Positions 1 through 64,000 of a stretch of DNA of 64,000 bases are shown here, in pieces. The notes under the pieces were generated by a model. The model ran no database searches, had not been told where the DNA came from, and saw nothing but the letters and a program-made list of their open reading frames with translations. Position numbers and translations under genes: made by a program. Positions within the stretch are counted from its first letter, which is position 1; each line of letters begins with the position of its first letter. Source of the stretch: Solibacillus sp. FSL R5-0449 (GTDB lineage Bacteria > Bacillota > Bacilli > Bacillales_A > Planococcaceae); contig NZ_CP150239.1 of NCBI RefSeq assembly GCF_037975215.1, positions 2,642,001 through 2,706,000 on the forward strand, given 5' to 3'.

Positions 1-249
1 GGTCGGTTCACCGAGTGCACCAAGAATTAATGCAGTAATCGTAATCCCCAGCTGACAGGCCGATAAATAATAATCCAGATCCTGTGTTACCTTTTTTGCT
101 GTGACGGCTTTTTTATTGCCCTCTGCGATAAGCTGGTCGATTCGTGACATACGCACTTTTAAGATCGAGAATTCGGCCCCAACGAAAAAGGCTGTCAACA
201 AAATAAATACCGCGACTAAAATTAAATTTATAATTATAATACTGTCCAA
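1..249 (-). CDS. CNNM/HlyC-CorC family membrane protein, N-terminal part (cut by window edge)
   Basis: Only the first 83 codons are in the window; the gene continues to the left. The protein opens with a hydrophobic segment followed by the DUF21/CNNM signature ([19 protein letters not shown], then [20 protein letters not shown]), nearly identical in pattern to the neighbour at 305-1633. The family comprises membrane proteins with a DUF21 transmembrane domain, a CBS pair and a CorC/HlyC domain, linked to Mg2+ or other divalent cation export. The start is a TTG at 249, mirrored by the TTG start of the neighbour. It follows the neighbour by 55 bp on the same strand, so the pair is probably one transcript and arose by duplication. 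Ion specificity cannot be read from this fragment. Confidence 0.88.
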
Positions 250-255
250 TTAATT

Positions 256-282
256 CCCCCGAAATATGAGGGATTCACCTCC
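256..282 (-). promoter_or_regulatory. Conserved RBS/hairpin leader before the partial CNNM gene
   Basis: Reading the minus strand, a perfect GGAGGTGAATCCCTC is followed by a run of G and then the TTG start. The CCCTC element can pair with the GGGGG just before the start. The same 15-base string precedes the paralogue at 305-1633. GGAGG lies too far from TTG for normal initiation unless the hairpin shortens the distance, or else GGGGG is the true Shine-Dalgarno. Confidence 0.45.
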
Positions 283-304
283 AAGACATATAAGTATCGA
301 TCAT

Positions 305-1633
305 TTACTGCTGAAGTTTATATTGTCTTAATACAACTTCTTTAATTTGATAATTGTCCATATCTGAAATGACCCAAGTATGGTCGTCGAATTTTATTTC
401 GTCACCGATTTGAAGTTCTTCACCGTTTTTGATGGAATCGATATTCGTATGCTGAATCCAGCCGCCAATTGTATCAATCTCTTCACTGTCCTCAAACTCA
501 AATCCGAAACGATCCTCCAGTTCATCGAGCAGTACACGGCCGTTAATCGTATATTCGTTTTCTCCTGACTTTCGGATATCATCCACTTCATCCTCGTCAA
601 ATTCATCCCTAATCTCACCAACAAGCTCTTCCAAAACATCTTCCATCGTTAATACACCGGCTGTCCCGCCATATTCATCGATAATAACCGTCATATGCGC
701 TTTCGCCTTCTGCATTTTTAAAAGTGCATCCTGGATACTTGTCACACCTAAAACAAATGGCACTTTCGTTAAAAACTGCTCGAGCTGTACCGGGCGCTTA
801 GAAACAATATGGCTAAGTAATTTGTTCGCATTGATGACGCCAAGAATGCGGTCTTTATCATTATTTTCAACGATCGGATAACGTGTATAGTTATGTTCGT
901 CTAAGATTTGGATAATCTCTTCGGCACTCATATCTTTGTCGATTGTCACTAAGTCTGTTCGCGGCACCATAATGTCTTTTGCAACACGTTCATCAAAGGC
1001 AAATACATTTTCTAAATATTTCAGTTCCTGTTGGTCGATTTGGCCGCCTTGGAAACTTTGTGCCATAATGATTTTCAGTTCTTCTTCCGAATAGGCCTGC
1101 TCTTCACCCGCTGATTTCACACCGATTGCGCGTAACAATATACGAGAAGTTCCATTCAACGCCTGGATAAACGGATACATTACTTTACCGAACCAATAAA
1201 GCGGTCCTGCAAGCATTAATGTTACTTTCTCGGAAAACTGGATCGCTAACGTTTTTGGCGCCATTTCACCAATTACTACGTGCAAATAACTTACAATGGC
1301 AAGCGCAATGACATAAGAAGCAGCCGAAGCAACAACATCCGAAACATTTAACCAGTCGAATACAGGATACATCAGCTCTTTTACATACGGCTTTGTAAAC
1401 GCACCCAAACCGATTGCTGTGATTGTTATTCCGAGCTGACAGGCAGATAAATAATAATCAAGGTCCCCTGCTACTTTTTTAGCTATGACTGCTTTTTTAT
1501 TGCCTTCTAAAATCAATTGATCAATACGGGATTTACGGATTTTTACAACAGCAAATTCTGCTGCTACGAAAAATCCGGTTAAACCTAAAAAGATAATTAA
1601 TAAAATGATGTTTAATATGGTGTTTACGTCCAA
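305..1633 (-). CDS. CNNM/HlyC-CorC family membrane protein with CBS pair
   Basis: A 442-residue full-length member of the hemolysin C/CorC (UPF0053) family. Residues about 1-200 form the DUF21 membrane domain with four hydrophobic segments (for example around 5-27, 60-80 and 95-125). Residues about 215-340 carry a CBS pair with typical MVPRTDLVTI and TRYPIVE motifs, and about 355-435 form the CorC/HlyC domain. Family members are membrane proteins that export or sense Mg2+, Co2+ or related cations; the hemolysin name is historical. The start is TTG at 1633, supported by the identical M-D start and leader of the tandem paralogue downstream at 1-249. The actual substrate is not evident. Confidence 0.92.
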   Translation of the reverse strand: MDVNTILNIILLIIFLGLTGFFVAAEFAVVKIRKSRIDQLILEGNKKAVIAKKVAGDLDYYLSACQLGITITAIGLGAFTKPYVKELMYPVFDWLNVSDVVASAASYVIALAIVSYLHVVIGEMAPKTLAIQFSEKVTLMLAGPLYWFGKVMYPFIQALNGTSRILLRAIGVKSAGEEQAYSEEELKIIMAQSFQGGQIDQQELKYLENVFAFDERVAKDIMVPRTDLVTIDKDMSAEEIIQILDEHNYTRYPIVENNDKDRILGVINANKLLSHIVSKRPVQLEQFLTKVPFVLGVTSIQDALLKMQKAKAHMTVIIDEYGGTAGVLTMEDVLEELVGEIRDEFDEDEVDDIRKSGENEYTINGRVLLDELEDRFGFEFEDSEEIDTIGGWIQHTNIDSIKNGEELQIGDEIKFDDHTWVISDMDNYQIKEVVLRQYKLQQ

Positions 1634-1639
1634 TTATTT

Positions 1640-1664
1640 CCCTCAGCGCGAGGGATTCACCTCC
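1640..1664 (-). promoter_or_regulatory. RBS/hairpin leader before the full-length CNNM gene
   Basis: On the minus strand GGAGGTGAATCCCTC is followed by CGCT and GAGGG, giving a perfect CCCTC/GAGGG hairpin located between the strong GGAGG and the TTG start. GAGGG itself sits at a good distance (six bases) from TTG, so the hairpin may hide it. The leader sequence is conserved between the two paralogues although the coding sequences have diverged. Confidence 0.45.
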
Positions 1665-1856
1665 AAAATAATGTAGTAATAATTTGGTCTTTCTCTTATG
1701 TACCCGACTATTCTATTGAACATGCAAACAATAATGGTAAGGTTACTAATTTCATTAACAGAATCGCAGCCCAAAACCATCACGTTATAGTTTAAGAAAA
1801 TTATATAGTTTTTATTTTCAAATCACAATTAATTGTGCCCAAAATATATAAAATTA

Positions 1857-1901
1857 CAAAAAAAAGCTTTCAACTTTGAATAACCAAAGCTGAAAACTTT
1901 T
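1857..1901 (-). terminator. Rho-independent terminator of the lipoprotein gene
   Basis: On the minus strand an imperfect stem (TTTTCAGCTTTG against CAAAGTTGAAAG) ends in a run of T. It follows the stop codon at 1909 by about ten bases. Confidence 0.75.
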
Positions 1902-1908
1902 AATAAAT

Positions 1909-2379
1909 TTATTCTACATCGACTGAAGATTTGATGATGTTGCCATTATATAATTGAACTTTTTCGTAATCGTCCTTCTCTACTTGGAGTACGAATGTAT
2001 GGGGCATACCCTCGTCTTCACATTTTTGACCAACATTGTCGATCAGTTGAACCGCCAAGTAATCGCCATGTTTGTATACATTATCGACTGATGTACCACA
2101 GCTGCCCGAATAAGTGACAATAAATACTGCCATATACTCATCCATATCAATCGTGAAATTGTCTACATCAAAACGACCTTGCAGTGATTCAAATTGACCT
2201 TGTGTATTTGCATAGGCAATATGCGGAACGAGCGATTCATAAATCGGTGCAATTTTTTCATCATATTTCATTATTTCAAATGGTACCGCCTGTTTCTCGG
2301 TAAATTTGACATTTGTACTTTCTCCATTACTACAACCCGCCAACAACAATAGGATAATAGCAAACAAATATTTTTTCAT
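1909..2379 (-). CDS. Hypothetical lipoprotein
   Basis: A 156-residue protein with a lipoprotein signal: charged MKKY start, hydrophobic core and lipobox LAGC with Cys16 as the lipidated residue. It should be anchored on the outer face of the membrane. The mature part has two further cysteines (SGSCGTS and GQKCEDEG) that could form a disulfide; the C-terminal half looks like a compact beta-rich domain. I do not recognise the family. It is a single gene with its own terminator, flanked by unrelated genes. Function unknown. Confidence 0.8.
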   Translation of the reverse strand: MKKYLFAIILLLLAGCSNGESTNVKFTEKQAVPFEIMKYDEKIAPIYESLVPHIAYANTQGQFESLQGRFDVDNFTIDMDEYMAVFIVTYSGSCGTSVDNVYKHGDYLAVQLIDNVGQKCEDEGMPHTFVLQVEKDDYEKVQLYNGNIIKSSVDVE

Positions 2380-2621
2380 AATAAATTCCCTTCTCTTTCA
2401 CATCTTCATTGTGATTTTAGTCCAGTTCCATACATTTTTCAAATCATCTATCTTTCATTAGTTAACAATTCACCCTAATTCATTCCTGAACAAAACATAC
2501 TAAAGGAAATTTGGTCGAAAATCATAATCACCCTGGTATTTCGTCTATTAATAGGCGAATTCCTATTGGCGTTTACCTCATTTACATACATTACAAAGAA
2601 TACTTAAGAAAGAAGGTATGC

Positions 2622-3134
2622 TTGTTGTATCAAAATCCGTTTGAACGCTTTGATGAGAGCCCTGAAGGACAACCATTTCAACAACAGTTTTTCCCGGGAT
2701 CACCAGGACCAGGCCCGGGAGGTTTCCCGGGAGCTCCAGGTGGTTTCCCTGGACCTGGACCGGGATTCTCGGGTGGAGGTCCTGGCGGTTTCCCTGGTGG
2801 GGGTCCCGGCGGCTTCCCTGGTAATCCCGGAGGTGGACCTCGTGGAGGTTCTGGTGGAGGACCTGGCGGCAATACCCAAATGCCGATGGGACCGCCTCCT
2901 AGCTTTACACCACAAATGCAGCAACTTTCCGCTAGCCATTCACAGCAAGGTTCCAGTGGGATAAGACGCTGTATGTTCCGTAATACGTTTATATGGCAAC
3001 GAAACGGCAATAGTTTCTGGTTCTTCCCGACATTTGTTGCGCCAAATATCATTTTAGGTTTTAGATGGAGTCGTTTCGGCTGGGTATACAGTTCCGTAAA
3101 TCGCAATTCAATTTTAACTTTCCAATGCTTCTAA
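2622..3134 (+). CDS. Gly/Pro-rich collagen-like protein, probable surface or spore-coat type
   Basis: About 170 residues. The first 20 residues are polar (NPFERFDESPEGQ), residues about 25-95 are an irregular Gly-Pro-Phe repeat (PGGFPG and GGGPGG units), and the last 60 residues are a Trp/Phe-rich domain containing IRRCMFRNTFIWQRNGNSFW. I chose TTG 2622 (or TTG 2625) because GAAGG at 2612-2616 precedes it by 5-8 bases; the open frame extends further up to 2511 without a ribosome site. The repeat is locally GC-rich compared with its surroundings. Gly-rich proteins of this size in Bacillales are often spore or cell-surface components, but nothing here proves it. It ends just before a strong terminator. 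Confidence 0.7.
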   Translation: MLYQNPFERFDESPEGQPFQQQFFPGSPGPGPGGFPGAPGGFPGPGPGFSGGGPGGFPGGGPGGFPGNPGGGPRGGSGGGPGGNTQMPMGPPPSFTPQMQQLSASHSQQGSSGIRRCMFRNTFIWQRNGNSFWFFPTFVAPNIILGFRWSRFGWVYSSVNRNSILTFQCF

Positions 3135-3141
3135 CCTAAAT

Positions 3142-3192
3142 ACAAAAGCTCTTATGCGACAGTACCCAGTACTACGCCATAAGAGCTTTTGT
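3142..3192 (+). terminator. Bidirectional Rho-independent terminator
   Basis: A perfect 15-base inverted repeat (ACAAAAGCTCTTATG and its complement) flanks a loop of about 21 bases. It lies between the convergent Gly/Pro-rich gene and the flavin-fold operon, and can serve both. Confidence 0.9.
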
Positions 3193-3248
3193 TTATTGAC
3201 GTACTGATTTTTGCAGTACGACTTTTATTCTTACTATACTTAACTATT

Positions 3249-3653
3249 TTAAAGCTTCAATTCCTGTGGCTCACCATCGTTCATTAATTTGATTGTGATC
3301 GGATCGAATTGAAGTGTCACCATATCCCCGTCTTCTGATGTGAAAACGTCTTTAAAGAAGTTTGTGATTTTCAGCTTTAATGAATCATCTTTTACTTCAC
3401 TTAGTTTTGCTGTAATTTCTAAATACGGGGCATCCATGTCTTCCTTTGTATAACCCAGTAAAATATGCGTGTAAGGATTTTCATTTAAATCGTACACTTT
3501 TTGAGAGTCTTCAGTTGTTGTCGCATAGAGCGTGAAGTCTTCGTTTGTAAACGTCATGTAACGAACATAAGGGTGACGTCCGTTTAATGTAGCCATTGTC
3601 CCGATTTTATGGTCTTTAATAATTGAAAGTACTTTTTCTTTTAATGTTTCCAT
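3249..3653 (-). CDS. Pyridoxamine 5'-phosphate oxidase-like (split-barrel flavin-binding fold) protein
   Basis: A 134-residue protein of the PNPOx-like/general stress protein 26 type: an N-terminal helix, IGTMATLNGRHPYVRYMTF, a strand block (TLYATTTEDSQKVYDL) and a C-terminal beta region. Members bind FMN, F420 or heme, or only keep the fold; substrate is usually unknown. It has a GGGAGG ribosome site and starts 13 bp after its paralogue at 3667-4074, with the same layout, so the two form an operon that arose by tandem duplication. They may form a heterodimer, since the fold is normally dimeric; this is inference. Confidence 0.85.
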   Translation of the reverse strand: METLKEKVLSIIKDHKIGTMATLNGRHPYVRYMTFTNEDFTLYATTTEDSQKVYDLNENPYTHILLGYTKEDMDAPYLEITAKLSEVKDDSLKLKITNFFKDVFTSEDGDMVTLQFDPITIKLMNDGEPQELKL

Positions 3654-3666
3654 TACACTACCTCCC

Positions 3667-4074
3667 TTAATATAGTTGAATCTCTTCCTGGTTTTTTCCG
3701 TCTTTATTCATAATTCGCATTCGTGTCGGCGTAACTTGAATTAGCACAAAATTGCCGTCAGCATGCTTTGGATATTTATCAAGCAGCATCTGTTTCACAG
3801 CATCGTTTAATGTTGTTGCTGCATTGCCTTCGATTTCCAAGAATGTTTCAAGCATTCCTTCGCCTTCATATCCTAATAAAATGTGGGTACCGCCGTATTC
3901 CGTAATTTCACGTACGACATCGGAATCTTCCAGTGCTACCGTATATAATTTCGATTCTACATAGTCAAATGTCATATAGCGTGAATTCGGTACACCGTTA
4001 TTATTTGTAGCCATAACGCCTATACTGTTTTCGTTTAAAATTTGCAATGCAATTTCTTTATTACTTTTGCTCAT
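3667..4074 (-). CDS. Pyridoxamine 5'-phosphate oxidase-like protein, paralogue
   Basis: A 135-residue protein with the same split-barrel pattern as the following gene: IGVMATNNNGVPNSRYMTFD, then KLYTVALEDSDVVREI and THILLGYEGEG. First gene of the two-gene operon, with GGAGGAG about 9 bases before ATG. The shared THILLGY motif in both copies shows they are recent relatives. No catalytic residues specific to pyridoxine oxidation can be assigned, so the true activity is unknown. Confidence 0.85.
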   Translation of the reverse strand: MSKSNKEIALQILNENSIGVMATNNNGVPNSRYMTFDYVESKLYTVALEDSDVVREITEYGGTHILLGYEGEGMLETFLEIEGNAATTLNDAVKQMLLDKYPKHADGNFVLIQVTPTRMRIMNKDGKNQEEIQLY

Positions 4075-4435
4075 ATTTTCACTCCTCCGGTAAATTAAGT
4101 TCCATTATTCGTGAGATGAGAAGCACGTCCAACCGTATGTAATTCCAAATCAATGGGAAAAACCGCTGTTGTGCTGATACTTTTATAATTCCCTTAATAA
4201 ATTTAAATAAAACAATTTTCTTCGCATTTAACTTGGCATTGCATCCCCTTAACTTTTATCAATTCTGTAGTTCCCGTGTAAATTTTTCTCTATATCAATT
4301 AAATGAACTGTAAAAATTTAAAAGTTATAGGGATATTTGTTTGAATATTAAAAAATTTGTAGATAAAATGAAATTGGAATAGATATCCTTTTATTCTGCA
4401 TGAAAAAGAAAAACTATATGTAAGGAGGACATTGG
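4075..4435. other. Intergenic region between divergent flavin-fold and ABC operons
   Basis: AT-rich 361 bp between divergent operons. I looked for a Fur box in front of the ABC importer and found none. It must hold both promoters, but I cannot assign -35/-10 boxes with confidence. The last part contains the strong ribosome site AAGGAGG of the importer. Confidence 0.5.
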
Positions 4436-5527
4436 ATGAAAAGATTTACTTGGCTTTCTCTTATTCTCACAACTCTTTTATTAGTTTTGGCTGCGTGCGG
4501 CGACTCCGAAGAGACGACAAATGATTCAACTCAAGGCGATAGCGGCACGACAGAAGGTACAACAGAAGAAAATGCTTCCGGCAAGCTCGTAATTTACACG
4601 GGGCGTGACGAAAACATGGTACAGGGTGTTATCGAAAAGTTTAATGAGCGTTACCCGAATATCGAAGTGGAATATATGACAATGGGTGCACAGCAGATTT
4701 TAGAGCGTGTGCGTGGTGAAAAAGCCAACCCACAAGGCGATTTTTGGTGGGGCGGTACACAGTCAGCGATGATGGTTGCCGCAAATGAGGATTTGCTTTT
4801 ACAATGGGATCCTTCATTTATCGATTCTGTTGACCCTCTTCATAAGGATGAGCAAAATCGCTGGGTTGGTGAGATGCTGTTACCTGAAGTCATTATGATT
4901 AACAGTGATGTGATGTCACCGGAAGAAGGACCACAGGATTGGGATGAATTACTTGATCCAAAGTGGAAAGATGAAATTTTAATTCGCGGTGTTCTTGCTT
5001 CAGGAACGATGCGGACAATTTATTCTTCTATGATTTTCCGCCAAGGTGCAGATGATCCATCAAAAGGCTATGACTGGCTGATGAAACTTGATGCGAATAC
5101 GAAAGAATATACACAAGATCCTAACGCGCTGTATTTAAAACTGGCACGCCAGGAAGGTTCAATTTCGTTATGGAACTTGCAGGATATTTTACTGAAAAAA
5201 CATACAACGGATTACACATTTGACTTTATTTATCCGGAAAGCGGTGCACCGATTTTAGTCGATGCAGTCGGTATTGTAAACAATGCTAAAAATGAAGAAA
5301 ATGCGAAATTATTTATGGAATTCCTGTTCGATCAAGAAACGATGGTTGAACTTTCAAAAGAGTATTACCAAATTCCAACACGTACGGATATTGCGGAAGA
5401 TGCTATGCCTGACTGGTATAAAGAGCTGGATTTAAAACCACTTGATATCGATTGGCAAGTAATGGCCGATAAAGAAGCGGAATGGATGGAGTATTGGGAT
5501 ACAAATATTAAAGGAAAAGGCAAATAG
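4436..5527 (+). CDS. ABC transporter substrate-binding lipoprotein (ferric iron/AfuA-FbpA type)
   Basis: A 363-residue lipoprotein: signal peptide ending in LAACG (Cys21) and an acidic Ser/Thr linker, then the periplasmic-binding fold beginning KLVIYTGRDENMVQGVIEKF. The motifs GDFWWGGTQSAMM and EYYQIPTRTDI are typical of family-1/class-C binding proteins for ferric ions and some anions. A Tyr-Tyr pair in the latter region resembles the ferric-binding tyrosines of FbpA. It is followed by an ATPase and a fused permease, the usual FbpABC order. Substrate is inferred; a 2-aminoethylphosphonate or other anion importer of the same superfamily is the main alternative, and no Fur box was found upstream. 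Confidence 0.85.
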   Translation: MKRFTWLSLILTTLLLVLAACGDSEETTNDSTQGDSGTTEGTTEENASGKLVIYTGRDENMVQGVIEKFNERYPNIEVEYMTMGAQQILERVRGEKANPQGDFWWGGTQSAMMVAANEDLLLQWDPSFIDSVDPLHKDEQNRWVGEMLLPEVIMINSDVMSPEEGPQDWDELLDPKWKDEILIRGVLASGTMRTIYSSMIFRQGADDPSKGYDWLMKLDANTKEYTQDPNALYLKLARQEGSISLWNLQDILLKKHTTDYTFDFIYPESGAPILVDAVGIVNNAKNEENAKLFMEFLFDQETMVELSKEYYQIPTRTDIAEDAMPDWYKELDLKPLDIDWQVMADKEAEWMEYWDTNIKGKGK

Positions 5528-5540
5528 TAGTTATATGACA

Positions 5541-5568
5541 GACCTCTGAATCAAGAGGTCTTTCTTTT
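5541..5568 (+). terminator. Intercistronic terminator/attenuator after the binding protein
   Basis: GACCTCT and AGAGGTC form a 7-bp stem followed by TTTCTTTT. Located between the binding protein and ATPase genes, it probably lowers transporter expression relative to the binding protein. Confidence 0.7.
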
Positions 5569-5601
5569 CCTAATTTGTCGGTATGAAGGGAGTTGGATTG
5601 G

Positions 5602-6672
5602 ATGAAAGCTGTTCGTATTAACGACGTTTCAAAAAAATTCGGTGATGTCGTGAGCGTCAAAGATTTAGAGCTGGATATAAAATCGGGTGAATTTTTTACA
5701 TTTCTAGGTCCGAGTGGGTGTGGCAAAACAACAACATTACGGATGATTGCCGGATTTTACTACCCTTCTCAAGGTAAAATTTACTTTGACAATCAGGATG
5801 TCACAACATTGCAGCCTAATAAACGGAATATTGGAATGGTGTTTCAAAACTATGCACTCTTCCCGCATATGACAGTCAATGAAAATATTGCATTCGGTCT
5901 GGAAATCCGGAAATATGATAGAAAAACGATCAAAGAAAAGGTTGACCGGATACGCGAGCTTGTTCATCTAGGTCCATATGGCTCACGCAAAATCAATGAA
6001 TTATCGGGTGGTCAGCAGCAGCGTGTTGCTTTGGCACGTGCGCTTGTCATTGAACCTGACATTTTGCTTCTGGATGAGCCATTATCCAATTTGGATGCAA
6101 AATTACGTGAGGAAACGCGGATTGAAATCAAACGGATTCAGTCGGAACTGGGTGTGACGACAATTTACGTTACCCATGACCAGACTGAGGCGATGGCAAT
6201 GTCCGACCGGATTATGGTAATGGAGCATGGCGTCGTCAAACAAATCGGTACGCCACAGGAAATTTACCATCGGCCAAACAACCGCTTTGTCGCTACTTTT
6301 ATCGGAGAGACAAACTTGCTTACGATGAAAGTAAAATCGATTGAAGACAATATGATTACCGTTACAAATGATAAAGGACTTGAACTGCAAGGCCTGACAG
6401 AAAACTTGGCAGCGGGTCTTCAAGTAGCAATCGGAGACGAAATTTATGTATCCGTCCGTCCTGAAGCATTTGAAAGCGGTCCTGGTGAAAACACCGTTAC
6501 AGGTATCGTCGAGCTGATCGAATTTACCGGAATCAGCGTAAATTACTTTATCAAATGGAATGATACTACATTAAAAGCAATGATTATTAGTCGGGGTACT
6601 GCAATACTGCAAGCTGGCGATATGATTGAACTACATATCCCGAAACAAAATATTTATTTCCTAGGAGAATAA
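5602..6672 (+). CDS. ABC transporter ATP-binding protein (FbpC/AfuC type)
   Basis: A 357-residue ATPase of the CUT/FbpC class. Walker A is GPSGCGKTTT, signature LSGGQQQRVALARA, Walker B ILLLDEPLSNLD, and the switch histidine is in VTHDQTEAMA. The C-terminal 120 residues form a TOBE-type regulatory domain (VRPEAFESGPGENTVTG), typical of iron, sulfate, polyamine and phosphonate importers. I chose ATG 5602, nine bases after GAAGGGAG, rather than the upstream TTG 5593 that overlaps the ribosome site. It would energise the permease encoded 15 bp downstream. Confidence 0.9.
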   Translation: MKAVRINDVSKKFGDVVSVKDLELDIKSGEFFTFLGPSGCGKTTTLRMIAGFYYPSQGKIYFDNQDVTTLQPNKRNIGMVFQNYALFPHMTVNENIAFGLEIRKYDRKTIKEKVDRIRELVHLGPYGSRKINELSGGQQQRVALARALVIEPDILLLDEPLSNLDAKLREETRIEIKRIQSELGVTTIYVTHDQTEAMAMSDRIMVMEHGVVKQIGTPQEIYHRPNNRFVATFIGETNLLTMKVKSIEDNMITVTNDKGLELQGLTENLAAGLQVAIGDEIYVSVRPEAFESGPGENTVTGIVELIEFTGISVNYFIKWNDTTLKAMIISRGTAILQAGDMIELHIPKQNIYFLGE

Positions 6673-6687
6673 GAGAGGAGGCACACA

Positions 6688-8409
6688 ATGAGCAAAAAAT
6701 CCGTTGACACATACGAAGCGAGTTGGTGGTCTCGTCTTACACAATCACGCTATTTTGTCTATATTCTTATCTCCCCGCTGTTTTTAATATTGTTTGCCTA
6801 TGTTATTTATCCATTTTACTCAACGTTTATTCAGAGTTTTGCCGGAGACAATCAGCTGGCAAACTATCAGAAGTTTTTCAGTTTAGAAAGTACAGCCAAT
6901 CTGGAGGCACTTTGGAACAGCTTTTATATATCGATTATTAGTGTCATCTGCTGTGCCGTTGTTGGGGTAATGATGGCCTTTTTACTGGAACGCTACGATT
7001 TTCCGGGTCGCCGTCTGCTCTCTATTTTAGTACTTGTCCCAATGGCATTGCCTCCATTGGTGGGGGTTTTATCCTTTTCATTTTTATATGGTGAAAGTGG
7101 TATCTTCCCGCGCTTATTTCAGCAGATGTTTCAATTGGAAGATGTTCCGTTTGCCTTAAAAGGGATTTGGGGTGTCATTGTTGTTCATACGTTTACGATG
7201 TATACGTACTTCTATTTGACGGCTTCAGCAGCTATTAAAGGGCTTGACCCTTCTTTGGAAGAAGCCGCAACCAGTCTGGGAGCAAGCAGGATACGGGTTT
7301 GGCGGAAGATTATTTTGCCGATGCTTACCCCATCATTAATCGCATCTTCCCTCCTCGTTTTCATGGTGTCGATGGCATCCTATACAGCGCCACTCATGTT
7401 CGGGGTTGAACGTACAATGACGATGCAAATTTATTTATCACGGACAAACGGCAATTTGGATATGGCGGCAACGCAGTCAACCATTTTATCATTCGTGTCC
7501 ATCACCTTTTTGCTTATTATGCGCTGGTATCAAAACCGACGTAACTATCAGAATTTAAGTAAAGGAATCAGTGTTCACCGTTCGGAAGTGAGCTCGAAGC
7601 CTTTGAAGTATTTAGCGGTTGCACTATCCTTTATCGGGACGCTAATTTTGATCTTGCCGATTTTAGTGCTGATTTTAATTTCATTTTCAAAAGACGGTGC
7701 CTGGACAATTCAGATTTTGCCGACCGAATATACGCTTGACCATTATAAAGCGCTGTTTACGGATGAGCGGACATGGCGCCCAATTTGGAACTCGCTGCAA
7801 ATGGGCTTCATCGCAACAGTCGGCAATATTATATTCGGTGTTGCTGCAGCCTATGCGATGGTCAGACTTAGCTTCAAAGGAAAAACAGCGCTCGATATTC
7901 TAATTACGATCCCGTGGGCATTGCCGGGTACAGTTGTAGCTGTTAACTTAATCGCGGCGTTTTCCACGGAAAGCGTATTTACATTCAATCAAGTATTGAT
8001 CGGTTCATTCTGGATTTTACCGCTTGCGTATTTTATCCGGCATTTGCCGCTTGTCTTCAGGTCGACATCGGCTTCCCTTATGCAATTGGATCAATCCGTG
8101 GAGGAGGCTTCGCGAAGTTTAGGGGCATCGTGGTGGTATACATTCAGAAGAATTGTCATTCCGCTTACATTATCCGGTGTTCTTGCCGGTACATTGCTCG
8201 CTTTTGTCCAAAGTATCGGGGAATTCGTTGCTTCAATCTTGATTTATAATACGTCGACGATTCCATTGTCGGTTGCCATATTCCAGAAGCTGTATGCCTT
8301 CAAGTTTGGTACGGCATGCGCATATGGTGTGCTGCAGATTGTTTTAATCCTTATTGTTCTGATCATTTCAGAACGTTTATCAAAAGGCTCCGCAGGAAGT
8401 GCTATATAA
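6688..8409 (+). CDS. ABC transporter fused double permease (FbpB/AfuB type)
   Basis: A 573-residue permease with two complete transport domains in one chain, about twelve membrane segments. Each half has the EAA loop that docks on the ATPase: EEAATSLGASRIRVWRKIIL near residues 192-212 and EEASRSLGASWWYTFRRIVI near 472-492. Fused permeases of this size are typical of ferric-iron (FbpB) and related importers. GAGAGGAGG lies just before ATG. Last gene of the three-gene operon and followed by a strong terminator. Confidence 0.9.
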   Translation: MSKKSVDTYEASWWSRLTQSRYFVYILISPLFLILFAYVIYPFYSTFIQSFAGDNQLANYQKFFSLESTANLEALWNSFYISIISVICCAVVGVMMAFLLERYDFPGRRLLSILVLVPMALPPLVGVLSFSFLYGESGIFPRLFQQMFQLEDVPFALKGIWGVIVVHTFTMYTYFYLTASAAIKGLDPSLEEAATSLGASRIRVWRKIILPMLTPSLIASSLLVFMVSMASYTAPLMFGVERTMTMQIYLSRTNGNLDMAATQSTILSFVSITFLLIMRWYQNRRNYQNLSKGISVHRSEVSSKPLKYLAVALSFIGTLILILPILVLILISFSKDGAWTIQILPTEYTLDHYKALFTDERTWRPIWNSLQMGFIATVGNIIFGVAAAYAMVRLSFKGKTALDILITIPWALPGTVVAVNLIAAFSTESVFTFNQVLIGSFWILPLAYFIRHLPLVFRSTSASLMQLDQSVEEASRSLGASWWYTFRRIVIPLTLSGVLAGTLLAFVQSIGEFVASILIYNTSTIPLSVAIFQKLYAFKFGTACAYGVLQIVLILIVLIISERLSKGSAGSAI

Positions 8410-8434
8410 CGTAAAAAAAGCTAGCATATAATCC

Positions 8435-8476
8435 AAAAACAGCATTTTTCTCAATGAGAAAAATGCTGTTTTTTTG
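8435..8476 (+). terminator. Rho-independent terminator of the ABC importer operon
   Basis: Near-perfect stem ACAGCATTTTTCTC/GAGAAAAATGCTGT with a 4-base loop and a seven-T tail. Confidence 0.92.
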
Positions 8477-8489
8477 CTATGCGTATAAA

Positions 8490-8640
8490 TTGATTTCCAT
8501 TCCGGGACGCTTTCCGCGGGCATGAGGCCAACAGGATGTTGGTCACAAAAGCGTTGCCACAGGACGTGGCGTTCTTAGCTTTTGTTCCTAGTCTCAGGCG
8601 TCGTGCTTTTCCCGCTGGAGTCGCCCTTCATTCCAATCAA
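8490..8640. repeat. Structured Bacillales-type intergenic palindromic repeat
   Basis: About 151 bp bounded by TTGATT and AATCAA. The outer arms (CGGGACGCTTTCCGCGGGC and the matching GCTTTTCCCGCTGGAGTCGCCC) are of the type widely scattered in Bacillaceae and Planococcaceae genomes. Inside are two small perfect hairpins, CCAAC-AGGAT-GTTGG and GCCAC-AGGAC-GTGGC, the second enclosed by ACAAAAGC/GCTTTTGT. It is much more GC-rich than its surroundings and contains no reading frame. Only one copy occurs in this window. Confidence 0.8.
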
Positions 8641-8723
8641 TTTTTTAAATATCCGTTACTTATTAAGAGTTTTTCCCCTCTCTAAAAAACTTCAATATTA
8701 TCTCATGTTTTAATTCTTAATAG

Positions 8724-9224
8724 CTATAGCTCTTTTAACATCCACACTTGATCATAATAGTTTCCGTCGACCTTTAGGGCACGCTCCTCTTTAGCAAATC
8801 GCTTAAATCCTAGCGATTCATAAAGAGAGATTGCCTGTTCATTTGTAGACTCAACAGTTAAATGAAGCTGTTCAAGACCTCCGTTTTCACGTAACAGGCG
8901 CAACAATTCTTCAATCATATCCCGTGCTACACCTTTTCCTCTTGAATCAGGCATAACATAGAGTCCGACAAGAACGCCTTTATGATTCAGTTTTGCACCT
9001 GTTTCTCTTTTAAACGTTGCAATTCCAATCAGCTCGTTGTCTTCAAATGCCCCAAGCGTAAAAATATCTGCTTGCGGACGAAGACGTTGTTCAATTTCCG
9101 GAACCGTATAATTGTTCTCATGTTCAAAAGACGAGCTAAATAATGTTGGAGAATGTAAAAGCCCGTGTAATCTAACCTTTTTATATTGTTCAGCATCTTT
9201 ATAACCTAATATTCGAATGTTCAT
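8724..9224 (-). CDS. GNAT family N-acetyltransferase
   Basis: A 166-residue acetyltransferase. The acetyl-CoA binding motif A is visible as VLVGLYVMPDSRGKGVARDM, and motif B as TVESTNEQAISLYESLGF followed by the typical KRFAKEERALKVDGNYYDQ ending. Such proteins acetylate small molecules, peptides or protein N-termini using acetyl-CoA in the cytoplasm. It stands alone, converging on the ABC importer operon across the structured repeat. Substrate unknown. Confidence 0.88.
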   Translation of the reverse strand: MNIRILGYKDAEQYKKVRLHGLLHSPTLFSSSFEHENNYTVPEIEQRLRPQADIFTLGAFEDNELIGIATFKRETGAKLNHKGVLVGLYVMPDSRGKGVARDMIEELLRLLRENGGLEQLHLTVESTNEQAISLYESLGFKRFAKEERALKVDGNYYDQVWMLKEL

Positions 9225-9282
9225 CTTCTCACCTCATAACATTGCGTTCTATAATCTATACCCCATTTCTTCATCTTTTACA

Positions 9283-10299
9283 CTATTTATCTATTATCGC
9301 TGACTCTATTTCGCTACGTACCAGGGCTGGGGCGTCTAAGTACACTCCTATAAATTTTGCTCTTTTTTCAAATCCGCCTACCAGTTGGATTGTTTGCAGT
9401 TCCTTCAACTCCAGCACAAAGTCTGGCTTTTCCTCTGTATTTCCTAACACTTTAAAATGATAAATTTCTTCATCTTGTATAGATGTATGCAATTGAGAAA
9501 TATTTTTCAAGTCAATTTTTGTTTGTTTCAATAAGCCGTTGGAAAGATATAAATTTCCGTTTTCGATACGGACCGGATTTAATATTAATGCGCGGAAATC
9601 GGCCAGCAAGAATAGTAGTCCATAAAGTGAGAGAATTGTATGCCCCCAAGCTAAAACCGGTATGCGGTCATGGAAAAACCAATGGAATGCAATTGCTTCA
9701 AATAATGCTGCATGAAAAATCATAAATAACATAGGAATATACATCGTATTTTTATGAACGGTATATCCGCCTGGCTGTTTTTTCTTCCAGCTGCAAAACG
9801 CATAATAAAATACAAGCAGCTCCTGGCAAAGAACTCTCATTAATACGTTATCTTTTACTTTCTCTCTAACAATTCGAGGAAATGAAAAGATAAGTTGCTC
9901 CTGCTCTAATTTGACCGCTCGAATAATACTTGGTAAATATTTTATGAAAACAAATAAAATGATTAACTCCATCAAAACCAATCCTGCTTCTACTGCGATT
10001 GCAGAAAAAGTTATATAGCGGAAAGGTTCCATCAATCCATTAGGGATGACAAGTCGGGCAAATAAAATACCCGCAGCAACAAAGACAACAAAATTTTTGA
10101 CCGCCCATTTGCCCGTTTGCAGCAAGAGAAGTGCCGGTGCCACAACCGCACAGTCAATTAGTGAACCGATTACCATTCCTTGTACTTGCTCATCTGAAAG
10201 CGCAGAAACAAACGACAACTGATAAACAACAATATTGCCCAGTAAAATGACACAAGCGATCAAAAGCCATTTATAATTAACTACTCTTTGGAAAACCAT
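9283..10299 (-). CDS. Hypothetical multipass membrane protein
   Basis: About 338 residues from ATG 10299, which follows GGAAGGGGAG at a good distance; an upstream in-frame ATG at 10323 has no ribosome site. The first 250 residues hold about seven hydrophobic segments; the C-terminal 90 residues (GNLYLSNGLLKQTKIDLKNI, then QTIQLVGGFEKRAKFIGVYL) look like a small cytoplasmic PH-like beta domain. I do not recognise a named family. It lies 58 bp downstream (in gene order) of no obvious partner and is separated from the reductase gene by a terminator. Confidence 0.75.
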   Translation of the reverse strand: MVFQRVVNYKWLLIACVILLGNIVVYQLSFVSALSDEQVQGMVIGSLIDCAVVAPALLLLQTGKWAVKNFVVFVAAGILFARLVIPNGLMEPFRYITFSAIAVEAGLVLMELIILFVFIKYLPSIIRAVKLEQEQLIFSFPRIVREKVKDNVLMRVLCQELLVFYYAFCSWKKKQPGGYTVHKNTMYIPMLFMIFHAALFEAIAFHWFFHDRIPVLAWGHTILSLYGLLFLLADFRALILNPVRIENGNLYLSNGLLKQTKIDLKNISQLHTSIQDEEIYHFKVLGNTEEKPDFVLELKELQTIQLVGGFEKRAKFIGVYLDAPALVRSEIESAIIDK

Positions 10300-10375
10300 A
10301 GCACTCCCCTTCCTTTCACACATGCATCAATTCCCATAATACTTCCATTATAATCGATTACTATCCTTCCAACAT

Positions 10376-10410
10376 TAAAAAACGCAGAAGTTCACGTAAA
10401 CTTCTGCGTT
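10376..10410 (-). terminator. Rho-independent terminator of the siderophore uptake/reductase operon
   Basis: Perfect 12-bp stem AACGCAGAAGTT/AACTTCTGCGTT with a six-base loop; on the minus strand it is followed by six T. Confidence 0.92.
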
Positions 10411-10439
10411 GTGATTATTTAATTTATTTATTCAGCATA

Positions 10440-11492
10440 CTAGCCATTCACAAGCATGTCCTTCATCAGTTCACGGTTGCGTTTTTCGAATACTTCATTA
10501 TGCGAAGAAACTTTTGCATACTGATCTGCTGTCGGTTCAAGGCTAATTTTGATAGCGTTGATCGCATTGACCGCATCCTGGAATGTACCGGTAATTAAAT
10601 ATACTTTGTTATCATATTTGGAAATATCGCCAACAGCATAAATCCCGTCAACCGATGTCAGCCCCTTACCGTCCGTCAAATAATAATAGTCGTAATCTTT
10701 ATCTTTTTCCGGAGAGAGTGCCGTATCAAAAGTAAATGAAGAATCCCGGTCATAGCCGTGATTTACAAGGACATCATCTACTACAATTTTCGATGTTTCC
10801 TTTGTTACGACGTTTTCCAAAATGACTTCTTCAATTTTCGTCTTCGTTTCATTCGCTACAAGTGTTTTAATCTGTGTATTTGTAACGATCGGAACGCCAT
10901 TATCCTGCAAATGGCGGATTTGTGCTTCGTGAGCAGATAGCTTTTCGCCTCTGTAAATGACGGTAATCTGCTTGGCAATACCGATCAGATCCTTCGCCCA
11001 GTCAATCGCCGAGTTACCGCCGCCTGAAATTAGCAGTGACTTGTCCTTAAAGCTTTGGATGCCTCGAATTGTATAGTGCAAGTTCGATACTTCATACTTT
11101 TCCGCACCTTCAATATGCAATTTAATCGGACTAATAATGCCGCCACCTACTGCAACGATCACTTTTTTCGAATAGTGTTTTTCGCCTGAACTTGTCTCAA
11201 TCACAAACAAATCTTCTTTTTTTGTGATGAAATCGACTTTTGTATTTAGACATACGGTTGGCTTGAATGTCAGTCCCTGTTTAATGAGATTTTCAATGAC
11301 TTGCTGTGCTGGTGTTGGAGGCATACCACCAATATCCCAAATAATCTTTTCAGGATAAACGTGGAGTTTCCCGCCGAGCGTCGGCTGGAATTCAATAATC
11401 TTTGTTTTTAAATCTCTCAACCCTGCATAGAACGCACTGTATAATCCGCTTGGACCACCGCCAATTATCGTTACATCATAAATATCGTTCAT
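10440..11492 (-). CDS. Ferredoxin/flavodoxin-NADP reductase (YumC type)
   Basis: A 350-residue thioredoxin-reductase-like FNR. The FAD dinucleotide motif GGGPSGLYSAFYAG is at the N-terminus, the NADPH motif SGGGNSAIDWA in the middle, and the C-terminal FAD motif GDISKYDNKVYLITGTFQDA near the end. The CxxC of thioredoxin reductases is absent, as expected for the YumC/YcgT branch, which passes electrons from NADPH to ferredoxin or flavodoxin. ATG 11492 is chosen because GGAGTG precedes it; the upstream GTG lies inside the ribosome site. It follows the siderophore ATPase gene by 82 bp with no terminator between them, so it may be cotranscribed and supply electrons for iron release. Confidence 0.9.
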   Translation of the reverse strand: MNDIYDVTIIGGGPSGLYSAFYAGLRDLKTKIIEFQPTLGGKLHVYPEKIIWDIGGMPPTPAQQVIENLIKQGLTFKPTVCLNTKVDFITKKEDLFVIETSSGEKHYSKKVIVAVGGGIISPIKLHIEGAEKYEVSNLHYTIRGIQSFKDKSLLISGGGNSAIDWAKDLIGIAKQITVIYRGEKLSAHEAQIRHLQDNGVPIVTNTQIKTLVANETKTKIEEVILENVVTKETSKIVVDDVLVNHGYDRDSSFTFDTALSPEKDKDYDYYYLTDGKGLTSVDGIYAVGDISKYDNKVYLITGTFQDAVNAINAIKISLEPTADQYAKVSSHNEVFEKRNRELMKDMLVNG

Positions 11493-11574
11493 TCGAAACA
11501 CTCCATTCTTTTCATTTGTCGGACAATTACGCTTTTCGCGCAGTCGCCTTCAGGTTCCATTGACTAAGTTGCAG

Positions 11575-12393
11575 CTAAACGAGCATTCCGGACTTCGAAT
11601 GATGTCTTCCGATCGGGACAACGGAAGGTGAATCCGAAACAGGGTCTTGTGTAACAACACAGTTTAAATTAAATATATCTTTGATCAATTCACTCGTAAT
11701 TACGTTTGCTGGTGTTCCCTCCGAAACGAGTAGACCTTTATGCAAAGCAAAAATATAGTCGGCATAGCGGGCGGATAAATTAATATCATGGAGCACCATC
11801 ACAATTGTCGTACCATGCTTACGATTTAAATCCGTCAATAAGTCCAAAATTTCCACTTGGTATGTAATATCCAAGTATGTAGTCGGTTCGTCCAAAAACA
11901 AGATGTCGGTTTGCTGTGCAAGTGCCATGGCAATCCATACACGTTGTCTTTGCCCTCCTGACAGCTCATCGATATGACTGTCGGCAAGTTCCGTTATGTT
12001 CATCATTTCCATCGCTTCTGCTACCGCTTCATAATCCGCCGTTGACCAGCCTTTTAAAAAGCTCTGATGCGGAAACCGGCCCCGTCCAACTAAGTCAGCA
12101 ACCGTAATGCCTTCGGGTACAACCGGTGATTGCGGAAGGAGTCCTAAAACACGTGCAAGCTGTTTCGGCGGGATTTTGTTAATCGATTTATCATCCAACA
12201 ATACTTGGCCGGAGATTGGTTTGATTAATCGTGCCATCGTTTTTAAAAGCGTCGATTTCCCACAGCCATTCGAACCGATAATAATGCTGATTTTATTGCT
12301 TGGAATCGCTAGACTAACACCTTGTAAAATCGCTTTGTTGTCATAGCCTGCAACAAGATTTTCCGTTTGGAATGTATGTGTCGATTTCATCAT
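11575..12393 (-). CDS. Iron-siderophore ABC transporter ATP-binding protein (FecE/FhuC type)
   Basis: A 272-residue ATPase with Walker A IGSNGCGKSTLLKT, signature LSGGQRQRVWIAMA, Walker B DILFLDEPTTYLD and switch VLHDINLSARY, the pattern of FecE/FepC siderophore importers. Its ATG overlaps the stop of the preceding permease (ATGA), so translation is coupled. It powers the FecCD-type permease pair encoded just before it. Fourth gene of the Fur-box operon that starts near 15.57 kb. Confidence 0.93.
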   Translation of the reverse strand: MMKSTHTFQTENLVAGYDNKAILQGVSLAIPSNKISIIIGSNGCGKSTLLKTMARLIKPISGQVLLDDKSINKIPPKQLARVLGLLPQSPVVPEGITVADLVGRGRFPHQSFLKGWSTADYEAVAEAMEMMNITELADSHIDELSGGQRQRVWIAMALAQQTDILFLDEPTTYLDITYQVEILDLLTDLNRKHGTTIVMVLHDINLSARYADYIFALHKGLLVSEGTPANVITSELIKDIFNLNCVVTQDPVSDSPSVVPIGRHHSKSGMLV

Positions 12394-13421
12394 AAATCTC
12401 CTTTCCGATTAATTCGGATTAATAAATAAATTAAGTAGGGTGCACCAATTATTCCTGTAATGACCCCTACCGGATAACGTGTCTCAAAAGCAAACTGTCC
12501 GATTAAATCTGCCGCCAATACTAAAATAACACCGATTAAACCTGCAGGAATGAGACCAGAAAATCCGACACCTACTAATTTCTTTGCAATCGGACCTGCC
12601 AAAAAGGAAATAAAGGCAATCGGACCGGTTGCAGCAGTCGCCAATGCAATCATGAGCACCGATGTAATAATAAGGATGACTCTTGTTTGATTTGTATTGA
12701 CGCCTAGAGATGTTGCCGCCTGTTCACCAAGTTCCAGCATTTCCAGACGCTTCGCAAAATAAATTAAGATCGGTGTGCAAATACATACGATCAGGATTAG
12801 CGGATAAAGGTTCGCTAATTTCGCACCGTTTAAACTGCCGCTCAGCCATCTCATTGCAGCCGGAATATCATGTGTATCCCCAATGAGCATTAAATAGTTG
12901 ATAAATGCCGTCAGCATTGCCTGTATCCCGATACCGATTAAAATAAGTCGGCCAATCGAAAAGGATGTGCCTTTTGCCAGCAGATAAATAAAGATTGCTG
13001 TTGCAAGCCCTCCCATTACAGCTGCAATGGACACGACTGCATTGCTTGCATTTAATACAATGATGCAAAATACAGCTGCAGCACTTGAACCTGTTGTAAT
13101 TCCGATTACATTCGGATTTGCCAGCGGGTTGCGCAGCATCGTCTGAAAAATATAGCCCCCGGCACCAAATGCAAAGCCTGCAAACAAACCGGCAACCATT
13201 CTCGGGAAACGAATTGTATTTACCGCAAAGGTTGCTCCCTTCACTTGTTCACCTAGTAAAACCTTTATGACATCCTGTACCGGATAAATCGTGTTGCCGA
13301 GCATAAGCATCAAACCGCAAAGTACTAGCGAAATGATGGCCATCAAGAAAGTCATCATTATAAACCGGCGTTTTCTTTTTACTCTTGACGTCTTAATCAT
13401 CTTCATCGTTTCATTCATCAT
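12390..13421 (-). CDS. Iron-siderophore ABC transporter permease (FecCD family)
   Basis: A 343-residue FecCD-family permease with about nine or ten membrane segments. Family motifs include PRMVAGLFAGFAFGAGGYIF, QTMLRNPLANPNVIGITTG and GPIAFISFLAGPIAKKLVG. It forms a heterodimeric channel with the product of the gene before it (13418-14452), whose stop it overlaps by 4 bp (ATGA). Substrate is probably a ferri-siderophore, as judged from the operon and the Fur boxes. Confidence 0.92.
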   Translation of the reverse strand: MMNETMKMIKTSRVKRKRRFIMMTFLMAIISLVLCGLMLMLGNTIYPVQDVIKVLLGEQVKGATFAVNTIRFPRMVAGLFAGFAFGAGGYIFQTMLRNPLANPNVIGITTGSSAAAVFCIIVLNASNAVVSIAAVMGGLATAIFIYLLAKGTSFSIGRLILIGIGIQAMLTAFINYLMLIGDTHDIPAAMRWLSGSLNGAKLANLYPLILIVCICTPILIYFAKRLEMLELGEQAATSLGVNTNQTRVILIITSVLMIALATAATGPIAFISFLAGPIAKKLVGVGFSGLIPAGLIGVILVLAADLIGQFAFETRYPVGVITGIIGAPYLIYLLIRINRKGDL

Positions 13422-14452
13422 ATTGCACGCATTTTCGCTTTCATCGTAATTAAAATTAAAATCGGCGCACCTATAAAGGCGGTCACAATTCCAACTTCGA
13501 GCTCACTTGGACTGCCAAGGAGCCTTCCGATCACATCGGAAAAGGTTAAAATAATCGCTCCCGACAATGCTGACATCGGAATAATATAACGTAAATCAGG
13601 ACCTATTACGAGACGTACGATATGTGTAGCTAATAACCCAATAAAGCCGATTGGACCCGCCAATGCTGTTGCAGCACCACATAATAATACGCCACCTAAT
13701 GCCGCTACAATTCTTACAGTACCTGTACGTACACCCAGCCCTGTCGCAACATCATCACCCAATGCCATGGCATTCAATGCCGGCGCTGTAATTAAGGCAA
13801 TTAATAATCCTACTACTATAAATGGAATAAATAATGTAATGGCATCCCAGCTGCCGGAACCGACACTTCCGACTTGCCAAAATCTGAATTGATCCATTAC
13901 ATTCGTTCTTGGTATCATGATCGCCACAACTAGGGAAGATAAAATCGCACTCGTAGCTGCACCTGCCAACACGAGCTTTAATGGTGTTGCGCCGCCTCTC
14001 CCCATGGAACCAATCCCAAATACAAAAATAGCGGTAATGAAAGCTCCCGCTATCGCAAGCCAAATATACTGGTTTGCCGAACTGATATTGAGAAAGGCAA
14101 TGCCGCAAACGACAAAAAGCGATGCCCCTGTATTGACACCTAATATACTTGGATCTGCAATAGGGTTGCGGGTTACCGATTGCATCAGCGCTCCGGAAAC
14201 ACCTAATGCTGCACCGCATAGCAGGCAGAAAATTGTTCTTACTACACGCTGTCTTATCACGTTCGCTTCATGAGACTGAGCCTCTGAATGGAATAACCCA
14301 TTCAGAAGATCTGTCCAGCCAATCATCCGAGAACCGAATACAAGTGATGCTAGTATACATAGTCCGAGTAAAATTATCAAAAGCAATGATACTTTAATAA
14401 AATTACGCGGCATCATATTTTGTTTCTTTTCTAAAACGGATGTACTATTCAT
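13418..14452 (-). CDS. Iron-siderophore ABC transporter permease (FecCD family)
   Basis: A 344-residue FecCD-family permease, partner of the gene that follows. Motifs: RTIFCLLCGAALGVSGALMQ, NPIADPSILGVNTGASLFVV and GPIGFIGLLATHIVRLVIGP. It begins one base pair or so after the stop of the binding protein (14454) and overlaps the next permease, so the whole block is tightly coupled. Confidence 0.92.
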   Translation of the reverse strand: MNSTSVLEKKQNMMPRNFIKVSLLLIILLGLCILASLVFGSRMIGWTDLLNGLFHSEAQSHEANVIRQRVVRTIFCLLCGAALGVSGALMQSVTRNPIADPSILGVNTGASLFVVCGIAFLNISSANQYIWLAIAGAFITAIFVFGIGSMGRGGATPLKLVLAGAATSAILSSLVVAIMIPRTNVMDQFRFWQVGSVGSGSWDAITLFIPFIVVGLLIALITAPALNAMALGDDVATGLGVRTGTVRIVAALGGVLLCGAATALAGPIGFIGLLATHIVRLVIGPDLRYIIPMSALSGAIILTFSDVIGRLLGSPSELEVGIVTAFIGAPILILITMKAKMRAI

Positions 14453-14453
14453 A

Positions 14454-15515
14454 TTACTTTAACTTTTTTGCAACTTCCGAAATTAAAGTTACATACTCGT
14501 CGATTGTATATTGTAGTGATAGCGGGTTCGGGTTTCCTGCAGCTGCAAGTGGTGTGTTGTCAGGAATAATTAAAACCGAACCATTTTGGATTGCAGGTAC
14601 TTTTCCTAAAATCGGATCTGCCTGAAGTGCTTTTAATGTATTATCATCGCCATATGCAATCAAAATTTCTGCATCATTTAGAGCATCTGCATTTTCTGCA
14701 CTTAACTCGATATAGAAGCTGCTTTCATCCTGAACTTGCGCTTTAATGCTTTCCGGATATTCCATACCTAACTCTTCCAGTAACTCACCACGTGGATCAG
14801 CCGGTGTATAAATATAGAACTTCGATAAATCCGTCGCGGTAAACATACCGAAAGCCGCTTTTTTACCTTTGATTTCAGGGAATTCATTTGCTTTATCTTG
14901 AATTAATTTTTCTGTGTCAGCGATTAATTGTTTACCTTCTTCTTCCATGCCCATACCTTTTGCATTGTATAGAATTTGGTCACGCCATGTAATAACCCAT
15001 GGAGTTTCCGGATAGGCAACAACTGGTGCAATCTCGCTTAACGTATCATACTCTTCCTGTGTAAGTCCTGAATATGCTGCTAAAATAACATCCGGATTCG
15101 AATCCGAAACGGCTTCAAAGTCTATGCCATCTGTATCTTGGTAAATGTTTGGATTTTCTTCGCCCAGCTCTTTTAATTTTTCTGCTGTCCATGGAAGCAT
15201 TCCGCTTTCATCCTGTACGCCGTAGTTTGCTGCTGAAAAACCAACAGGCACTACACCTAGAGCAAGTGCCACATCATGGTTTGCCCATGCAACCGTTGCA
15301 ACACGCTCCGGCTTTTCTTCAATTACTGTTTCACCTAATGCATGTTTGATGACGATTGGATATTGTGTTGCTGAATCTTCTGAATTCGAAGAACCTGATG
15401 TTGCTTCATTGTTTTCATTTGAACTTGTTTCTTTATCCGAGCAACCCGCAACAACTAGTAAACCAATTGCCACGAAAAGCATTGCCATTAAAGAATAAAA
15501 CTTTTTCGTTTTCAT
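14454..15515 (-). CDS. Iron-siderophore ABC transporter substrate-binding lipoprotein
   Basis: A 353-residue class III binding lipoprotein. The signal ends in the lipobox VAGC followed by a Ser/Asn/Glu-rich linker; the mature protein starts with YPIVIKHALGETVIEEKPER and VATVAWANHDVALALGVVPV, typical of FecB/FhuD-type siderophore receptors. GGAGCG lies upstream of ATG. First gene of a five-gene block (binding protein, two permeases, ATPase, reductase). Two Fur boxes lie directly upstream, so it should be induced by iron starvation. The identity of the siderophore is not visible. Confidence 0.93.
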   Translation of the reverse strand: MKTKKFYSLMAMLFVAIGLLVVAGCSDKETSSNENNEATSGSSNSEDSATQYPIVIKHALGETVIEEKPERVATVAWANHDVALALGVVPVGFSAANYGVQDESGMLPWTAEKLKELGEENPNIYQDTDGIDFEAVSDSNPDVILAAYSGLTQEEYDTLSEIAPVVAYPETPWVITWRDQILYNAKGMGMEEEGKQLIADTEKLIQDKANEFPEIKGKKAAFGMFTATDLSKFYIYTPADPRGELLEELGMEYPESIKAQVQDESSFYIELSAENADALNDAEILIAYGDDNTLKALQADPILGKVPAIQNGSVLIIPDNTPLAAAGNPNPLSLQYTIDEYVTLISEVAKKLK

Positions 15516-15540
15516 TTGAATAACGCTCCTTAAATTTAAT

Positions 15541-15555
15541 TGATAACAATTATCA
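15541..15555 (-). promoter_or_regulatory. Fur box 1 (siderophore uptake operon)
   Basis: TGATAACAATTATCA, a 7-1-7 inverted repeat with one mismatch to the Bacillus Fur consensus TGATAATNATTATCA. It lies just downstream of the predicted -10. Confidence 0.88.
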
Positions 15556-15569
15556 TTTTCACTTTCTAA

Positions 15570-15599
15570 ATGATAAATCTAAATGATAATGATTGTCAA
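15570..15599 (-). promoter_or_regulatory. Promoter with Fur box 2 (siderophore uptake operon)
   Basis: On the minus strand TTGACA (15594-15599) and TATCAT (15570-15575) are 18 bp apart, a good sigma-A promoter. The Fur box TGATAATGATTGTCA at 15584-15598 (one mismatch) overlaps the -35, so iron-loaded Fur should block RNA polymerase. Confidence 0.82.
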
Positions 15600-15729
15600 T
15601 GAGATTTGTAATTTAATTTTTTATAAAGAAGAATTTTAGATGGGCTATTCCATTCTCTCTTTTCCTATATCTCCCTATTTTCGTCTTTCACAAACATTTT
15701 TTCTCTTTTATTCTTTATTTATCTTTAAG

Positions 15730-15754
15730 TTGACGTTAACGTAAATGGTATAAT
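15730..15754 (+). promoter_or_regulatory. LiuR-type MerR operator and -10 box
   Basis: TTGACGTTAACGTAA at 15730-15744 is a near-perfect palindrome around ACGTTAACGT, matching the operator type of LiuR-like MerR regulators. It covers the -35/spacer region directly before TATAAT at 15749-15754, so autoregulation of the regulator gene downstream is likely. Confidence 0.65.
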
Positions 15755-15776
15755 TTTCCTAATGGGGGTGTCTTAT

Positions 15777-16160
15777 GTGAAATCCATAAAAACAATCGCT
15801 AAAGAATATGCACTCACACCGAGAACATTGCGCTACTATGAAGAGCTCGGGATTTTGAAACCGACACGACCTCATAATAGAATGCGCCATTATTCCAAAC
15901 GGGAGGAGGCAAAGATCAAACTAATTATCCGCGGAAAAAAGTATGGCTTTTCTATGGAAGAAATTAAGGAAATGATTTTGCTTTTTGACCTTGATCGTAC
16001 AGGTATTAAGCAACTGGAGCGGACAATCGAATACGGTCAGCAAAAGTTAAAGGAAATTGACCACAAGATTCAAGAGTTGTATGAAATCCGTCAAGATATC
16101 GAAAAGACGGAAGCTATTTTTCAGGAAAAACTAATTCTATTATTGGAGGACCAATCATGA
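15777..16160 (+). CDS. MerR family transcriptional regulator (LiuR-like)
   Basis: About 127 residues from GTG 15777, preceded by GGGGGTG at six bases; the ATG at 15762 overlaps that ribosome site. The N-terminal winged helix is clear (IAKEYALTPRTLRYYEELGI, then RHYSKREEAKIKLIIRGKKY), followed by a long dimerisation helix (KEIDHKIQELYEIRQDIEKT). It lacks the metal-binding cysteines of metal MerR proteins and resembles LiuR, which controls branched-chain amino acid and fatty acid catabolism. Its stop overlaps the next gene, an acyl-CoA synthetase remnant, and an acyl-CoA dehydrogenase follows, which fits that role. The effector, perhaps an acyl-CoA, is unknown. Confidence 0.85.
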   Translation: MKSIKTIAKEYALTPRTLRYYEELGILKPTRPHNRMRHYSKREEAKIKLIIRGKKYGFSMEEIKEMILLFDLDRTGIKQLERTIEYGQQKLKEIDHKIQELYEIRQDIEKTEAIFQEKLILLLEDQS

Positions 16161-17064
16161 ATATTTCTAATCTGTTAGCTCGTCATGCAAGAAAGTATCC
16201 GAATCAAGTTGCTGTCATTAGTCTCGGTCAGGAAACGACGTATCAACAGCTGGATGACCAAGTAAATAAAATCGCCGGCTCATTGCTTCGGCGCACCTGT
16301 TGCCTACCTTCTGACTGCCGGCTCACCGCGCATCGCAAATGCGGACCTGTCGTCAATGAAATGGTGGGTGTACGGAGGCGCGCCACTTTCTGAAAAAGAA
16401 GTTGTATATATTCAACAGCAGTTTAATACGGACAACTTAGTATGTGTGTACGGTTTAACGGAAGCCGGTCCGAGCGGTTCGATTTTACATGCTGCCGACC
16501 ACCCTCACAAAGCAGGAAGCATCGGCAAACGAGCACCATTTGGAACAGAACTGCGTGTCATTAACGCATTAAATGAAGATGTGGCTCCTGGAGAAATTGG
16601 CGAAATCATCTTATATGGTGAAGGTAATATGAAAGAATACTATAAAAATCCGGAAGAAACGAAAAACATTTTCGTTGATGGCTGGGTACGTTCAGGCGAT
16701 TTAGCCCGCATTGATGAGGAAGGCTATATATACATCGTTGACCGTAAAAAAGATGTGATTATTTCCGGCGGTGTCAATATTTATCCAAAAGAAATTGAAG
16801 ATCAGCTGCTGCTGCATGACGCAATTTTTGAAGTAGCGGTGTTCGGCGTACCGCATCCTGAATGGGGCGAAACTGTAAAAGCGGTTTACTGTGCGAAAGT
16901 TCCTGTTTTCCGAGCAGGAAATTCGCAAGCATTTAGAAGGGAAACTTGCCGCATTTAAAATTCCGAAAATCTTCGAACAAGCTGAAGCACTTCCGCGCAA
17001 TGCTTCCGGGAAAATATTAAAACAGCAGCTACGAGGTGAAGCAAATGCAAGTGTTAGCCAATAA
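16157..17064 (+). pseudogene. Broken AMP-dependent acyl-CoA synthetase
   Basis: Remnant of a roughly 500-residue acyl-CoA synthetase. The first 43 codons are intact (MNISNLLARHARKYPNQ, VAVISLGQETTYQQLDDQ), but around 16284-16287 the frame jumps directly to the middle of the family (FGAPVAYLLTAG, WWVYGGAPLS), so roughly 200 residues with the ATP-binding P-loop are missing. The rest reads on (VYGLTEAGPSG, SGDLARIDEEGYIYIVDRKK) until about 16905, where an extra T in a TTTT run shifts the frame; the true C-terminus (EQEIRKHLEGKLAAFKIPK, ASGKILKQQLRGEA) continues in another frame to 17064. Two independent lesions make function very unlikely unless they are assembly errors. Start overlaps the MerR stop; the end overlaps the dehydrogenase start. 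Confidence 0.88.
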
Positions 17065-18691
17065 ACGTGAAAAGAGCCAGAACTTTTATGAATTTGACGA
17101 AACATTGCATCAGCTATTACAGCAGAAGCTTTCGCCGTCTTTTTACCATTATGCGGATGAAAAGCTGACGGCATTCGGTGCGCTTTGTGCCGGACCAATT
17201 GATGCCCGTGCCAAAGTGACGGACCGCGAAGGCGAACCAAGATTGCGCCGCTATAATGCATACGGTGATGAAGTGAGTGAAGTTATTGTAAACGAAGGCT
17301 ATAAACAAACGGTTGCCGAAACTTATGGTACAGGGATTGTCGGCTATGTGCATAAAGACATTCCCGAATTAGGTCATAAAGGCAATTATGTATACAGCTT
17401 TGCGCAAGGTTATTTACTATCGCAAACTGAGCCCGGTTTTTACTGTCCTGTCACATTGACGATGGCGACGGCTTATTTATTGGAGCACTATGCATCTGAA
17501 GAGCTGAAGCAGAAGTTTATGCCGCATATTTGTGCAACAGGCGATACGGATTTATTTGAAGGGGCTACGTTTTTAACGGAGCGTCAAGGGGGATCCGATG
17601 TCGGAGCGAACGTCGTGGAAGCGCGACTTGAACAAGGTGAATGGCGTTTATACGGCGAAAAGTACTTTGCCTCAAATGCCGGGATGTGCGGTGTTGCGAT
17701 GGTGCTCGCTCGCCAGACTACTAATTCCCAAAAGGGTTCGCGCGGCTTAACGTTGTTTGCTGTACCGTGGCGTGACGACGACGGTGAGCTTAATCATATT
17801 ACGATCCGCCGATTGAAAGATAAGCTTGGTGTAAAAGCAGTTCCATCCGGAGAGGTCGAGTTTAACGGTGCAAAAGCATATGTTGTCGGGGATCCGTCCA
17901 AAGGCATCTACTATATGCTCGAAGCGCTTAACCTATCCCGGATCTGCAATGCCGCAGCTTCTGTCGGCATCATGAAACGCGCACTGGATGAAGCGGTCCA
18001 TTATACAAACGGGCGTATTGCGTTTGGCCAGACAGTTGCCGAGTTTCCGATGGTGCAGCATTCGTTAGGGGGACTGCACGCTAAATGGCATGCATCACTG
18101 GTCGCGTTGTTCGATTTAGTGTCGCGCTATGATGAAGTGGTCCGCCGGAATGCTTCAGAGGAAGAACAGCAGCTCGTCCGCCTGTTAATTGCATTAGTGA
18201 AAAAGGAAACGGCCGAATGGGCGATCGAGTTTACGCATGAAGCGATTGAACTTCATGGAGGGAACGGCTATATTGAGGATTTCGTGCTCCCTCGCCTGCT
18301 TCGCGATGCGCAAGTATTGACTGTTTGGGAAGGAACTGCGAACATCTTGGCACACGAGCTCATTCGTCTCGTGCAAAAAAATGCGCATAATACGCTGCTG
18401 AATGAATTACAGCAGACGAATCATCCGTATTTACAGCAGCTGGCCTCTGTCGTGGAGCAGCGTTTTGCAGTGTTTGTCACTTTGGATCCGGCTATGCAAA
18501 CACTTGAGGCGAAACCGCTTATGCATCAGCTTGCCTGTCTATATGAAGCGGTTGTCGCGGTAAAGCATGGCGAAACGGCCGGTGAACGTGAGCAGATGCT
18601 GGCGGAAATTTATATCGAGGAACAGTTCGACCAGAAGCCTTTTGGTGAAGTGCCGTTAGCGGTGAAAGGGTTTGAGCTGTTGAATAGCTAA
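17045..18691 (+). CDS. Acyl-CoA dehydrogenase, AidB-like
   Basis: About 548 residues, the length of the AidB/long acyl-CoA dehydrogenase branch. Motifs: TFLTERQGGSDVGANVVEAR in the flavin region, AGMCGVAMVLARQT, and GGNGYIEDFVLPRLLRDAQV with TVWEGTANILAHEL near residues 400-440. Such FAD enzymes oxidise acyl-CoA thioesters to enoyl-CoA; the AidB branch also includes DNA-binding proteins of alkylation stress, so the substrate is open. ATG 17045 is preferred because GAGGTGA precedes it at the right distance. It overlaps the end of the broken synthetase and belongs to the MerR-led operon, which suggests a role in fatty or branched-chain acid breakdown. Confidence 0.87.
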   Translation: MQVLANKREKSQNFYEFDETLHQLLQQKLSPSFYHYADEKLTAFGALCAGPIDARAKVTDREGEPRLRRYNAYGDEVSEVIVNEGYKQTVAETYGTGIVGYVHKDIPELGHKGNYVYSFAQGYLLSQTEPGFYCPVTLTMATAYLLEHYASEELKQKFMPHICATGDTDLFEGATFLTERQGGSDVGANVVEARLEQGEWRLYGEKYFASNAGMCGVAMVLARQTTNSQKGSRGLTLFAVPWRDDDGELNHITIRRLKDKLGVKAVPSGEVEFNGAKAYVVGDPSKGIYYMLEALNLSRICNAAASVGIMKRALDEAVHYTNGRIAFGQTVAEFPMVQHSLGGLHAKWHASLVALFDLVSRYDEVVRRNASEEEQQLVRLLIALVKKETAEWAIEFTHEAIELHGGNGYIEDFVLPRLLRDAQVLTVWEGTANILAHELIRLVQKNAHNTLLNELQQTNHPYLQQLASVVEQRFAVFVTLDPAMQTLEAKPLMHQLACLYEAVVAVKHGETAGEREQMLAEIYIEEQFDQKPFGEVPLAVKGFELLNS

Positions 18692-18714
18692 CGATAGTTG
18701 ATTGTTTGAGTGTG

Positions 18715-18744
18715 GCGCCCGGGGGTTGTTACCGGGCGTTTTTT
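18715..18744 (+). terminator. Rho-independent terminator of the acyl-CoA operon
   Basis: CGCCCGG/CCGGGCG stem followed by six T, 24 bp after the dehydrogenase stop. Confidence 0.92.
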
Positions 18745-18774
18745 GGTGGGGTTTGGGGGGTGTGGGGCCGGATC

Positions 18775-19090
18775 TTCTAATATATTTGCAGAAGTTCTAA
18801 TATAAATTTATTTGTTCTAATATATTGCCGATCTTCTAATATAAATGCGGTTTGTTCTAATAAGTGTCCCGGATGTTCAAATAAGTTATGTACTTCTTCT
18901 AATATCCTGTCTCAATCTTCAAATAACCCGCTCATATGTTCTAATAAAATTCAGACATAGCTTCTTCTCGCTGATTTTACCGGCAATAAAGATTCTCCTG
19001 CACCTCAAATTTACGGATTTTCTAATATCCATCCCAGTTCTTCTAATATCACTTGAATTTCTTCTAATAAACCACTCTATTGTTCTAATA
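18775..19090 (+). repeat. Phased TTCTAATA repeat array 1
   Basis: Thirteen copies of TTCTAATA (two as TTCAAATA) starting at 18775, 18795, 18815, 18834, 18855, 18875, 18897, 18918, 18939, 19020, 19041, 19062 and 19083. Steps are 19-22 bp, with one 81-bp gap. The bases between copies are not conserved. The array fills the space between two convergent genes. Open frames through it are not conserved because steps are often not multiples of three, so it is a DNA element and not a coding repeat. Confidence 0.88.
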
Positions 19091-19163
19091 AATCCCGAAC
19101 ACCAACTCAAAAAAAAGGATGCAGACGATCCTAAACCGTCCACACCCGCTACATTAACCCACC

Positions 19164-19517
19164 TTACTTCGCTTCTTCAATTGCTTCCATTAAAGCCGGG
19201 AATAGATTTGCATCGTCCGCATCTTCATCTGTTACTTCATTTAAAATTTCAAAATCATCTGCGTCGATGACAAACAGGCTCATGCCGTCTTTTAAAAATT
19301 CATCGGCTTCTACTTCCCCTTCGTAATATTGATACGTTGCTAACACGATGTTTGAACCTTCTTCTTCATCAAAGAAGTAATAAAGCTTTGCCGTGTTGCC
19401 ATAAACTTCTTCCAACACATCTTCCAACGCTTCCGTACCTTTACTCCATTTCACTTCATTATTTACTGTCGCTGCCACTAGCGATTCTAATAATTCATCT
19501 ACTGTATTTGTCATCAT
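19164..19517 (-). CDS. Small acidic hypothetical protein
   Basis: A 117-residue strongly acidic protein (ALEDVLEEVYGNTAK, VTDEDADDANLFPALMEAIE) without signal peptide or membrane segments. Two neighbouring ATG codons follow GGAGGCTT; the first is used here. Pattern suggests a small soluble alpha/beta cytoplasmic domain. I do not recognise the family. It stands alone, its 3' end facing repeat array 1. Confidence 0.7.
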   Translation of the reverse strand: MMTNTVDELLESLVAATVNNEVKWSKGTEALEDVLEEVYGNTAKLYYFFDEEEGSNIVLATYQYYEGEVEADEFLKDGMSLFVIDADDFEILNEVTDEDADDANLFPALMEAIEEAK

Positions 19518-19597
19518 AAGCCTCCAACTCCGCTTTAGTTCGCGGTTAGTATTCCCACTGTATCACAAATTTAACGATAAACGTTAAAGGCAGATTA

Positions 19598-21244
19598 TTA
19601 ACTACTCAAGATTTGTTCATTTACCTCATAATGCGCCGCGAATAACTTTGCGATCGTCAAATCAAGGAGATCGACTAATGGTCCAAACGCAAAATCCGCA
19701 TCCAGTCTTTCTGTCCATTTATGCGGGTCTCTCCCTACCGGACCGATGTTCAGCACCGGTACATTCAGCTTTTTCATATCATCGATCGGCAGCGAGTAGC
19801 CTTTATCCCACATCGGCATATTGTTTATAAGCGATTCAATCGAACTGTTTTCATTATTCAACCCTACATAGCTTAAATCCGATATTCCGGCAAAGTAGTT
19901 TTGAACTGTAAACTTCATATTATATGTTTCATGCGAGTATTCCTTCAATTCATTTACAAGATTGCTGATGAGTCTCGTTTTGCCGGAACTGATTGCAGGA
20001 TAAAATGGCGGTGCAAAGAAAATGACAATCATCGGTGCCAGTTCATTACATAACGCAGCTAATTGGTCAACAAGATCAATCGTTCGTTCCCGATCGTCTT
20101 TTTCACTGTCACAGTTTGATAGAAGCTCTTCAACCCGCTCTTCGCCGTATTTCTCCAGCGCATAGTCGTAAATTTCCTCATACGTCATGACCTTCACTTT
20201 AAGCTGCTGCGGTGTAAACTCCGTATGCTGTGAATACTTTGTCGCTTTGCTCATATAGGACTGTTCGATTTCAGTTGCCGCATTGATCGCTTTTTGCTGA
20301 AGCATTGATACAACATCTGTCATGCTTCTTTCAAATAAAAATAAATTAAACAAGGTTACAGCCCGGTGCGAAATTTGAGTGGAATACTCCGTTTTCAAGT
20401 CACGGTAAATTAAATTCGTTGGTGGCGGTGTCGTTTCTACGCCCACCTTTTCGCAAAAGTCCATATTTAATTCCATTTCAGCTGTGATGACCGATGCCAT
20501 ATAATTCGCATTCAGTCCCCCGAACGGTTCCCCGACATGGGCTTCCTTCCCGTAGCATAAAAAGCCCGGCAATGCTTTTCCGATTGAGCCGGTATAGAAG
20601 TAATTATTTAGGTCCCCAGGAAAATTGCTGAACATCGGCTCTGAATTTAAAATCGTCGTATATTCAAGATTATATTTTTCCGCTAGCTGTACAAGTTGTG
20701 GAACCGCTGCCCGCATTCCTTCAGAGTTTACTTCTTCATCAGGAACGGTCAATAAAAGAATGTTGCCGTCATATTCTTCGTATGTCGCCTGTTCTACAAT
20801 GGACATATGCAAAGCAAGCCCGCACTTCATATCCATCGTGCCTCTGCCGAATAACCAGTTTCCGTTGTCTAGATCAACTCGTACTGCTTCCGGCAAGTTA
20901 TCTTTCACCGAGTAAAATTGTTCAGTCAGCTTCTCAGGATCGAAAGCATATTGTTTCCACTTCCCGTAATCCTGTACATCCACCACATCAAAGTGACTAA
21001 CTAACACGACTGTCTTTTTCGTAACCGGAGTTTTTTTGACCAATGCGCTAATGAAACTGCGCCCATCACTCAAATATGTTCGATTTAAATGGTCAGGGTA
21101 TTCTTTGAAATACGCCAGCTCCGACAGTTTACTCACTACAACTTCAGGAAAATCCTTTTCAGCCTGGGAACCCGATACACTTTGCACTTGTACAAGTTCA
21201 CCTAATAATTGCCTTAACTGCTCTTTGCTCTTCCATTTAAACAC
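19598..21244 (-). CDS. M20 family peptidase, RocB-like
   Basis: A 548-residue M20/M25/M40 metallopeptidase of the RocB type (RocB of B. subtilis, arginine utilisation operon, is of similar length). Metal-site motifs are visible: VVLVSHFDVVDVQDYG, GRGTMDMKCGLALHM and LLTVPDEEVNSEGMRAAVP. These enzymes bind two zinc or cobalt ions and hydrolyse peptide or N-acyl bonds; the precise substrate of RocB is not settled. No roc genes are adjacent, so a link to arginine is only by family. Single gene, about 300 bp downstream of the next operon's terminator. Confidence 0.85.
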   Translation of the reverse strand: MFKWKSKEQLRQLLGELVQVQSVSGSQAEKDFPEVVVSKLSELAYFKEYPDHLNRTYLSDGRSFISALVKKTPVTKKTVVLVSHFDVVDVQDYGKWKQYAFDPEKLTEQFYSVKDNLPEAVRVDLDNGNWLFGRGTMDMKCGLALHMSIVEQATYEEYDGNILLLTVPDEEVNSEGMRAAVPQLVQLAEKYNLEYTTILNSEPMFSNFPGDLNNYFYTGSIGKALPGFLCYGKEAHVGEPFGGLNANYMASVITAEMELNMDFCEKVGVETTPPPTNLIYRDLKTEYSTQISHRAVTLFNLFLFERSMTDVVSMLQQKAINAATEIEQSYMSKATKYSQHTEFTPQQLKVKVMTYEEIYDYALEKYGEERVEELLSNCDSEKDDRERTIDLVDQLAALCNELAPMIVIFFAPPFYPAISSGKTRLISNLVNELKEYSHETYNMKFTVQNYFAGISDLSYVGLNNENSSIESLINNMPMWDKGYSLPIDDMKKLNVPVLNIGPVGRDPHKWTERLDADFAFGPLVDLLDLTIAKLFAAHYEVNEQILSS

Positions 21245-21442
21245 AACATACCCTCTCCCTTTGTATAGTTCTAGCTGTCTCCCTATACCATCTCATTTTT
21301 CTCAGTGTAAATAAGCGAGAATATTCCGTCAATATTTATTTAAAACTATATTAATCTTTGATAATTGCAATTTATGTAAGGAATAACGAAAAAAATAAAG
21401 GTTTTCGGCAAACGAATATATCTGACATACGAACTGTAATAT

Positions 21443-21502
21443 AAAAAAGACGCTTAATCATTGCTTGCCGGAAATTTCCCAACTTGCCTCAATTAAGCGT
21501 CT
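21443..21502 (-). terminator. Rho-independent terminator of the YtrA-type operon
   Basis: AGACGCTTAAT and its perfect complement enclose a 33-base loop that can form a smaller inner stem (GGAAATTTCC). The minus strand ends in six T. It lies in the 310-bp gap between the M20 gene and the operon; nothing else was recognised in that gap. Confidence 0.85.
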
Positions 21503-21554
21503 AACTATTATTTAGCTCCAAAATCAGTTGGCAGCCAAGTTCAATGAGCTTCTA

Positions 21555-22718
21555 TTATTCGGTTAAATCATAAAAATTATCTGCCCAAATAGAATAATTT
21601 TGTTTTATATTATTATTAGAAAGCTTTCCTTCATATAATACTATCCCTTTTTCGACATCGAAAATTTGAAGTACGTAATTGTCATCCATTTCATTCATTA
21701 CGTATAATTTCCCATTGATTGCTGACATACCATTTAGTTCAATATTCGAGTTCATCGGTTGCGGGAACTTCAACGGTTCAAGCCATCGCTGCTGTCCGAT
21801 ATTGTAGCGGTAGATTACCTTTTCTGTACTTTCTGTATATGCGATAACTAAGTAATTATCATCGACTGCAATCGATTGCAGCTTTTGTTCCAAACCTTCT
21901 GGTAACTGAATAGCTGTCACTTCATTCGTTTCTGTATTGAGTGCGTGGAATTCACGTGAAAGTATATGTTGTTCCGGATTTTTTTGATCATAAGAATTTA
22001 CTGAATAAACATGGTATCTTTCATGCCCTAAGTTAAAATTCGTATTATAGGAATCGATACTGGCCCTAGTGTTTTCGTCACTTGCCACTTCCTCAATCAA
22101 AGTTTCGCTCAACAGCTGTTGCTTTTTCAGGTCAATCATGACTTGATACAACTGTTCCCTTCCATCATGATTTACTTGCTTTACAAGAAGTTTCAGCTCA
22201 TTATCGACAACCGTTATATCAATGTAGAAAACCCAATTCAACCTGCTTTTCAATTGTGATTTGATTTCAAATGAACTTGTCGTGTCCTTCACTTTATCCA
22301 ATACGTCAACCTTATAGCTGTATGTTTCGCCTTCTTTTACCTTCCAGGCTTCTTCTGGGTCTTTCACAAAAACTAGCTTCGTGTCGTCTTCAAAATAATT
22401 ATTTGCAATGAGTGCTTTTCCGCGCATAAAGCTTTTATGCTCGTCAATTAGTTTCTGAAATACTAGCGGTCTTCTATTATAAGGGGAAGAATCCATTAAT
22501 GTCGTTTCTTCTTCACTAATAAGAACTGAACCATATCCCGCCCCATAATCAACATTTGCTTCGATAACGACCGAATCTAAATAGTTATCGTCACCTGAAA
22601 TTTTTTCAAATGTAAATTTATAATCCGTGTTTTTTGCATTTACTACTTGTATGTAGTGCACGCTTAACGTTACAACGATCACTCCTGCAATTAAAAGGAG
22701 TTGCCAATATTTTTTCAT
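21555..22718 (-). CDS. Hypothetical membrane-anchored protein of the YtrA-type ABC operon
   Basis: About 387 residues from ATG 22718, which follows GAGGAGGGAA; the upstream ATG at 22739 has no ribosome site. One N-terminal membrane segment (KYWQLLLIAGVIVVTLSVHY) anchors an extracellular region with repeated beta blocks (KQQLLSETLIEEV, LVIAYTESTEKVIYRYNIGQ, KLYVMNEMDDNYVLQIFDVE) suggestive of a beta-propeller. Fourth and last gene of the operon with a GntR regulator, ATPase and permease, overlapping the permease stop. It may be an accessory or sensor subunit of the exporter. No named family recognised. Confidence 0.78.
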   Translation of the reverse strand: MKKYWQLLLIAGVIVVTLSVHYIQVVNAKNTDYKFTFEKISGDDNYLDSVVIEANVDYGAGYGSVLISEEETTLMDSSPYNRRPLVFQKLIDEHKSFMRGKALIANNYFEDDTKLVFVKDPEEAWKVKEGETYSYKVDVLDKVKDTTSSFEIKSQLKSRLNWVFYIDITVVDNELKLLVKQVNHDGREQLYQVMIDLKKQQLLSETLIEEVASDENTRASIDSYNTNFNLGHERYHVYSVNSYDQKNPEQHILSREFHALNTETNEVTAIQLPEGLEQKLQSIAVDDNYLVIAYTESTEKVIYRYNIGQQRWLEPLKFPQPMNSNIELNGMSAINGKLYVMNEMDDNYVLQIFDVEKGIVLYEGKLSNNNIKQNYSIWADNFYDLTE

Positions 22719-22731
22719 GCATTTCCCTCCT

Positions 22732-23556
22732 CTACACATTAATCTTTCGTCTTAATAAATAATCTGCCAAATAAACCGCAAGCGCAATTGCTAAAATACT
22801 GCTTCCAATGGTCATTAAAATAATTTCATTTATATAAAAGAAGTCGGTAATTTCCTGAATGATAACTGGAATGATTATAACAATCACTGAAATAACGATA
22901 TAAATCAGTGCAAAGAAAATCCCTTTAAGTTGATAGCTTCGTTCAAATAAAACGGCAGTAAAAATGATTGCGATCAGTGCTGCCCCTAGTCCGTAATAGA
23001 AAATAAATTGTAACGGTGAATTCGGGTATAATATTTCCAGCACATCAGAAGAATAAATATAAATAATGCTCAGATCCAAATGCAGTTGTTCCGGGACAAT
23101 CGAGCGAATGATTCGTTTCACGACTTCCAATATAATAATCTGCATCCCCAATAAACCAAAAACGAAGAGCAATATCGTTGTAAATTTGGCGAAATATACA
23201 TTAAGACGTGCTGTAGGGAGCATGAGTAAACGATAAATAACCGATGATTTTCCTAACCAGTCACGATACCAAATGAAAAAGACATAAATCATAAGTAAAG
23301 CTGCTGCAAATACAATAGATAGAATGAAGTATTCCGAATATAAAAAGTTTTGCAGTGAGTAGGCTCCGTAGTTTTGAATATACTCGCTTACTGCCATTTG
23401 CTCACGCAGCATCGTTGTCTCCGCATTGTCTACATAATGTAAAGACGTAAGAATGGCGCCGATAATTTGGGCTGCTGCTACCGCAATTATTAAAGCTAGA
23501 AAGAATTTGCTAAATCGCTTCACTTCGAAATTGACGAGTTTTATATAGTGATTCAT
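22732..23556 (-). CDS. ABC-2 type transporter permease
   Basis: A 274-residue membrane protein with six hydrophobic segments in the ABC-2 arrangement: FSKFFLALIIAVAAAQIIGA, then FILSIVFAAALLMIYVFFIW, and later GLGAALIAIIFTAVLFE and an Ile/Val-rich pair near the end. The ATG overlaps the stop of the ATPase (ATGA). It should form the channel for the ATPase in the same operon; substrate may be a peptide antibiotic, lipid or other envelope-active compound, as in ytr-like systems, but this is inference. Confidence 0.83.
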   Translation of the reverse strand: MNHYIKLVNFEVKRFSKFFLALIIAVAAAQIIGAILTSLHYVDNAETTMLREQMAVSEYIQNYGAYSLQNFLYSEYFILSIVFAAALLMIYVFFIWYRDWLGKSSVIYRLLMLPTARLNVYFAKFTTILLFVFGLLGMQIIILEVVKRIIRSIVPEQLHLDLSIIYIYSSDVLEILYPNSPLQFIFYYGLGAALIAIIFTAVLFERSYQLKGIFFALIYIVISVIVIIIPVIIQEITDFFYINEIILMTIGSSILAIALAVYLADYLLRRKINV

Positions 23557-24242
23557 CCGACATACACCTCCCGCATTACATCGACTACGGATTTGCCTTC
23601 TGTTTCCCGCATCTGTTCTACATTCATTTCTCTTAATACTCGGCCGTCTCCAATGAGCACCGCCTTGTCGATTAAATGCTCAATATCATTAATTTCATGT
23701 GTTGTAATAATGACGCCGCGGTTTTCAATTAAATGACTCGTAAAGACGTTCGCAATTTGTTCTCTTGAAAAGATGTCGATTCCTGAAAACGGCTCATCCA
23801 TCAGTATGTAGTCCACATCTAATGCCAAGCCAAGCAGTAAATTGACTTTTGCCGTGTTCCCTTTTGACAAGCTTGAAATTTTATCGCTCGGATCCAGTTG
23901 AAAAAAGGCAAGAAGTTCTGTTGCCCGCTGTTCATTCCATACTTTATAAAAATCGGCCATAAACTCGAAGCTTTGTGCAATTGTATAGTTTGGTGACATT
24001 GTGAGGCGGTCTGGAATATACGTAATTTTTTCGTATGCGTCTTTGCTGATTTTTTTGCCATCGATTAATATTTCGCCACGGTCAATCGGCGTGAGCGCCA
24101 TAATTGATTTCATAATGGTCGTTTTTCCTGCACCGTTAATTCCGATCAGGCATGTAATTTGCCCTTTTTCTGCAGTAAAGCTCATATCTTTCAATACTTG
24201 CTTTCTTTTATATTTTTTAGAGACATTTTTTACTTCAATCAC
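23553..24242 (-). CDS. ABC transporter ATP-binding protein (YtrB-like)
   Basis: About 229 residues from GTG 24242, which overlaps the stop of the regulator gene and follows GGAG. Walker A IGINGAGKTTIMKS, signature SLSKGNTAKVNLLLGLA, Walker B YILMDEPFSGID, switch ITTHEINDIEHLID. The signature LSKGN deviates from LSGGQ as in the YtrB/EcsA branch of exporters. Works with the permease encoded next. Confidence 0.88.
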   Translation of the reverse strand: MIEVKNVSKKYKRKQVLKDMSFTAEKGQITCLIGINGAGKTTIMKSIMALTPIDRGEILIDGKKISKDAYEKITYIPDRLTMSPNYTIAQSFEFMADFYKVWNEQRATELLAFFQLDPSDKISSLSKGNTAKVNLLLGLALDVDYILMDEPFSGIDIFSREQIANVFTSHLIENRGVIITTHEINDIEHLIDKAVLIGDGRVLREMNVEQMRETEGKSVVDVMREVYVG

Positions 24243-24612
24243 GCTGCTCCGCCTCCTCATACTGTTTCTGTACGAGCTCCATTATTTCGGGAAGTGGCGC
24301 ATTGATTGATTTTATGGAACTGATAAATACTTGCACCGCTTCACTGATTAATTCTTCACGAACACTTTTTAGTACCGTTTCATCTTTCGTAATGCAACTT
24401 GGCATATTACCTTCTGTATAAATCAATTTCTGCTCCTCCATTTCCTTATAGGCGCGCTGCACTGTATTCGGGTTGATTTTGAGCTGATTGGCCAACTCCC
24501 GTCTTGATGGTATGACGTGGCCTGGCGCAAACGAACCTTTTGCAATTTGCTCTTTAAAATGACGGATAACCTGCACATACACAGGATCCCGGTTATTGAA
24601 TTTCACATCCAC
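24235..24612 (-). CDS. GntR family regulator, YtrA subfamily
   Basis: A 125-residue YtrA-type regulator: N-terminal winged helix (YVQVIRHFKEQIAKGSFAPG, PSRRELANQLKINPNTVQRA) and a short C-terminal helical dimerisation domain, too small for a metabolite-binding domain. Such regulators repress their own ABC operon and respond to cell-wall antibiotics or envelope stress. First gene of the operon; repeated TTAATACA/TGTATTAA motifs upstream are probable operators. Confidence 0.87.
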   Translation of the reverse strand: MDVKFNNRDPVYVQVIRHFKEQIAKGSFAPGHVIPSRRELANQLKINPNTVQRAYKEMEEQKLIYTEGNMPSCITKDETVLKSVREELISEAVQVFISSIKSINAPLPEIMELVQKQYEEAEQRD

Positions 24613-24696
24613 CTTATTCAGCTCCTTTCGTGTATTACTCCCTTAGTACACTATCCGCAAAAAAATACCGCTACGAACTGTACTCTGTACTAACCT

Positions 24697-24769
24697 CTTA
24701 ATACAGTATGCATAAAAAAATGTATTAAGCACTTCATACACCTAATAAGTGTATTATGTGGTTAATACA
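24697..24769 (-). promoter_or_regulatory. Candidate YtrA operators
   Basis: CTTAATACA at 24697-24705 and TGTATTAAG at 24721-24729 form a perfect 9-bp inverted repeat 15 bp apart. A second pair, TGTATTAT at 24750-24757 and TTAATACA at 24762-24769, follows. All lie upstream of the YtrA-type gene, in the promoter region shared with the end of the transglutaminase gene. Confidence 0.6.
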
Positions 24770-24790
24770 TTTCTTTGTCAATATTATTTT

Positions 24791-26086
24791 TTACAGGTAA
24801 TCATTTACAGCAGTTTTCGGATAATCCGATTTAATCCATTCATGGTCTTTTGAAAGTTTCTCATCGCTTATAAGGAAATACTGGTAATGGACTCGATCTC
24901 CCTGATCCGGAACCGGGTCATTCCATGTAATATCAAGGTGATACCACTGTCCATCCACTTTCACCAAATTCCAGGCATGTGGTCCCCCTGCATTTCCGAC
25001 AACATATTTCGCCTCGATATCGAGTGCTTCAAACATTAATAAAGCGGCCAATGCATATCCTTCACAGACACCTTCGCCATTCATTAATACAGAATACGGT
25101 GTATGGGGATTCGCTTTACTGTTCACATTGTACGCTGTGTGCACGACTAAATAATCATTTACAAATTTCACTTTCTCCGATTCCGTTGCATTGTCCGGAA
25201 TTGTATTGATAATTTGATCGATTTTCCCGAGAACAATGGCATTTTCCTCTGCAGTCAAATCATAGTTGACCGTTGCATTCCATTCCACTTTATTGCCATA
25301 GTATTTGGCACGTGTTGAGAACTCGCCCATGACCGCCCATAAATACGGTTCATTTTTTTCCAGCCATGCAAATACTTCATCGATTGTCGTTTCAAAATCG
25401 GAGACATCCCCCTCATAGTACACCGTAAACTGATGTTCAAACTGCGACATATGATGGGCGATTGCCTGGCCTAACTGCTCTACATTTGTTACTGCCTGCG
25501 GTAAATCTTTTACATCATAAACCGGAACGACTTTCTTATTCGCCAAATCCTGAAAGTTAAAGCTTTGCAGTTTATTTTCACCTTGCATAAAGCTTGTCAC
25601 GATCTGATCGATTTTATCTTCCAAGTTAACATTCAGTTTCAGTTGAATGTTTTCGTCAACTGTCGGCAATGTCAATGAAGAGGCTTTTACTTCGTCTTTC
25701 AAAATTCCGCCTGAAAGAATTGTCGCGAGGAGAAAGAGACAGGTAAACAGCCCTTTCGAATACGTTAAGGCACTTGCATACAGTTTTGTAAAAGGATTTC
25801 TTGTCATACGATTTAATTCTGTATTTGCTTTCAGTTCGAACTTATCTCGGTCTCTGGAGGCAAATAATCGATTTGGTTTTGATGTCGCGTTATTATAAAC
25901 ACTTTTATATACGTCAAAAAGCTGTTGCTTATTTCCTTTTGCCAGTTTTATTTGTTTAATATGCTGTTTGATACCTTTTCGTATTCTACTGCGAATATAT
26001 AATTGTGCGGTAAAGGAACGTAAAAGCTTTATAAAAATTACTAGGACGATTAGAAAAATGATGGAAAAAATAATTAAATTACTCAT
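24791..26086 (-). CDS. Membrane-anchored transglutaminase-fold protein
   Basis: A 431-residue protein. Residues 1-22 form a membrane segment, a second one lies near 105-128, and the C-terminal 150 residues form a transglutaminase-like domain with the full triad: Cys in GEGVCEGYALAALLMF, His in GGPHAWNLVKVDG and Asp in WYHLDITWNDP. This cysteine-protease-like fold in bacterial envelope proteins may act as peptidase or cross-linking enzyme. GGGGGTAAT precedes ATG. Located head-on to nothing in particular; transcribed separately from the YtrA operon downstream. Confidence 0.83.
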   Translation of the reverse strand: MSNLIIFSIIFLIVLVIFIKLLRSFTAQLYIRSRIRKGIKQHIKQIKLAKGNKQQLFDVYKSVYNNATSKPNRLFASRDRDKFELKANTELNRMTRNPFTKLYASALTYSKGLFTCLFLLATILSGGILKDEVKASSLTLPTVDENIQLKLNVNLEDKIDQIVTSFMQGENKLQSFNFQDLANKKVVPVYDVKDLPQAVTNVEQLGQAIAHHMSQFEHQFTVYYEGDVSDFETTIDEVFAWLEKNEPYLWAVMGEFSTRAKYYGNKVEWNATVNYDLTAEENAIVLGKIDQIINTIPDNATESEKVKFVNDYLVVHTAYNVNSKANPHTPYSVLMNGEGVCEGYALAALLMFEALDIEAKYVVGNAGGPHAWNLVKVDGQWYHLDITWNDPVPDQGDRVHYQYFLISDEKLSKDHEWIKSDYPKTAVNDYL

Positions 26087-26265
26087 ATTACCCCCTACTA
26101 ATTTTCTTTATTTATTTCTATATTACTTAATTATAGTTTCAAATGATAAATAATATGCATGCCAATCTCATAAATCGTCGTTGTATTAGATTCCCCGTTC
26201 ATTATTGATAGAATAGCTTTATAGTGCATGAATTTTCCGAAAACGATTTACTTCCACAATGTAAA

Positions 26266-26281
26266 AGTGTAAAATTACACT
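26266..26281 (+). promoter_or_regulatory. Inverted repeat in front of the DUF2339 gene
   Basis: AGTGTAA-AA-TTACACT is a perfect 7-bp inverted repeat 39 bp before the GTG start. Its size and place fit a dimeric regulator operator. No regulator assigned. Confidence 0.4.
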
Positions 26282-26319
26282 AATAGAGTATCATTACTTT
26301 TGTTGAAAGAGGTGATTGT

Positions 26320-28407
26320 GTGGAAAGAGATACAGAAATGCTGGAACGGATCGCGGCTTTGGAACAGGAAGTACGCTCCTTGAAAACAGAAGTACGGCAT
26401 TTAAAGCAGCATGTGAAAATTGAACAAGTTGAAGTTGCACCTGTCAAAAAAGAACCAGTAAAACCATTTGTCCGGAAAAAACTACCCGTACCAGATACCG
26501 TTGCTGTTCCGAAAGAAGACCCGATTCCCAAAAAGGAAAAGCGGTCACTGGAAGAACTGTTTACTCGTGCATTGCCGCGCATCTTTACCGTCATTTTAGT
26601 GCTCGGTGTCCTTTGGGGCTTGAAACTCGTGAGTGATTACGGATTTTTATCAGACAGCATCAAAATTATTGCCGGCTTTGTATTATCGATCGGTCTTGGC
26701 GCATGTGCCTATTATATGGAGAAAAAGAAAAAAGGATCGCGGGTTGTTGCGTTATCGCTATACGGCGGTGCCTTCATTGTCGGGATTTTAACAACGGCTG
26801 CGGGAGCAATATTATATGACGTGCTCAGTTTATATGTCGCACTCGTTTTTGCACTGATCTACATTGTTTACGGAGTTTTCATCAGCTATGTTAAAGGAAA
26901 TGAAGCATTGACGGCACTCGTTGTGTTTACGTCACTATTACTGCCGTATTTACTGGAATACATGCAGTTTAGCGGAGTGATTATCGGCATTTTCGTCGTG
27001 CTGCTGTTCGCCGTTGTGCAAATCGGGATTTTGAAGCATAAACAGCGCAGAGCCCTTTATATCGGGACCGCCTTTTCAGTTTTAGCACTGGCGGTTGTTT
27101 CGATCTTCCATGATGAACGTCTTATCTTTTTTGCATTTGCGATTATTGCGGTTTTCAGTCTGTTTCTAGTAAGTTTCTTGCGGTTGTATTCTAGCAATAA
27201 TAAATTGCATGCTAGTTTACTATTCACCTTTACGGTCATCATCTTATCATTGATAAACGGAATTCTTCCTAGTGAAGAGACACCGTTACTTATCGCTCTT
27301 GTATTGTTCTTGGCGATTGTAGCTGGTGCTTTATATATCGTATTTAAACGTGCGGACCGACTGATGGTTGATATGTTCGGCACATTGTCGGCTATTGTGC
27401 TGCTGAATATTATTACCCAGCTTAATATTTCAAGTGAAATGTCACTGCTGCTGATGATTGTCGTGGCATTTGGCGGACTGGTCGTTGCGCTAAAGCATGC
27501 GATTGTCTTCATGAAATGGGTTAAGGGTATTACGTTTTCTTTACTCGCCTTTTTCGTTTTAATGTTTTATGAAGTGGAGCCGTTCTTCTCATTAAGGCAT
27601 TTGAACATGGTTCTTGTCATTGCCATGCTTGTCGTTCTTTATAAAGTACTGCTTCAGTATAAAGCTGCACCGGCTGAAGAGAAAAAGAGACTTTTCAAAC
27701 TGGAAGATATTTATCCTTGCCTGCTATATTTAGTTGCTCTGCTCTATGTTTGGAAGCTGGACTGGGCGTATATGCCGCAGCATTATACAACGTTTTTAGC
27801 ATTTAGTGTCATCGCGTTTGCTTTTGCCGCAGTTTTAGTTATTAAACGTGGTATTGTCGGCAAATTTCTGCCTTGGCTTGCTACTGGGGTATACGGATTT
27901 GCGGGACTTGTTTTACTTTCCACTGTATGGGTTGACGACCAGGCAGTTCTTGTCGCAATTATCGTCCGCATTCTTTACTTTGCGATTCTGTGGGCAATTG
28001 TTGCAGATGCTTGGGAACAAGGATGGATTTATAAAAACTACAAAACGTTTTTCAGCCAAAATACAGAGAAATTGACGATTGCCAGTATGATTATTTCGAT
28101 TATATGGATCTTCAGTATTACGAATTTCATGAATTTCCATGATCTCATCAATTGGAGCTCAGCGGTCATTCTAAATACGGTATTCATTTTCATCATCGCC
28201 TGCTTCTCGCTGTTCCTTGCAGCAAAACGCAGCTATTCGAATTTGAAAATGGTCGGTATTGGCTTACTGTTCTTCGGAATTATTAAAATGATTTTCTTCG
28301 ATTTATCCGAGCTCGACATTCTGATTCGTTCGATTTCATTCATCATTATCGGGGCAATCGGACTTGTCATTTCAAACAAGCTTCTCGGAAAAGGAAAAGA
28401 CGAATAG
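26320..28407 (+). CDS. DUF2339 domain membrane protein
   Basis: A 695-residue protein. The first 45 residues form a short coiled coil (AALEQEVRSLKTEVRHLKQH), residues 45-85 are a Lys/Pro-rich linker, and the rest has about 18 membrane segments of the DUF2339 family. Family function is unknown; members are large polytopic proteins in many bacteria. The GTG start follows AAAGAGGTGATT. Single gene with its own terminator. Confidence 0.85.
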   Translation: MERDTEMLERIAALEQEVRSLKTEVRHLKQHVKIEQVEVAPVKKEPVKPFVRKKLPVPDTVAVPKEDPIPKKEKRSLEELFTRALPRIFTVILVLGVLWGLKLVSDYGFLSDSIKIIAGFVLSIGLGACAYYMEKKKKGSRVVALSLYGGAFIVGILTTAAGAILYDVLSLYVALVFALIYIVYGVFISYVKGNEALTALVVFTSLLLPYLLEYMQFSGVIIGIFVVLLFAVVQIGILKHKQRRALYIGTAFSVLALAVVSIFHDERLIFFAFAIIAVFSLFLVSFLRLYSSNNKLHASLLFTFTVIILSLINGILPSEETPLLIALVLFLAIVAGALYIVFKRADRLMVDMFGTLSAIVLLNIITQLNISSEMSLLLMIVVAFGGLVVALKHAIVFMKWVKGITFSLLAFFVLMFYEVEPFFSLRHLNMVLVIAMLVVLYKVLLQYKAAPAEEKKRLFKLEDIYPCLLYLVALLYVWKLDWAYMPQHYTTFLAFSVIAFAFAAVLVIKRGIVGKFLPWLATGVYGFAGLVLLSTVWVDDQAVLVAIIVRILYFAILWAIVADAWEQGWIYKNYKTFFSQNTEKLTIASMIISIIWIFSITNFMNFHDLINWSSAVILNTVFIFIIACFSLFLAAKRSYSNLKMVGIGLLFFGIIKMIFFDLSELDILIRSISFIIIGAIGLVISNKLLGKGKDE

Positions 28408-28420
28408 AATTGTTAGTTTA

Positions 28421-28455
28421 AATAGTCTGGGCGATTGTGCTCAGGCTATTTTTCA
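28421..28455 (+). terminator. Rho-independent terminator of the DUF2339 gene
   Basis: Imperfect stem AATAGTCTGGGC/GCTCAGGCTATT with a short loop and a T run, 13 bp after the stop codon. Confidence 0.75.
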
Positions 28456-28521
28456 TTTCAACCCGTCGAAATGAAAATGGCATTATGTTATATTTAGTGT
28501 ATTATTACACGAGGTGATTCG

Positions 28522-28977
28522 ATGGATCGAGATTTTATCATACAAATAACATCGGAAAGTTTGAAACTTATCCGTACTGAAAATAATTATACGCAAGATA
28601 AAATGGCCGAAATTTTGGGCATTTCTAAAAAGACACTCGTACAGATTGAAAAAGAACGCACATATGCTAACTGGACAACGACGATTGCAATCTGTGCCCT
28701 GTTCCGTCACAGTGAAACATTGCAAAACCGCATTGGCGGCGATCCGATGGAAGTCATCGAGCTTACCGCCCATAATGTCATCATTACCCCACGTGAAAAA
28801 ACGATGGGTGGTTATATATGGTGGAAGAACATTGATGAATATAAAAATCACCGTCTTCAGCAAAATCTGTTAAGTAAGCATTACCGCATTTTGGACGATG
28901 AAAACTATCGAATCATCAGTACATTTGAGGAAGCTGTCGTAATGGAAAAATGGCAAGCGATAAAATCCATTATTTAA
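28522..28977 (+). CDS. XRE family helix-turn-helix regulator
   Basis: A 151-residue protein with an N-terminal helix-turn-helix (TQDKMAEILGISKKTLVQIE) and a C-terminal domain of about 90 residues (ITPREKTMGGYIWWKNIDEY, HYRILDDENYRIISTFEEAV). GAGGTGA lies before ATG. The C-terminal part looks like a small ligand- or dimerisation domain, not recognised. Its target is unknown; it stands alone between two terminators. Confidence 0.8.
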   Translation: MDRDFIIQITSESLKLIRTENNYTQDKMAEILGISKKTLVQIEKERTYANWTTTIAICALFRHSETLQNRIGGDPMEVIELTAHNVIITPREKTMGGYIWWKNIDEYKNHRLQQNLLSKHYRILDDENYRIISTFEEAVVMEKWQAIKSII

Positions 28978-28996
28978 CTAAAATATTTTGAGACTG

Positions 28997-29036
28997 TCCT
29001 GCTGATTGGAATTTCACTTGTCAGCAGGATTTTTTA
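28997..29036 (+). terminator. Rho-independent terminator of the XRE gene
   Basis: TCCTGCTGA/TCAGCAGGA stem with a 15-base loop and six T. Confidence 0.92.
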
Positions 29037-29172
29037 TTGTACCCGCTAATGATTTATTTCGGATGAACCCCCCTTAAAATAATTTCCTGTAAATAAACTC
29101 CCCCTCCCCTGTAAATAAACTTCGAATTTCGGGTATATTTGATTAAACGAATCTTTTAAGGATGTGTGTACT

Positions 29173-30345
29173 TTGTGGAAAGAAATTTATGCGGATTTAC
29201 ATATACATATTGGGCGTACTTATAAAGGACGGGCAGTCAAAATTACAGGAAGTAAAAACTTGACCCTGACAAATATATTGGAAACCGCTACATCTAGAAA
29301 AGGATTGGATTTAATCGGCATTATCGATTGTCATTCACCGGAAGTCATCGAAGAAGTTGAACAGCTTCTACAAGAACAAAAAGCGACAGAATTGGCGGAA
29401 GGCGGCATTTGTTATAAAAATACGACCCTCATTTTAGGAACGGAAATCGAGATTAATGATGTGAATTGTCATGGACCGATCCATGTTCTTTGTTATATCC
29501 CAACACTTACGAAGATGAAGGAGTTTTCCGGCTGGCTCCAGCTTCATCAGAAAAATATTCATTTGAGCACACAGCGGACACGTCTTGATGCCCGGACACT
29601 GCAGGAAAAGGTCCGTGAACTTGGCGGGCTGTTTATACCGGCCCATGTATTTACCCCGTTTAAAAGTCTTTTTGGGAAAGGTGTTAAAAGCAGCTTAACG
29701 GAAGTATTTGATCCGAATCTGATTGATGGAATCGAACTTGGTTTAAGTTCGGACACGATGATGGTTAAGGGAATCAGTGAATTGGCCCCGTATAGTTTTG
29801 TGACTAATTCGGATGCACATTCTTTAGGAAAGCTTGCCCGTGAATATCAGAAAATCCGGGTAATAGATGCTAATTTTGAAGAGCTGAGAAAAGCGCTCCA
29901 TCAAATTGAAGGCAGACAAATCATCGCCAATTATGGACTCAATCCCCTTCTCGGCAAATATCATGAAACGGTATGTGCCAACTGCGGTGAACAATTAATA
30001 GAAGAAGGTCATAGCCGCTGCCCTCATTGCGGAAAAGAACAGCTGATCAAAGGCGTTGCAAAAAGAATTGTGGAATTAACGGATAACCCGCAGCTTGAAA
30101 TTAGCAGACCTCCGTATATTCATCAAGTTCCACTCGACTTCATTCCGGGTATCGGATCGAAAACAATCGATAAGATGCTGGATGCGTTTGGAACCGAGAT
30201 GAATATTTTGCATGAGGCTTCATTGGAAGAATTGAAAAACGTCATTCCCGAAAAACTCGCAGTGCTGATCGACTTATCGAGAAAAGGAAAAATTGCCATA
30301 ACCGGGGGTGGTGGTGGAGTTTACGGGAAAATTGATACGAATTGA
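29173..30345 (+). CDS. Endonuclease Q-like PHP-domain DNA repair nuclease
   Basis: About 390 residues. The N-terminal PHP domain has metal ligands in YADLHIHIGRTYKGR, IIDCHSPEV and TNSDAHSLG; a four-cysteine zinc site follows (CANCGEQ and CPHCGKEQ), then a helix-hairpin-helix (IPGIGSKTIDKML). This is the layout of endonuclease Q, which cuts 5' of uracil, hypoxanthine and other deaminated bases; it is best known from Thermococcales but occurs in some Bacillales. The start is uncertain: GTG 29164 is one base from AAGGA, so TTG 29173 is preferred. Single gene. Confidence 0.82.
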   Translation: MWKEIYADLHIHIGRTYKGRAVKITGSKNLTLTNILETATSRKGLDLIGIIDCHSPEVIEEVEQLLQEQKATELAEGGICYKNTTLILGTEIEINDVNCHGPIHVLCYIPTLTKMKEFSGWLQLHQKNIHLSTQRTRLDARTLQEKVRELGGLFIPAHVFTPFKSLFGKGVKSSLTEVFDPNLIDGIELGLSSDTMMVKGISELAPYSFVTNSDAHSLGKLAREYQKIRVIDANFEELRKALHQIEGRQIIANYGLNPLLGKYHETVCANCGEQLIEEGHSRCPHCGKEQLIKGVAKRIVELTDNPQLEISRPPYIHQVPLDFIPGIGSKTIDKMLDAFGTEMNILHEASLEELKNVIPEKLAVLIDLSRKGKIAITGGGGGVYGKIDTN

Positions 30346-30467
30346 TTTGATTAACGATTTAACATTAAAATTCTTTCTGCTTTTTAAATCATCATATTCG
30401 TACACTCTACTAAGTTATAGTATACTGAGTTGATAGTAATTTTATATAAAGGCAGGGTAGGAACATA

Positions 30468-33173
30468 ATGAAGATTAAACGTAAATTGGGCATTGGCTTC
30501 AAAATTACGAGTGGATATATTATTTTAATAGTATGTTTAATCGTTGCGGTGCTTGTCTTAAATAACCAAATAACAAGTTTACAAAAAGAACGAAACGGAA
30601 TCATTAAATATGATTCTCAAATGCGTATGATGTCAAATAATCTGGAACGCCAAATTCTTAATATGGAATCCTCCTTACATCGCTATTTAATAACAGTCGA
30701 TGAAACGCATTTAAATAAATATAATGAAGAAATCGCAACATGGAAAGCATCCTATGATGAGTTAAACACCATTGTTAATAGCTTTTCAAGCGGTCAGCAA
30801 CAGCTGGAAGTAGTTCATAGCGGTATCGAAGATTGGATTCAAAATATCGGACAACCTCTAATGAACGCAATAGTTGCTAATGATAATGAAGAAATCCTTT
30901 CCATGTTCAACGGTACACAAAGCAGCATGGCCATTAGTGAATTGCAGCAGGATTTCACCGCTTTCCGTACGTTTGAAACAGAAGCGATTCAAGCAAAAGT
31001 TACAGAGCTTAATGATCAAAACACGGCATTAACTTATAGTCTTTTTGCAATTTTAACGCTAATTGCGACAGTAACGATCGTTATTTTCACAATTATTTCA
31101 CGTAATATTGCCGGGTCGATCAACGAAGTAACAGAAGCGATCCAGGATATGAATGCTTCTGACGGTAAAGTACGAAAACGTATTACTGCCAAAACGAACG
31201 ATGAAGTGCAAGATCTCGTACTGGCAACGAATTCACTTCTTACGACAATGGAAAACCGTCAGTGGTACCAAACGAACTTGGCCGAAGTTGTAACAGCCTA
31301 CCAAGGTGTCGATACACTTGATGAATTGGGCGACGTATTACTGAAATCGTTGACGACTCGTACCCATTCGGTATACGGTGCATTTTTCATTCAGGATATT
31401 CGCAACCGTAACAAGTTCAATAAAATTTCTGCCTTCGCGGAAACTGGCGATGATGTAGGTCGTGACAGCTTCGAGGTTGGACAAGGCTTCATCGGTCAGA
31501 GTGTAAAAGAAAAACGTGTATTAAGCTATGACAACAAAGATAACAGCTTCCACTACTTGGAAACATCACTTGGAAATATTCCGATATCGAACGGTATTAT
31601 CGTTCCTGTACTTTTCGGAAAAGAAGTTGTCGCTGTTTTTGAATTAGCTTCACTTAAGCCTTATAGCCAACAGCATCGTGATCTTATTAAAGAAGTTGTT
31701 GTACATTTAGGTGTAACGATTAACAGTATTATTGGTCGTATGGAAGTTGTTCGTCTATTAAATGAGTCACAGGCAATGACAGAAGAATTGCAAGTTCAGT
31801 CAGAAGAGCTTCAAACACAATCTGAAGAACTGAAAATGCAAACTGAAGAATTGACTACGATTAATGAACGTTTAGAAGAACGTACACGTGATGCGGAACA
31901 GAAAACGCATGAACTGGAAAAAGTACAGGTTGAGTTAAGACAGAGTGCAGAACAGCTGCGTCAAAGCTCAAATTACAAATCCGAGTTCCTTGCGAATATG
32001 TCCCATGAATTGCGTACACCGCTGAACAGTATTTTAATCTTGTCTGAAATGTTGGCGGAAAACCATGAACATCATTTATCTGAAGATGAATTGGAATATG
32101 CAAAAGTAATCCATGATTCAGGTGAAGATTTGCTGAACCTGATTAATGACATTCTGGATCTATCAAAAGTTGAAGCCGGAAAAATGGATTTATGGTTCAG
32201 AGAGATGGATGTATATGAAATTCCACAGCATATTCAAAGTTTATTCCAGCCTGTAGCGAACCAAAAAGGCCTGGAATTATCTGTGGAAGTTGCAAACGAT
32301 CTTGCTGAAATTTTCCATACGGATGTAAAACGATTCCATCAAGTATTAAATAATCTGCTTTCCAATGCACTGAAGTTTACTGAGGAAGGTTCGGTAACGG
32401 TGAAGGTGGATAAAGCACGTCTAACACCTGACATGAGACACCTTAGCGACACATGGATTGCAGTTAGTGTGACAGATACAGGTATCGGTATTCCGAAAAA
32501 CAAACAAAGCCTTGTCTTTGAATCGTTCCAGCAAGCGGACGGCGCAACTGTTCGCAAATATGGCGGAACTGGCTTAGGTCTATCGATTTGCCGTGAAGTT
32601 ACAAAACTTCTTGGTGGCTGGATTACATTATCAAGTACTGAAGGTAAAGGCAGTACGTTTACAGTTTACTTGCCAAGCTTACCTGAAGGGAATGCTGTAC
32701 ATTCGAGCATTGCTGAACAGGAAGCGGTTTATACAGAAGAGACTCCTGCGTTTCCAATGGGGGAACCTAAATCAATATTTGAAGATAAGCATATTTTGAT
32801 TGTTGATGATGATTACCGTAATATTTATGCGCTTCGTCAAGCATTGGAGCATAAAGGTGTTCACATTATAGAAGCTTCTAATGGTGTGGAATGTCTGAAC
32901 ATTTTACAGACGGCGACACGCGTGGATGCTGTTCTGATGGATATTATGATGCCTGAAATGGACGGTTACGAAGCAATGGAGCGCATCCGTAAAGATTTAC
33001 AATTACATGAGCTGCCGATTATTGCATTAACAGCAAAAGCGATGAAACAAGACCAAGATCGTGCATTTGAAGCAGGGGCTTCCGATTATATAAGCAAGCC
33101 TCTAAACTTGGAACAACTATTCTCCGTACTAACGGTATGGCTCACAAGTGGGGAACGTTTACGAAATGTATAG
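30468..33173 (+). CDS. rsbK: Hybrid sensor kinase RsbK (CHASE3-HAMP-GAF-HisKA-HATPase-REC)
   Basis: A 901-residue membrane kinase. Order: membrane segment near 12-31, CHASE3 sensor about 35-180, second membrane segment 183-205, HAMP, GAF (270-420), a coiled coil with repeats of EELQ/KxQ (430-490), HisKA with His513 in MSHELRTPLN, ATPase with NNLLSNALKF, DTGIGIP and GGTGLGLS, and a receiver with Asp825 in LMDIMMPEMDGY. Followed with overlap by a CheR-type methyltransferase and facing a receiver-PP2C gene, this is the arrangement known from B. cereus rsbK-rsbM-rsbY, which feeds stress signals to sigma-B. The sigB operon itself is not in the window. Confidence 0.85.
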   Translation: MKIKRKLGIGFKITSGYIILIVCLIVAVLVLNNQITSLQKERNGIIKYDSQMRMMSNNLERQILNMESSLHRYLITVDETHLNKYNEEIATWKASYDELNTIVNSFSSGQQQLEVVHSGIEDWIQNIGQPLMNAIVANDNEEILSMFNGTQSSMAISELQQDFTAFRTFETEAIQAKVTELNDQNTALTYSLFAILTLIATVTIVIFTIISRNIAGSINEVTEAIQDMNASDGKVRKRITAKTNDEVQDLVLATNSLLTTMENRQWYQTNLAEVVTAYQGVDTLDELGDVLLKSLTTRTHSVYGAFFIQDIRNRNKFNKISAFAETGDDVGRDSFEVGQGFIGQSVKEKRVLSYDNKDNSFHYLETSLGNIPISNGIIVPVLFGKEVVAVFELASLKPYSQQHRDLIKEVVVHLGVTINSIIGRMEVVRLLNESQAMTEELQVQSEELQTQSEELKMQTEELTTINERLEERTRDAEQKTHELEKVQVELRQSAEQLRQSSNYKSEFLANMSHELRTPLNSILILSEMLAENHEHHLSEDELEYAKVIHDSGEDLLNLINDILDLSKVEAGKMDLWFREMDVYEIPQHIQSLFQPVANQKGLELSVEVANDLAEIFHTDVKRFHQVLNNLLSNALKFTEEGSVTVKVDKARLTPDMRHLSDTWIAVSVTDTGIGIPKNKQSLVFESFQQADGATVRKYGGTGLGLSICREVTKLLGGWITLSSTEGKGSTFTVYLPSLPEGNAVHSSIAEQEAVYTEETPAFPMGEPKSIFEDKHILIVDDDYRNIYALRQALEHKGVHIIEASNGVECLNILQTATRVDAVLMDIMMPEMDGYEAMERIRKDLQLHELPIIALTAKAMKQDQDRAFEAGASDYISKPLNLEQLFSVLTVWLTSGERLRNV

Positions 33174-33981
33174 AAAGAAGTTAGAAATACGCTTGTTATT
33201 AGAAGCGATTTACTCATTATCTGGATATGATTTCCGAAAGTATAATCAACAATCAATACTACGACGCATTGAACATCGCATGCGGCTTAACAATTTTTCT
33301 TCAATCTCTCAATTAACCGAAGCGGTTATTTACGATAAAGAGTTATTGAAAGTGCTGCTTAATGACTTTTCGATTAATGTAACAGAAATGTTCCGGGACC
33401 CCTCGTTTTTCAGGGCGTTCCGGGAAGAGATTATTCCGCAACTGAAACAGCTTGATAAAATTCGGATATGGCATGCGGGCTGTGCAACAGGCGAAGAGGT
33501 TTATTCAATGGCTATCATGCTGCATGAAGAAGGTCTGCTGGATCGTACGATGATGTATGCGACCGATATGAACGAAGATGTGCTGAAAAAGGCACAGCAT
33601 GGGGCCTTCCCTCTTCATAAAATGCAAGCCTATACGAAGAATTATATTTTAGCTGGCGGGACAGAAAGCTTTTCCCAATACTATAAAACAGATGACAGCT
33701 TTGCTTCTTTCCATCCTTGCTTAAGGGAAAATATCATGTTTGCCCAGCACAATCTGGCTACAGATAAATCGTTTCAGGAATTTGATGTGATCATCTGCCG
33801 TAATGTGCTCATTTATTTTACACCTGAGCTGCAGCATGAAGTGCATCATCTCTTTTACGATAGCTTAACAAGAAGCGGATATCTGGGATTAGGCGATAAA
33901 GAAACATTGCAGTTTACGCCGCTCGTATCCAAATACCGCACCGTTAACGCAACGGAACGCATCTATCAAAAAAGATTTTAG
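33166..33981 (+). CDS. rsbM: CheR-type methyltransferase RsbM
   Basis: A 271-residue SAM-dependent methyltransferase of the CheR family, with all family motifs: FDSINVTEMFRDPSFFRAF-like region (FSINVTEMFRDP), the SAM loop IWHAGCATGEEVYSMAI, ATDMNEDVLKKA and FDVIICRNVLIYF. ATG 33166 overlaps the kinase stop by 8 bp, so it is coupled to rsbK. In B. cereus the equivalent RsbM methylates the kinase RsbK and keeps it quiet. No flagellar or chemoreceptor methylation partner is adjacent, which favours that role over CheR of chemotaxis, although two chemoreceptors occur 15-20 kb away. Confidence 0.83.
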   Translation: MYRKKLEIRLLLEAIYSLSGYDFRKYNQQSILRRIEHRMRLNNFSSISQLTEAVIYDKELLKVLLNDFSINVTEMFRDPSFFRAFREEIIPQLKQLDKIRIWHAGCATGEEVYSMAIMLHEEGLLDRTMMYATDMNEDVLKKAQHGAFPLHKMQAYTKNYILAGGTESFSQYYKTDDSFASFHPCLRENIMFAQHNLATDKSFQEFDVIICRNVLIYFTPELQHEVHHLFYDSLTRSGYLGLGDKETLQFTPLVSKYRTVNATERIYQKRF

Positions 33982-33993
33982 CATTGAATAAGC

Positions 33994-34033
33994 AAAAAAA
34001 TGGTACATCTATTACGGATGTGCCATTTTTTAT
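33994..34033 (+). terminator. Terminator of the rsbK-rsbM operon
   Basis: AAAAAATGGTACATC and GATGTGCCATTTTTT pair around a 7-base loop, with one mismatch and a T tail. Confidence 0.88.
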
Positions 34034-34052
34034 TTTGGATGAGATGAAACAG

Positions 34053-34090
34053 CAAAAAACTCAATCTTTCTACAAGAGAAAAATTGAGTT
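34053..34090 (-). terminator. Terminator of rsbY
   Basis: On the minus strand AACTCAAT/ATTGAGTT with a 17-base loop followed by six T. It faces the rsbM terminator. Confidence 0.82.
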
Positions 34091-34110
34091 CTTATATTTA
34101 AATCCGTTTA

Positions 34111-35247
34111 TTAACTATTGGCACGCAATAATAGAACACACATATCATCCGGCTGATTATGCTGCTGTTCGCCTTTCACTAAATAATCGATCGGTGAAAT
34201 GTCCGTCGACCAGTGGGTACTCGCAATTTTACTCAACTCTTTATCAGACTCCAGCTCACACGGACCCATCGCTTCCAATACCCCATCTGTAAAGAGAACA
34301 ATTTGAATAGACGAATCATATGGAATAATCGCCTTCTCAATTTTGATATCTTCAACAAATCCTACCGCATAGCTTGTCGACGTAATCGGTACCGTCTTTT
34401 CGCCATCAACTAAAGCATAGCCATTTGGATGACCGGCATTGACATATTCTACTGTCTTTTTCTTCGTGTCGATAATAAAATACACGCCGGTAAAATAATA
34501 CAATATATTTTCTTTTTCATTTTGCAGTAAATTCATATATCGATTCAACTCAGCTATAACAAGCTTAGGGTCTGTCAGCTTTTTAATGGCCTCACGCAAA
34601 ACAGAGGAAATATACATACAAACAAGCGATGCAGAGACACCATGCCCCATCATATCCAATAACATGACAGCATAGCGGTCTTCATCGAGCTTGTCCCAAT
34701 AATATAAATCGCCTGCCAGATTCGACGATGGCAAATAAGAAGCGGTAATCGAAATATTCGGTTCATGAACAGGTGGGCTTAAAAGGCTTTGTTGGACACG
34801 GGCTGCCAGATCCAACTCTCTTTGGATAATCTTTTCCTGATTTGTATGCCAGTCCAGTTCTTTTTTCAGCCTTTTCCCGACACGGATACGGGCTAATAAC
34901 TCTATTCGATTAATTGGTTTTGTTATGTAATCAATGCCGCCAACATCTAAAGCTTCCGACAACTTCACCTTGTCTTCAAGTGCAGTGACGAAAATCACCT
35001 GGATATCTTTCCATTGAGGATTTTGTTTTAAAATACGACAAGCTTCAATTCCGTCCATCTCTGGCATCATAACATCCAATAAAATAACATTAATGTCATA
35101 GCACTTAGGAGCATTGGATGGATCTAGGTAGTCAAACATTTCTTTTGCAGATTGTACGGAAACAAACTTCTCATAACCATCACTTTTCAATATTTTTTCA
35201 ATAACGAAGAGGTTAACTTGGTTATCGTCTACAACAAGAATGGTCAT
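34111..35247 (-). CDS. rsbY: Receiver-PP2C phosphatase RsbY
   Basis: A 378-residue fusion of a receiver domain (residues 1-125; phospho-acceptor Asp in VILLDVMMPEMDG, Lys in YITKPINRIE) and a SpoIIE/RsbU-type PP2C phosphatase (170-375; LAGDLYYWDKLDEDRYAVML, DMMGHGVSASLV). A short coiled linker (ERELDLAARVQQ-like) joins them. In B. cereus the equivalent RsbY, when phosphorylated by RsbK, dephosphorylates the anti-anti-sigma factor RsbV, freeing sigma-B. It converges on rsbK-rsbM, as in that species. sigB, rsbV and rsbW must lie elsewhere. Confidence 0.86.
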   Translation of the reverse strand: MTILVVDDNQVNLFVIEKILKSDGYEKFVSVQSAKEMFDYLDPSNAPKCYDINVILLDVMMPEMDGIEACRILKQNPQWKDIQVIFVTALEDKVKLSEALDVGGIDYITKPINRIELLARIRVGKRLKKELDWHTNQEKIIQRELDLAARVQQSLLSPPVHEPNISITASYLPSSNLAGDLYYWDKLDEDRYAVMLLDMMGHGVSASLVCMYISSVLREAIKKLTDPKLVIAELNRYMNLLQNEKENILYYFTGVYFIIDTKKKTVEYVNAGHPNGYALVDGEKTVPITSTSYAVGFVEDIKIEKAIIPYDSSIQIVLFTDGVLEAMGPCELESDKELSKIASTHWSTDISPIDYLVKGEQQHNQPDDMCVLLLRANS

Positions 35248-35713
35248 TACATCAACTTCTCTCTATTTTTTTAGATAAAGCATTAAATTCATTGCCCGTT
35301 CTACATAATTATACAGAAAACAACAGGTAAAAGAAATGCGGAGGCTTTCATGTTACAATTTCAGTCTATTAGTCTTATACGCTTAGCATCATTCATATAA
35401 AAATAAAGGATTAATAGACTTGTTCCGGAAAAATGCTACACGATTTTTTCTGCCTGAGGGGCAATATTTAATTGCGAATAATTTATTAAAAATTATCCTC
35501 ATATATGTTTCCCACAAAAGAGGGATGGGTAAACATATAAGTTATGTTTTTTTTGAGAAATTTTGCATAGACTCTACTTTATTGGGAAAAGTGGTAGTAA
35601 ACAAGATAAATAATACGCGGGCATCACGCTACACTGTATAATCTTATCTATTGCATTTGTAAGAGTATACATATTATGATGAGCATATTATTTAATGAAA
35701 AGGATTCGATCTG
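35248..35713. other. 467-bp intergenic region
   Basis: AT-rich gap between rsbY (leftward) and the UPF0316 gene (rightward). A TATAAT at 35637-35642 could be a -10 box for the UPF0316 gene but has no clear -35. A 73-codon open frame exists here with a TTG start and no ribosome site; I do not consider it a gene. No sigma-B consensus promoter was identified. Confidence 0.5.
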
Positions 35714-36241
35714 ATGAAAGAAATTTTGCTTATACTATTATTGCAGCTACTTTACGTTCCTTTATTCACACTGCGTACTATCTTTTTAGTTAAAAATATT
35801 ACAACGCTCGCTTCCATAATCGGGATCGTTGAAATGCTCATCTATGTGTTTGGTCTGTCTCTCGTTTTCAGCGGAGACCAAGGTTTTCTTGCAATGGTCG
35901 TTTATGCGGTCGGTTTTGGTCTAGGGATTATTATCGGGACGCGCATCGAGCAAAAGCTTGCGATTGGCTATATTTATGTAACGATCAATACGCAAAACCG
36001 TAATGACGAGCTGATCCAGGTTATACGTAATGAAGGATTTGCGTTAACGACATACGTTGGTGAAGGCCGTGACAGCCAGCGCTATAAATATGAAATTTTA
36101 ACAAAACGAAACCGTGAAAAGGAATTATTTATGCTTGTTCAGCATCATGAGCCATCCGCATTCATTATTTCCTATGAACCGAAATCTTTTAAAGGCGGCT
36201 TCTTAGTAAAACGAATGAAGCAGCATAAGAAATATAAATAA
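35714..36241 (+). CDS. UPF0316/DUF2179 membrane protein (YebE type)
   Basis: A 175-residue protein with three N-terminal membrane segments and a C-terminal DUF2179 domain (about 95-165) of the YebE/UPF0316 family. The DUF2179 part (RNDELIQVIRNEGFALTTYV, KYEILTKRNREKELFMLV) resembles the soluble domains of YitT-type proteins. AAAAGGA precedes ATG. Function of the family is unknown. Single gene ending in a bidirectional terminator. Confidence 0.88.
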   Translation: MKEILLILLLQLLYVPLFTLRTIFLVKNITTLASIIGIVEMLIYVFGLSLVFSGDQGFLAMVVYAVGFGLGIIIGTRIEQKLAIGYIYVTINTQNRNDELIQVIRNEGFALTTYVGEGRDSQRYKYEILTKRNREKELFMLVQHHEPSAFIISYEPKSFKGGFLVKRMKQHKKYK

Positions 36242-36293
36242 AAAAGTCCAATGAAGAATGTGCAGTACTTTGCGCCGCTTCATTGGACTTTTT
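36241..36293 (+). terminator. Bidirectional terminator
   Basis: AAAAAGTCCAATGAAG and its perfect 16-base complement flank a 21-base loop, with A on one side and T on the other. It separates the convergent UPF0316 and ATP-grasp genes. Confidence 0.93.
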
Positions 36294-36296
36294 CTA

Positions 36297-37253
36297 TTAT
36301 TTCACTTTTTGAGCCGTTACTTTTTCAAGTTCCTGACCTAAAAACTTCGCAAGCTGCAGCATCGCATACTTTTCTTCTTTTGCCTCTGCATCCGGATTGT
36401 AGTTCGTATTTGTGTTGACATCATACGTAAATACTTCGCCTTTTGCATTGCGGATAAATTCAATGCCCGCTACATCAATTCCACTGTCTTTCAGGAAATT
36501 TGCGTAGTTTTCAAGCAGCTTTGTTTCATTGTTTTCGACGATTTCAAATTTTGCCCGCTGTTCTTTCGGCTCTTCCCCTACCGGACAGAACAGATCGCCA
36601 ATTTGGCATACATCTGCAGGACAAAGCTCGAAGCCTTCCGATGTATCGACTTGCACTGAGTAGAAATACTCGCCGCCGATAAATTCAACACGTGTAATAT
36701 ACGATTCAGGTGATTCGATATACTCCTGGATCAGCACAATCCCATCAACCGGCTCTTCGTAATCCGGTTTTGCCAAATGCTCTTCAAGCGCGGCGATTGA
36801 ATAGAACAGCTGTACACCCAACCCTTTTCCTGCGCGATTATGCTTCGTAATAAACGGTACGATATTCAGCGCTTTTGCAGCTTCAACAATTTGCTGTTTT
36901 CCAACAGCCGCAATTGTTTTCGGTGTTTTGATTCCATGCTTTTCCAGCGCCGTGTATTGTTTTACTTTGCTTAACTCCAAGCGAAGTGCATTGCTGCCAT
37001 TCAGTACTTTTCTTCCGTGGAATTCAAGCCAGTCCAGTACCGCGCCTGTCAGTTCAGGTGCATAACGGTGATCGCGCGTATGTGATGAAGCACTCATACG
37101 GTTGTAGAATACGCCTTCCGGTGGGGCCTCTGTTAAGTTGACGATTCCCTCATCCAAATGCCAAGTTTCATATGGTAAGTTTAATTCTTCTAATCGATTT
37201 ACTAAGTGACGCGTCCAATCATCATTTTCATGGATTACGTAGATTTTTGCCAT
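36297..37253 (-). CDS. ATP-grasp ligase, RimK-like
   Basis: A 318-residue ATP-grasp enzyme. The pre-grasp part contains VFYNRMSASSHTRDHRYAPE; the ATP-grasp fold shows KVKQYTALEKHGIKTPKTIA, FITKHNRAGKGLGVQLF, IVLIQEYIESPESYITRVEF and the Mg-binding EVFTYDVNTNTNYNPDAE. The closest types are alpha-L-glutamate ligases (RimK) and related peptide-bond forming enzymes; the acceptor substrate is unknown. Single gene with a GGAGGAATG start region. Confidence 0.82.
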   Translation of the reverse strand: MAKIYVIHENDDWTRHLVNRLEELNLPYETWHLDEGIVNLTEAPPEGVFYNRMSASSHTRDHRYAPELTGAVLDWLEFHGRKVLNGSNALRLELSKVKQYTALEKHGIKTPKTIAAVGKQQIVEAAKALNIVPFITKHNRAGKGLGVQLFYSIAALEEHLAKPDYEEPVDGIVLIQEYIESPESYITRVEFIGGEYFYSVQVDTSEGFELCPADVCQIGDLFCPVGEEPKEQRAKFEIVENNETKLLENYANFLKDSGIDVAGIEFIRNAKGEVFTYDVNTNTNYNPDAEAKEEKYAMLQLAKFLGQELEKVTAQKVK

Positions 37254-37500
37254 CTTTCATTCCTCCGATATTGTTACAAACTGTTAAACAGAATTTTTAA
37301 AGATTGTACTTCCATCATACATTAATCCATATGTAATTAGTATGATTTAGGTTTATTACTTAAAAATAATTGCTTTGCTACGCTAAAAGAAAACATCACC
37401 CATAATACCAAAATTCATATTCAAAAAATGATATTATACATTATATAGCCATAAATTTACTAATATTTCTATTATTAATGGCATTAAGGGGATGGACATT

Positions 37501-38385
37501 ATGGAAATAAGAGATTTGAAAAACTTTATTAAAGTTGTCGATCATAGTAGTTTCACAAAAGCTGCCGAAGAAATGTATGTTACACAATCGTCTTTAAGTA
37601 AAAGTGTAAAACGATTAGAAACTCAATTTGAGAGCCAGCTAATTATTCGTATCAAAAATAAATTACATCTAACAGATATCGGGAAAATCGTTTATCAACA
37701 AGGCCGCGAGATCATTAACTCTGTAGATGATCTCCATTTATTGATTAATCAAACGAAAAATATTGAGAACGGAAGAATCTTGCTAGGCATTCCTCAGTTG
37801 ATAGGAACCTTATTTTTCCCTAAAATCGCAAAAGAATATTATGAATCACATGCCAATATTAAAATTGAATTGTTCGAACGTGGTGCAAAAAAATTAGAAC
37901 AAATTTTAAATGATGGAAAAGTTGATATTGCCCTTATTGTAAAAACTCACTTAACAAAAGATGATTACAACTTTTATCCCTTTATTGAGGATGAATTTTA
38001 TGTTTTTTTAAACAAGAATCACCCTTTAGCAAATCGTTCAGAACTTGCGATTTCAGAATTAAAGAATGAAAAGTTCATAATTTTCTCCGAGGAATTTACA
38101 TTACATGACTATATCATCAATGCATGTAAAACAAATGGTTTTTTCCCAAACATTTTATATAAAAGCTCTCAATGGGATTTGATTTTGGAACTTACAGCTT
38201 CCCATAATGCTGTTACATTATTACCAAAATCCATCTATTCCAAAAATGTGAATCCTGATATTAAATTAATTAAATTAAAAGGGAAACCACTCTTATGGTC
38301 ATTAGTTTTCATTACTTTGAAAGACTCCTATAAATCCTTCGCTCTACAAAGTTTTATTAATAAAATAGATTCCTTTAAACCTTAG
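37501..38385 (+). CDS. LysR family transcriptional regulator
   Basis: About 294 residues from ATG 37501, chosen because AAGGGGATG precedes it; the ATG at 37492 overlaps that site. N-terminal winged helix IRDLKNFIKVVDHSSFTKAA, EEMYVTQSSLSKSVKRLETQ, then a periplasmic-binding-like effector domain (RILLGIPQLIGTLFFPKIAK). It is of the CynR/CysB-like architecture. It precedes a carboxylate transporter and catabolic genes on the same strand, so it is the likely activator, responding to the imported acid or its CoA ester. Confidence 0.87.
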   Translation: MEIRDLKNFIKVVDHSSFTKAAEEMYVTQSSLSKSVKRLETQFESQLIIRIKNKLHLTDIGKIVYQQGREIINSVDDLHLLINQTKNIENGRILLGIPQLIGTLFFPKIAKEYYESHANIKIELFERGAKKLEQILNDGKVDIALIVKTHLTKDDYNFYPFIEDEFYVFLNKNHPLANRSELAISELKNEKFIIFSEEFTLHDYIINACKTNGFFPNILYKSSQWDLILELTASHNAVTLLPKSIYSKNVNPDIKLIKLKGKPLLWSLVFITLKDSYKSFALQSFINKIDSFKP

Positions 38386-38420
38386 TATTCCATTTTGGAA
38401 TACTAAGAAGTCTCTTTATT
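38381..38420 (+). terminator. Terminator after the LysR gene
   Basis: Perfect 11-bp stem CTTAGTATTCC/GGAATACTAAG with a 5-base loop and a T-rich tail, overlapping the stop codon. The regulator is therefore probably transcribed apart from the transport operon. Confidence 0.8.
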
Positions 38421-38490
38421 CATTTTACTATTTTTCATACATAATATAGAATTTTAATTAAATTTAGAGCAAAAAACGGAGGAATTACAT

Positions 38491-39783
38491 ATGGCTTTAT
38501 TAGGTTTTTTAACTATCGGAATTTTTTTGATTCTAATTTTTTCTAAAAAAGTATCAGTTATAGTTGCGTTAGTTTTAGTACCAATAGTCTTCGGATTAAT
38601 TGGCGGGTTCGGGTTAGACCTAGGGGAAATGATGCTAAACGGTTTAACTACCGTTGCTCCAACTGGAATAATGTTAGTATTTGCGATTTTATTCTTTAGT
38701 ATTATGTTAGATGCTGGATTATTCGATCCTATGATTCGCTTTATTTTAAAAATAGTCAAAGGTGATCCTCTTAAAGTAGTAATGGGTACAGCTGTACTAG
38801 CAATGCTTGTTCACCTGGATGGAAATGGTTCTGCAACATTCATTATTACAATCTCAGCGATGCTGCCTATTTATAATCGTTTAGGAATCAGCAGGCTAGT
38901 ATTGGCTGGTGTAGTTGCTCTTGGGGCTGGTGTTATGAACATTGTGCCATGGGGCGGTCCGACAGCCCGTGCCATGACAGTATTGGGCGGAGAAGCTAGT
39001 GACATATTTAACCCTGTTATCCCCGCAATGATAGCAGGAATTGCTTGGGTATTATTCGCTTCTTATTTAATAGGAAGAAAAGAACGTAAGCGTTTAGGTG
39101 TTTTAACACTTGAAGAAACAGAGCTGCAATTGAATTTATCTGAAGAAGAAATGAAATATCGTCGTCCAAAACTTGTACTGTTCAATCTTCTTTTAACAAT
39201 TTCGTTGCTTGTATTACTAGTAGGTGCATGGTTGCCGATGCCTGTGGTATTTATCATTGCTTTTGTAATAGCACTTATGGTGAACTATCCAAACCAAAAA
39301 GATCAGCAATCCCGAATTGCTGCACATGCCAGCAGTGTTATTCTGGTCGCTACAATGATTTTCGCAGCGGGTATATTTACGGGGATTTTAAATGGTACTG
39401 GAATGATTGAAGAGATGGCTTTGGCATTTGTTAGTTTAATACCAGAATCTATGGGAAGATTTTTACCCGTTATAGTAGCCATTACATCGATGCCCCTTAG
39501 TTTAGTATTCACACCAGATGCATATTATTTTGGCGTGTTACCCGTTATTGCAGAAACTGCTGCAAATTTGGGCATTGATCCATTTGAAATCGGACGCGCT
39601 GCAATATTAGGTCAAATGACAGTAGGTTTCCCTTTAAGTCCATTGACGGCTTCAACTTTTATTTTAATAGGATTGGCGCAAGTTGATTTAGTAGATCATC
39701 AAAAGTTTATTTTTAAATGGGCATTCATGACAACGATTGTTATGACTGTTGTTGCATTATTAATCGGAGCAATTTCAATTTGA
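38491..39783 (+). CDS. CitMHS family carboxylate:H+/metal symporter
   Basis: A 430-residue transporter of the CitMHS family (metal-citrate/proton symport). Hallmarks: FSKKVSVIVALVLVPIVFGL, MLVHLDGNGSATFIITISAM, VPWGGPTARAMTVLGG and VFTPDAYYFGVLPVIAETAA. About eleven membrane segments. CGGAGGAATTAC lies before ATG. First gene of an operon with the AtuA-like pair and a CoA transferase, which points to import of a di- or tricarboxylate other than simple citrate; the substrate is inferred. Confidence 0.9.
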   Translation: MALLGFLTIGIFLILIFSKKVSVIVALVLVPIVFGLIGGFGLDLGEMMLNGLTTVAPTGIMLVFAILFFSIMLDAGLFDPMIRFILKIVKGDPLKVVMGTAVLAMLVHLDGNGSATFIITISAMLPIYNRLGISRLVLAGVVALGAGVMNIVPWGGPTARAMTVLGGEASDIFNPVIPAMIAGIAWVLFASYLIGRKERKRLGVLTLEETELQLNLSEEEMKYRRPKLVLFNLLLTISLLVLLVGAWLPMPVVFIIAFVIALMVNYPNQKDQQSRIAAHASSVILVATMIFAAGIFTGILNGTGMIEEMALAFVSLIPESMGRFLPVIVAITSMPLSLVFTPDAYYFGVLPVIAETAANLGIDPFEIGRAAILGQMTVGFPLSPLTASTFILIGLAQVDLVDHQKFIFKWAFMTTIVMTVVALLIGAISI

Positions 39784-39793
39784 GGTGAAAAGC

Positions 39794-41119
39794 ATGAGAA
39801 TAGGTGTAGGAACAGGGTTTGCCGGAGACCGAATTGAACCGGCAGAAATACTATTGGAAAAAGGTAATTTAGATTATTTAGTATTGGAATGTTTGGCGGA
39901 AAGAACAATTGCCTTGGCTCAAAAAAGAAAGCTTGCAAACAACAATTTAGGCTATGATCCCTTGTTAGAAAAAAGAATGCGTTCTCTTTTACCAAAATTA
40001 GCAAACAAGAAAACGCGCATTATTTCAAATATGGGTGCTGCCAACCCCATTGCCGGGGCCGAAAAAATCATTTCCATTGCACAAGAACTAAATATCAATG
40101 TAAAAGTAGCCATCGTTACTGGTGATGATGTTTTAAGTAAACTGACTGACAACTATGATATTTGGGAGTCGGGGAAAAAGCTCGGGGATTATGAAGAGAT
40201 TCTTTCAGCTAATGCCTATATTGGTGCTAAAGCTTTATTGGATGCCCTAAAGTCTGATGCCCAAATCATCATTACAGGACGCGTAGCAGATCCATCCCTA
40301 TTCGTTGCACCAATGATTCATGAATTCGGATGGTCGCTGGACGAATTAGATAAAATTGCTCAAGGCACAGTCGTTGGTCATTTATTGGAATGTGCAGGAC
40401 AGCTCACGGGCGGATACTTTGCAGATCCAGGTATTAAGGATATAGAAGGTATGGCAACACTCGGATTCCCGTTTGCTGATATAGATTCAGACGGGACAGC
40501 TATATTCAGTAAAGTTGAGGGAACAGGTGGCGAGCTTAGCCTTGCGACGATGAAGGAACAGCTGCTTTATGAGGTATTGAATCCACATGCCTACTATACT
40601 CCTGATATTATCGCTGATTTTTCAAAAGTAAAATTTGAGTATTTAAAAAAGGATCACATTAAAGTATCCGGGGTTTCTGCAGTAGGAAAACCCGAAACGC
40701 TCAAAGTCAGCATCGGATATAATGCAGGATTGATCGGTGAAGGCGAAATTACTTATGCAGGACCTAATGCTGTTCCTCGTGCAAAATTAGCCGGAGAAAT
40801 AATTCGTACACGTATCGGGCATTTATACTCTGATTTCCGTGTAGATTTAATTGGACTCAATTCAGCACATCGTAAAGAATTTAGAGATACCGATCCATAT
40901 GAAATCCGTCTTAGAATAGCCGGAAAAACAAATAATCCGAACTATGCGAGCCTTGTAGGAGAAGAAGTAGAGGCATTATATACGAATGGGCCTGCTGGAG
41001 GCGGCGGTGCACGTAAGAACGTAGTGGAATTAGTAGGTATCGTTTCAACATTTATTGATGAACAGGAAGTAGTGCTGAATACGTTGTTTAAGGAGTGTAA
41101 TTCTAATGAAACTGTATAA
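39794..41119 (+). CDS. AtuA-like protein (DUF1446), large subunit
   Basis: About 441 residues from ATG 39794 (GAGGTGA upstream; GTG 39785 overlaps it). The DUF1446/AtuA family pattern is clear: IGVGTGFAGDRIEPAEILLE, GNLDYLVLECLAERTIALAQ, SNMGAANPIAGAEKIISIAQ and IIITGRVADPSLFVAPMIHE. The family takes its name from acyclic terpene utilisation in Pseudomonas, but its reaction is unproven. It follows the transporter stop by 11 bp and is followed, with overlap, by the small AtuA-like domain gene; in many genomes these two are fused. Confidence 0.85.
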   Translation: MRIGVGTGFAGDRIEPAEILLEKGNLDYLVLECLAERTIALAQKRKLANNNLGYDPLLEKRMRSLLPKLANKKTRIISNMGAANPIAGAEKIISIAQELNINVKVAIVTGDDVLSKLTDNYDIWESGKKLGDYEEILSANAYIGAKALLDALKSDAQIIITGRVADPSLFVAPMIHEFGWSLDELDKIAQGTVVGHLLECAGQLTGGYFADPGIKDIEGMATLGFPFADIDSDGTAIFSKVEGTGGELSLATMKEQLLYEVLNPHAYYTPDIIADFSKVKFEYLKKDHIKVSGVSAVGKPETLKVSIGYNAGLIGEGEITYAGPNAVPRAKLAGEIIRTRIGHLYSDFRVDLIGLNSAHRKEFRDTDPYEIRLRIAGKTNNPNYASLVGEEVEALYTNGPAGGGGARKNVVELVGIVSTFIDEQEVVLNTLFKECNSNETV

Positions 41120-41405
41120 CTTAGCACATTGCAGAACCGGTGATAAAGGGAATTCTTTGACGATGTCAGTCATTGCCTATAAACAGGAGGATCTGCCACT
41201 TCTAGTAGAAAAACTTACAGTGGATGTGTTAAAACAACATCTCGAAGGAATCGTATTAGGCAAAATTGAGCGATATGTACTTGAATCTATTGGCGCTATT
41301 CAATTTATTTGCCACCAAGCACTTGATACAGGCGTTACTACCTCTTTAACAATGGATACACATGGTAAATCATTAAGTTACTCCCTTCTTGAATTAGAAG
41401 TGTAA
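41106..41405 (+). CDS. AtuA-like small subunit (AtuA ferredoxin-fold domain)
   Basis: A 99-residue protein (MKLYNLAHCRTGDKGNSLTM, VLESIGAIQFICHQALDTGV) matching the C-terminal alpha/beta domain that is fused to DUF1446 in other organisms. AAGGAG lies 11 bases before ATG and it overlaps the preceding gene by 14 bp. The pair probably acts as one enzyme, perhaps on a hydroxy- or oxo-carboxylate or its CoA ester; this is inference from context. Confidence 0.82.
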   Translation: MKLYNLAHCRTGDKGNSLTMSVIAYKQEDLPLLVEKLTVDVLKQHLEGIVLGKIERYVLESIGAIQFICHQALDTGVTTSLTMDTHGKSLSYSLLELEV

Positions 41406-41440
41406 GCATTAAAAGTTATAGCTATTTAGGAGGCTAGTTT

Positions 41441-42139
41441 ATGAATAAGGTTTTTGAATCTTTTGATAAGGCTGTTGAAGATATTAAAGATAGCACAACA
41501 TTATTAGTAGGTGGATTTGGCCTTTGCGGTATTCCTGAACACCTTATCAGTGCTGTTCAAAAAAAGAATATCAAAGATTTAACAGTTGTCAGCAACAATT
41601 GCGGGGTAGATGACTTTGGTCTTGGTATCCTTTTAAAAAACCGTCAAATTAAAAAGATGATTGCTTCTTATGTTGGTGAAAATAAAACATTCGAACAGCA
41701 ATTTTTATCTGGTGAATTAGATGTAGAGCTAACTCCCCAAGGTACTTTAGCGGAAAGGATCCGAGCAGGCGGCGCAGGAATCCCCGGGTTTTATACAGCC
41801 ACCGGTGTCGGTACCCCAGTTGCAGAAGGTAAAGAAGTGAAAGAATTTAACGGAAAACCGTATATATTGGAAAATGCAATTCAGGGAGACTTTGCTCTTG
41901 TAAAAGCTTGGAAAGCAGATAAATCCGGTAATTTACAATTTCGAAAAACATCTCGTAATTTCAACCCTCTTGTGGCGACTGCCGGTAAAATTACCATTGT
42001 CGAGGTAGAGGAACTTGTAGAAATTGGTGATTTAAATCCTGACGAAATCCACTTACCGGGTGTTTATGTTCAACGTATTATTCATAGCCCCCATTTTGAA
42101 AAACGTATTGAACGTATGATGCTAAGGGAGGAAAACTAA
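41441..42139 (+). CDS. CoA transferase subunit A (ScoA type)
   Basis: A 232-residue alpha subunit of a 3-oxoacid-type CoA transferase. Motifs: [39 protein letters not shown] and [20 protein letters not shown]. Subunits A and B of these enzymes form the active enzyme, moving CoA between acids (for example succinyl-CoA to acetoacetate). AGGAGG precedes ATG. Its stop overlaps the start of subunit B by one base. The acceptor acid should be the substrate imported by the CitMHS protein or a product of it. Confidence 0.92.
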
Positions 42140-42771
42140 TGGATTCACGTACGAAGATTATTAAAACTGCCGTCCAGGAAATTGAAGATGGGATGTATGT
42201 AAATTTAGGAATTGGAATGCCAACACTTATCGCCAATGAAATCCCTTCAGATTTCAATGTATTTTTACAATCTGAAAATGGCTTACTTGGAATAGGACCC
42301 TATCCAACCTTAGATGAAGTCGATGCAGATCTGATTAATGCCGGCAAAGAAACTGTTACAGCAAGACCAGGCGCAGCTTATTTTGATAGTGCCACCAGCT
42401 TTGGCATGATTCGCGGCGGGCATATTGATTTAGCAATTTTAGGTGGCATGGAAGTTTCACAATCAGGTGACCTTGCCAACTGGATGATACCCGGAAAAGT
42501 TGTAAAAGGTATGGGCGGTGCTATGGATTTAGTCGTAGGCGCTAAAAAGGTAATTGTCATTATGGAACATACTAACAAATACGGTGAATCTAAAGTAAAA
42601 AAAGAATGTTCTTTACCCCTGACAGGAAGAAGTGTTGTACATCGCTTGATTACTGATTTAGCCGTATTTGATTTTAAAGATGATCAAATGACTTTAGTTG
42701 GATTACAGGAAGGTGTTACAGTGGAAGAAGTCATCGAAAAAACTGAGGCATCTTTTATTAATGCACTATAA
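42139..42771 (+). CDS. CoA transferase subunit B (ScoB type)
   Basis: A 210-residue beta subunit with the catalytic glutamate motif [10 protein letters not shown], whose Glu forms the glutamyl-CoA intermediate. Other motifs: [39 protein letters not shown] and [12 protein letters not shown]-like [20 protein letters not shown]. Starts on the last base of the alpha subunit stop. Last gene of the operon, before a strong bidirectional terminator. Confidence 0.92.
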
Positions 42772-42862
42772 GAACCTATCCTCACATTGACCTTTTCGGA
42801 TACACTATTACGCTTTATATTTTTCACTGAAAAAGTAATACGAATCGACAAATACTATAATG

Positions 42863-42900
42863 GAAAAATCCCTCAAGGAAAAAATCTTGAGGGATTTTTC
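42863..42900. terminator. Bidirectional terminator
   Basis: AAAAATCCCTCAAG and its perfect 14-base complement around an 8-base loop. It serves the CoA transferase operon and the convergent diguanylate cyclase gene, whose stop it touches. Confidence 0.93.
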
Positions 42901-44603
42901 TAACGTGAATACTCAGCAACTTTATTACGCCCTGCCTGTTTTGCTCCGATATAAAGGGCACGGTCGGCGTTGCGCAGAAGCCCTTTTGTTTCATTCGTGT
43001 CGTCCGGTACGTTTGAAACACCGATACTCACTGTTACAAATACCAGTTCTTTCTGACCTTCTTCGGCTAAATCGGATTCAATTAAAAATGGTGTTACTTC
43101 CACACATTGACGAATTTCTTCACCTAATTGCACTGCCTCTTCCTTCGTCATATGCGGCAACAGCATGACAAACTCCTCTCCCCCATACCTTGCCAAAACC
43201 GCTTCTTCCGGAACAAAGTTTTCCAGCAGCTTCGCGAAATTTTGAAGGATAATATTACCCGCATGATGGCCATACGTGTCATTAATTCGTTTGAAATAAT
43301 CGATATCCATCATTAGCAATGAAAACTGCAGATGGGGGTTCGCTATGATGCGTTCCTGCTCCATCACTAGTCTTTTATCTAAAAAATGATAATTATAGAG
43401 ACCAGTTAATGCACATGTCTCACTTTTCTCAACTGCCGCGCTGAAATACTTCGCTTTTTCAAGTGACACGGCAAAATACGTGGACAGTAAGTGAACGATA
43501 TCCATCTGATACTTTTCAAATGCATTCTTTTTACGCGCTGTTAAGACGAGTGTTCCTTCTGTTTTCTGGTTACGGTGTATAGGAACAATCATGACACTGT
43601 TCATATCAAGAGGAATAAAATCAGGTGCATCTTTTTCCCATTCTTTTGCACTGGAGAACACTTTCTTGTCTTCCGTCTGGAAACAAATATGAATAAAAGA
43701 ATCGCGGATTGAATCGGAATCAGCCTGAATTTCGATATCCTTTCCATCTACTCGTGCACGCAATATCACGTATTTTCCCTGAATATGGTCGACAAGATAC
43801 ATTGCATCATGTGCAAACAGCTGACTTACCCGGTGCATAAACAGTTCAATAATTTGCTGTGCGCTTAATCGATCTGCAAGCTCATGACCAAACTCGCTTG
43901 CTTTACTGAGCGAATGGTTGACCCGTTCCGAAATATTGTACATTTTTGCAATAAACGTTATCGCAAAAAACGGAATGCCGAGCAGGAAAATCGCTGGTGC
44001 CCCTATACTATTAATCAAGATAACTAGTGTAACTGCAAACGGGATCGTAATAGTCGCACTGCCATAATCCCATAATATATGTTCACTGAAAAACTTTTCG
44101 TTTTCTCCTGTAAAACGGTCACGCACATACAAAATCGTATGATTGATAAACAAATGCAAGCCGACAAATACTGTTCCGTAAAGCAGTAAATGCGTTAAAT
44201 TCGAATTCCCTACTTCAAACCCTGCTAAATGTACAATGCCAGCAGCGAAAAACGACGTATAGGCAAACATCCACGAAGTAAAAATAATGCGGTAAAATGC
44301 ATCTTTATGATTTCTCATCTGGTAAATAATCGGCAAAATACTTAACTGTACGATCAGCATTTCTGCCCCGACACCATACAGCAAAAAGGCTGCCAATGTC
44401 ACCCATTGGGAAAGAATAATCGTCGTATTCCTAATTTGGAATGGTATCGCTGTTGTAATGAGCGCGAAAATAGACAAATAGACGAAAATTTCCCAGTCAA
44501 TCGGCTGACTTGGAAACAGAAAATATAATCCGTAAATAAGGGGTAGCCCAGTAGCTAACCAAAGCAATAATACATTCTGTTTCGTTCTTCGATTAAATTC
44601 CAT
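42900..44603 (-). CDS. Membrane diguanylate cyclase (GGDEF)
   Basis: A 567-residue protein: about seven N-terminal membrane segments (1-220), a GAF-like sensor (230-375) and a C-terminal GGDEF domain with an intact active site RYGGEEFVMLLPH and ALTGLYNYHFL. It makes cyclic di-GMP. The RxxD inhibitory site that normally sits nine residues before GGEEF is replaced by VPEE, so product inhibition through the I-site is not expected. No EAL domain. Start follows a G-rich AAGGGGAGGGGG stretch. Single gene; the signal sensed is unknown. Confidence 0.9.
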   Translation of the reverse strand: MEFNRRTKQNVLLLWLATGLPLIYGLYFLFPSQPIDWEIFVYLSIFALITTAIPFQIRNTTIILSQWVTLAAFLLYGVGAEMLIVQLSILPIIYQMRNHKDAFYRIIFTSWMFAYTSFFAAGIVHLAGFEVGNSNLTHLLLYGTVFVGLHLFINHTILYVRDRFTGENEKFFSEHILWDYGSATITIPFAVTLVILINSIGAPAIFLLGIPFFAITFIAKMYNISERVNHSLSKASEFGHELADRLSAQQIIELFMHRVSQLFAHDAMYLVDHIQGKYVILRARVDGKDIEIQADSDSIRDSFIHICFQTEDKKVFSSAKEWEKDAPDFIPLDMNSVMIVPIHRNQKTEGTLVLTARKKNAFEKYQMDIVHLLSTYFAVSLEKAKYFSAAVEKSETCALTGLYNYHFLDKRLVMEQERIIANPHLQFSLLMMDIDYFKRINDTYGHHAGNIILQNFAKLLENFVPEEAVLARYGGEEFVMLLPHMTKEEAVQLGEEIRQCVEVTPFLIESDLAEEGQKELVFVTVSIGVSNVPDDTNETKGLLRNADRALYIGAKQAGRNKVAEYSR

Positions 44604-44821
44604 ACCGGGCCCCCTCCCCTTTTAACTGAAATGTCTGACAACATTTAGTATAACATGACTACTAAGGAATGTAGCATGTTTTAGTTCCTAATTTTTTATT
44701 TCTATTATCCTAATAATTAGGGAATTGATAGGTTTTTAGCTTTATCGTACTGTAAAATAATAACATAATTTTACAATTATTCAATAATATTATTTGAAAT
44801 AAGCCAAAAAATGTAAATATT

Positions 44822-45343
44822 TTATTTAGACTGCTGGATTACTTTTTCTACATTATTCCATACATAAATCTCTTCATTTAATATCTCACCTGCTATATTT
44901 AATTGAACGGTTTTAACATACTCAGCACTATAATATTGATAAAACTGTCTTGTTTTATTCTCTGCTAAAACTTCAACATAGATTTTTTGATAACCCTGCT
45001 CTAAAAAGACATTCATAATTTGATTCAGTAGTTTTTTCCCGACTCTTTTGCCTTGCCATTCTTCAAGTAAATAAATCGATGTTAAATCGCTTGCTCCTGC
45101 CTCTTCATTTGTATTACGTTTGCCCCCTGTGACAAAACCAATAATTTCTCCCTCATTTTCTGCAACAAATATCATACTAGGCTTATCTGAAATATTGTTC
45201 TCCCAAAGTTTTGTACGTTGCTCATAGCTTAGCCCATCCAGAAAGCTCTGGGGAATAATGCCTTTATATGTAGTTCGCCAACTATCAACATGGACTTTGG
45301 CAATCCCCGGTGCATCACTTATAGTTGCTCTGCGAATAATCAT
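44822..45343 (-). CDS. GNAT family N-acetyltransferase
   Basis: A 173-residue acetyltransferase. Motifs: IRRATISDAPGIAKVHVDSW, SIYLLEEWQGKRVGKKLLNQ (acetyl-CoA loop) and EVLAENKTRQFYQYYSAEYV. It lies 20 bp after the stop of hisS on the same strand and may be cotranscribed with it. Substrate unknown; a role in the same stress or resistance response as hisS is possible but unproven. Confidence 0.88.
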   Translation of the reverse strand: MIIRRATISDAPGIAKVHVDSWRTTYKGIIPQSFLDGLSYEQRTKLWENNISDKPSMIFVAENEGEIIGFVTGGKRNTNEEAGASDLTSIYLLEEWQGKRVGKKLLNQIMNVFLEQGYQKIYVEVLAENKTRQFYQYYSAEYVKTVQLNIAGEILNEEIYVWNNVEKVIQQSK

Positions 45344-45363
45344 GACTTCTCTTCCCTTCCTAA

Positions 45364-46632
45364 TTAAAGTATTTCAAATTGCTCAATTTCACCTGTTAGC
45401 ATATCTTTCAACTCATATCGTCCGCTCTGAATTTCATTTTCTCCTAAAATAATTACTTTCCGGATTTTTTCACGATTTGCTTTTTCCATCGCTTTTCGCA
45501 ATTTCTTTCCGCTTAATTCGACTTCTACACGATTTCCTTGCTGGCGTAATTGCCATGCTAAACGCATTGCTTCTTTTTCCGTATTTAATGGAATAATAAA
45601 AATATCTACTAACGCCTCGTTGGCATGAATTTCTCTTTGCTCCATCGCTGTATAAATAACATCCAAACCAAATGAAATGCCGACAGTCGAAATTTTTTCC
45701 TCTGAACCGATCAAGCCTCCAATGGCATTATCGTACCGACCGCCGCCTCCAATACTTGATTTAATGGCACCATCTTTTAGAAACAGCTCATAAATCGTTC
45801 CTGTATAAATTTCCAGACCACGGGCTAAAAAGGGGTTAAATACACAACTCTCTCCGACATTTAAAACTTGTAAATAATCTATCAGCTCCACTAATTCTTC
45901 AAAGCCTTGCTTAATTAATTCATTCTCCATACGGTACTTCTCGAAATATGCGAGTGTCGGATTAGCGTTCAAAAATTGCTTAATCAATTCAATTGTGGAA
46001 GGTAATAGGTTCTGTTCTTCCAGTTCTTTCAGTAAAGTGATTTGATCTATTTTCTCCATCTTATCGAGTATAAGAATGACGCTGTTTAATTTTGTTTGAG
46101 GAACTTCAAAAAATTGCAGTAATCCTGCCAATAGCTTGCGGTTATTGAATTGAATCACCATTTCAATATTCAACTTGTTAAATGCATCAATTGTCATCAT
46201 CATCAGTTCAGCCTCTGCTGACTGGGACTCGATGCCAACAACATCCACATCGCATTGAGTAAACTCTCTAAACCTTCCTGCTTTTATCGGCCCATCCCGG
46301 AAGACTTTCCCGATTTCATAACGTTTAAAAGGCATTGATAATTGTGGGTTCATCGCAATCACTTTCGCAAAAGGTATCGTTAAATCATAACGGAGTGCTA
46401 AATCACGTTCCCCTCGATCTGTTAATGTGTACATTTCCTTTAAAATTTCCGCCCCACCTGCATATTTGGAAGCCATTAACTTTGTATAGTTTAATATCGG
46501 TGTCTCCAATGGCTTGCATCCATACAATATAAACGTATCTTCTAATGTGCGCCGAATGTTGCGTCTGATGACTTCCTGCGTTGGCAAATAATCCTGTGTT
46601 CCTCTTACGTTTTGATAGTCCATCTTTTTCAT
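45364..46632 (-). CDS. hisS: Histidyl-tRNA synthetase, eukaryote/archaeon-like type
   Basis: A 422-residue class II histidyl-tRNA synthetase. ATG 46632 follows AGGAGG at six bases; the open frame upstream overlaps an attenuator. The motifs are of the eukaryotic/archaeal kind: LRYDLTIPFAKVIAMN (bacterial housekeeping enzymes have LRPEGTA here), REFTQCDVDVVG (instead of a QVGVE-like string) and RGLEIYTGTIYELF. Motif 1 GTQDYLP and GGGGRYDNAIGG are present. Such a divergent enzyme next to no translation genes is most likely a second, conditionally expressed hisS. It is preceded by a leader peptide and terminator, suggesting induction when histidyl-tRNA is scarce. Confidence 0.9.
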   Translation of the reverse strand: MKKMDYQNVRGTQDYLPTQEVIRRNIRRTLEDTFILYGCKPLETPILNYTKLMASKYAGGAEILKEMYTLTDRGERDLALRYDLTIPFAKVIAMNPQLSMPFKRYEIGKVFRDGPIKAGRFREFTQCDVDVVGIESQSAEAELMMMTIDAFNKLNIEMVIQFNNRKLLAGLLQFFEVPQTKLNSVILILDKMEKIDQITLLKELEEQNLLPSTIELIKQFLNANPTLAYFEKYRMENELIKQGFEELVELIDYLQVLNVGESCVFNPFLARGLEIYTGTIYELFLKDGAIKSSIGGGGRYDNAIGGLIGSEEKISTVGISFGLDVIYTAMEQREIHANEALVDIFIIPLNTEKEAMRLAWQLRQQGNRVEVELSGKKLRKAMEKANREKIRKVIILGENEIQSGRYELKDMLTGEIEQFEIL

Positions 46633-46656
46633 ACGAATCCTCCTATTTTTGAGAAA

Positions 46657-46706
46657 TAAAAAAATCGTATAATGATAAAGCTCCAAAGCGGCTTTATTAT
46701 ACGATT
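46657..46706 (-). terminator. Attenuator (terminator) in the hisS leader
   Basis: On the minus strand AATCGTATAATAAAGC pairs with GCTTTATCATTATACGATT (three-base bulge) and is followed by seven T, ending about 15 bp before the hisS ribosome site. TAATAAAG in its 5' arm can instead pair with CTTTATTA at 46744-46751, just after the leader peptide, which would prevent the terminator. Confidence 0.82.
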
Positions 46707-46760
46707 CAATGCGAAAAAGTCTTCCTATTCATTATTAAAAATTTAATAAAGATAGCAAGA

Positions 46761-46817
46761 CTACTTAATATGAAGATGTAATTGTGCAAACTGCTGAGAA
46801 TATATGATGCCTTTCAT
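46761..46817 (-). CDS. Putative hisS leader peptide
   Basis: An 18-codon frame, MKGIIYSQQFAQLHLHIK, with GGGAG nine bases or so upstream. Two of its last five residues are His (HLH), as expected of a peptide on which ribosomes stall when charged tRNA-His is low. It sits between the promoter at 46847-46876 and the terminator in front of hisS. No T-box (AGGGTGGNACCGCG) is present. The short length makes it tentative as a gene but its place and codons are hard to explain otherwise. Confidence 0.6.
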   Translation of the reverse strand: MKGIIYSQQFAQLHLHIK

Positions 46818-46846
46818 AAAGTTCTCTCCCTTTTTTTAATTACTAC

Positions 46847-46876
46847 ACTATACCGTATGCTTCCATAATGTGTCAA
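46847..46876 (-). promoter_or_regulatory. Sigma-A promoter of hisS
   Basis: On the minus strand TTGACA at 46871-46876 and TATAGT at 46847-46852, 18 bp apart. Transcription would begin near 46840, just before the leader peptide ribosome site. Confidence 0.82.
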
Positions 46877-46914
46877 CTCTGGTTTAAGAATTTTCTATTT
46901 ATAACTGTGGGAAG

Positions 46915-47116
46915 TTCTAATATATTTTGAGATGTTCTAAAATATTTTTATTTCTTCTAATAAAGTTACGGTTTTCTAATATATTCGACTGGTGTTCTAA
47001 AAAGGGGGTGCGTTGTTCTAATATGACCGTCTGATTAGCTAATATCACTCGCACTTCTTCTAATATTCCGCAGGTTTCTTCTAATAAAAACCATCTTCAG
47101 AGAGAACTTCCTAATA
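46915..47116 (+). repeat. Phased TTCTAATA repeat array 2
   Basis: Copies start at 46915, 46935 (TTCTAAAA), 46955, 46974, 46995 (TTCTAAAA), 47016, 47037 (AGCTAATA), 47058 and 47079, with steps of 19-21 bp, plus a weak copy near 47109. Located between the divergent hisS promoter and the BMP lipoprotein gene, without overlapping either. Confidence 0.85.
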
Positions 47117-47235
47117 ATTGTTAATTATATGCAAAATTTTTTTATTTCATTTATTAAATGACAAGTATACGTTAAAATTGTAAATGTTGGAGGTCGAACT
47201 TCTACATAATGTATTTATTGTAAAGGACTGATGGA

Positions 47236-48210
47236 ATGAAAAGAAGATGGTTGTTTTTTATAAGTCTTCTCGTTGTAGTCGTGCTCTCTGCCTGCTCACA
47301 GAAGTCAGAGGAAGAGACAAAGGAACGGGTGAAAATTGGTGTCATGCTGTCAGATGCAGGACTTGGCGATCAGTCGTTTTCAGATCTTGCTTTTGAAGGT
47401 CTTGAGAAAGCACGCGATGAACTAGATATTACGTTTGATTACCGTGAACTTGAATTTACCGGTACATATAAGCAAGGATTGGAAGAACTCGTTGCGGAAG
47501 GACAGGATCTGATTATTGGGATCGGGTTTACAGTCCAGGAGGATATGGAAGCAGTAGCTGCTGCTAATCCGGACGAGCAATTTATATTAATCGACGCAGT
47601 GTCTGACCTGCCGAATGTTCACAATATAACTTTTAAAGAAGATGAAGGTTCCTATCTGCTAGGGGCACTCGCTGCGATGAAAACAGATAGTAATACAATC
47701 GGATTTATCGGTGGTGTTAAAAATGAAGTAATCGAGCGTTTTGAAACCGGATTTAAAGCAGGTGCCAAACAAGTAAAACCTGACATAGAAGTGTTATCCG
47801 AATATGCAGGTGATTTCGGGGATGATCAGCTAGGTGCTTCGATTGCCCGCGATATGATTGAGCAAGGTGCGGATTATATTTATCCTGCTGCCGGTTTTAC
47901 AGGGGTCGGCTCTATTTTGGCGGCACAGGAAGCCGGTGTACATGCATTCGGTGTGGACAGCGATCAGTTTTTCCTTGCTGAGGATACGATTGTTTCTTCG
48001 ATGCTAAAACAGGTGGATACTGCTGTTTATGAGGCAATTAAAGAAATCGCGGAAACAGGGACACTTTCGGAAAAAGATAAAGTGCTTGGCATTAAAGAAA
48101 ATGGTGTAAGTCTTGCACCAATCCGTGTTGTGAATTTAACTGCACAGGAACAAAAGCAAATTGAACAGTTACAGCAGGAGCTTGCGGACGGTCAAGTGAC
48201 GATTAAGTAG
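47236..48210 (+). CDS. BMP family ABC substrate-binding lipoprotein
   Basis: A 324-residue lipoprotein, lipobox LSAC with Cys20, then the basic membrane protein (BMP/PnrA/Med) fold: [59 protein letters not shown]. PnrA-type members bind purine nucleosides for an ABC importer; Med-type members have other roles. No ABC transporter genes are adjacent. Instead a chemoreceptor gene begins 19 bp downstream, so this lipoprotein may present its ligand to that receptor. Ligand unknown. Confidence 0.87.
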
Positions 48211-48229
48211 AAGAAAGGATCGTACAACA

Positions 48230-49879
48230 GTGAAATTAAAACAGAAAATATTAACGTTGGCATTGGTACCGCTGCTACTGGCTGTCTGTATTATCGGCTA
48301 TAATATTAGCCAGCTTATGAGCCTGAACGCATCAACGGAAGAAGTCGTGGATTCCTTAGTTGCCGTTGAGGAATTAAACAGCTCGGTTCAAAGCCTGCAA
48401 AAATCATTGAGCGTCTATTCGATCAATGTATCCGAGAACAACAAATATAATATCGAAACGGATTTAGCGAGAACTGAAGAAGTTTATAACAATCTGAAAG
48501 GCAGTTTTTCAACAGAACGCCAACGTCAAATTAGTGGACAGTTTGAAGAAAAGTTCGCAAAAATTTCCGAAGCGACTGCCGCTTCCCTACAGGAAACAAA
48601 TGTCGCGGAAATTAAGCGTCAATCCCAGCGTACGCGAGGAATCGTCAATGATGTAATCGAGCTGAAACGCGATGTGAGTGCAAACTATACGGCGATGCAG
48701 CAAGAGCTTGGCAATAAAATAAATGCGATTACATGGATTTCCATTATTTCTGCTATCGTGCTTATTATCGTAAGTGTCGTGTCGGCACTGTATTTCACAA
48801 ACAGAATTGTTGGCCGCATCGGTCGATTAACGACAGGCGCCAAAGAAATTGCTGCTGGGAATTTAAATGTGCAGTTTGAAGATCAGGAGGCTGATGATGA
48901 AGTTGGTGAACTGCAAACTTCATTCCGCCAAATGACAGGCAACTTAAAGGAAATCATTACGCATGTATCGGACAGTTCAGATCAGGTTGCAGCATCTGCC
49001 GAGGAGCTGATGGCCAGTGCCGATGAAACAATGCTTGGTACGGAACTGATTTCCACTTCCATTCAAAATGTATCGGACGCAGCGGACAAGCAAAAAGAAA
49101 TGTCGAGCTCCTCTGCCGCCTTTGCACAGAAAGTACTGGAAGAAGCTGAAGAAATTGCGAATCAGGCAACTCAGGCGACCGCATTGTCTATTTCAACTAA
49201 TGAAAAAATTGAGAAAGGTTCGGTGTATGTAGAAAACACCGTATCTCAAATGAACCTCATTCAGTCGACAGTAGAAGAAACAGCGGATTCGTTAACACTT
49301 CTTGCTAGCCGTACGACTGAAATCGTAAATATTTTAAAGCTTGTACAGGATATTTCCGATCAGACGAACCTGCTTGCACTGAATGCTGCAATTGAAGCAG
49401 CGCGTGCGGGTGAAGCTGGTAAAGGCTTTGCTGTTGTGGCGGATGAAGTGAAGAAATTATCCGAGCAGACGAAGCAGTCCGTATCCGATATTTCGCGTAT
49501 TGCTGCTGAAATTGAAAATGATACGACGACAACCGTTTCATCGATCCAGCAAGTGAAAGAACGCGTCAATGCCGGGATTACAATTTCGCATGATACGAAG
49601 GCAACGTTTGACGAGATTCTTGCTATTATTGGGCAAGTACAAAATCAGGTAAATGAAATTACCGCTGTATCTGACAGCATCCATTCGAAAATGGAATCGG
49701 TGTCAGAGCAGTCACTGCAAATGGCTGCGGTTTCCGAAACTACTGCAGACAATGCTGTGTCGGTAGCATCCGCTTCTGAGGAGCAGCTTGCTTCGATGTC
49801 GGAAGTGAATACTGCAGCCGGTTCCCTTGCTCATCTAGCTGAAGAGCTGCAAGGTATTGTGGCGAAGTTTAGAACTTAA
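48230..49879 (+). CDS. Methyl-accepting chemotaxis protein
   Basis: A 549-residue chemoreceptor: membrane segment 8-28, a four-helix sensor outside (30-160), second segment 163-190, HAMP (190-245) and the cytoplasmic signalling helix bundle with the conserved tip [23 protein letters not shown] start at 48230 follows GAAAGGATCG. It forms a probable operon with the preceding BMP lipoprotein (19-bp gap). It would control CheA and so swimming direction. The sensor ligand could be the lipoprotein in its bound form. Confidence 0.92.
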
Positions 49880-49892
49880 TATTATGTTCCAA

Positions 49893-49925
49893 CCGAAATC
49901 CTTTAATAGGGTTTCGGTTTTTTTA
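49893..49925 (+). terminator. Terminator of the BMP-chemoreceptor operon
   Basis: CCGAAATCC/GGGTTTCGG stem, 7-base loop and a T run, 13 bp after the stop codon. Confidence 0.9.
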
Positions 49926-49951
49926 TTGGGTTGGGGTGGATGGGCTGGGTT

Positions 49952-50412
49952 TATTAGAAGAATTGATACCGATATTGGAAGTCCGCGGAGGGTATTAGAA
50001 CATCTGTTAAGTTTATTAGAAGAGTTATATAAACGGGCTTCGAGTATGGCGAAGTTTCTTTATTTTACGAGTTGCGGGATACGGTTTCATGTTTTATTAG
50101 AAGAGTTGAATCTGATATTAGAAGATCACGAGTGGTTATTAGAACATCTGTTAAGTTTATTAGAAGTTATCTTTAAACGTGTTTAAAGTATAGGGTTGTT
50201 TTGCTTATGTAGCGAGTTGCGGGGTACGGTTTCATGTTTTATTAGAAGAGTTGAACCTGATATTAGAAGATCACGAGTCGTTATTAGAACATACATCGCC
50301 TTTATTAGCACATCTCGGATACTTATTAGAACAACCGGCACTTATATTAGAACATCGGACTTTTATTAGAAAACTTTTCGATATATTAGAACATCCCCAC
50401 AATTTATTAGAA
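49952..50412 (-). repeat. Phased TTCTAATA repeat array 3 (complement strand)
   Basis: Seventeen copies of TATTAGAA starting at 49952, 49973 (TATTGGAA), 49993, 50014, 50095, 50116, 50137, 50158, 50240, 50261, 50282, 50303 (TATTAGCA), 50324, 50345, 50364, 50384 and 50405. Most steps are 21 bp; two gaps of 81 and 82 bp. The segment at 49993-50136 is repeated with changes at 50137-50281, a tandem duplication of about 145 bp. It fills the gap between two chemoreceptor genes. Open frames in it encode LLEHxxx heptads, a by-product of the 21-bp step. Confidence 0.9.
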
Positions 50413-50620
50413 AAACCAACCTCAGCAATTCGATTCCATAAACAGAAATGTTATATGACAAAATATCCTGCTTAAACCATAATAAATTTTACTTAACTCC
50501 CAAACTTCATTTTTAGTCTAAATTACTACATACTCCCCTAAAAATTAGCCTTAATTACTTTAAATTTAAACCGAAGTTATAGATATATTTTAACTATGAC
50601 ATTCGGAGGAAAATTAAATT

Positions 50621-52306
50621 ATGAAAATTGGAAAGAAATTGTTCGGGAGCTTTGGTATCGTTGTTTTGATTCTTATTTTTCTCTCAGCTTTTTCTGTCAT
50701 GAAAATGACTGAAATTGATGAGGATTATTCGTTCGTAATAGAAGATCGAGTATATAAAGTAACGGAACTTTCGGTAATTCAAAATGCAACATCATTACAA
50801 GGGCTGTATGTCCGCTCTTATGTTTTACGCCAGGACCCAGCTGATTTAGAAAGCCTTACTACTCAAAGAGAGACGATTTCAAATACAGTCAGCGCCATCG
50901 AAGGATTATTCAAAACCGCTGAAATGCAGGAACAAATCGCTACTCTAAAAGAAAATGAAGTTTTATATAATGATTATGTATCTCAAATTATTGACTATGT
51001 GGATAGCGATGAGATCGAAAAAGCCACTAATATGCTATTTGAGTTTGCTGTACCAACAAACCGCAATATCCTGCAAACTATCAACAATATGGTTGATTTT
51101 CAAAAGGAACAAATGAATACGACAAGTGATGAAACTACAGCAAGTGCAGGTATCAGTAAAACGATGATGATTACGATTTCCGTAATTGGTGTTTTACTTG
51201 CATCATGCTTAGGCTTTTTTATTACCATCAGCATTACCCGCCCGTTACGCAGATTAACAAATGCGGCAAATGTAATTGCAAACGGCGATTTACGCGAGGA
51301 AGATATTCATGTCAAATCAAAAGATGAGATTAAGGAGCTTGCGACTGCCTTTAATGCAATGAAAGCCAGCCTTTCCAACTTAATCAATAATGTATCGCTG
51401 AATGTTTCTAGTGCAACAGCAGCTTCCGAACAGCTGGCGAGCAGTACCGATGAAGTGTCGGTTACTTCCGCTGATATTGCTAAACGTGTGGAAACCGTTG
51501 CTGAAGGCGGTAGTCATGCTGCAGCAATCGGAAATGATTGTGCAATCGCAATGGATGAAACAGCTCAAGGTGTAAGCCGAATCGCTGAAGCCGCGCAAGT
51601 ATTGAACTCACATGCAATGGATATGCAGACAATCGCAGGAGAAGGCGGTCACACGCTACACACAGCTGAACAGCAAATGTCAGTCATTCAGCAGTCTTCT
51701 TATGAAACAAAAGAAAAAATTAAGCAGCTGAGCAGACAATCTGCCGAAATCGAAAACATTACGAAAGTGATTACGGATATTACAGACCAGACAAACCTGC
51801 TTGCTCTTAATGCGGCAATTGAAGCGGCCCGTGCCGGAGAACATGGTAAAGGGTTTGCCGTTGTCGCTGACGAAGTGCGCAAACTGGCTGAGCAGTCGAA
51901 AAACTCGGCATCACAAATTGCCGGCTTAACATCGACGATTCAGGAAGATACGAGAGAAGTTGAAGAAAGCGTCAATGCAACGGTTCAAAATGTCGATCAA
52001 GGTGTTATTTACTTACAAAATGCGCAAGTTTCATTTAATCATATTGTCGGGTCGATTACAGAGATGACTGCTCAAATTCAGGAAGTATCTGCATCGTCCG
52101 AACAAATTTCCGCAAGTACTGAGGAAGTTGCGGCATCTGTTGCTGAGATGGCCCATGCAGCTAACAGTGCTGCAGGTGAAGTTGGTATTGTCCTATCGGC
52201 AGTTGAAGAACAAACTGCTACAATGCAGGAAATTAACGATGTCGCTCAATCATTGAGCGAAGGCGCTGTCGGTATTCAAGAACAAATCAATCAGTTTAAA
52301 GTGTAG
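50621..52306 (+). CDS. Methyl-accepting chemotaxis protein (4HB sensor)
   Basis: A 561-residue chemoreceptor with a membrane segment at 8-28, a four-helix-bundle sensor (30-185), a second segment near 187-207, HAMP (208-262) and the signalling domain with the tip [26 protein letters not shown] precedes ATG. Similar in length but clearly divergent in the sensor from the receptor at 48230. Single gene with a terminator. Ligand unknown. Confidence 0.92.
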
Positions 52307-52317
52307 AAAACGTGAAA

Positions 52318-52353
52318 AACGCAAAAGCTGGAACATCAGCTTTTGCGTTTATT
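52318..52353 (+). terminator. Terminator of the second chemoreceptor gene
   Basis: Perfect 13-bp stem AACGCAAAAGCTG/CAGCTTTTGCGTT with a 6-base loop. Confidence 0.9.
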
Positions 52354-52390
52354 TGTAGTGTTAGATACTGCTATCCTTCAATCCAACGAA

Positions 52391-52696
52391 TTAATCTGCT
52401 TGTACCATTTTCACTAGCACACTAGCTAATGATTTCTTTTCGCTTTCATCTGCTACTTTCCATAATTCCTGTAGCACTTTCTCTTCACTGTTTCGAGGTT
52501 CTTCGTTTTTAGCTAAATGATCCGCTACAAACTTTGCACCTTTAGCCAACATATCATCGCTCAAACCAAGTCGTTCACCTTTAGCAAGCTGGTCGTTCAA
52601 ATAACTTTTGAACGTTGAAAAGCTTTCTAAAATCTGATCCTTTTTTTCAGGAGATAATTCTTCAAGTTTCTTGTTGATGTTATTCATTTCACTCAT
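52391..52696 (-). CDS. DUF3243 protein (YmfJ type)
   Basis: A 101-residue small helical protein with the DUF3243 pattern: FSTFKSYLNDQLAKGERLG, AKFVADHLAKNEEPRNSEEK and VLQELWKVADESEKKSLASV. AGGAGGAATTACAAA precedes ATG. The family is widespread in Bacillales; its function is not known. Single gene, no membrane segments. Confidence 0.85.
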   Translation of the reverse strand: MSEMNNINKKLEELSPEKKDQILESFSTFKSYLNDQLAKGERLGLSDDMLAKGAKFVADHLAKNEEPRNSEEKVLQELWKVADESEKKSLASVLVKMVQAD

Positions 52697-52798
52697 TTTG
52701 TAATTCCTCCTAGATTGTGTTTTGGCGTTCCCCTAACAATTACCCGCCTCATACATAATTAAACTTTCTTTCAAAAAAGTCTTTGGACTACTTCTAGA

Positions 52799-52843
52799 AA
52801 AAAGGGCATTGCTTCACCTATACAATTCAGGTGAGCAGTGCCC
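52799..52843 (-). terminator. Terminator of the BCCT transporter gene
   Basis: On the minus strand GGGCACTGCTCACCT/AGGTGAAGCAATGCCC with six T, just after the stop codon of the transporter. Confidence 0.9.
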
Positions 52844-52853
52844 GGTCTGTCAT

Positions 52854-54422
52854 TTATTTTTTTAATTTAGTTTCGCTTTCAGTTTTTTCAATATGCTCCA
52901 TAATCCGTTTATGACGACGGACATCCCGCTTCGTAATAGGAATAATTTCATGTCGGATCATTTTAAAGAAGGAGACAATGAGTAAGAGCATGACGACTGT
53001 AAAAGGAAGTGCTGATATAAGTGAAGCCGTTTGCAATGCTTCAAGTCCGCCTGAAAACAATAGTACACTTGCAATCGCAGCGATTAATACACCCCATATT
53101 ACTTTTAATCTGTTATGAGGGTTCAATGTCCCTTTATCCGTCATACTTGCCATAATAAATGTGGCTGTGTCGCCTGAAGTAATAAGGAAAATGACAATTA
53201 ACACAATCCCTAAAATAGAAGCGATCGTTGTTAACGGAAGCTGTTCCAACATCAGGAACAAGGCGACAGTCAAATCAGTATTAACGGCTTCGGCGATTGT
53301 TGTGCCTTTGTTCAGATCAAAGTAAAGTGCTGAACCGCCAAATACCGCGATCCAGAAACAAGAAATTACCGGTGGAATGATTAAAACCCCTACGATAAAT
53401 TCACGGATGGTACGTCCTCTCGATACGCGCGCTACGAAAGACCCGACAAATGGTGACCAGGCAATCGCCCACGCCCAATAGAAAATTGTCCAGTCCTTTA
53501 CCCACGTTCCCCCGGCATACGGCTGCAAACGTAAGCTGTACTGGACGAAATTCGTAATATAATCACTGATCGCTAAAACGAAAGTTTCCATGATGAAAAC
53601 TGTAGGGCCTGTAACAAAAACAAATAACAGTAAGATTATGGCTAAGTACATATTTACATTACTTAATATACGAATCCCCTTTTGTAGGCCACTTATGGAA
53701 GATGCCATATATCCAATGAAAACTACAGCTATGATTGCTAACTGTACCCAAATTGAAATCGGTGTGTTAAAGACGGCATTTAGACCACCGTTCGTTTGCA
53801 AAACACCTAAGCCGATTGATGTGGCAACACCCATTACAGTAGCAATAACAGCCAAAATATCTACCGTATTTTTAATGCCGCGATTTGTTCCTGTGACAGG
53901 CTCTAACGCCGTAGATATTAATAAATCCCTTTTTTTGTTGAACTGCATATAGGCCATAACTAAACCGATAATCGCAAATACTGACCATTGGCTAATTCCC
54001 CAGTGGAAAAAAGCATAACCCATTGCGAGACGGGCAGCATCTGTTGTTTGCGCTTGAACATCGTTAAACGGTGTTTTAAAATAATGACTCATCGGTTCGG
54101 CAACACCCCAGAAAACTAATCCGATACCTAGACCTGCCGCAAACAGTAGCGCAATCCATGTATGGAACTTAAATTCCGGTCTTGCATCTTTTCCGCCTAG
54201 ACGAATTTTCCCGAACTTGGAGATTGCCAGTACTAAAAGAAAGACAATAATAATAAATACGGACAGCAAGTAAAACCATCCAAAATAGTCGGTTGTTAAA
54301 TTAAATAAATATGTAGCAATATTACTAAAGGCATCGGGTGCCACACTCCCAAAAATAACACAAATTAAAATAAATGCTGCTGATACTGTAAATACAGTAT
54401 TCGAAAAATATTTCCCTTTCAT
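52854..54422 (-). CDS. BCCT family glycine betaine/choline transporter (OpuD type)
   Basis: A 522-residue BCCT transporter with twelve membrane segments. Signature: TIFYWAWAIAWSPFVGSFVA in the substrate site with its tryptophans, followed by RVSRGRTIREFIVGVL; also HTWIALLFAAGLGIGLVFWG. BCCT proteins import betaine, choline or carnitine with Na+ as osmoprotectants. AAGAGGTGAAC lies before ATG. Single gene. The exact compatible solute cannot be read from sequence. Confidence 0.92.
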   Translation of the reverse strand: MKGKYFSNTVFTVSAAFILICVIFGSVAPDAFSNIATYLFNLTTDYFGWFYLLSVFIIIVFLLVLAISKFGKIRLGGKDARPEFKFHTWIALLFAAGLGIGLVFWGVAEPMSHYFKTPFNDVQAQTTDAARLAMGYAFFHWGISQWSVFAIIGLVMAYMQFNKKRDLLISTALEPVTGTNRGIKNTVDILAVIATVMGVATSIGLGVLQTNGGLNAVFNTPISIWVQLAIIAVVFIGYMASSISGLQKGIRILSNVNMYLAIILLLFVFVTGPTVFIMETFVLAISDYITNFVQYSLRLQPYAGGTWVKDWTIFYWAWAIAWSPFVGSFVARVSRGRTIREFIVGVLIIPPVISCFWIAVFGGSALYFDLNKGTTIAEAVNTDLTVALFLMLEQLPLTTIASILGIVLIVIFLITSGDTATFIMASMTDKGTLNPHNRLKVIWGVLIAAIASVLLFSGGLEALQTASLISALPFTVVMLLLIVSFFKMIRHEIIPITKRDVRRHKRIMEHIEKTESETKLKK

Positions 54423-54630
54423 ATGTTCACCTCTTTAAGTACATTGAAGAGAAGATACCCATATTATTCTATTTTTAAACATCCTTACTATGAATGTTAC
54501 TATCTCTCTATAACTATTTTGGCGGTATACGTTGGATTTACTACTAATTTTTATTATTTTCTAAAATACTATTGCAACGCATTCGAATATAATATTTTTC
54601 GCATGACCGTTCATCAGAGCTAAGGGGGGT

Positions 54631-54677
54631 TATTAGAACTTCCGAGTTTTATTAGAAGAATTTTTGTGATATTAGAA
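54631..54677 (-). repeat. Phased TTCTAATA repeat array 4 (complement strand, short)
   Basis: Three copies of TATTAGAA start at 54631, 54650 and 54670 (steps 19 and 20). Located between two leftward genes, upstream of the BCCT gene. The smallest of the four arrays. Confidence 0.78.
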
Positions 54678-54693
54678 CATCAGAGAGAACTTT

Positions 54694-54726
54694 AAAATAA
54701 GACTGCAAGGAATCCTCCCCACAGTC
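54694..54726 (-). terminator. Terminator of the LprI-HK-RR-lipoprotein operon
   Basis: On the minus strand GACTG/CAGTC stem (GACTGT, loop with GGGGAGGATTCC, then CAGTC) followed by TTATTTT, ten bases or so after the LprI-like stop. Weaker than the others. Confidence 0.6.
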
Positions 54727-54737
54727 TCGTTCATTTT

Positions 54738-55526
54738 CTATTTCATATATAAATCGACCAATTCATAGCATCTCTCTTTTGTTAACTGTGCTTGTGTGCT
54801 TACGTACTGTAGCGTTTCCATCGATCCGCCTTTATATTGTAATGCGTCCTCTGTCGCCTTTTCATCGCGATATACCAGCCAGTCTCGCTGCTCTTCTCTT
54901 AGTTTACCCATATTAGTAGGCGGCAAGGTTTTTTTTAGATCTGCGTAGATTTCATTTAACAGCTTATCCCATGCCGAGAATATTTCTCCCTCCGCTGCAG
55001 TCATTTCTACCTGTATCCCTTGATCAAAAGTTTCATCAAACTCTTTCACACTTTTTTCTACCTCCGCTAATTTAGCGAGGTACTTTTCTTTCATGCTGAC
55101 AGATAAATCTTCCGGTTCTCCAGGCGGGGGATTTCCTTCTTCGTCACCGTTCACGGAATTTTGTTCAAAGCTTTCTCTGATACTTTTATTAATTTCCGTT
55201 TCTGCTTCTACAATCATATCTTCCAGCTCTTTTTTCAAACTATTATCCAAGGCCGGGATTTCCAGCAGCGAGTATGCTTTTTCCAAAACATGGTCCCAAT
55301 CAGCCTGGTCCTCTGCATTCTTCACTTCTTTAAATGCCTGAAGTTGAGCAGATAAAACTTTTGTCTCTTCATCGGTTTCGCTATTTTCATCGATTAGTGT
55401 AAGTGCTTTTTCATATTCTTCATTCTCCATCGCTACGATGATCTTGTCTTTTAGTTTCTCCTCACTTTCGGTACCACAGCCGGCCAGCAATAAGCAAGCA
55501 GTAAACATTCCTACTAATTTCTTCAT
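54738..55526 (-). CDS. LprI-domain lipoprotein
   Basis: A 262-residue lipoprotein: lipobox LAGCG (Cys17), a long acidic coiled region (30-130) and a C-terminal lysozyme inhibitor LprI (DUF1311) domain: KLLNEIYADLKKTLPPTNMG, REEQRDWLVYRDEKA. LprI domains inhibit lysozyme in some bacteria but in Firmicutes are often of unknown role. Last gene of a four-gene operon with a two-component system. Confidence 0.83.
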   Translation of the reverse strand: MKKLVGMFTACLLLAGCGTESEEKLKDKIIVAMENEEYEKALTLIDENSETDEETKVLSAQLQAFKEVKNAEDQADWDHVLEKAYSLLEIPALDNSLKKELEDMIVEAETEINKSIRESFEQNSVNGDEEGNPPPGEPEDLSVSMKEKYLAKLAEVEKSVKEFDETFDQGIQVEMTAAEGEIFSAWDKLLNEIYADLKKTLPPTNMGKLREEQRDWLVYRDEKATEDALQYKGGSMETLQYVSTQAQLTKERCYELVDLYMK

Positions 55527-55545
55527 GTTGGTTTCCTTCTCTCTC

Positions 55546-56925
55546 TTACAGGCTACTATTTAAGGGCAATTCAATATAAACTTCCGTACCTTTTCCGTAA
55601 GCACTATTCACTTTGATTGTCCCGCCATGCTTTAAAATAATTGTACGGGAAATTGCTAATCCAAGTCCGGCACCAACGGATTTCACATCGGCTTTATAAA
55701 AAGAATTCATAATATGCTGTAATTGTTCTTCCTTTATTCCAATTCCATCATCTCGAATCATACAAACCGCCTTCCCGTTCAATTCGTACTGCTTAATCAC
55801 TATTTCACTATCGGGAGGTGAAAACTTAATCGCATTTTCGAGTATATTCAATAATACTTGCCTGATTTTATGTTCATCGGCGTAAATGTTAACTGGCGTA
55901 CTAATAAGTTTCATGTGTATATTCTTTTCATTCGCCTTACTTTGCAGTTGTAATGTCACTTCTTCAACCAGTGTCTCATAGGCAAACTTTGTCGGATGCA
56001 GCTCCATTCGGTTTGACTCATACCTTGAGAAGTTCAGAAGATCCTCCACCAATTTTATGAGGCGATCGGATTCACCGTTGATCATCCGTAAACCAAAACT
56101 GATTTCTTTTTCCGTTAACCCTTCCGGTGACTCCAGCATTTCAGCCCACCCTTTTATTCCTGTCAACGGTGTCCGAAGTTCATGGGAAATCGAAGAGATA
56201 AAATCATTCTTTAACTGGTCCGTTTTGACAATCACATCCGCCATATAGTTCAGTGTTTTTGACATTTCGCCTAATTCATCCGGAAAATCTTCCTTGATTC
56301 TTTTTTCGAATTGGCCTTTCGCCATTGTCTCTGTAAATTGAATGATTTCATTAAATGGCTTCACAATCGAATGGGCAAGCTGAAGGGCTACAAGAAAGAC
56401 TATTGCCGCAACTCCGAGACAAAGTAAAATGCCGTATCCCAACAGGCTTTGAATGAGAAGGTTGGTCTCTGTTAATGACGTCGTATAACGGAGTACGCCT
56501 ATCACTTTCCCGTCAAGAATCAGCGGGATATATGTTGCCAAAACTTTCTCTTCTGTCTGTTCAAGCTCCTCCTTTTCATAATAAGGGCTATAGGAAGAAA
56601 AAAGATTCGGATTCACTGTATAGCTGATGTCTTCATAAAAACCTGTAGAAGACTGAATCATTTCACCATTGCTATTTAACAGCTGCAGTTCTGCACCGTC
56701 AAACTCAAAGCTTTTTACAACGAAGTCACTGAAATCTTTTATTCTGTCAGAAGTAAGCTCGATTTCATTTGCCCACCTTGGATGTAAAGCTTCAACATGT
56801 TGTTGAAACGTATTGGCGATTCCTTGGTGATAATACTTTGTCATTGCCCCCCAAAACACTGTCATCACAAGGGTTAATGTCAAAATAATGATAATCATGA
56901 AATATAGAATGACTTTCCGTTTCAT
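55546..56925 (-). CDS. Sensor histidine kinase
   Basis: About 459 residues from ATG 56925, which overlaps the regulator stop (ATGA). Two membrane segments (near 8-30 and 155-180) enclose an extracellular sensor of about 125 residues; then HAMP, HisKA (SSISHELRTPLTGIKGWAEM) and ATPase (LLNILENAIKF, DDGIGIKEEQ, GAGLGLAISR). Works with the response regulator encoded just before it. Signal unknown; the flanking lipoproteins suggest envelope conditions. Confidence 0.92.
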   Translation of the reverse strand: MKRKVILYFMIIIILTLTLVMTVFWGAMTKYYHQGIANTFQQHVEALHPRWANEIELTSDRIKDFSDFVVKSFEFDGAELQLLNSNGEMIQSSTGFYEDISYTVNPNLFSSYSPYYEKEELEQTEEKVLATYIPLILDGKVIGVLRYTTSLTETNLLIQSLLGYGILLCLGVAAIVFLVALQLAHSIVKPFNEIIQFTETMAKGQFEKRIKEDFPDELGEMSKTLNYMADVIVKTDQLKNDFISSISHELRTPLTGIKGWAEMLESPEGLTEKEISFGLRMINGESDRLIKLVEDLLNFSRYESNRMELHPTKFAYETLVEEVTLQLQSKANEKNIHMKLISTPVNIYADEHKIRQVLLNILENAIKFSPPDSEIVIKQYELNGKAVCMIRDDGIGIKEEQLQHIMNSFYKADVKSVGAGLGLAISRTIILKHGGTIKVNSAYGKGTEVYIELPLNSSL

Positions 56926-57620
56926 TCGCCGACCTTCCAGTGGTAACCGCGTCCCCATTCTGTACATAAATACATTGGGGAGGAAGGATCCTTTTCTATT
57001 TTCTGGCGTATCCGTCTAATGTTGACATCCACTACTTTTAATTCACCTACATAATGTTCGCCCCACACAACATCCAATAACTCATTCCTTGTAAACAATT
57101 CATTTGGATGCGCCATTAGAAAATGCAGCAGGGAAAATTCAGTCGGTGTCAATTTTACTACTTCATCAGAACTGTAAAATTTATTGTTTCCTAAATCCAT
57201 TTTAAAGTCCCCTGTAATCAGCAGATCGCTTTTTTTGAATGTTGCCCCGTCAGCGACATTCATTCTACGCAAGAGCGAAAAAATTCTTACTTCCAATTCC
57301 TCCAGACTAAACGGTTTACATAAATAATCATCAGCCCCTATTACAAGGCCCTCAATTTTATCCTTCTCTTGTGTTTTGGCCGTAATCATGATGATGCCTA
57401 CCTTTTGATTCATTTTCCTGATCTTTTCGCACACTGCAAATCCATCGATTCCCGGCAACATTAAATCGAGCAAAACAACATCAAAACTCCTATTTTCAAA
57501 TAATTGTAATGCCTGTTCGCCTGATTCGGCTTCCACCACTTCATAGCCTTTTTTTCTCAAACTTAATGAGACAAAACTGCGAATGGATAATTCATCTTCA
57601 ACAACTAGGATGTTTGTCAT
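56922..57620 (-). CDS. OmpR/PhoB-type response regulator
   Basis: A 232-residue regulator: receiver (1-120) with acceptor Asp in DVVLLDLMLPGIDGFAVCEK and Lys in YLCKPFSLEE, then winged-helix DNA binding (LTPTEFSLLHFLMAHPNELF, VDVNIRRIRQKIEKDPSSP). GGGGGGAG precedes ATG. Pairs with the kinase whose start overlaps its stop. Targets unknown; the operon itself is a reasonable guess. Confidence 0.94.
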   Translation of the reverse strand: MTNILVVEDELSIRSFVSLSLRKKGYEVVEAESGEQALQLFENRSFDVVLLDLMLPGIDGFAVCEKIRKMNQKVGIIMITAKTQEKDKIEGLVIGADDYLCKPFSLEELEVRIFSLLRRMNVADGATFKKSDLLITGDFKMDLGNNKFYSSDEVVKLTPTEFSLLHFLMAHPNELFTRNELLDVVWGEHYVGELKVVDVNIRRIRQKIEKDPSSPMYLCTEWGRGYHWKVGE

Positions 57621-57634
57621 ATTTCTCCCCCCGC

Positions 57635-58888
57635 TTAAAACTCGAATTGTTCCAAATGAAATGTTTCAACAGGAAAATCCGGGTGTTCTTCTAACGTCGT
57701 ATAATAAATCATATCTTTTGTTTCTTTTATTATTGTATGAGCGGAATTGGTTGTTTCTTTATTTGTCCATTTCACTTCAAAAAGCAGTTTATTGTTGACC
57801 AGGGATACAAGTTGGATGCCGTTTTCTATCGACTTAATGGTTACTTTTCCGTGCCATTTTTCCGGAATATCTATATAAAAAGTATGTTCCAGGTTGGTAG
57901 CCCGTTCTGCTGTTTTTTTAGAAGTACCATTGATGGAATAGGTGACGTAGCTCACGATGTACGGGGTTTCAGTTGGATCTTCTTCTATCCACCCTTGCGG
58001 CAAATATGTTTCACCGACTTCCACTATGTTATCTTCATTAATATCCGCGCTGTATAAAGGCAGCGATTTAAATGCGAGATCACCCTGTTCAGCACCTACC
58101 TTTATCAGTTTAGTACCGTCATATGCAACAATTTCGGTTAGCATAGCGTTCACACCAATTGCACTATCGATAAATAATGCGTGATTCCCGTCATTTAGTT
58201 TTCCGCTCTTTATCCGCTGATGAAATGCATAGCTGTTTAAAGAAACTGCAGATAGGGACACTAAATCGCCCAATTCATAGTGGAATAATTCGGCAGTATA
58301 GAATGCTCTTCTTTCACCGTCCACAAGTAGAAGTTCCAATCTTTCATCAGTATTATAATCTGAAATATCAAGCCCTTCATAACTGCGTTCGACCGTCTTT
58401 TTCAAGCTCCTGTCCTGCCATATATAAATCATCAGCTGTTTTTTCGTTTCAAACTCACTTTCTCCCAAACCCGCTACTACTTCCATGACCCCGTCTTCAT
58501 CCAAGTCATGAAGTCCGAAGTAATCGATTGCCTGCCCATCTGGTTCAATATGCGTTGCTTCCTGCCATTCACTATCTTCTTCTTGTAAAACAACGATATG
58601 GACTTGCGATTTCTGTTGTGGATTTCTGTATAAGACAATGGCTTCTTGCTGTCCGTCGCCATCCAGATCCTCGATAAAAATGGACTGGTTTATGTCGCTT
58701 TGCACAGGTGTGACGAGTTCACTGGAAGGTGGCAACAATGCTCTCAGCTGTTGTTCCATATTTCTTTTTTGCTCGTCTTGCTGCTGTGGTGAAGTAATTA
58801 ACTCATTCGGGGATTTTACAAGATCGCATCCCGCAAGCAATGTAATCAATAATATCGTTATCCATCCAATGCCTTTTCTCATGTGCAT
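57635..58888 (-). CDS. FG-GAP/VCBS-like hypothetical lipoprotein
   Basis: About 417 residues from ATG 58888 (AGGGG five bases before it). Signal with lipobox LAGC (LLITLLAGCDLVKS). The mature part has calcium-binding-like repeats of the FG-GAP type: FIEDLDGDGQQEAIVLYRN, LHDLDEDGVMEVVAGLGE, SADINEDNIVEVG, with DxDxDG loops, suggesting a beta-propeller outside the membrane. First gene of the operon followed by response regulator, kinase and LprI-like lipoprotein. It might be an accessory sensor; no named function recognised. Confidence 0.82.
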   Translation of the reverse strand: MHMRKGIGWITILLITLLAGCDLVKSPNELITSPQQQDEQKRNMEQQLRALLPPSSELVTPVQSDINQSIFIEDLDGDGQQEAIVLYRNPQQKSQVHIVVLQEEDSEWQEATHIEPDGQAIDYFGLHDLDEDGVMEVVAGLGESEFETKKQLMIYIWQDRSLKKTVERSYEGLDISDYNTDERLELLLVDGERRAFYTAELFHYELGDLVSLSAVSLNSYAFHQRIKSGKLNDGNHALFIDSAIGVNAMLTEIVAYDGTKLIKVGAEQGDLAFKSLPLYSADINEDNIVEVGETYLPQGWIEEDPTETPYIVSYVTYSINGTSKKTAERATNLEHTFYIDIPEKWHGKVTIKSIENGIQLVSLVNNKLLFEVKWTNKETTNSAHTIIKETKDMIYYTTLEEHPDFPVETFHLEQFEF

Positions 58889-59171
58889 ACGCACCCCTAA
58901 CTTTTCAAAACACTATAAATTGGAATAAGTTTATTATATAGCCAACACCTATAGAAAGAGTTACAAAAAGGTTACAGTTCACTTTGCTTATGACACACTT
59001 CCCTAATTTTTAGGTAACTATCCGCCTGTATTTTACAGATCCCTCTTTAAGTCCATGATAATAAATAGAAAAAAGCCGAAAGAACCAGAGCGATTGGTCT
59101 AATTGAATCAAATTGTTCAGCAATTGTTGACGAGTAATCGTTAAAGGAGTAGCATAGCCGTTACAGTATAT

Positions 59172-59186
59172 TGATAATGATTATCA
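59172..59186 (+). promoter_or_regulatory. Fur box of the siderophore synthesis operon
   Basis: TGATAATGATTATCA, a perfect 7-1-7 Bacillus-type Fur box, 55 bp before the dhbE-like start. Further GATAAT-like half sites follow (ATCATTATCGG, ATTGATAATTG), so several dimers may bind. Predicts repression when iron is plentiful. Confidence 0.92.
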
Positions 59187-59240
59187 ATATCATTATCGGT
59201 ATATTGATAATTGAAGATTTATTATAGGAGGTTTCAGCCC

Positions 59241-60851
59241 ATGTTAGATGGTTTTACACCGTGGCCTGCTGAGCGAGCTGAGTTTTATCGGGAGTCTGGT
59301 TGCTGGGCAGGTTTAACTTTTGGCCAGATGCTTGAAGATCGAGCTCGGCAATATGCTGACAATGTGGCGGTTATGGATGAGAAACGATCACTTACATATG
59401 CACAGCTTAATGAGCGTGTGGACCAGTTGGCAGCCGGTCTTTTACTGCTTGGGATTCAGAAAGAGGATCGAGTCGTTGTACAGCTTCCGAATGTGGCGGG
59501 GTATGTAGAAATTGTATTTGCCCTATTTAAGATTGGTGCACTGCCTGTCTTTTCACTTCCCTCTCACCGTTCCAATGAGATTCGATACTTCTGCGAATTT
59601 GCAGAAGCGAAGGCTTATATCGTAATGGATCATTTTGGTGGATTTGACTACCGAGGTCTTGCGCGAGAAGTTCAGCAAGCAGTTCATTCGCTGGAGCATG
59701 TCATCGTTCTTGGCGAGGCGCAGGAGTTTGTATCATTTGATTCATTATTCAGTACACAATCTATCGATTTTCCTGAAGTTCGAGGGAGCGAAGTAGCCTT
59801 CCTGCAGCTATCTGGCGGAAGTACAGGACTTTCCAAGCTGATTCCGAGAACGCATGACGAGTATATGTACACGATTAAGTTGAGTGTTGAACAATGCCAG
59901 GTGACCGAAGAGACAGTATTTTTGGTTGTGCTACCGGTTTCTCATAATTATCCGATGAGTTCCCCGGGAATATTAGGAGTCCTTTATGCTGGAGGTAAAA
60001 TCGTTTTAAGTCCTTCGCCTAGTCCGGATGTTGCTTTCCCGCTTATTGAAAAGCACCGTGTGACAATGGTACCGCTTGTTCCGTCCCTTGCCCTGCATTG
60101 GCTGGATGTGAAGCCGAATCATACGGATGATTTATCGAGCCTGGAAGTCATGCTTGTCGGCGGCTCGAAATTCAGTGCTGAAGCAGCGAAACGTGTGCGT
60201 CCTGTATTTGATTGTCAACTGCAGCAAGTATTCGGGATGGCGGAAGGTTTGGTCAATTATACTCGATTGGATGATCCTGATGAAATTGTCATTCATACGC
60301 AAGGTCGCCCGATGTCCCCATATGACGAGGTGAAAATCGTGGATGATGAAGACCAGGAATTGCCGGTTGGAGAAACAGGTCATCTGTTGACACGCGGACC
60401 TTATACGATCCAAGGATACTATAAAGCGCCTGAACATAATGAAAAGGCGTTCACAAAAGATGGCTTTTACCGGACTGGTGATATTGTCCGATGCACGGAA
60501 GATGGTTATTTGATCGTAGAAGGCCGGGCAAAAGATCAAATTAACCGCGGCGGGGAAAAAATTGCGGCGGAAGAAGTGGAAAATATGCTGCTTGCCCACC
60601 CAGCAGTCCATGATGCTGCAATTGTCGGAATGCCCGATTACTATATGGGTGAAAAAAGCTGTGCCTTCATTATTCTAAGGAATACGGATGTAACAAAACG
60701 CCAGCTGAAGTCATTCTTGCGTGAGCGCGGACTGGCTACTTATAAAATTCCGGATGAAATTTTATTTGTAGAGAAATTCCCATTGACCCATCTAGGCAAA
60801 GTTTCGAAAAAGGATTTACGCCTTTTACTTGAACAGCAATTACAACGCTAA
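59241..60851 (+). CDS. dhbE: 2,3-dihydroxybenzoate-AMP ligase (DhbE-like)
   Basis: About 536 residues from ATG 59241, nine bases after GGAGG. Aryl-acid adenylation domain of the DhbE/EntE type: AFLQLSGGSTGLSKLIPRTH, HNYPMSSPG, QQVFGMAEGLVNYTRLDDP, GRAKDQINRGGEKIAAEEVE. It activates an aryl acid and loads it on the carrier protein encoded next. Read by eye, the specificity positions are N-Y-S-P-L-G-V-V-N, against N-Y-S-A-Q-G-V-V-N in known DHB enzymes, so two pocket residues differ while Asn235 and Ser240 agree. DHB is the likely substrate; a related aryl acid cannot be excluded. Confidence 0.9.
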   Translation: MLDGFTPWPAERAEFYRESGCWAGLTFGQMLEDRARQYADNVAVMDEKRSLTYAQLNERVDQLAAGLLLLGIQKEDRVVVQLPNVAGYVEIVFALFKIGALPVFSLPSHRSNEIRYFCEFAEAKAYIVMDHFGGFDYRGLAREVQQAVHSLEHVIVLGEAQEFVSFDSLFSTQSIDFPEVRGSEVAFLQLSGGSTGLSKLIPRTHDEYMYTIKLSVEQCQVTEETVFLVVLPVSHNYPMSSPGILGVLYAGGKIVLSPSPSPDVAFPLIEKHRVTMVPLVPSLALHWLDVKPNHTDDLSSLEVMLVGGSKFSAEAAKRVRPVFDCQLQQVFGMAEGLVNYTRLDDPDEIVIHTQGRPMSPYDEVKIVDDEDQELPVGETGHLLTRGPYTIQGYYKAPEHNEKAFTKDGFYRTGDIVRCTEDGYLIVEGRAKDQINRGGEKIAAEEVENMLLAHPAVHDAAIVGMPDYYMGEKSCAFIILRNTDVTKRQLKSFLRERGLATYKIPDEILFVEKFPLTHLGKVSKKDLRLLLEQQLQR

Positions 60852-60884
60852 AGTACAGAATATTAAGAAAAGAAGGTTGATAAT

Positions 60885-61139
60885 ATGACATCTCAAACTG
60901 ATTTTACAATGGAACAGCTGCGCAAACTTGTTGCTCAATATGTGACAGAACCGATTGATACGATTTCTGATGAAGATTATTTACTGGATGTCGGAATCGA
61001 TTCCATCACGATGATGACGATCGTTGAAGAACTTCGCCAAAAAGGCTTTGTACTTACATTCATACAGCTTGCCGATGAGCCAACAATCTACGGGTGGCAT
61101 CGTCTGATCAAACAATCTTCGGCAGATTACGGAGGTTGA
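60885..61139 (+). CDS. Free-standing aryl carrier protein
   Basis: An 84-residue carrier with the phosphopantetheine site [12 protein letters not shown], Ser40. In the usual dhb/ent clusters this domain is fused to an isochorismatase (DhbB/EntB); here it stands alone. AAGAAGGTTGATA lies upstream. It receives the aryl group from the DhbE-like ligase and hands it to the condensation domain of the NRPS that begins 5 bp downstream. Confidence 0.87.
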
Positions 61140-61144
61140 GTCGA

Positions 61145-64000
61145 ATGGCTGAATTACGTTTCCCTTTAACGGAAGCTGCTGCAGGGATTTGGTATGCCCA
61201 CCATTTAACGGAAAGCCCTTTATACAATACAGCCGAATACTTACATATTCAGGCTCCGGTGGACTCTACCCTGCTTTTACAGGCAGTCAATGCCACAATT
61301 GAAAGTGCGGTTGGACTACATATCCAATGTTCGGAGGAAAAAGGCTCACTTTTCCAGACGATTCCTTCTTCGGTTCAATTTCATTCTGAACAGGTTAGTT
61401 GTCCAATGGCTGAAGCGTTTCAACATATGCAGGAAGATGTCGGAACATTGCTTGATTTAACAAAGGATAAATTTGTACGTGCTATTTTATTTTCGGTGTC
61501 TGCCGAGGAACACTTCCTTTATTTGCGCATTCACCATCTTGTCAGTGATGCGTATAGTTTCCGGTTACTGTTCCAGCAAATTTCCGAGCGCTATTCGGCT
61601 TTGCTTCATCATGAATCATACACAAAGCAGTTTGGTGACTATGTTCAGATGGTAGAGCAGGAAGTGAAGTACAGAACTTCCGATAAGGCAACGGCTGATG
61701 CTGCCTACTGGTTATCCAAAATGCAAGGAACCGAAGTCATTTCGCTCAGCAAAAAAAAGAGTGGCCGAATGGGTCAGATTATTTTACACCCCTCTTCCCT
61801 TGCTGCCACTACATGGACGAAATTGGAAACATACAGTAAGCAGCTGCACGTCAACATACAGGAAGTCGTTACCGCCGCAGTTATTGCCTATACAAAACGG
61901 TTGTCACAGGCAGAGGATGTGATTGTCGGCATTCCGTTGATGAACCGTTTTGGTCATAAGTCACTGTCCGTACCAAGTACACGGGTAAATGTTTTGCCTT
62001 TGCGTGCAACGTTCACGACTGAAGAAACTTTTGAACAGCTATGTATAAATGTGAAAAGCTTCATGACAGAGATGAAGCAGCATCAGTTGTACCGTCAAGA
62101 ACAGCTGCGCCGTGATTTGCGGCTGACAACCGATGACCAGCTGTATGGTCCGGAAATTAATTTCATGCCTTTTTATGAAAACTATCTGTTCGGAAATGTC
62201 GAGGTAGAGCACAAGAAAGTTGTGACAGGGCCTGTGGAAGATATTTCTTTCAATTTCTATAGCACGCCAAACGGAATGCAGTTTGATCTTGTAGCCAACT
62301 CGGAGCTTTATGAACAGGCAGAAGTGGAACGTCATGCCGCGCGTTTCCTGCAGTTGCTTGAGTTATTGGTAGATCAAGCTGACTCTCCACTATTTAACTT
62401 GCCATTGCTAGTGCAAGAAGAAAATGCAATGTTTGAGGCAAAACAAGGTCCTGTCAGTGAGCTGAAAAATGCCACTGTGTATGAACTGTTCAAAAAACAG
62501 ATGGAAAATATGCCTGGTGCGACCGCTGTCCAGATGAATGATACATCGATTTCCTATGCAGAACTGGATCTGCTTGTCGGCCGGATTGCCCATCAGCTGA
62601 AAGCGCATGACATTGGGCTCGAAGACTTTGTCGGAATTTGCATGGACCGTTCGAGTGAAATGGTCGCAGCGATGCTTGCCTGCTTCAAGGTAGGTGCTGC
62701 CTACATTCCAATGGATCCTGCTTATCCGGCAGAACGGCTACTTTATATGATTGAGGATGCTCGTCCTAAAATTGTGCTCGTAAATGGTGAGGCTTCATTT
62801 ATTGCTGAAGGAACACCGATTGTGCCGTTACACCCTTCGAAGCAAATTTACGAACTGATTGCCACTTGTATTGGACAAACGGCTTATATGATTTATACGT
62901 CCGGATCTACCGGAAATCCAAAAGGTGTCGTTGTTGAAATGACGAGCCTGGTTAACTTTTTACAGGCGATGCAGCATCGATTTACATTATCTGAAAAAGA
63001 CAATTTACTGGCGATTACAACGATTTCTTTTGATATTTCGGCCTTGGAGCTTTATTTACCGCTGCTGTACGGGGCATCTATTCATCTGGCGACAAAAGAA
63101 CAGGTACAGGATCCGGTTGTGATGCAGTCGCTGATCAAGCAGCAAAACATTTCCATCATGCAGGCAACACCGACTGTTTGGCAGATGATGGTACAGTACG
63201 CAAAAGACGCGCTGAAAGGACTTACTGTACTTGTCGGTGGTGAAGCGCTTTCGAAAAGCCTTGCGCAGGCACTACTGGAAGCAGGAGCAACCGTTCACAA
63301 TCTGTATGGACCTACCGAAACAACAATCTGGTCAACTTGCACGGAAATTCGCCCGCAAGATACTCCTTCATTAGGTAATGCAATCGACCGGACTGATATG
63401 TATGTGCTCGATAGCATGCTGCAGCCCGTTCCGGTTGGTGTCGTTGGAGAATTGTATATTGCTGGTGACGGACTGGCGCGCTGTTATCATAACCGTTCAA
63501 CCTTAACGGCAGAACGTTTTGTTGCACATCCATTTGCGTCGGGAAAACGTATGTACCGGACTGGCGATTTAGTTGTGTGGCAGGAGGATGGAAGCCTTCA
63601 TTATGTTAGCCGGGCCGACCACCAAGTCAAAATTCGCGGCTTCCGTATTGAATTAGGTGAAATCGAAAATGCGCTTGAAGAAATCACTTCAATTGAACAA
63701 AGCGTTGTGATGATTCGTGAAGATCAGCCGGGTCAAAAACAAATCGTTGCCTATGTAGTTGGGAATGAAACAGAGGAACAATGCAGACTACAGCTAGGAG
63801 AACGTTTGCCGGATTATATGGTACCTGCTCATTTTGTTTTCATGGAAACCTTCCCATTAACGAATAACGGAAAAGTCGACCGGAAAGAGCTGCCGCAACC
63901 TCATGTTTCGATTATTGCAAAAGTGAAACCGACTACGCGTACCGAAGAAACGATTTGTACACTCTTTGAAAATATTTTGAATCTCAAATCAGTGGGAACC
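61145..64000 (+). CDS. Siderophore NRPS, DhbF-like, first module (continues past window)
   Basis: 952 codons with no stop before the window end. Condensation domain at about 5-420 ([10 protein letters not shown] where HHxxxDG is usual), then an adenylation domain (445-930) with [48 protein letters not shown] and [11 protein letters not shown], and the start of a carrier domain. By eye the adenylation code is D-I-L-Q-L-G-L-I-W-K, the glycine code of DhbF in bacillibactin synthesis, so this module would add glycine to the aryl acid. GGAGG precedes ATG. It overlaps nothing and forms an operon with the two genes before it. The C-terminus, any second module and thioesterase lie outside. Confidence 0.9.

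What the first reader, a model, noticed from the sequence alone, without database searches (positions are those of the whole stretch)
18775..54677. Family of intergenic TTCTAATA arrays with a two-helical-turn step
Four intergenic regions hold 42 copies (exact or one or two mismatches) of one 8-mer. Steps are 19-22 bp, mostly 21, i.e. two turns of B-DNA, while the bases between copies vary. Three larger gaps (18939 to 19020, 50014 to 50095, 50158 to 50240) are 81-82 bp, about four units, so helical phase is kept. Copies occur on either strand relative to genes and between convergent, divergent and tandem genes, so gene regulation in cis is not required. A cooperative DNA-binding protein on one face of the helix, such as a nucleoid or partition factor, would explain it. 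I know of no described element with these features.
Basis: partly seen in the sequence, partly recalled or inferred. Interest (0 to 1): 0.85.

Follow-up and report, generated by a model that had tools for sequence, protein, structure and literature searches.

The report
Two-turn DNA motif arrays behind genes
Behind the ends of many genes in this bacterium lie arrays in which one short DNA word recurs about every two turns of the double helix; evolution keeps the words and their exact spacing but not the letters between them, so an unknown protein probably lines up on them, and I found no earlier description.

Summary
The window lies in a genome of genus Solibacillus (inferred). TTCTAATA occurs 38 times in the window (3.9 expected), 35 of them in four intergenic arrays; genome-wide, 325 pairs lie at 19-22 bp, reversed control 0. 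Of 46 arrays studied, most share one step pattern: 20/21-20-19-21-21-21-21-20/21, often followed by 81/82 bp and 21-21-21. In 26 orthologous loci of a sister species the motif differs at 3.4% of sites and spacers at 22.6% (fourfold sites 25.8%); 260 of 271 steps are identical. Spacers show no codon phase and no RNA covariation. Arrays sit behind gene ends, often between convergent genes; 2 of 46 lie between divergent genes. AAGTAGAA, TTTAGTC and GGATTAA form arrays of the same step, GGATTAA also in two other families of Bacilli; Ureibacillus uses TTCTAATA with 21-21-21-40. Best explanation: spaced binding sites for an unidentified DNA-binding protein, perhaps a transcription or topology barrier at gene ends. 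Selection on motif and spacing is shown; DNA rather than RNA is inferred; protein and function are unknown.

The parts
18775..18946 (+). Array A1, block M1-M9 of TTCTAATA; steps 20,20,19,21,21,21,21,21
18947..19019 (+). Array A1, mid-gap between M9 and M10 (81-bp step)
19020..19090 (+). Array A1, block M10-M13; steps 21,21,21
46915..47086 (+). Array A2, M1-M9 (six exact copies, the others with one or two mismatches)
50240..50412 (-). Array A3, block M1-M9 on the minus strand
50095..50165 (-). Array A3, first block of four motifs after the 82-bp step
49952..50021 (-). Array A3, second block of four motifs after an 81-bp step; looks like a local duplication
54631..54677 (-). Array A4, truncated remnant with three exact motifs; the sister species G003 has the full pattern at this locus
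19117..19147 (-). Terminator-like hairpin between the right-hand converging ORF and A1 (consensus match; 0.6 expected in shuffles)
49891..49919 (+). Terminator-like hairpin between the upstream ORF (48230-49879) and A3 (consensus match; 0.5 expected in shuffles)

Best explanation
Each array is a row of binding sites for a sequence-specific DNA-binding protein that contacts the 8-bp motif about once every two helical turns, so on one face of the DNA, and probably assembles side by side into one nucleoprotein body of about 170-300 bp. Shown: motif and exact spacing are conserved while spacers drift; several motif families share the same step. More speculative: because arrays sit just behind gene ends, often between convergent genes, the body may act where transcription ends, as a barrier to read-through or as a device that holds or absorbs positive supercoils.
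For: Genome-wide excess, control 0. Most of 46 arrays share one architecture. 26 orthologous loci, G000 vs G003: motif 88/2599 = 3.4%, spacer 777/3435 = 22.6%, flanks 945/6051 = 15.6%; gap openings 15 in 6034 aligned array bases against 113 in 6051 flank bases; 260 of 271 steps identical. Yardsticks from 175 ORFs: fourfold sites 6228/24165 = 25.8%, codon positions 1+2 2.7%. Steps of 19-22 bp dominate; the mid-gap is 81/82 (20 of 28) or 71/72 (8 of 28), about one turn apart. No codon phase in spacers: 0.246, 0.236, 0.251. No Watson-Crick covariation. TTCTAATA arrays point either way relative to tandem genes (17 vs 11). Placement: 16 convergent, 28 tandem, 2 divergent; convergent/divergent contrast with array-free gaps p = 0.0014 over all gaps. 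Same step with other motifs; at one locus G003 holds a TTTAGTC array where G000 has TTCTAATA.
Against: No binding protein is known and none was tested. The lattice argument is weak: over all 805 inter-motif gaps R is 0.85 near 10.3 bp, but that count is dominated by 19-21-bp steps and their multiples; the 47 larger gaps not explained by a worn motif are mostly 81/82 and do not single out a period (R 0.82 at 10.3, 0.88 at 10.8; distinct lengths 0.48 at 10.3, 0.73 at 11). Exact spacing alone would also fit RNA. GGATTAA and AAGTAGAA arrays lie mostly in the sense direction of the upstream gene (11 vs 2 tandem cases, p = 0.022). Avoidance of divergent gaps is p = 0.06 over all gaps and stronger only when short gaps are left out (0.0007 at 100 bp or more). 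Sites within an array should be redundant, yet nearly all are conserved; the truncated A4 still has three exact copies. Within the motif the fastest positions (1, 4, 7) are those expected for wobble in the TTA-GAA frame. The fourth base of M6 is A in 51% and T in 40%.
Confidence: 0.55

Rival explanations
1. The arrays act as RNA: read-through or 3' UTR transcripts carry the motif about every 21 nt for an RNA-binding protein or small RNA.
For: Arrays lie downstream of genes. GGATTAA and AAGTAGAA arrays are mostly in sense direction. Spacing conservation alone does not exclude RNA.
Against: TTCTAATA arrays are about as often antisense as sense (17 vs 11 tandem, p = 0.34). Some follow a terminator-like hairpin (and by eye). 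No covariation; no Rfam family above its gathering score on array A1.
Confidence: 0.15
2. BIME-2-like topology sites: the arrays attract gyrase or another topoisomerase directly, without a dedicated protein.
For: Placement at gene 3' ends and between convergent genes, where positive supercoiling collects (PMC8360656, passages). E. coli gyrase sites show phased 10-bp G/C variation and lie downstream of transcribed operons (PMC6379681, passages).
Against: Here the period is two turns, and an exact 8-mer, not general G/C phasing, is conserved. The patchy distribution (11 of 16 genomes of the genus) does not fit a universal enzyme.
Confidence: 0.1
3. Selfish dispersed repeats (MITE- or iteron-like) kept by their own mobility or by a mobile element's binding protein, with no host function.
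For: One family in dozens of copies, local tandem copies, patchy taxonomic distribution, a motif family replaced at one locus.
Against: 31 of 34 paired loci keep the array at the same site, so turnover between these two species is low; motif and spacing are under selection in the 26 loci pooled; no clean empty site or target duplication was found in the alignments printed.
Confidence: 0.13
4. Remnants of a protein with 7-residue repeats: 21 bp is seven codons and the reverse strand reads (I/L)LE(H/E/D)xxx.
For: Reverse-strand frames read as heptads over long parts; motif mismatches fall mostly at TTA-GAA wobble positions.
Against: Spacer substitutions have no codon phase (0.246, 0.236, 0.251); stops are common; steps of 19, 20 and 40 break the frame.
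Confidence: 0.02

Closest known systems
Plasmid iterons and type II centromeres (Rep- or ParR-binding direct repeats); features recalled, not looked up
   Same: Direct repeats about two helical turns apart with a conserved core, bound cooperatively.
   Different: Here dozens of arrays spread over a chromosome, at gene ends, with spacers that drift near the neutral rate.
REP/BIME-2 elements of enterobacteria (features partly recalled; gyrase link seen in PMC6379681 passages)
   Same: Dispersed, extragenic, near gene ends.
   Different: BIMEs are built of palindromes; this motif is not palindromic, all copies in an array point one way, and no pairing was seen.
GapR-type binding at overtwisted DNA (PMC8360656, passages)
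   Same: Enrichment at 3' ends and between convergent genes.
   Different: GapR recognises overtwist, not a fixed 8-mer with fixed spacing; no GapR search was made here.
DNA-binding tandem-repeat proteins such as pTERF (PMC11417379, abstract, sections 52 and 53 and passages)
   Same: Bacterial repeat proteins, most in Bacillota, two members with differing DNA motifs.
   Different: No link to arrays in a genome is reported in the parts read; named only as a kind of candidate reader, not tested.

Membership tests
Plasmid iterons | Direct repeats with about two-turn spacing | tested here: met
   steps 19-21 in most arrays
Plasmid iterons | Located at a replication origin beside a rep gene | tested here: inconclusive
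   46 arrays are dispersed over the chromosome, but their neighbour genes were not annotated systematically
REP/BIME-2 | Palindromic units able to form hairpins | tested here: not met
   motif not palindromic; no covariation; only 1 of 8 spacers weakly self-complementary, z 2.7
REP/BIME-2 | Extragenic, absent from divergent promoter regions | tested here: met
   2 of 46 divergent by my own ORF calls; against all array-free gaps p = 0.06, against gaps of 30 bp or more 0.005
REP/BIME-2 | RAYT transposase in the genome | not tested
   no search made
CRISPR arrays | Repeats of about 24-40 bp with unique spacers and cas genes (recalled) | tested here: not met
   8-bp motif, 11-13-bp spacers; cas genes not searched
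Structured RNA element | Compensatory base changes | tested here: not met
   38 of 45 copies, 17,621 column pairs, z from -3.73 to 3.68, sd 1.02
Protein-coding repeat | Third-codon-position excess of substitutions | tested here: not met
   spacer columns 0.246, 0.236, 0.251

The most novel reading that the evidence does not exclude
A so far undescribed kind of bacterial chromatin: a set of related DNA-binding proteins, each with its own 7-8-bp word, builds two-turn-spaced nucleoprotein bodies behind gene ends in several lineages of Bacilli, where they wall off transcription units or buffer positive supercoiling; the word can change while the geometry and sometimes the site stay.
Probability: 0.33. 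Interest if true: 0.95.

Novelty: categorically new. Interest (0 to 1): 0.83.

Why it matters
At least 459 exact copies of one 8-bp word in 46 arrays are held at about the constraint of codon positions 1+2, with spacing kept to the base, and neither reader nor role is known. The pattern makes a direct test possible: pull down the protein and ask whether bacteria build sequence-programmed boundaries at gene ends. A family with interchangeable words could also give orthogonal DNA-organising parts.

Tried and rejected
Coding heptads: attractive because 21 bp is seven codons and reverse frames read LLE repeats; rejected by codon phase in spacers. RNA structure: within-element complementarity looked suggestive inside spacers, but its null favours self-comparison; with columns dealt anew only spacer S4 keeps an excess (z 2.7, 1 of 8); column-pair covariation is null.

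Helical lattice: one search gave R 0.85 over 805 gaps with zero phase at 10.3 bp; on checking, 182 of the 229 gaps of 24 bp or more have a worn motif beside them, and the other 47 do not single out a period. I lowered the main odds from 0.60 to 0.55, raised RNA from 0.12 to 0.15 and cut the novel case from 0.35 to 0.33 for this.

Placement: the background of gaps of 100 bp or more (8 convergent, 87 tandem, 35 divergent; p = 4e-7) is biased, because an array itself lengthens its gap; over all gaps it is 39, 213 and 43, p = 0.0014.

Phage origin: scans of viral contigs gave 13 and 17 stretches; of 24 printed, 17 have an open frame through the repeats; of the other 7, L328 and L347 have varied spacers and stay unclear. 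One search gave 102 stretches (80 named in its listing, all scanned); outside Solibacillus and Ureibacillus most arrays have spacer identity of 0.54 or more, that is near-tandem repeats; L183 (0.33, three copies) and L127 (0.56) are unclear.

Two sister genomes without TTCTAATA arrays, G009 and G010, were sampled (200 kb each): no chain at step 19-22.

Empty sites: none clean. G000 1307796 is a truncated element in G003; 1248732 holds another motif family in G003; 367496 has no array at the mapped site, but G003 has one about 1.2 kb away.

Binding protein: not found; ORFs beside two low-copy arrays in G001 were listed and not annotated further. Literature: (motifs TTCTAATA and GGATTAA, Lysinibacillus and Solibacillus repeats, two-turn and dispersed repeats, iterons, gyrase/BIME-2); none of the titles and abstract starts listed describes such arrays. 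One search matched 787 papers and listed 20, so the motif search is far from complete. PMC12306157 (REP survey): one passage seen, nothing used.

Counts dropped: 8 of 34 paired loci left out (327312, 367496, 1248732, 1307796, 2696501, 313393, 2878154, 2880467: interrupted, absent, truncated or copy-number differences); 12 of 46 found no flank pair in the G003 stretches fetched. One search aligned 45 copies from 41 of the 46 arrays. The 46 are not all arrays of the genome: five more places are in the listings.

Full report
What was checked. TTCTAATA occurs 38 times in the window against 3.9 expected. In the whole genome (G000, 3,582,823 bases; window at 2,642,001-2,706,000) pairs at 19-22 bp number 325, the reversed control 0. 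An unbiased count of any 7-mer repeated at least four times in a chain gave 143 chains at step 19-22 in 378,536 bases of G000 stretches, 134 of them parts of this motif; none at 14-17, 24-27 or 29-33, and 49 at 40-43; in G003 stretches 136, 0, 0, 5 and 37. These stretches were chosen because they hold arrays.

Architecture. I fetched stretches around arrays and found 46, with 459 exact motifs. Most have nine motifs at steps 20 or 21, 20, 19, 21, 21, 21, 21, 20 or 21. Many continue after 81/82 bp (or 71/72) with further motifs at 21 bp. The 19-bp step is a landmark: 48 exact cases in the genome. Most motif positions are 90-100% conserved; the fourth base of M6 is an exception (A 51%, T 40%). 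Bases on either side prefer A or T; the middle of the spacer is open. Spacers are richer in G on the left and in C on the right of the element, unexplained.

Selection. In the sister species G003 (stretches, loci), 34 of 46 loci could be paired by flanks; 31 hold an array at the same site. In 26 clean loci the motif differs at 88 of 2599 sites (3.4%), spacers at 777 of 3435 (22.6%), the mid-gap at 488 of 1523 (32%), flanks at 945 of 6051 (15.6%; these include gene ends). Gap openings are 15 in the array (6034 bases), 8 in mid-gaps, 113 in flanks. Steps are identical in 260 of 271. Fourfold degenerate sites of 175 ORFs in the same stretches differ at 25.8%, codon positions 1+2 at 2.7%. So spacers drift about neutrally while motif and distance are kept. 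An earlier pass over 17 loci, some without a G003 array, gave 6.4% and 25%, and over 13 of them 3.4% and 22.8%. In two truncated copies a leftover motif has decayed, as expected when a constraint ends; the truncated A4 in the window, however, keeps three exact copies.

DNA, RNA or protein. Spacer substitutions show no codon phase (0.246, 0.236, 0.251). No column pair covaries beyond chance in 38 non-redundant copies. Steps of 19-22 bp are near two helical turns, and 81/82 and 71/72 differ by one. I first took the whole set of gaps as a 10.3-bp lattice (R 0.85, 805 gaps). Checking showed that the larger gaps are mostly multiples of the step with a worn motif between, and that the 47 others, mostly 81/82, do not fix a period. 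That a protein reads DNA is therefore an inference from the motif, the exact spacing near two turns in several families, and the indifference of TTCTAATA arrays to the direction of transcription (17 vs 11 in tandem gaps, p = 0.34).

Place in the genome. By ORF calls of my own, 46 arrays lie between tandem genes (28), convergent genes (16) or divergent genes (2). Array-free gaps of any length in these stretches plus five more are 213, 39 and 43: the convergent/divergent contrast has p = 0.0014, avoidance of divergent gaps p = 0.06. With gaps of 100 bp or more the figures are 87, 8 and 35 and p = 4e-7, but that cut favours the claim. Terminator-like hairpins lie between gene and array in A1 and A3; more are seen by eye.

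Other motifs, other genera. Non-TTCTAATA chains in the G000 stretches occur only at steps 20-22 and 41-43 among all steps from 10 to 47. AGTAGAA triples are found in 6 of 16 genomes of the genus and in none of 85 others, TTTAGTC triples in 5 of 16, GGATTAA triples in G000. Several AAGTAGAA arrays repeat 21,21,21,21,40; in L285 the 40 splits into 19+21 with TATTAGAA inside. GGATTAA arrays also fill G067, a genome of another family (45 triples, control 0), and occur in G350 of a third (3 triples, surroundings not read); in all 3 of 398 Bacilli. For TTCTAATA triples, 13 of 261 family genomes are positive: 11 of 16 in the window's genus and 2 of 25 in one other genus, controls 0. Named records put the motif in Solibacillus faecavium, S. 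merdavium and S. palustris and in Ureibacillus manganicus and U. acetophenoni, the latter two with 21,21,21,40. That the window's genus is Solibacillus follows from G015, of the same genus, sharing two contig lengths with S. palustris. GGATTAA and AAGTAGAA arrays run mostly in the sense of the upstream gene (11 vs 2 tandem, p = 0.022), a result that fits RNA or a polar barrier. At locus 1248732, G003 carries a TTTAGTC array where G000 has TTCTAATA.

Mechanism. I commit to spaced protein-binding arrays on DNA (0.55). For function the placement is the only clue: positive supercoiling is enriched between convergent genes, and GapR sits at 3' ends (PMC8360656, passages); gyrase sites in E. coli are enriched downstream of transcribed operons (PMC6379681, passages). 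A barrier to read-through, or a body that holds overtwisted DNA, would use such places. This step is speculation.

Novelty. Iterons have a similar geometry and BIMEs sit in similar places (features partly recalled), but this is not shown to be either: the palindrome test for BIMEs failed and the origin test for iterons is open. I found no description in the papers listed; the library holds open-licence texts only.

Noticed in passing
L314 4239, L285 1375, L287 1499 and other loci: AAGTAGAA arrays with steps 21,21,21,21,40; in L285 the 40-bp step contains TATTAGAA 19 bp after the last motif, linking this family with the TTCTAATA family.
   Followed up: partly
L300-L313 (G067) and G350: GGATTAA arrays at 20-21 bp steps in other families of Bacilli; 12 of 13 G067 arrays found follow a gene in sense direction. 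G350 was only seen in the listing.
   Followed up: partly
L247 near 10458-10550 (G003:C1:1316458): TTTAGTC/TTTAGCC array at 21-bp steps, in place of the TTCTAATA array that G000 has at that locus; G005 and G007 hold similar letters.
   Followed up: partly
21 bp left of M1 and about 34 bp right of M9 in 45 aligned copies: The left flank is G/T-rich and the right flank C/A-rich, a skew switch across the element.
   Followed up: no
spacer S4 (between M4 and M5): Slight self-complementarity in this one spacer, z 2.7, 1 of 8 spacers tested.
   Followed up: partly
window 46650-46880: Hairpin with a T-run on the minus strand and a possible very short ORF near array A2; the site may not be truly divergent. 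Read by eye.
   Followed up: no
window 8528-8594: Bacillaceae-1 RNA (Rfam RF01690, 79.1 bits).
   Followed up: no
L127 (Bacteroidia MAG): TTCTAATA array with steps 21,20,21,41,19,21,20 without an open frame; spacer identity 0.56. Origin unclear.
   Followed up: no
L218 (G003, locus 327312): In G003 the array is interrupted by about 1.4 kb of other DNA.
   Followed up: no
L072 and L078: An array lies between the same two kinds of gene (a 309/312-aa ORF and an enolase-like ORF, named by eye) in G001 and G000, but with 7 motifs at 21 bp in G001 and the 20-20-19-21 pattern in G000.
   Followed up: partly
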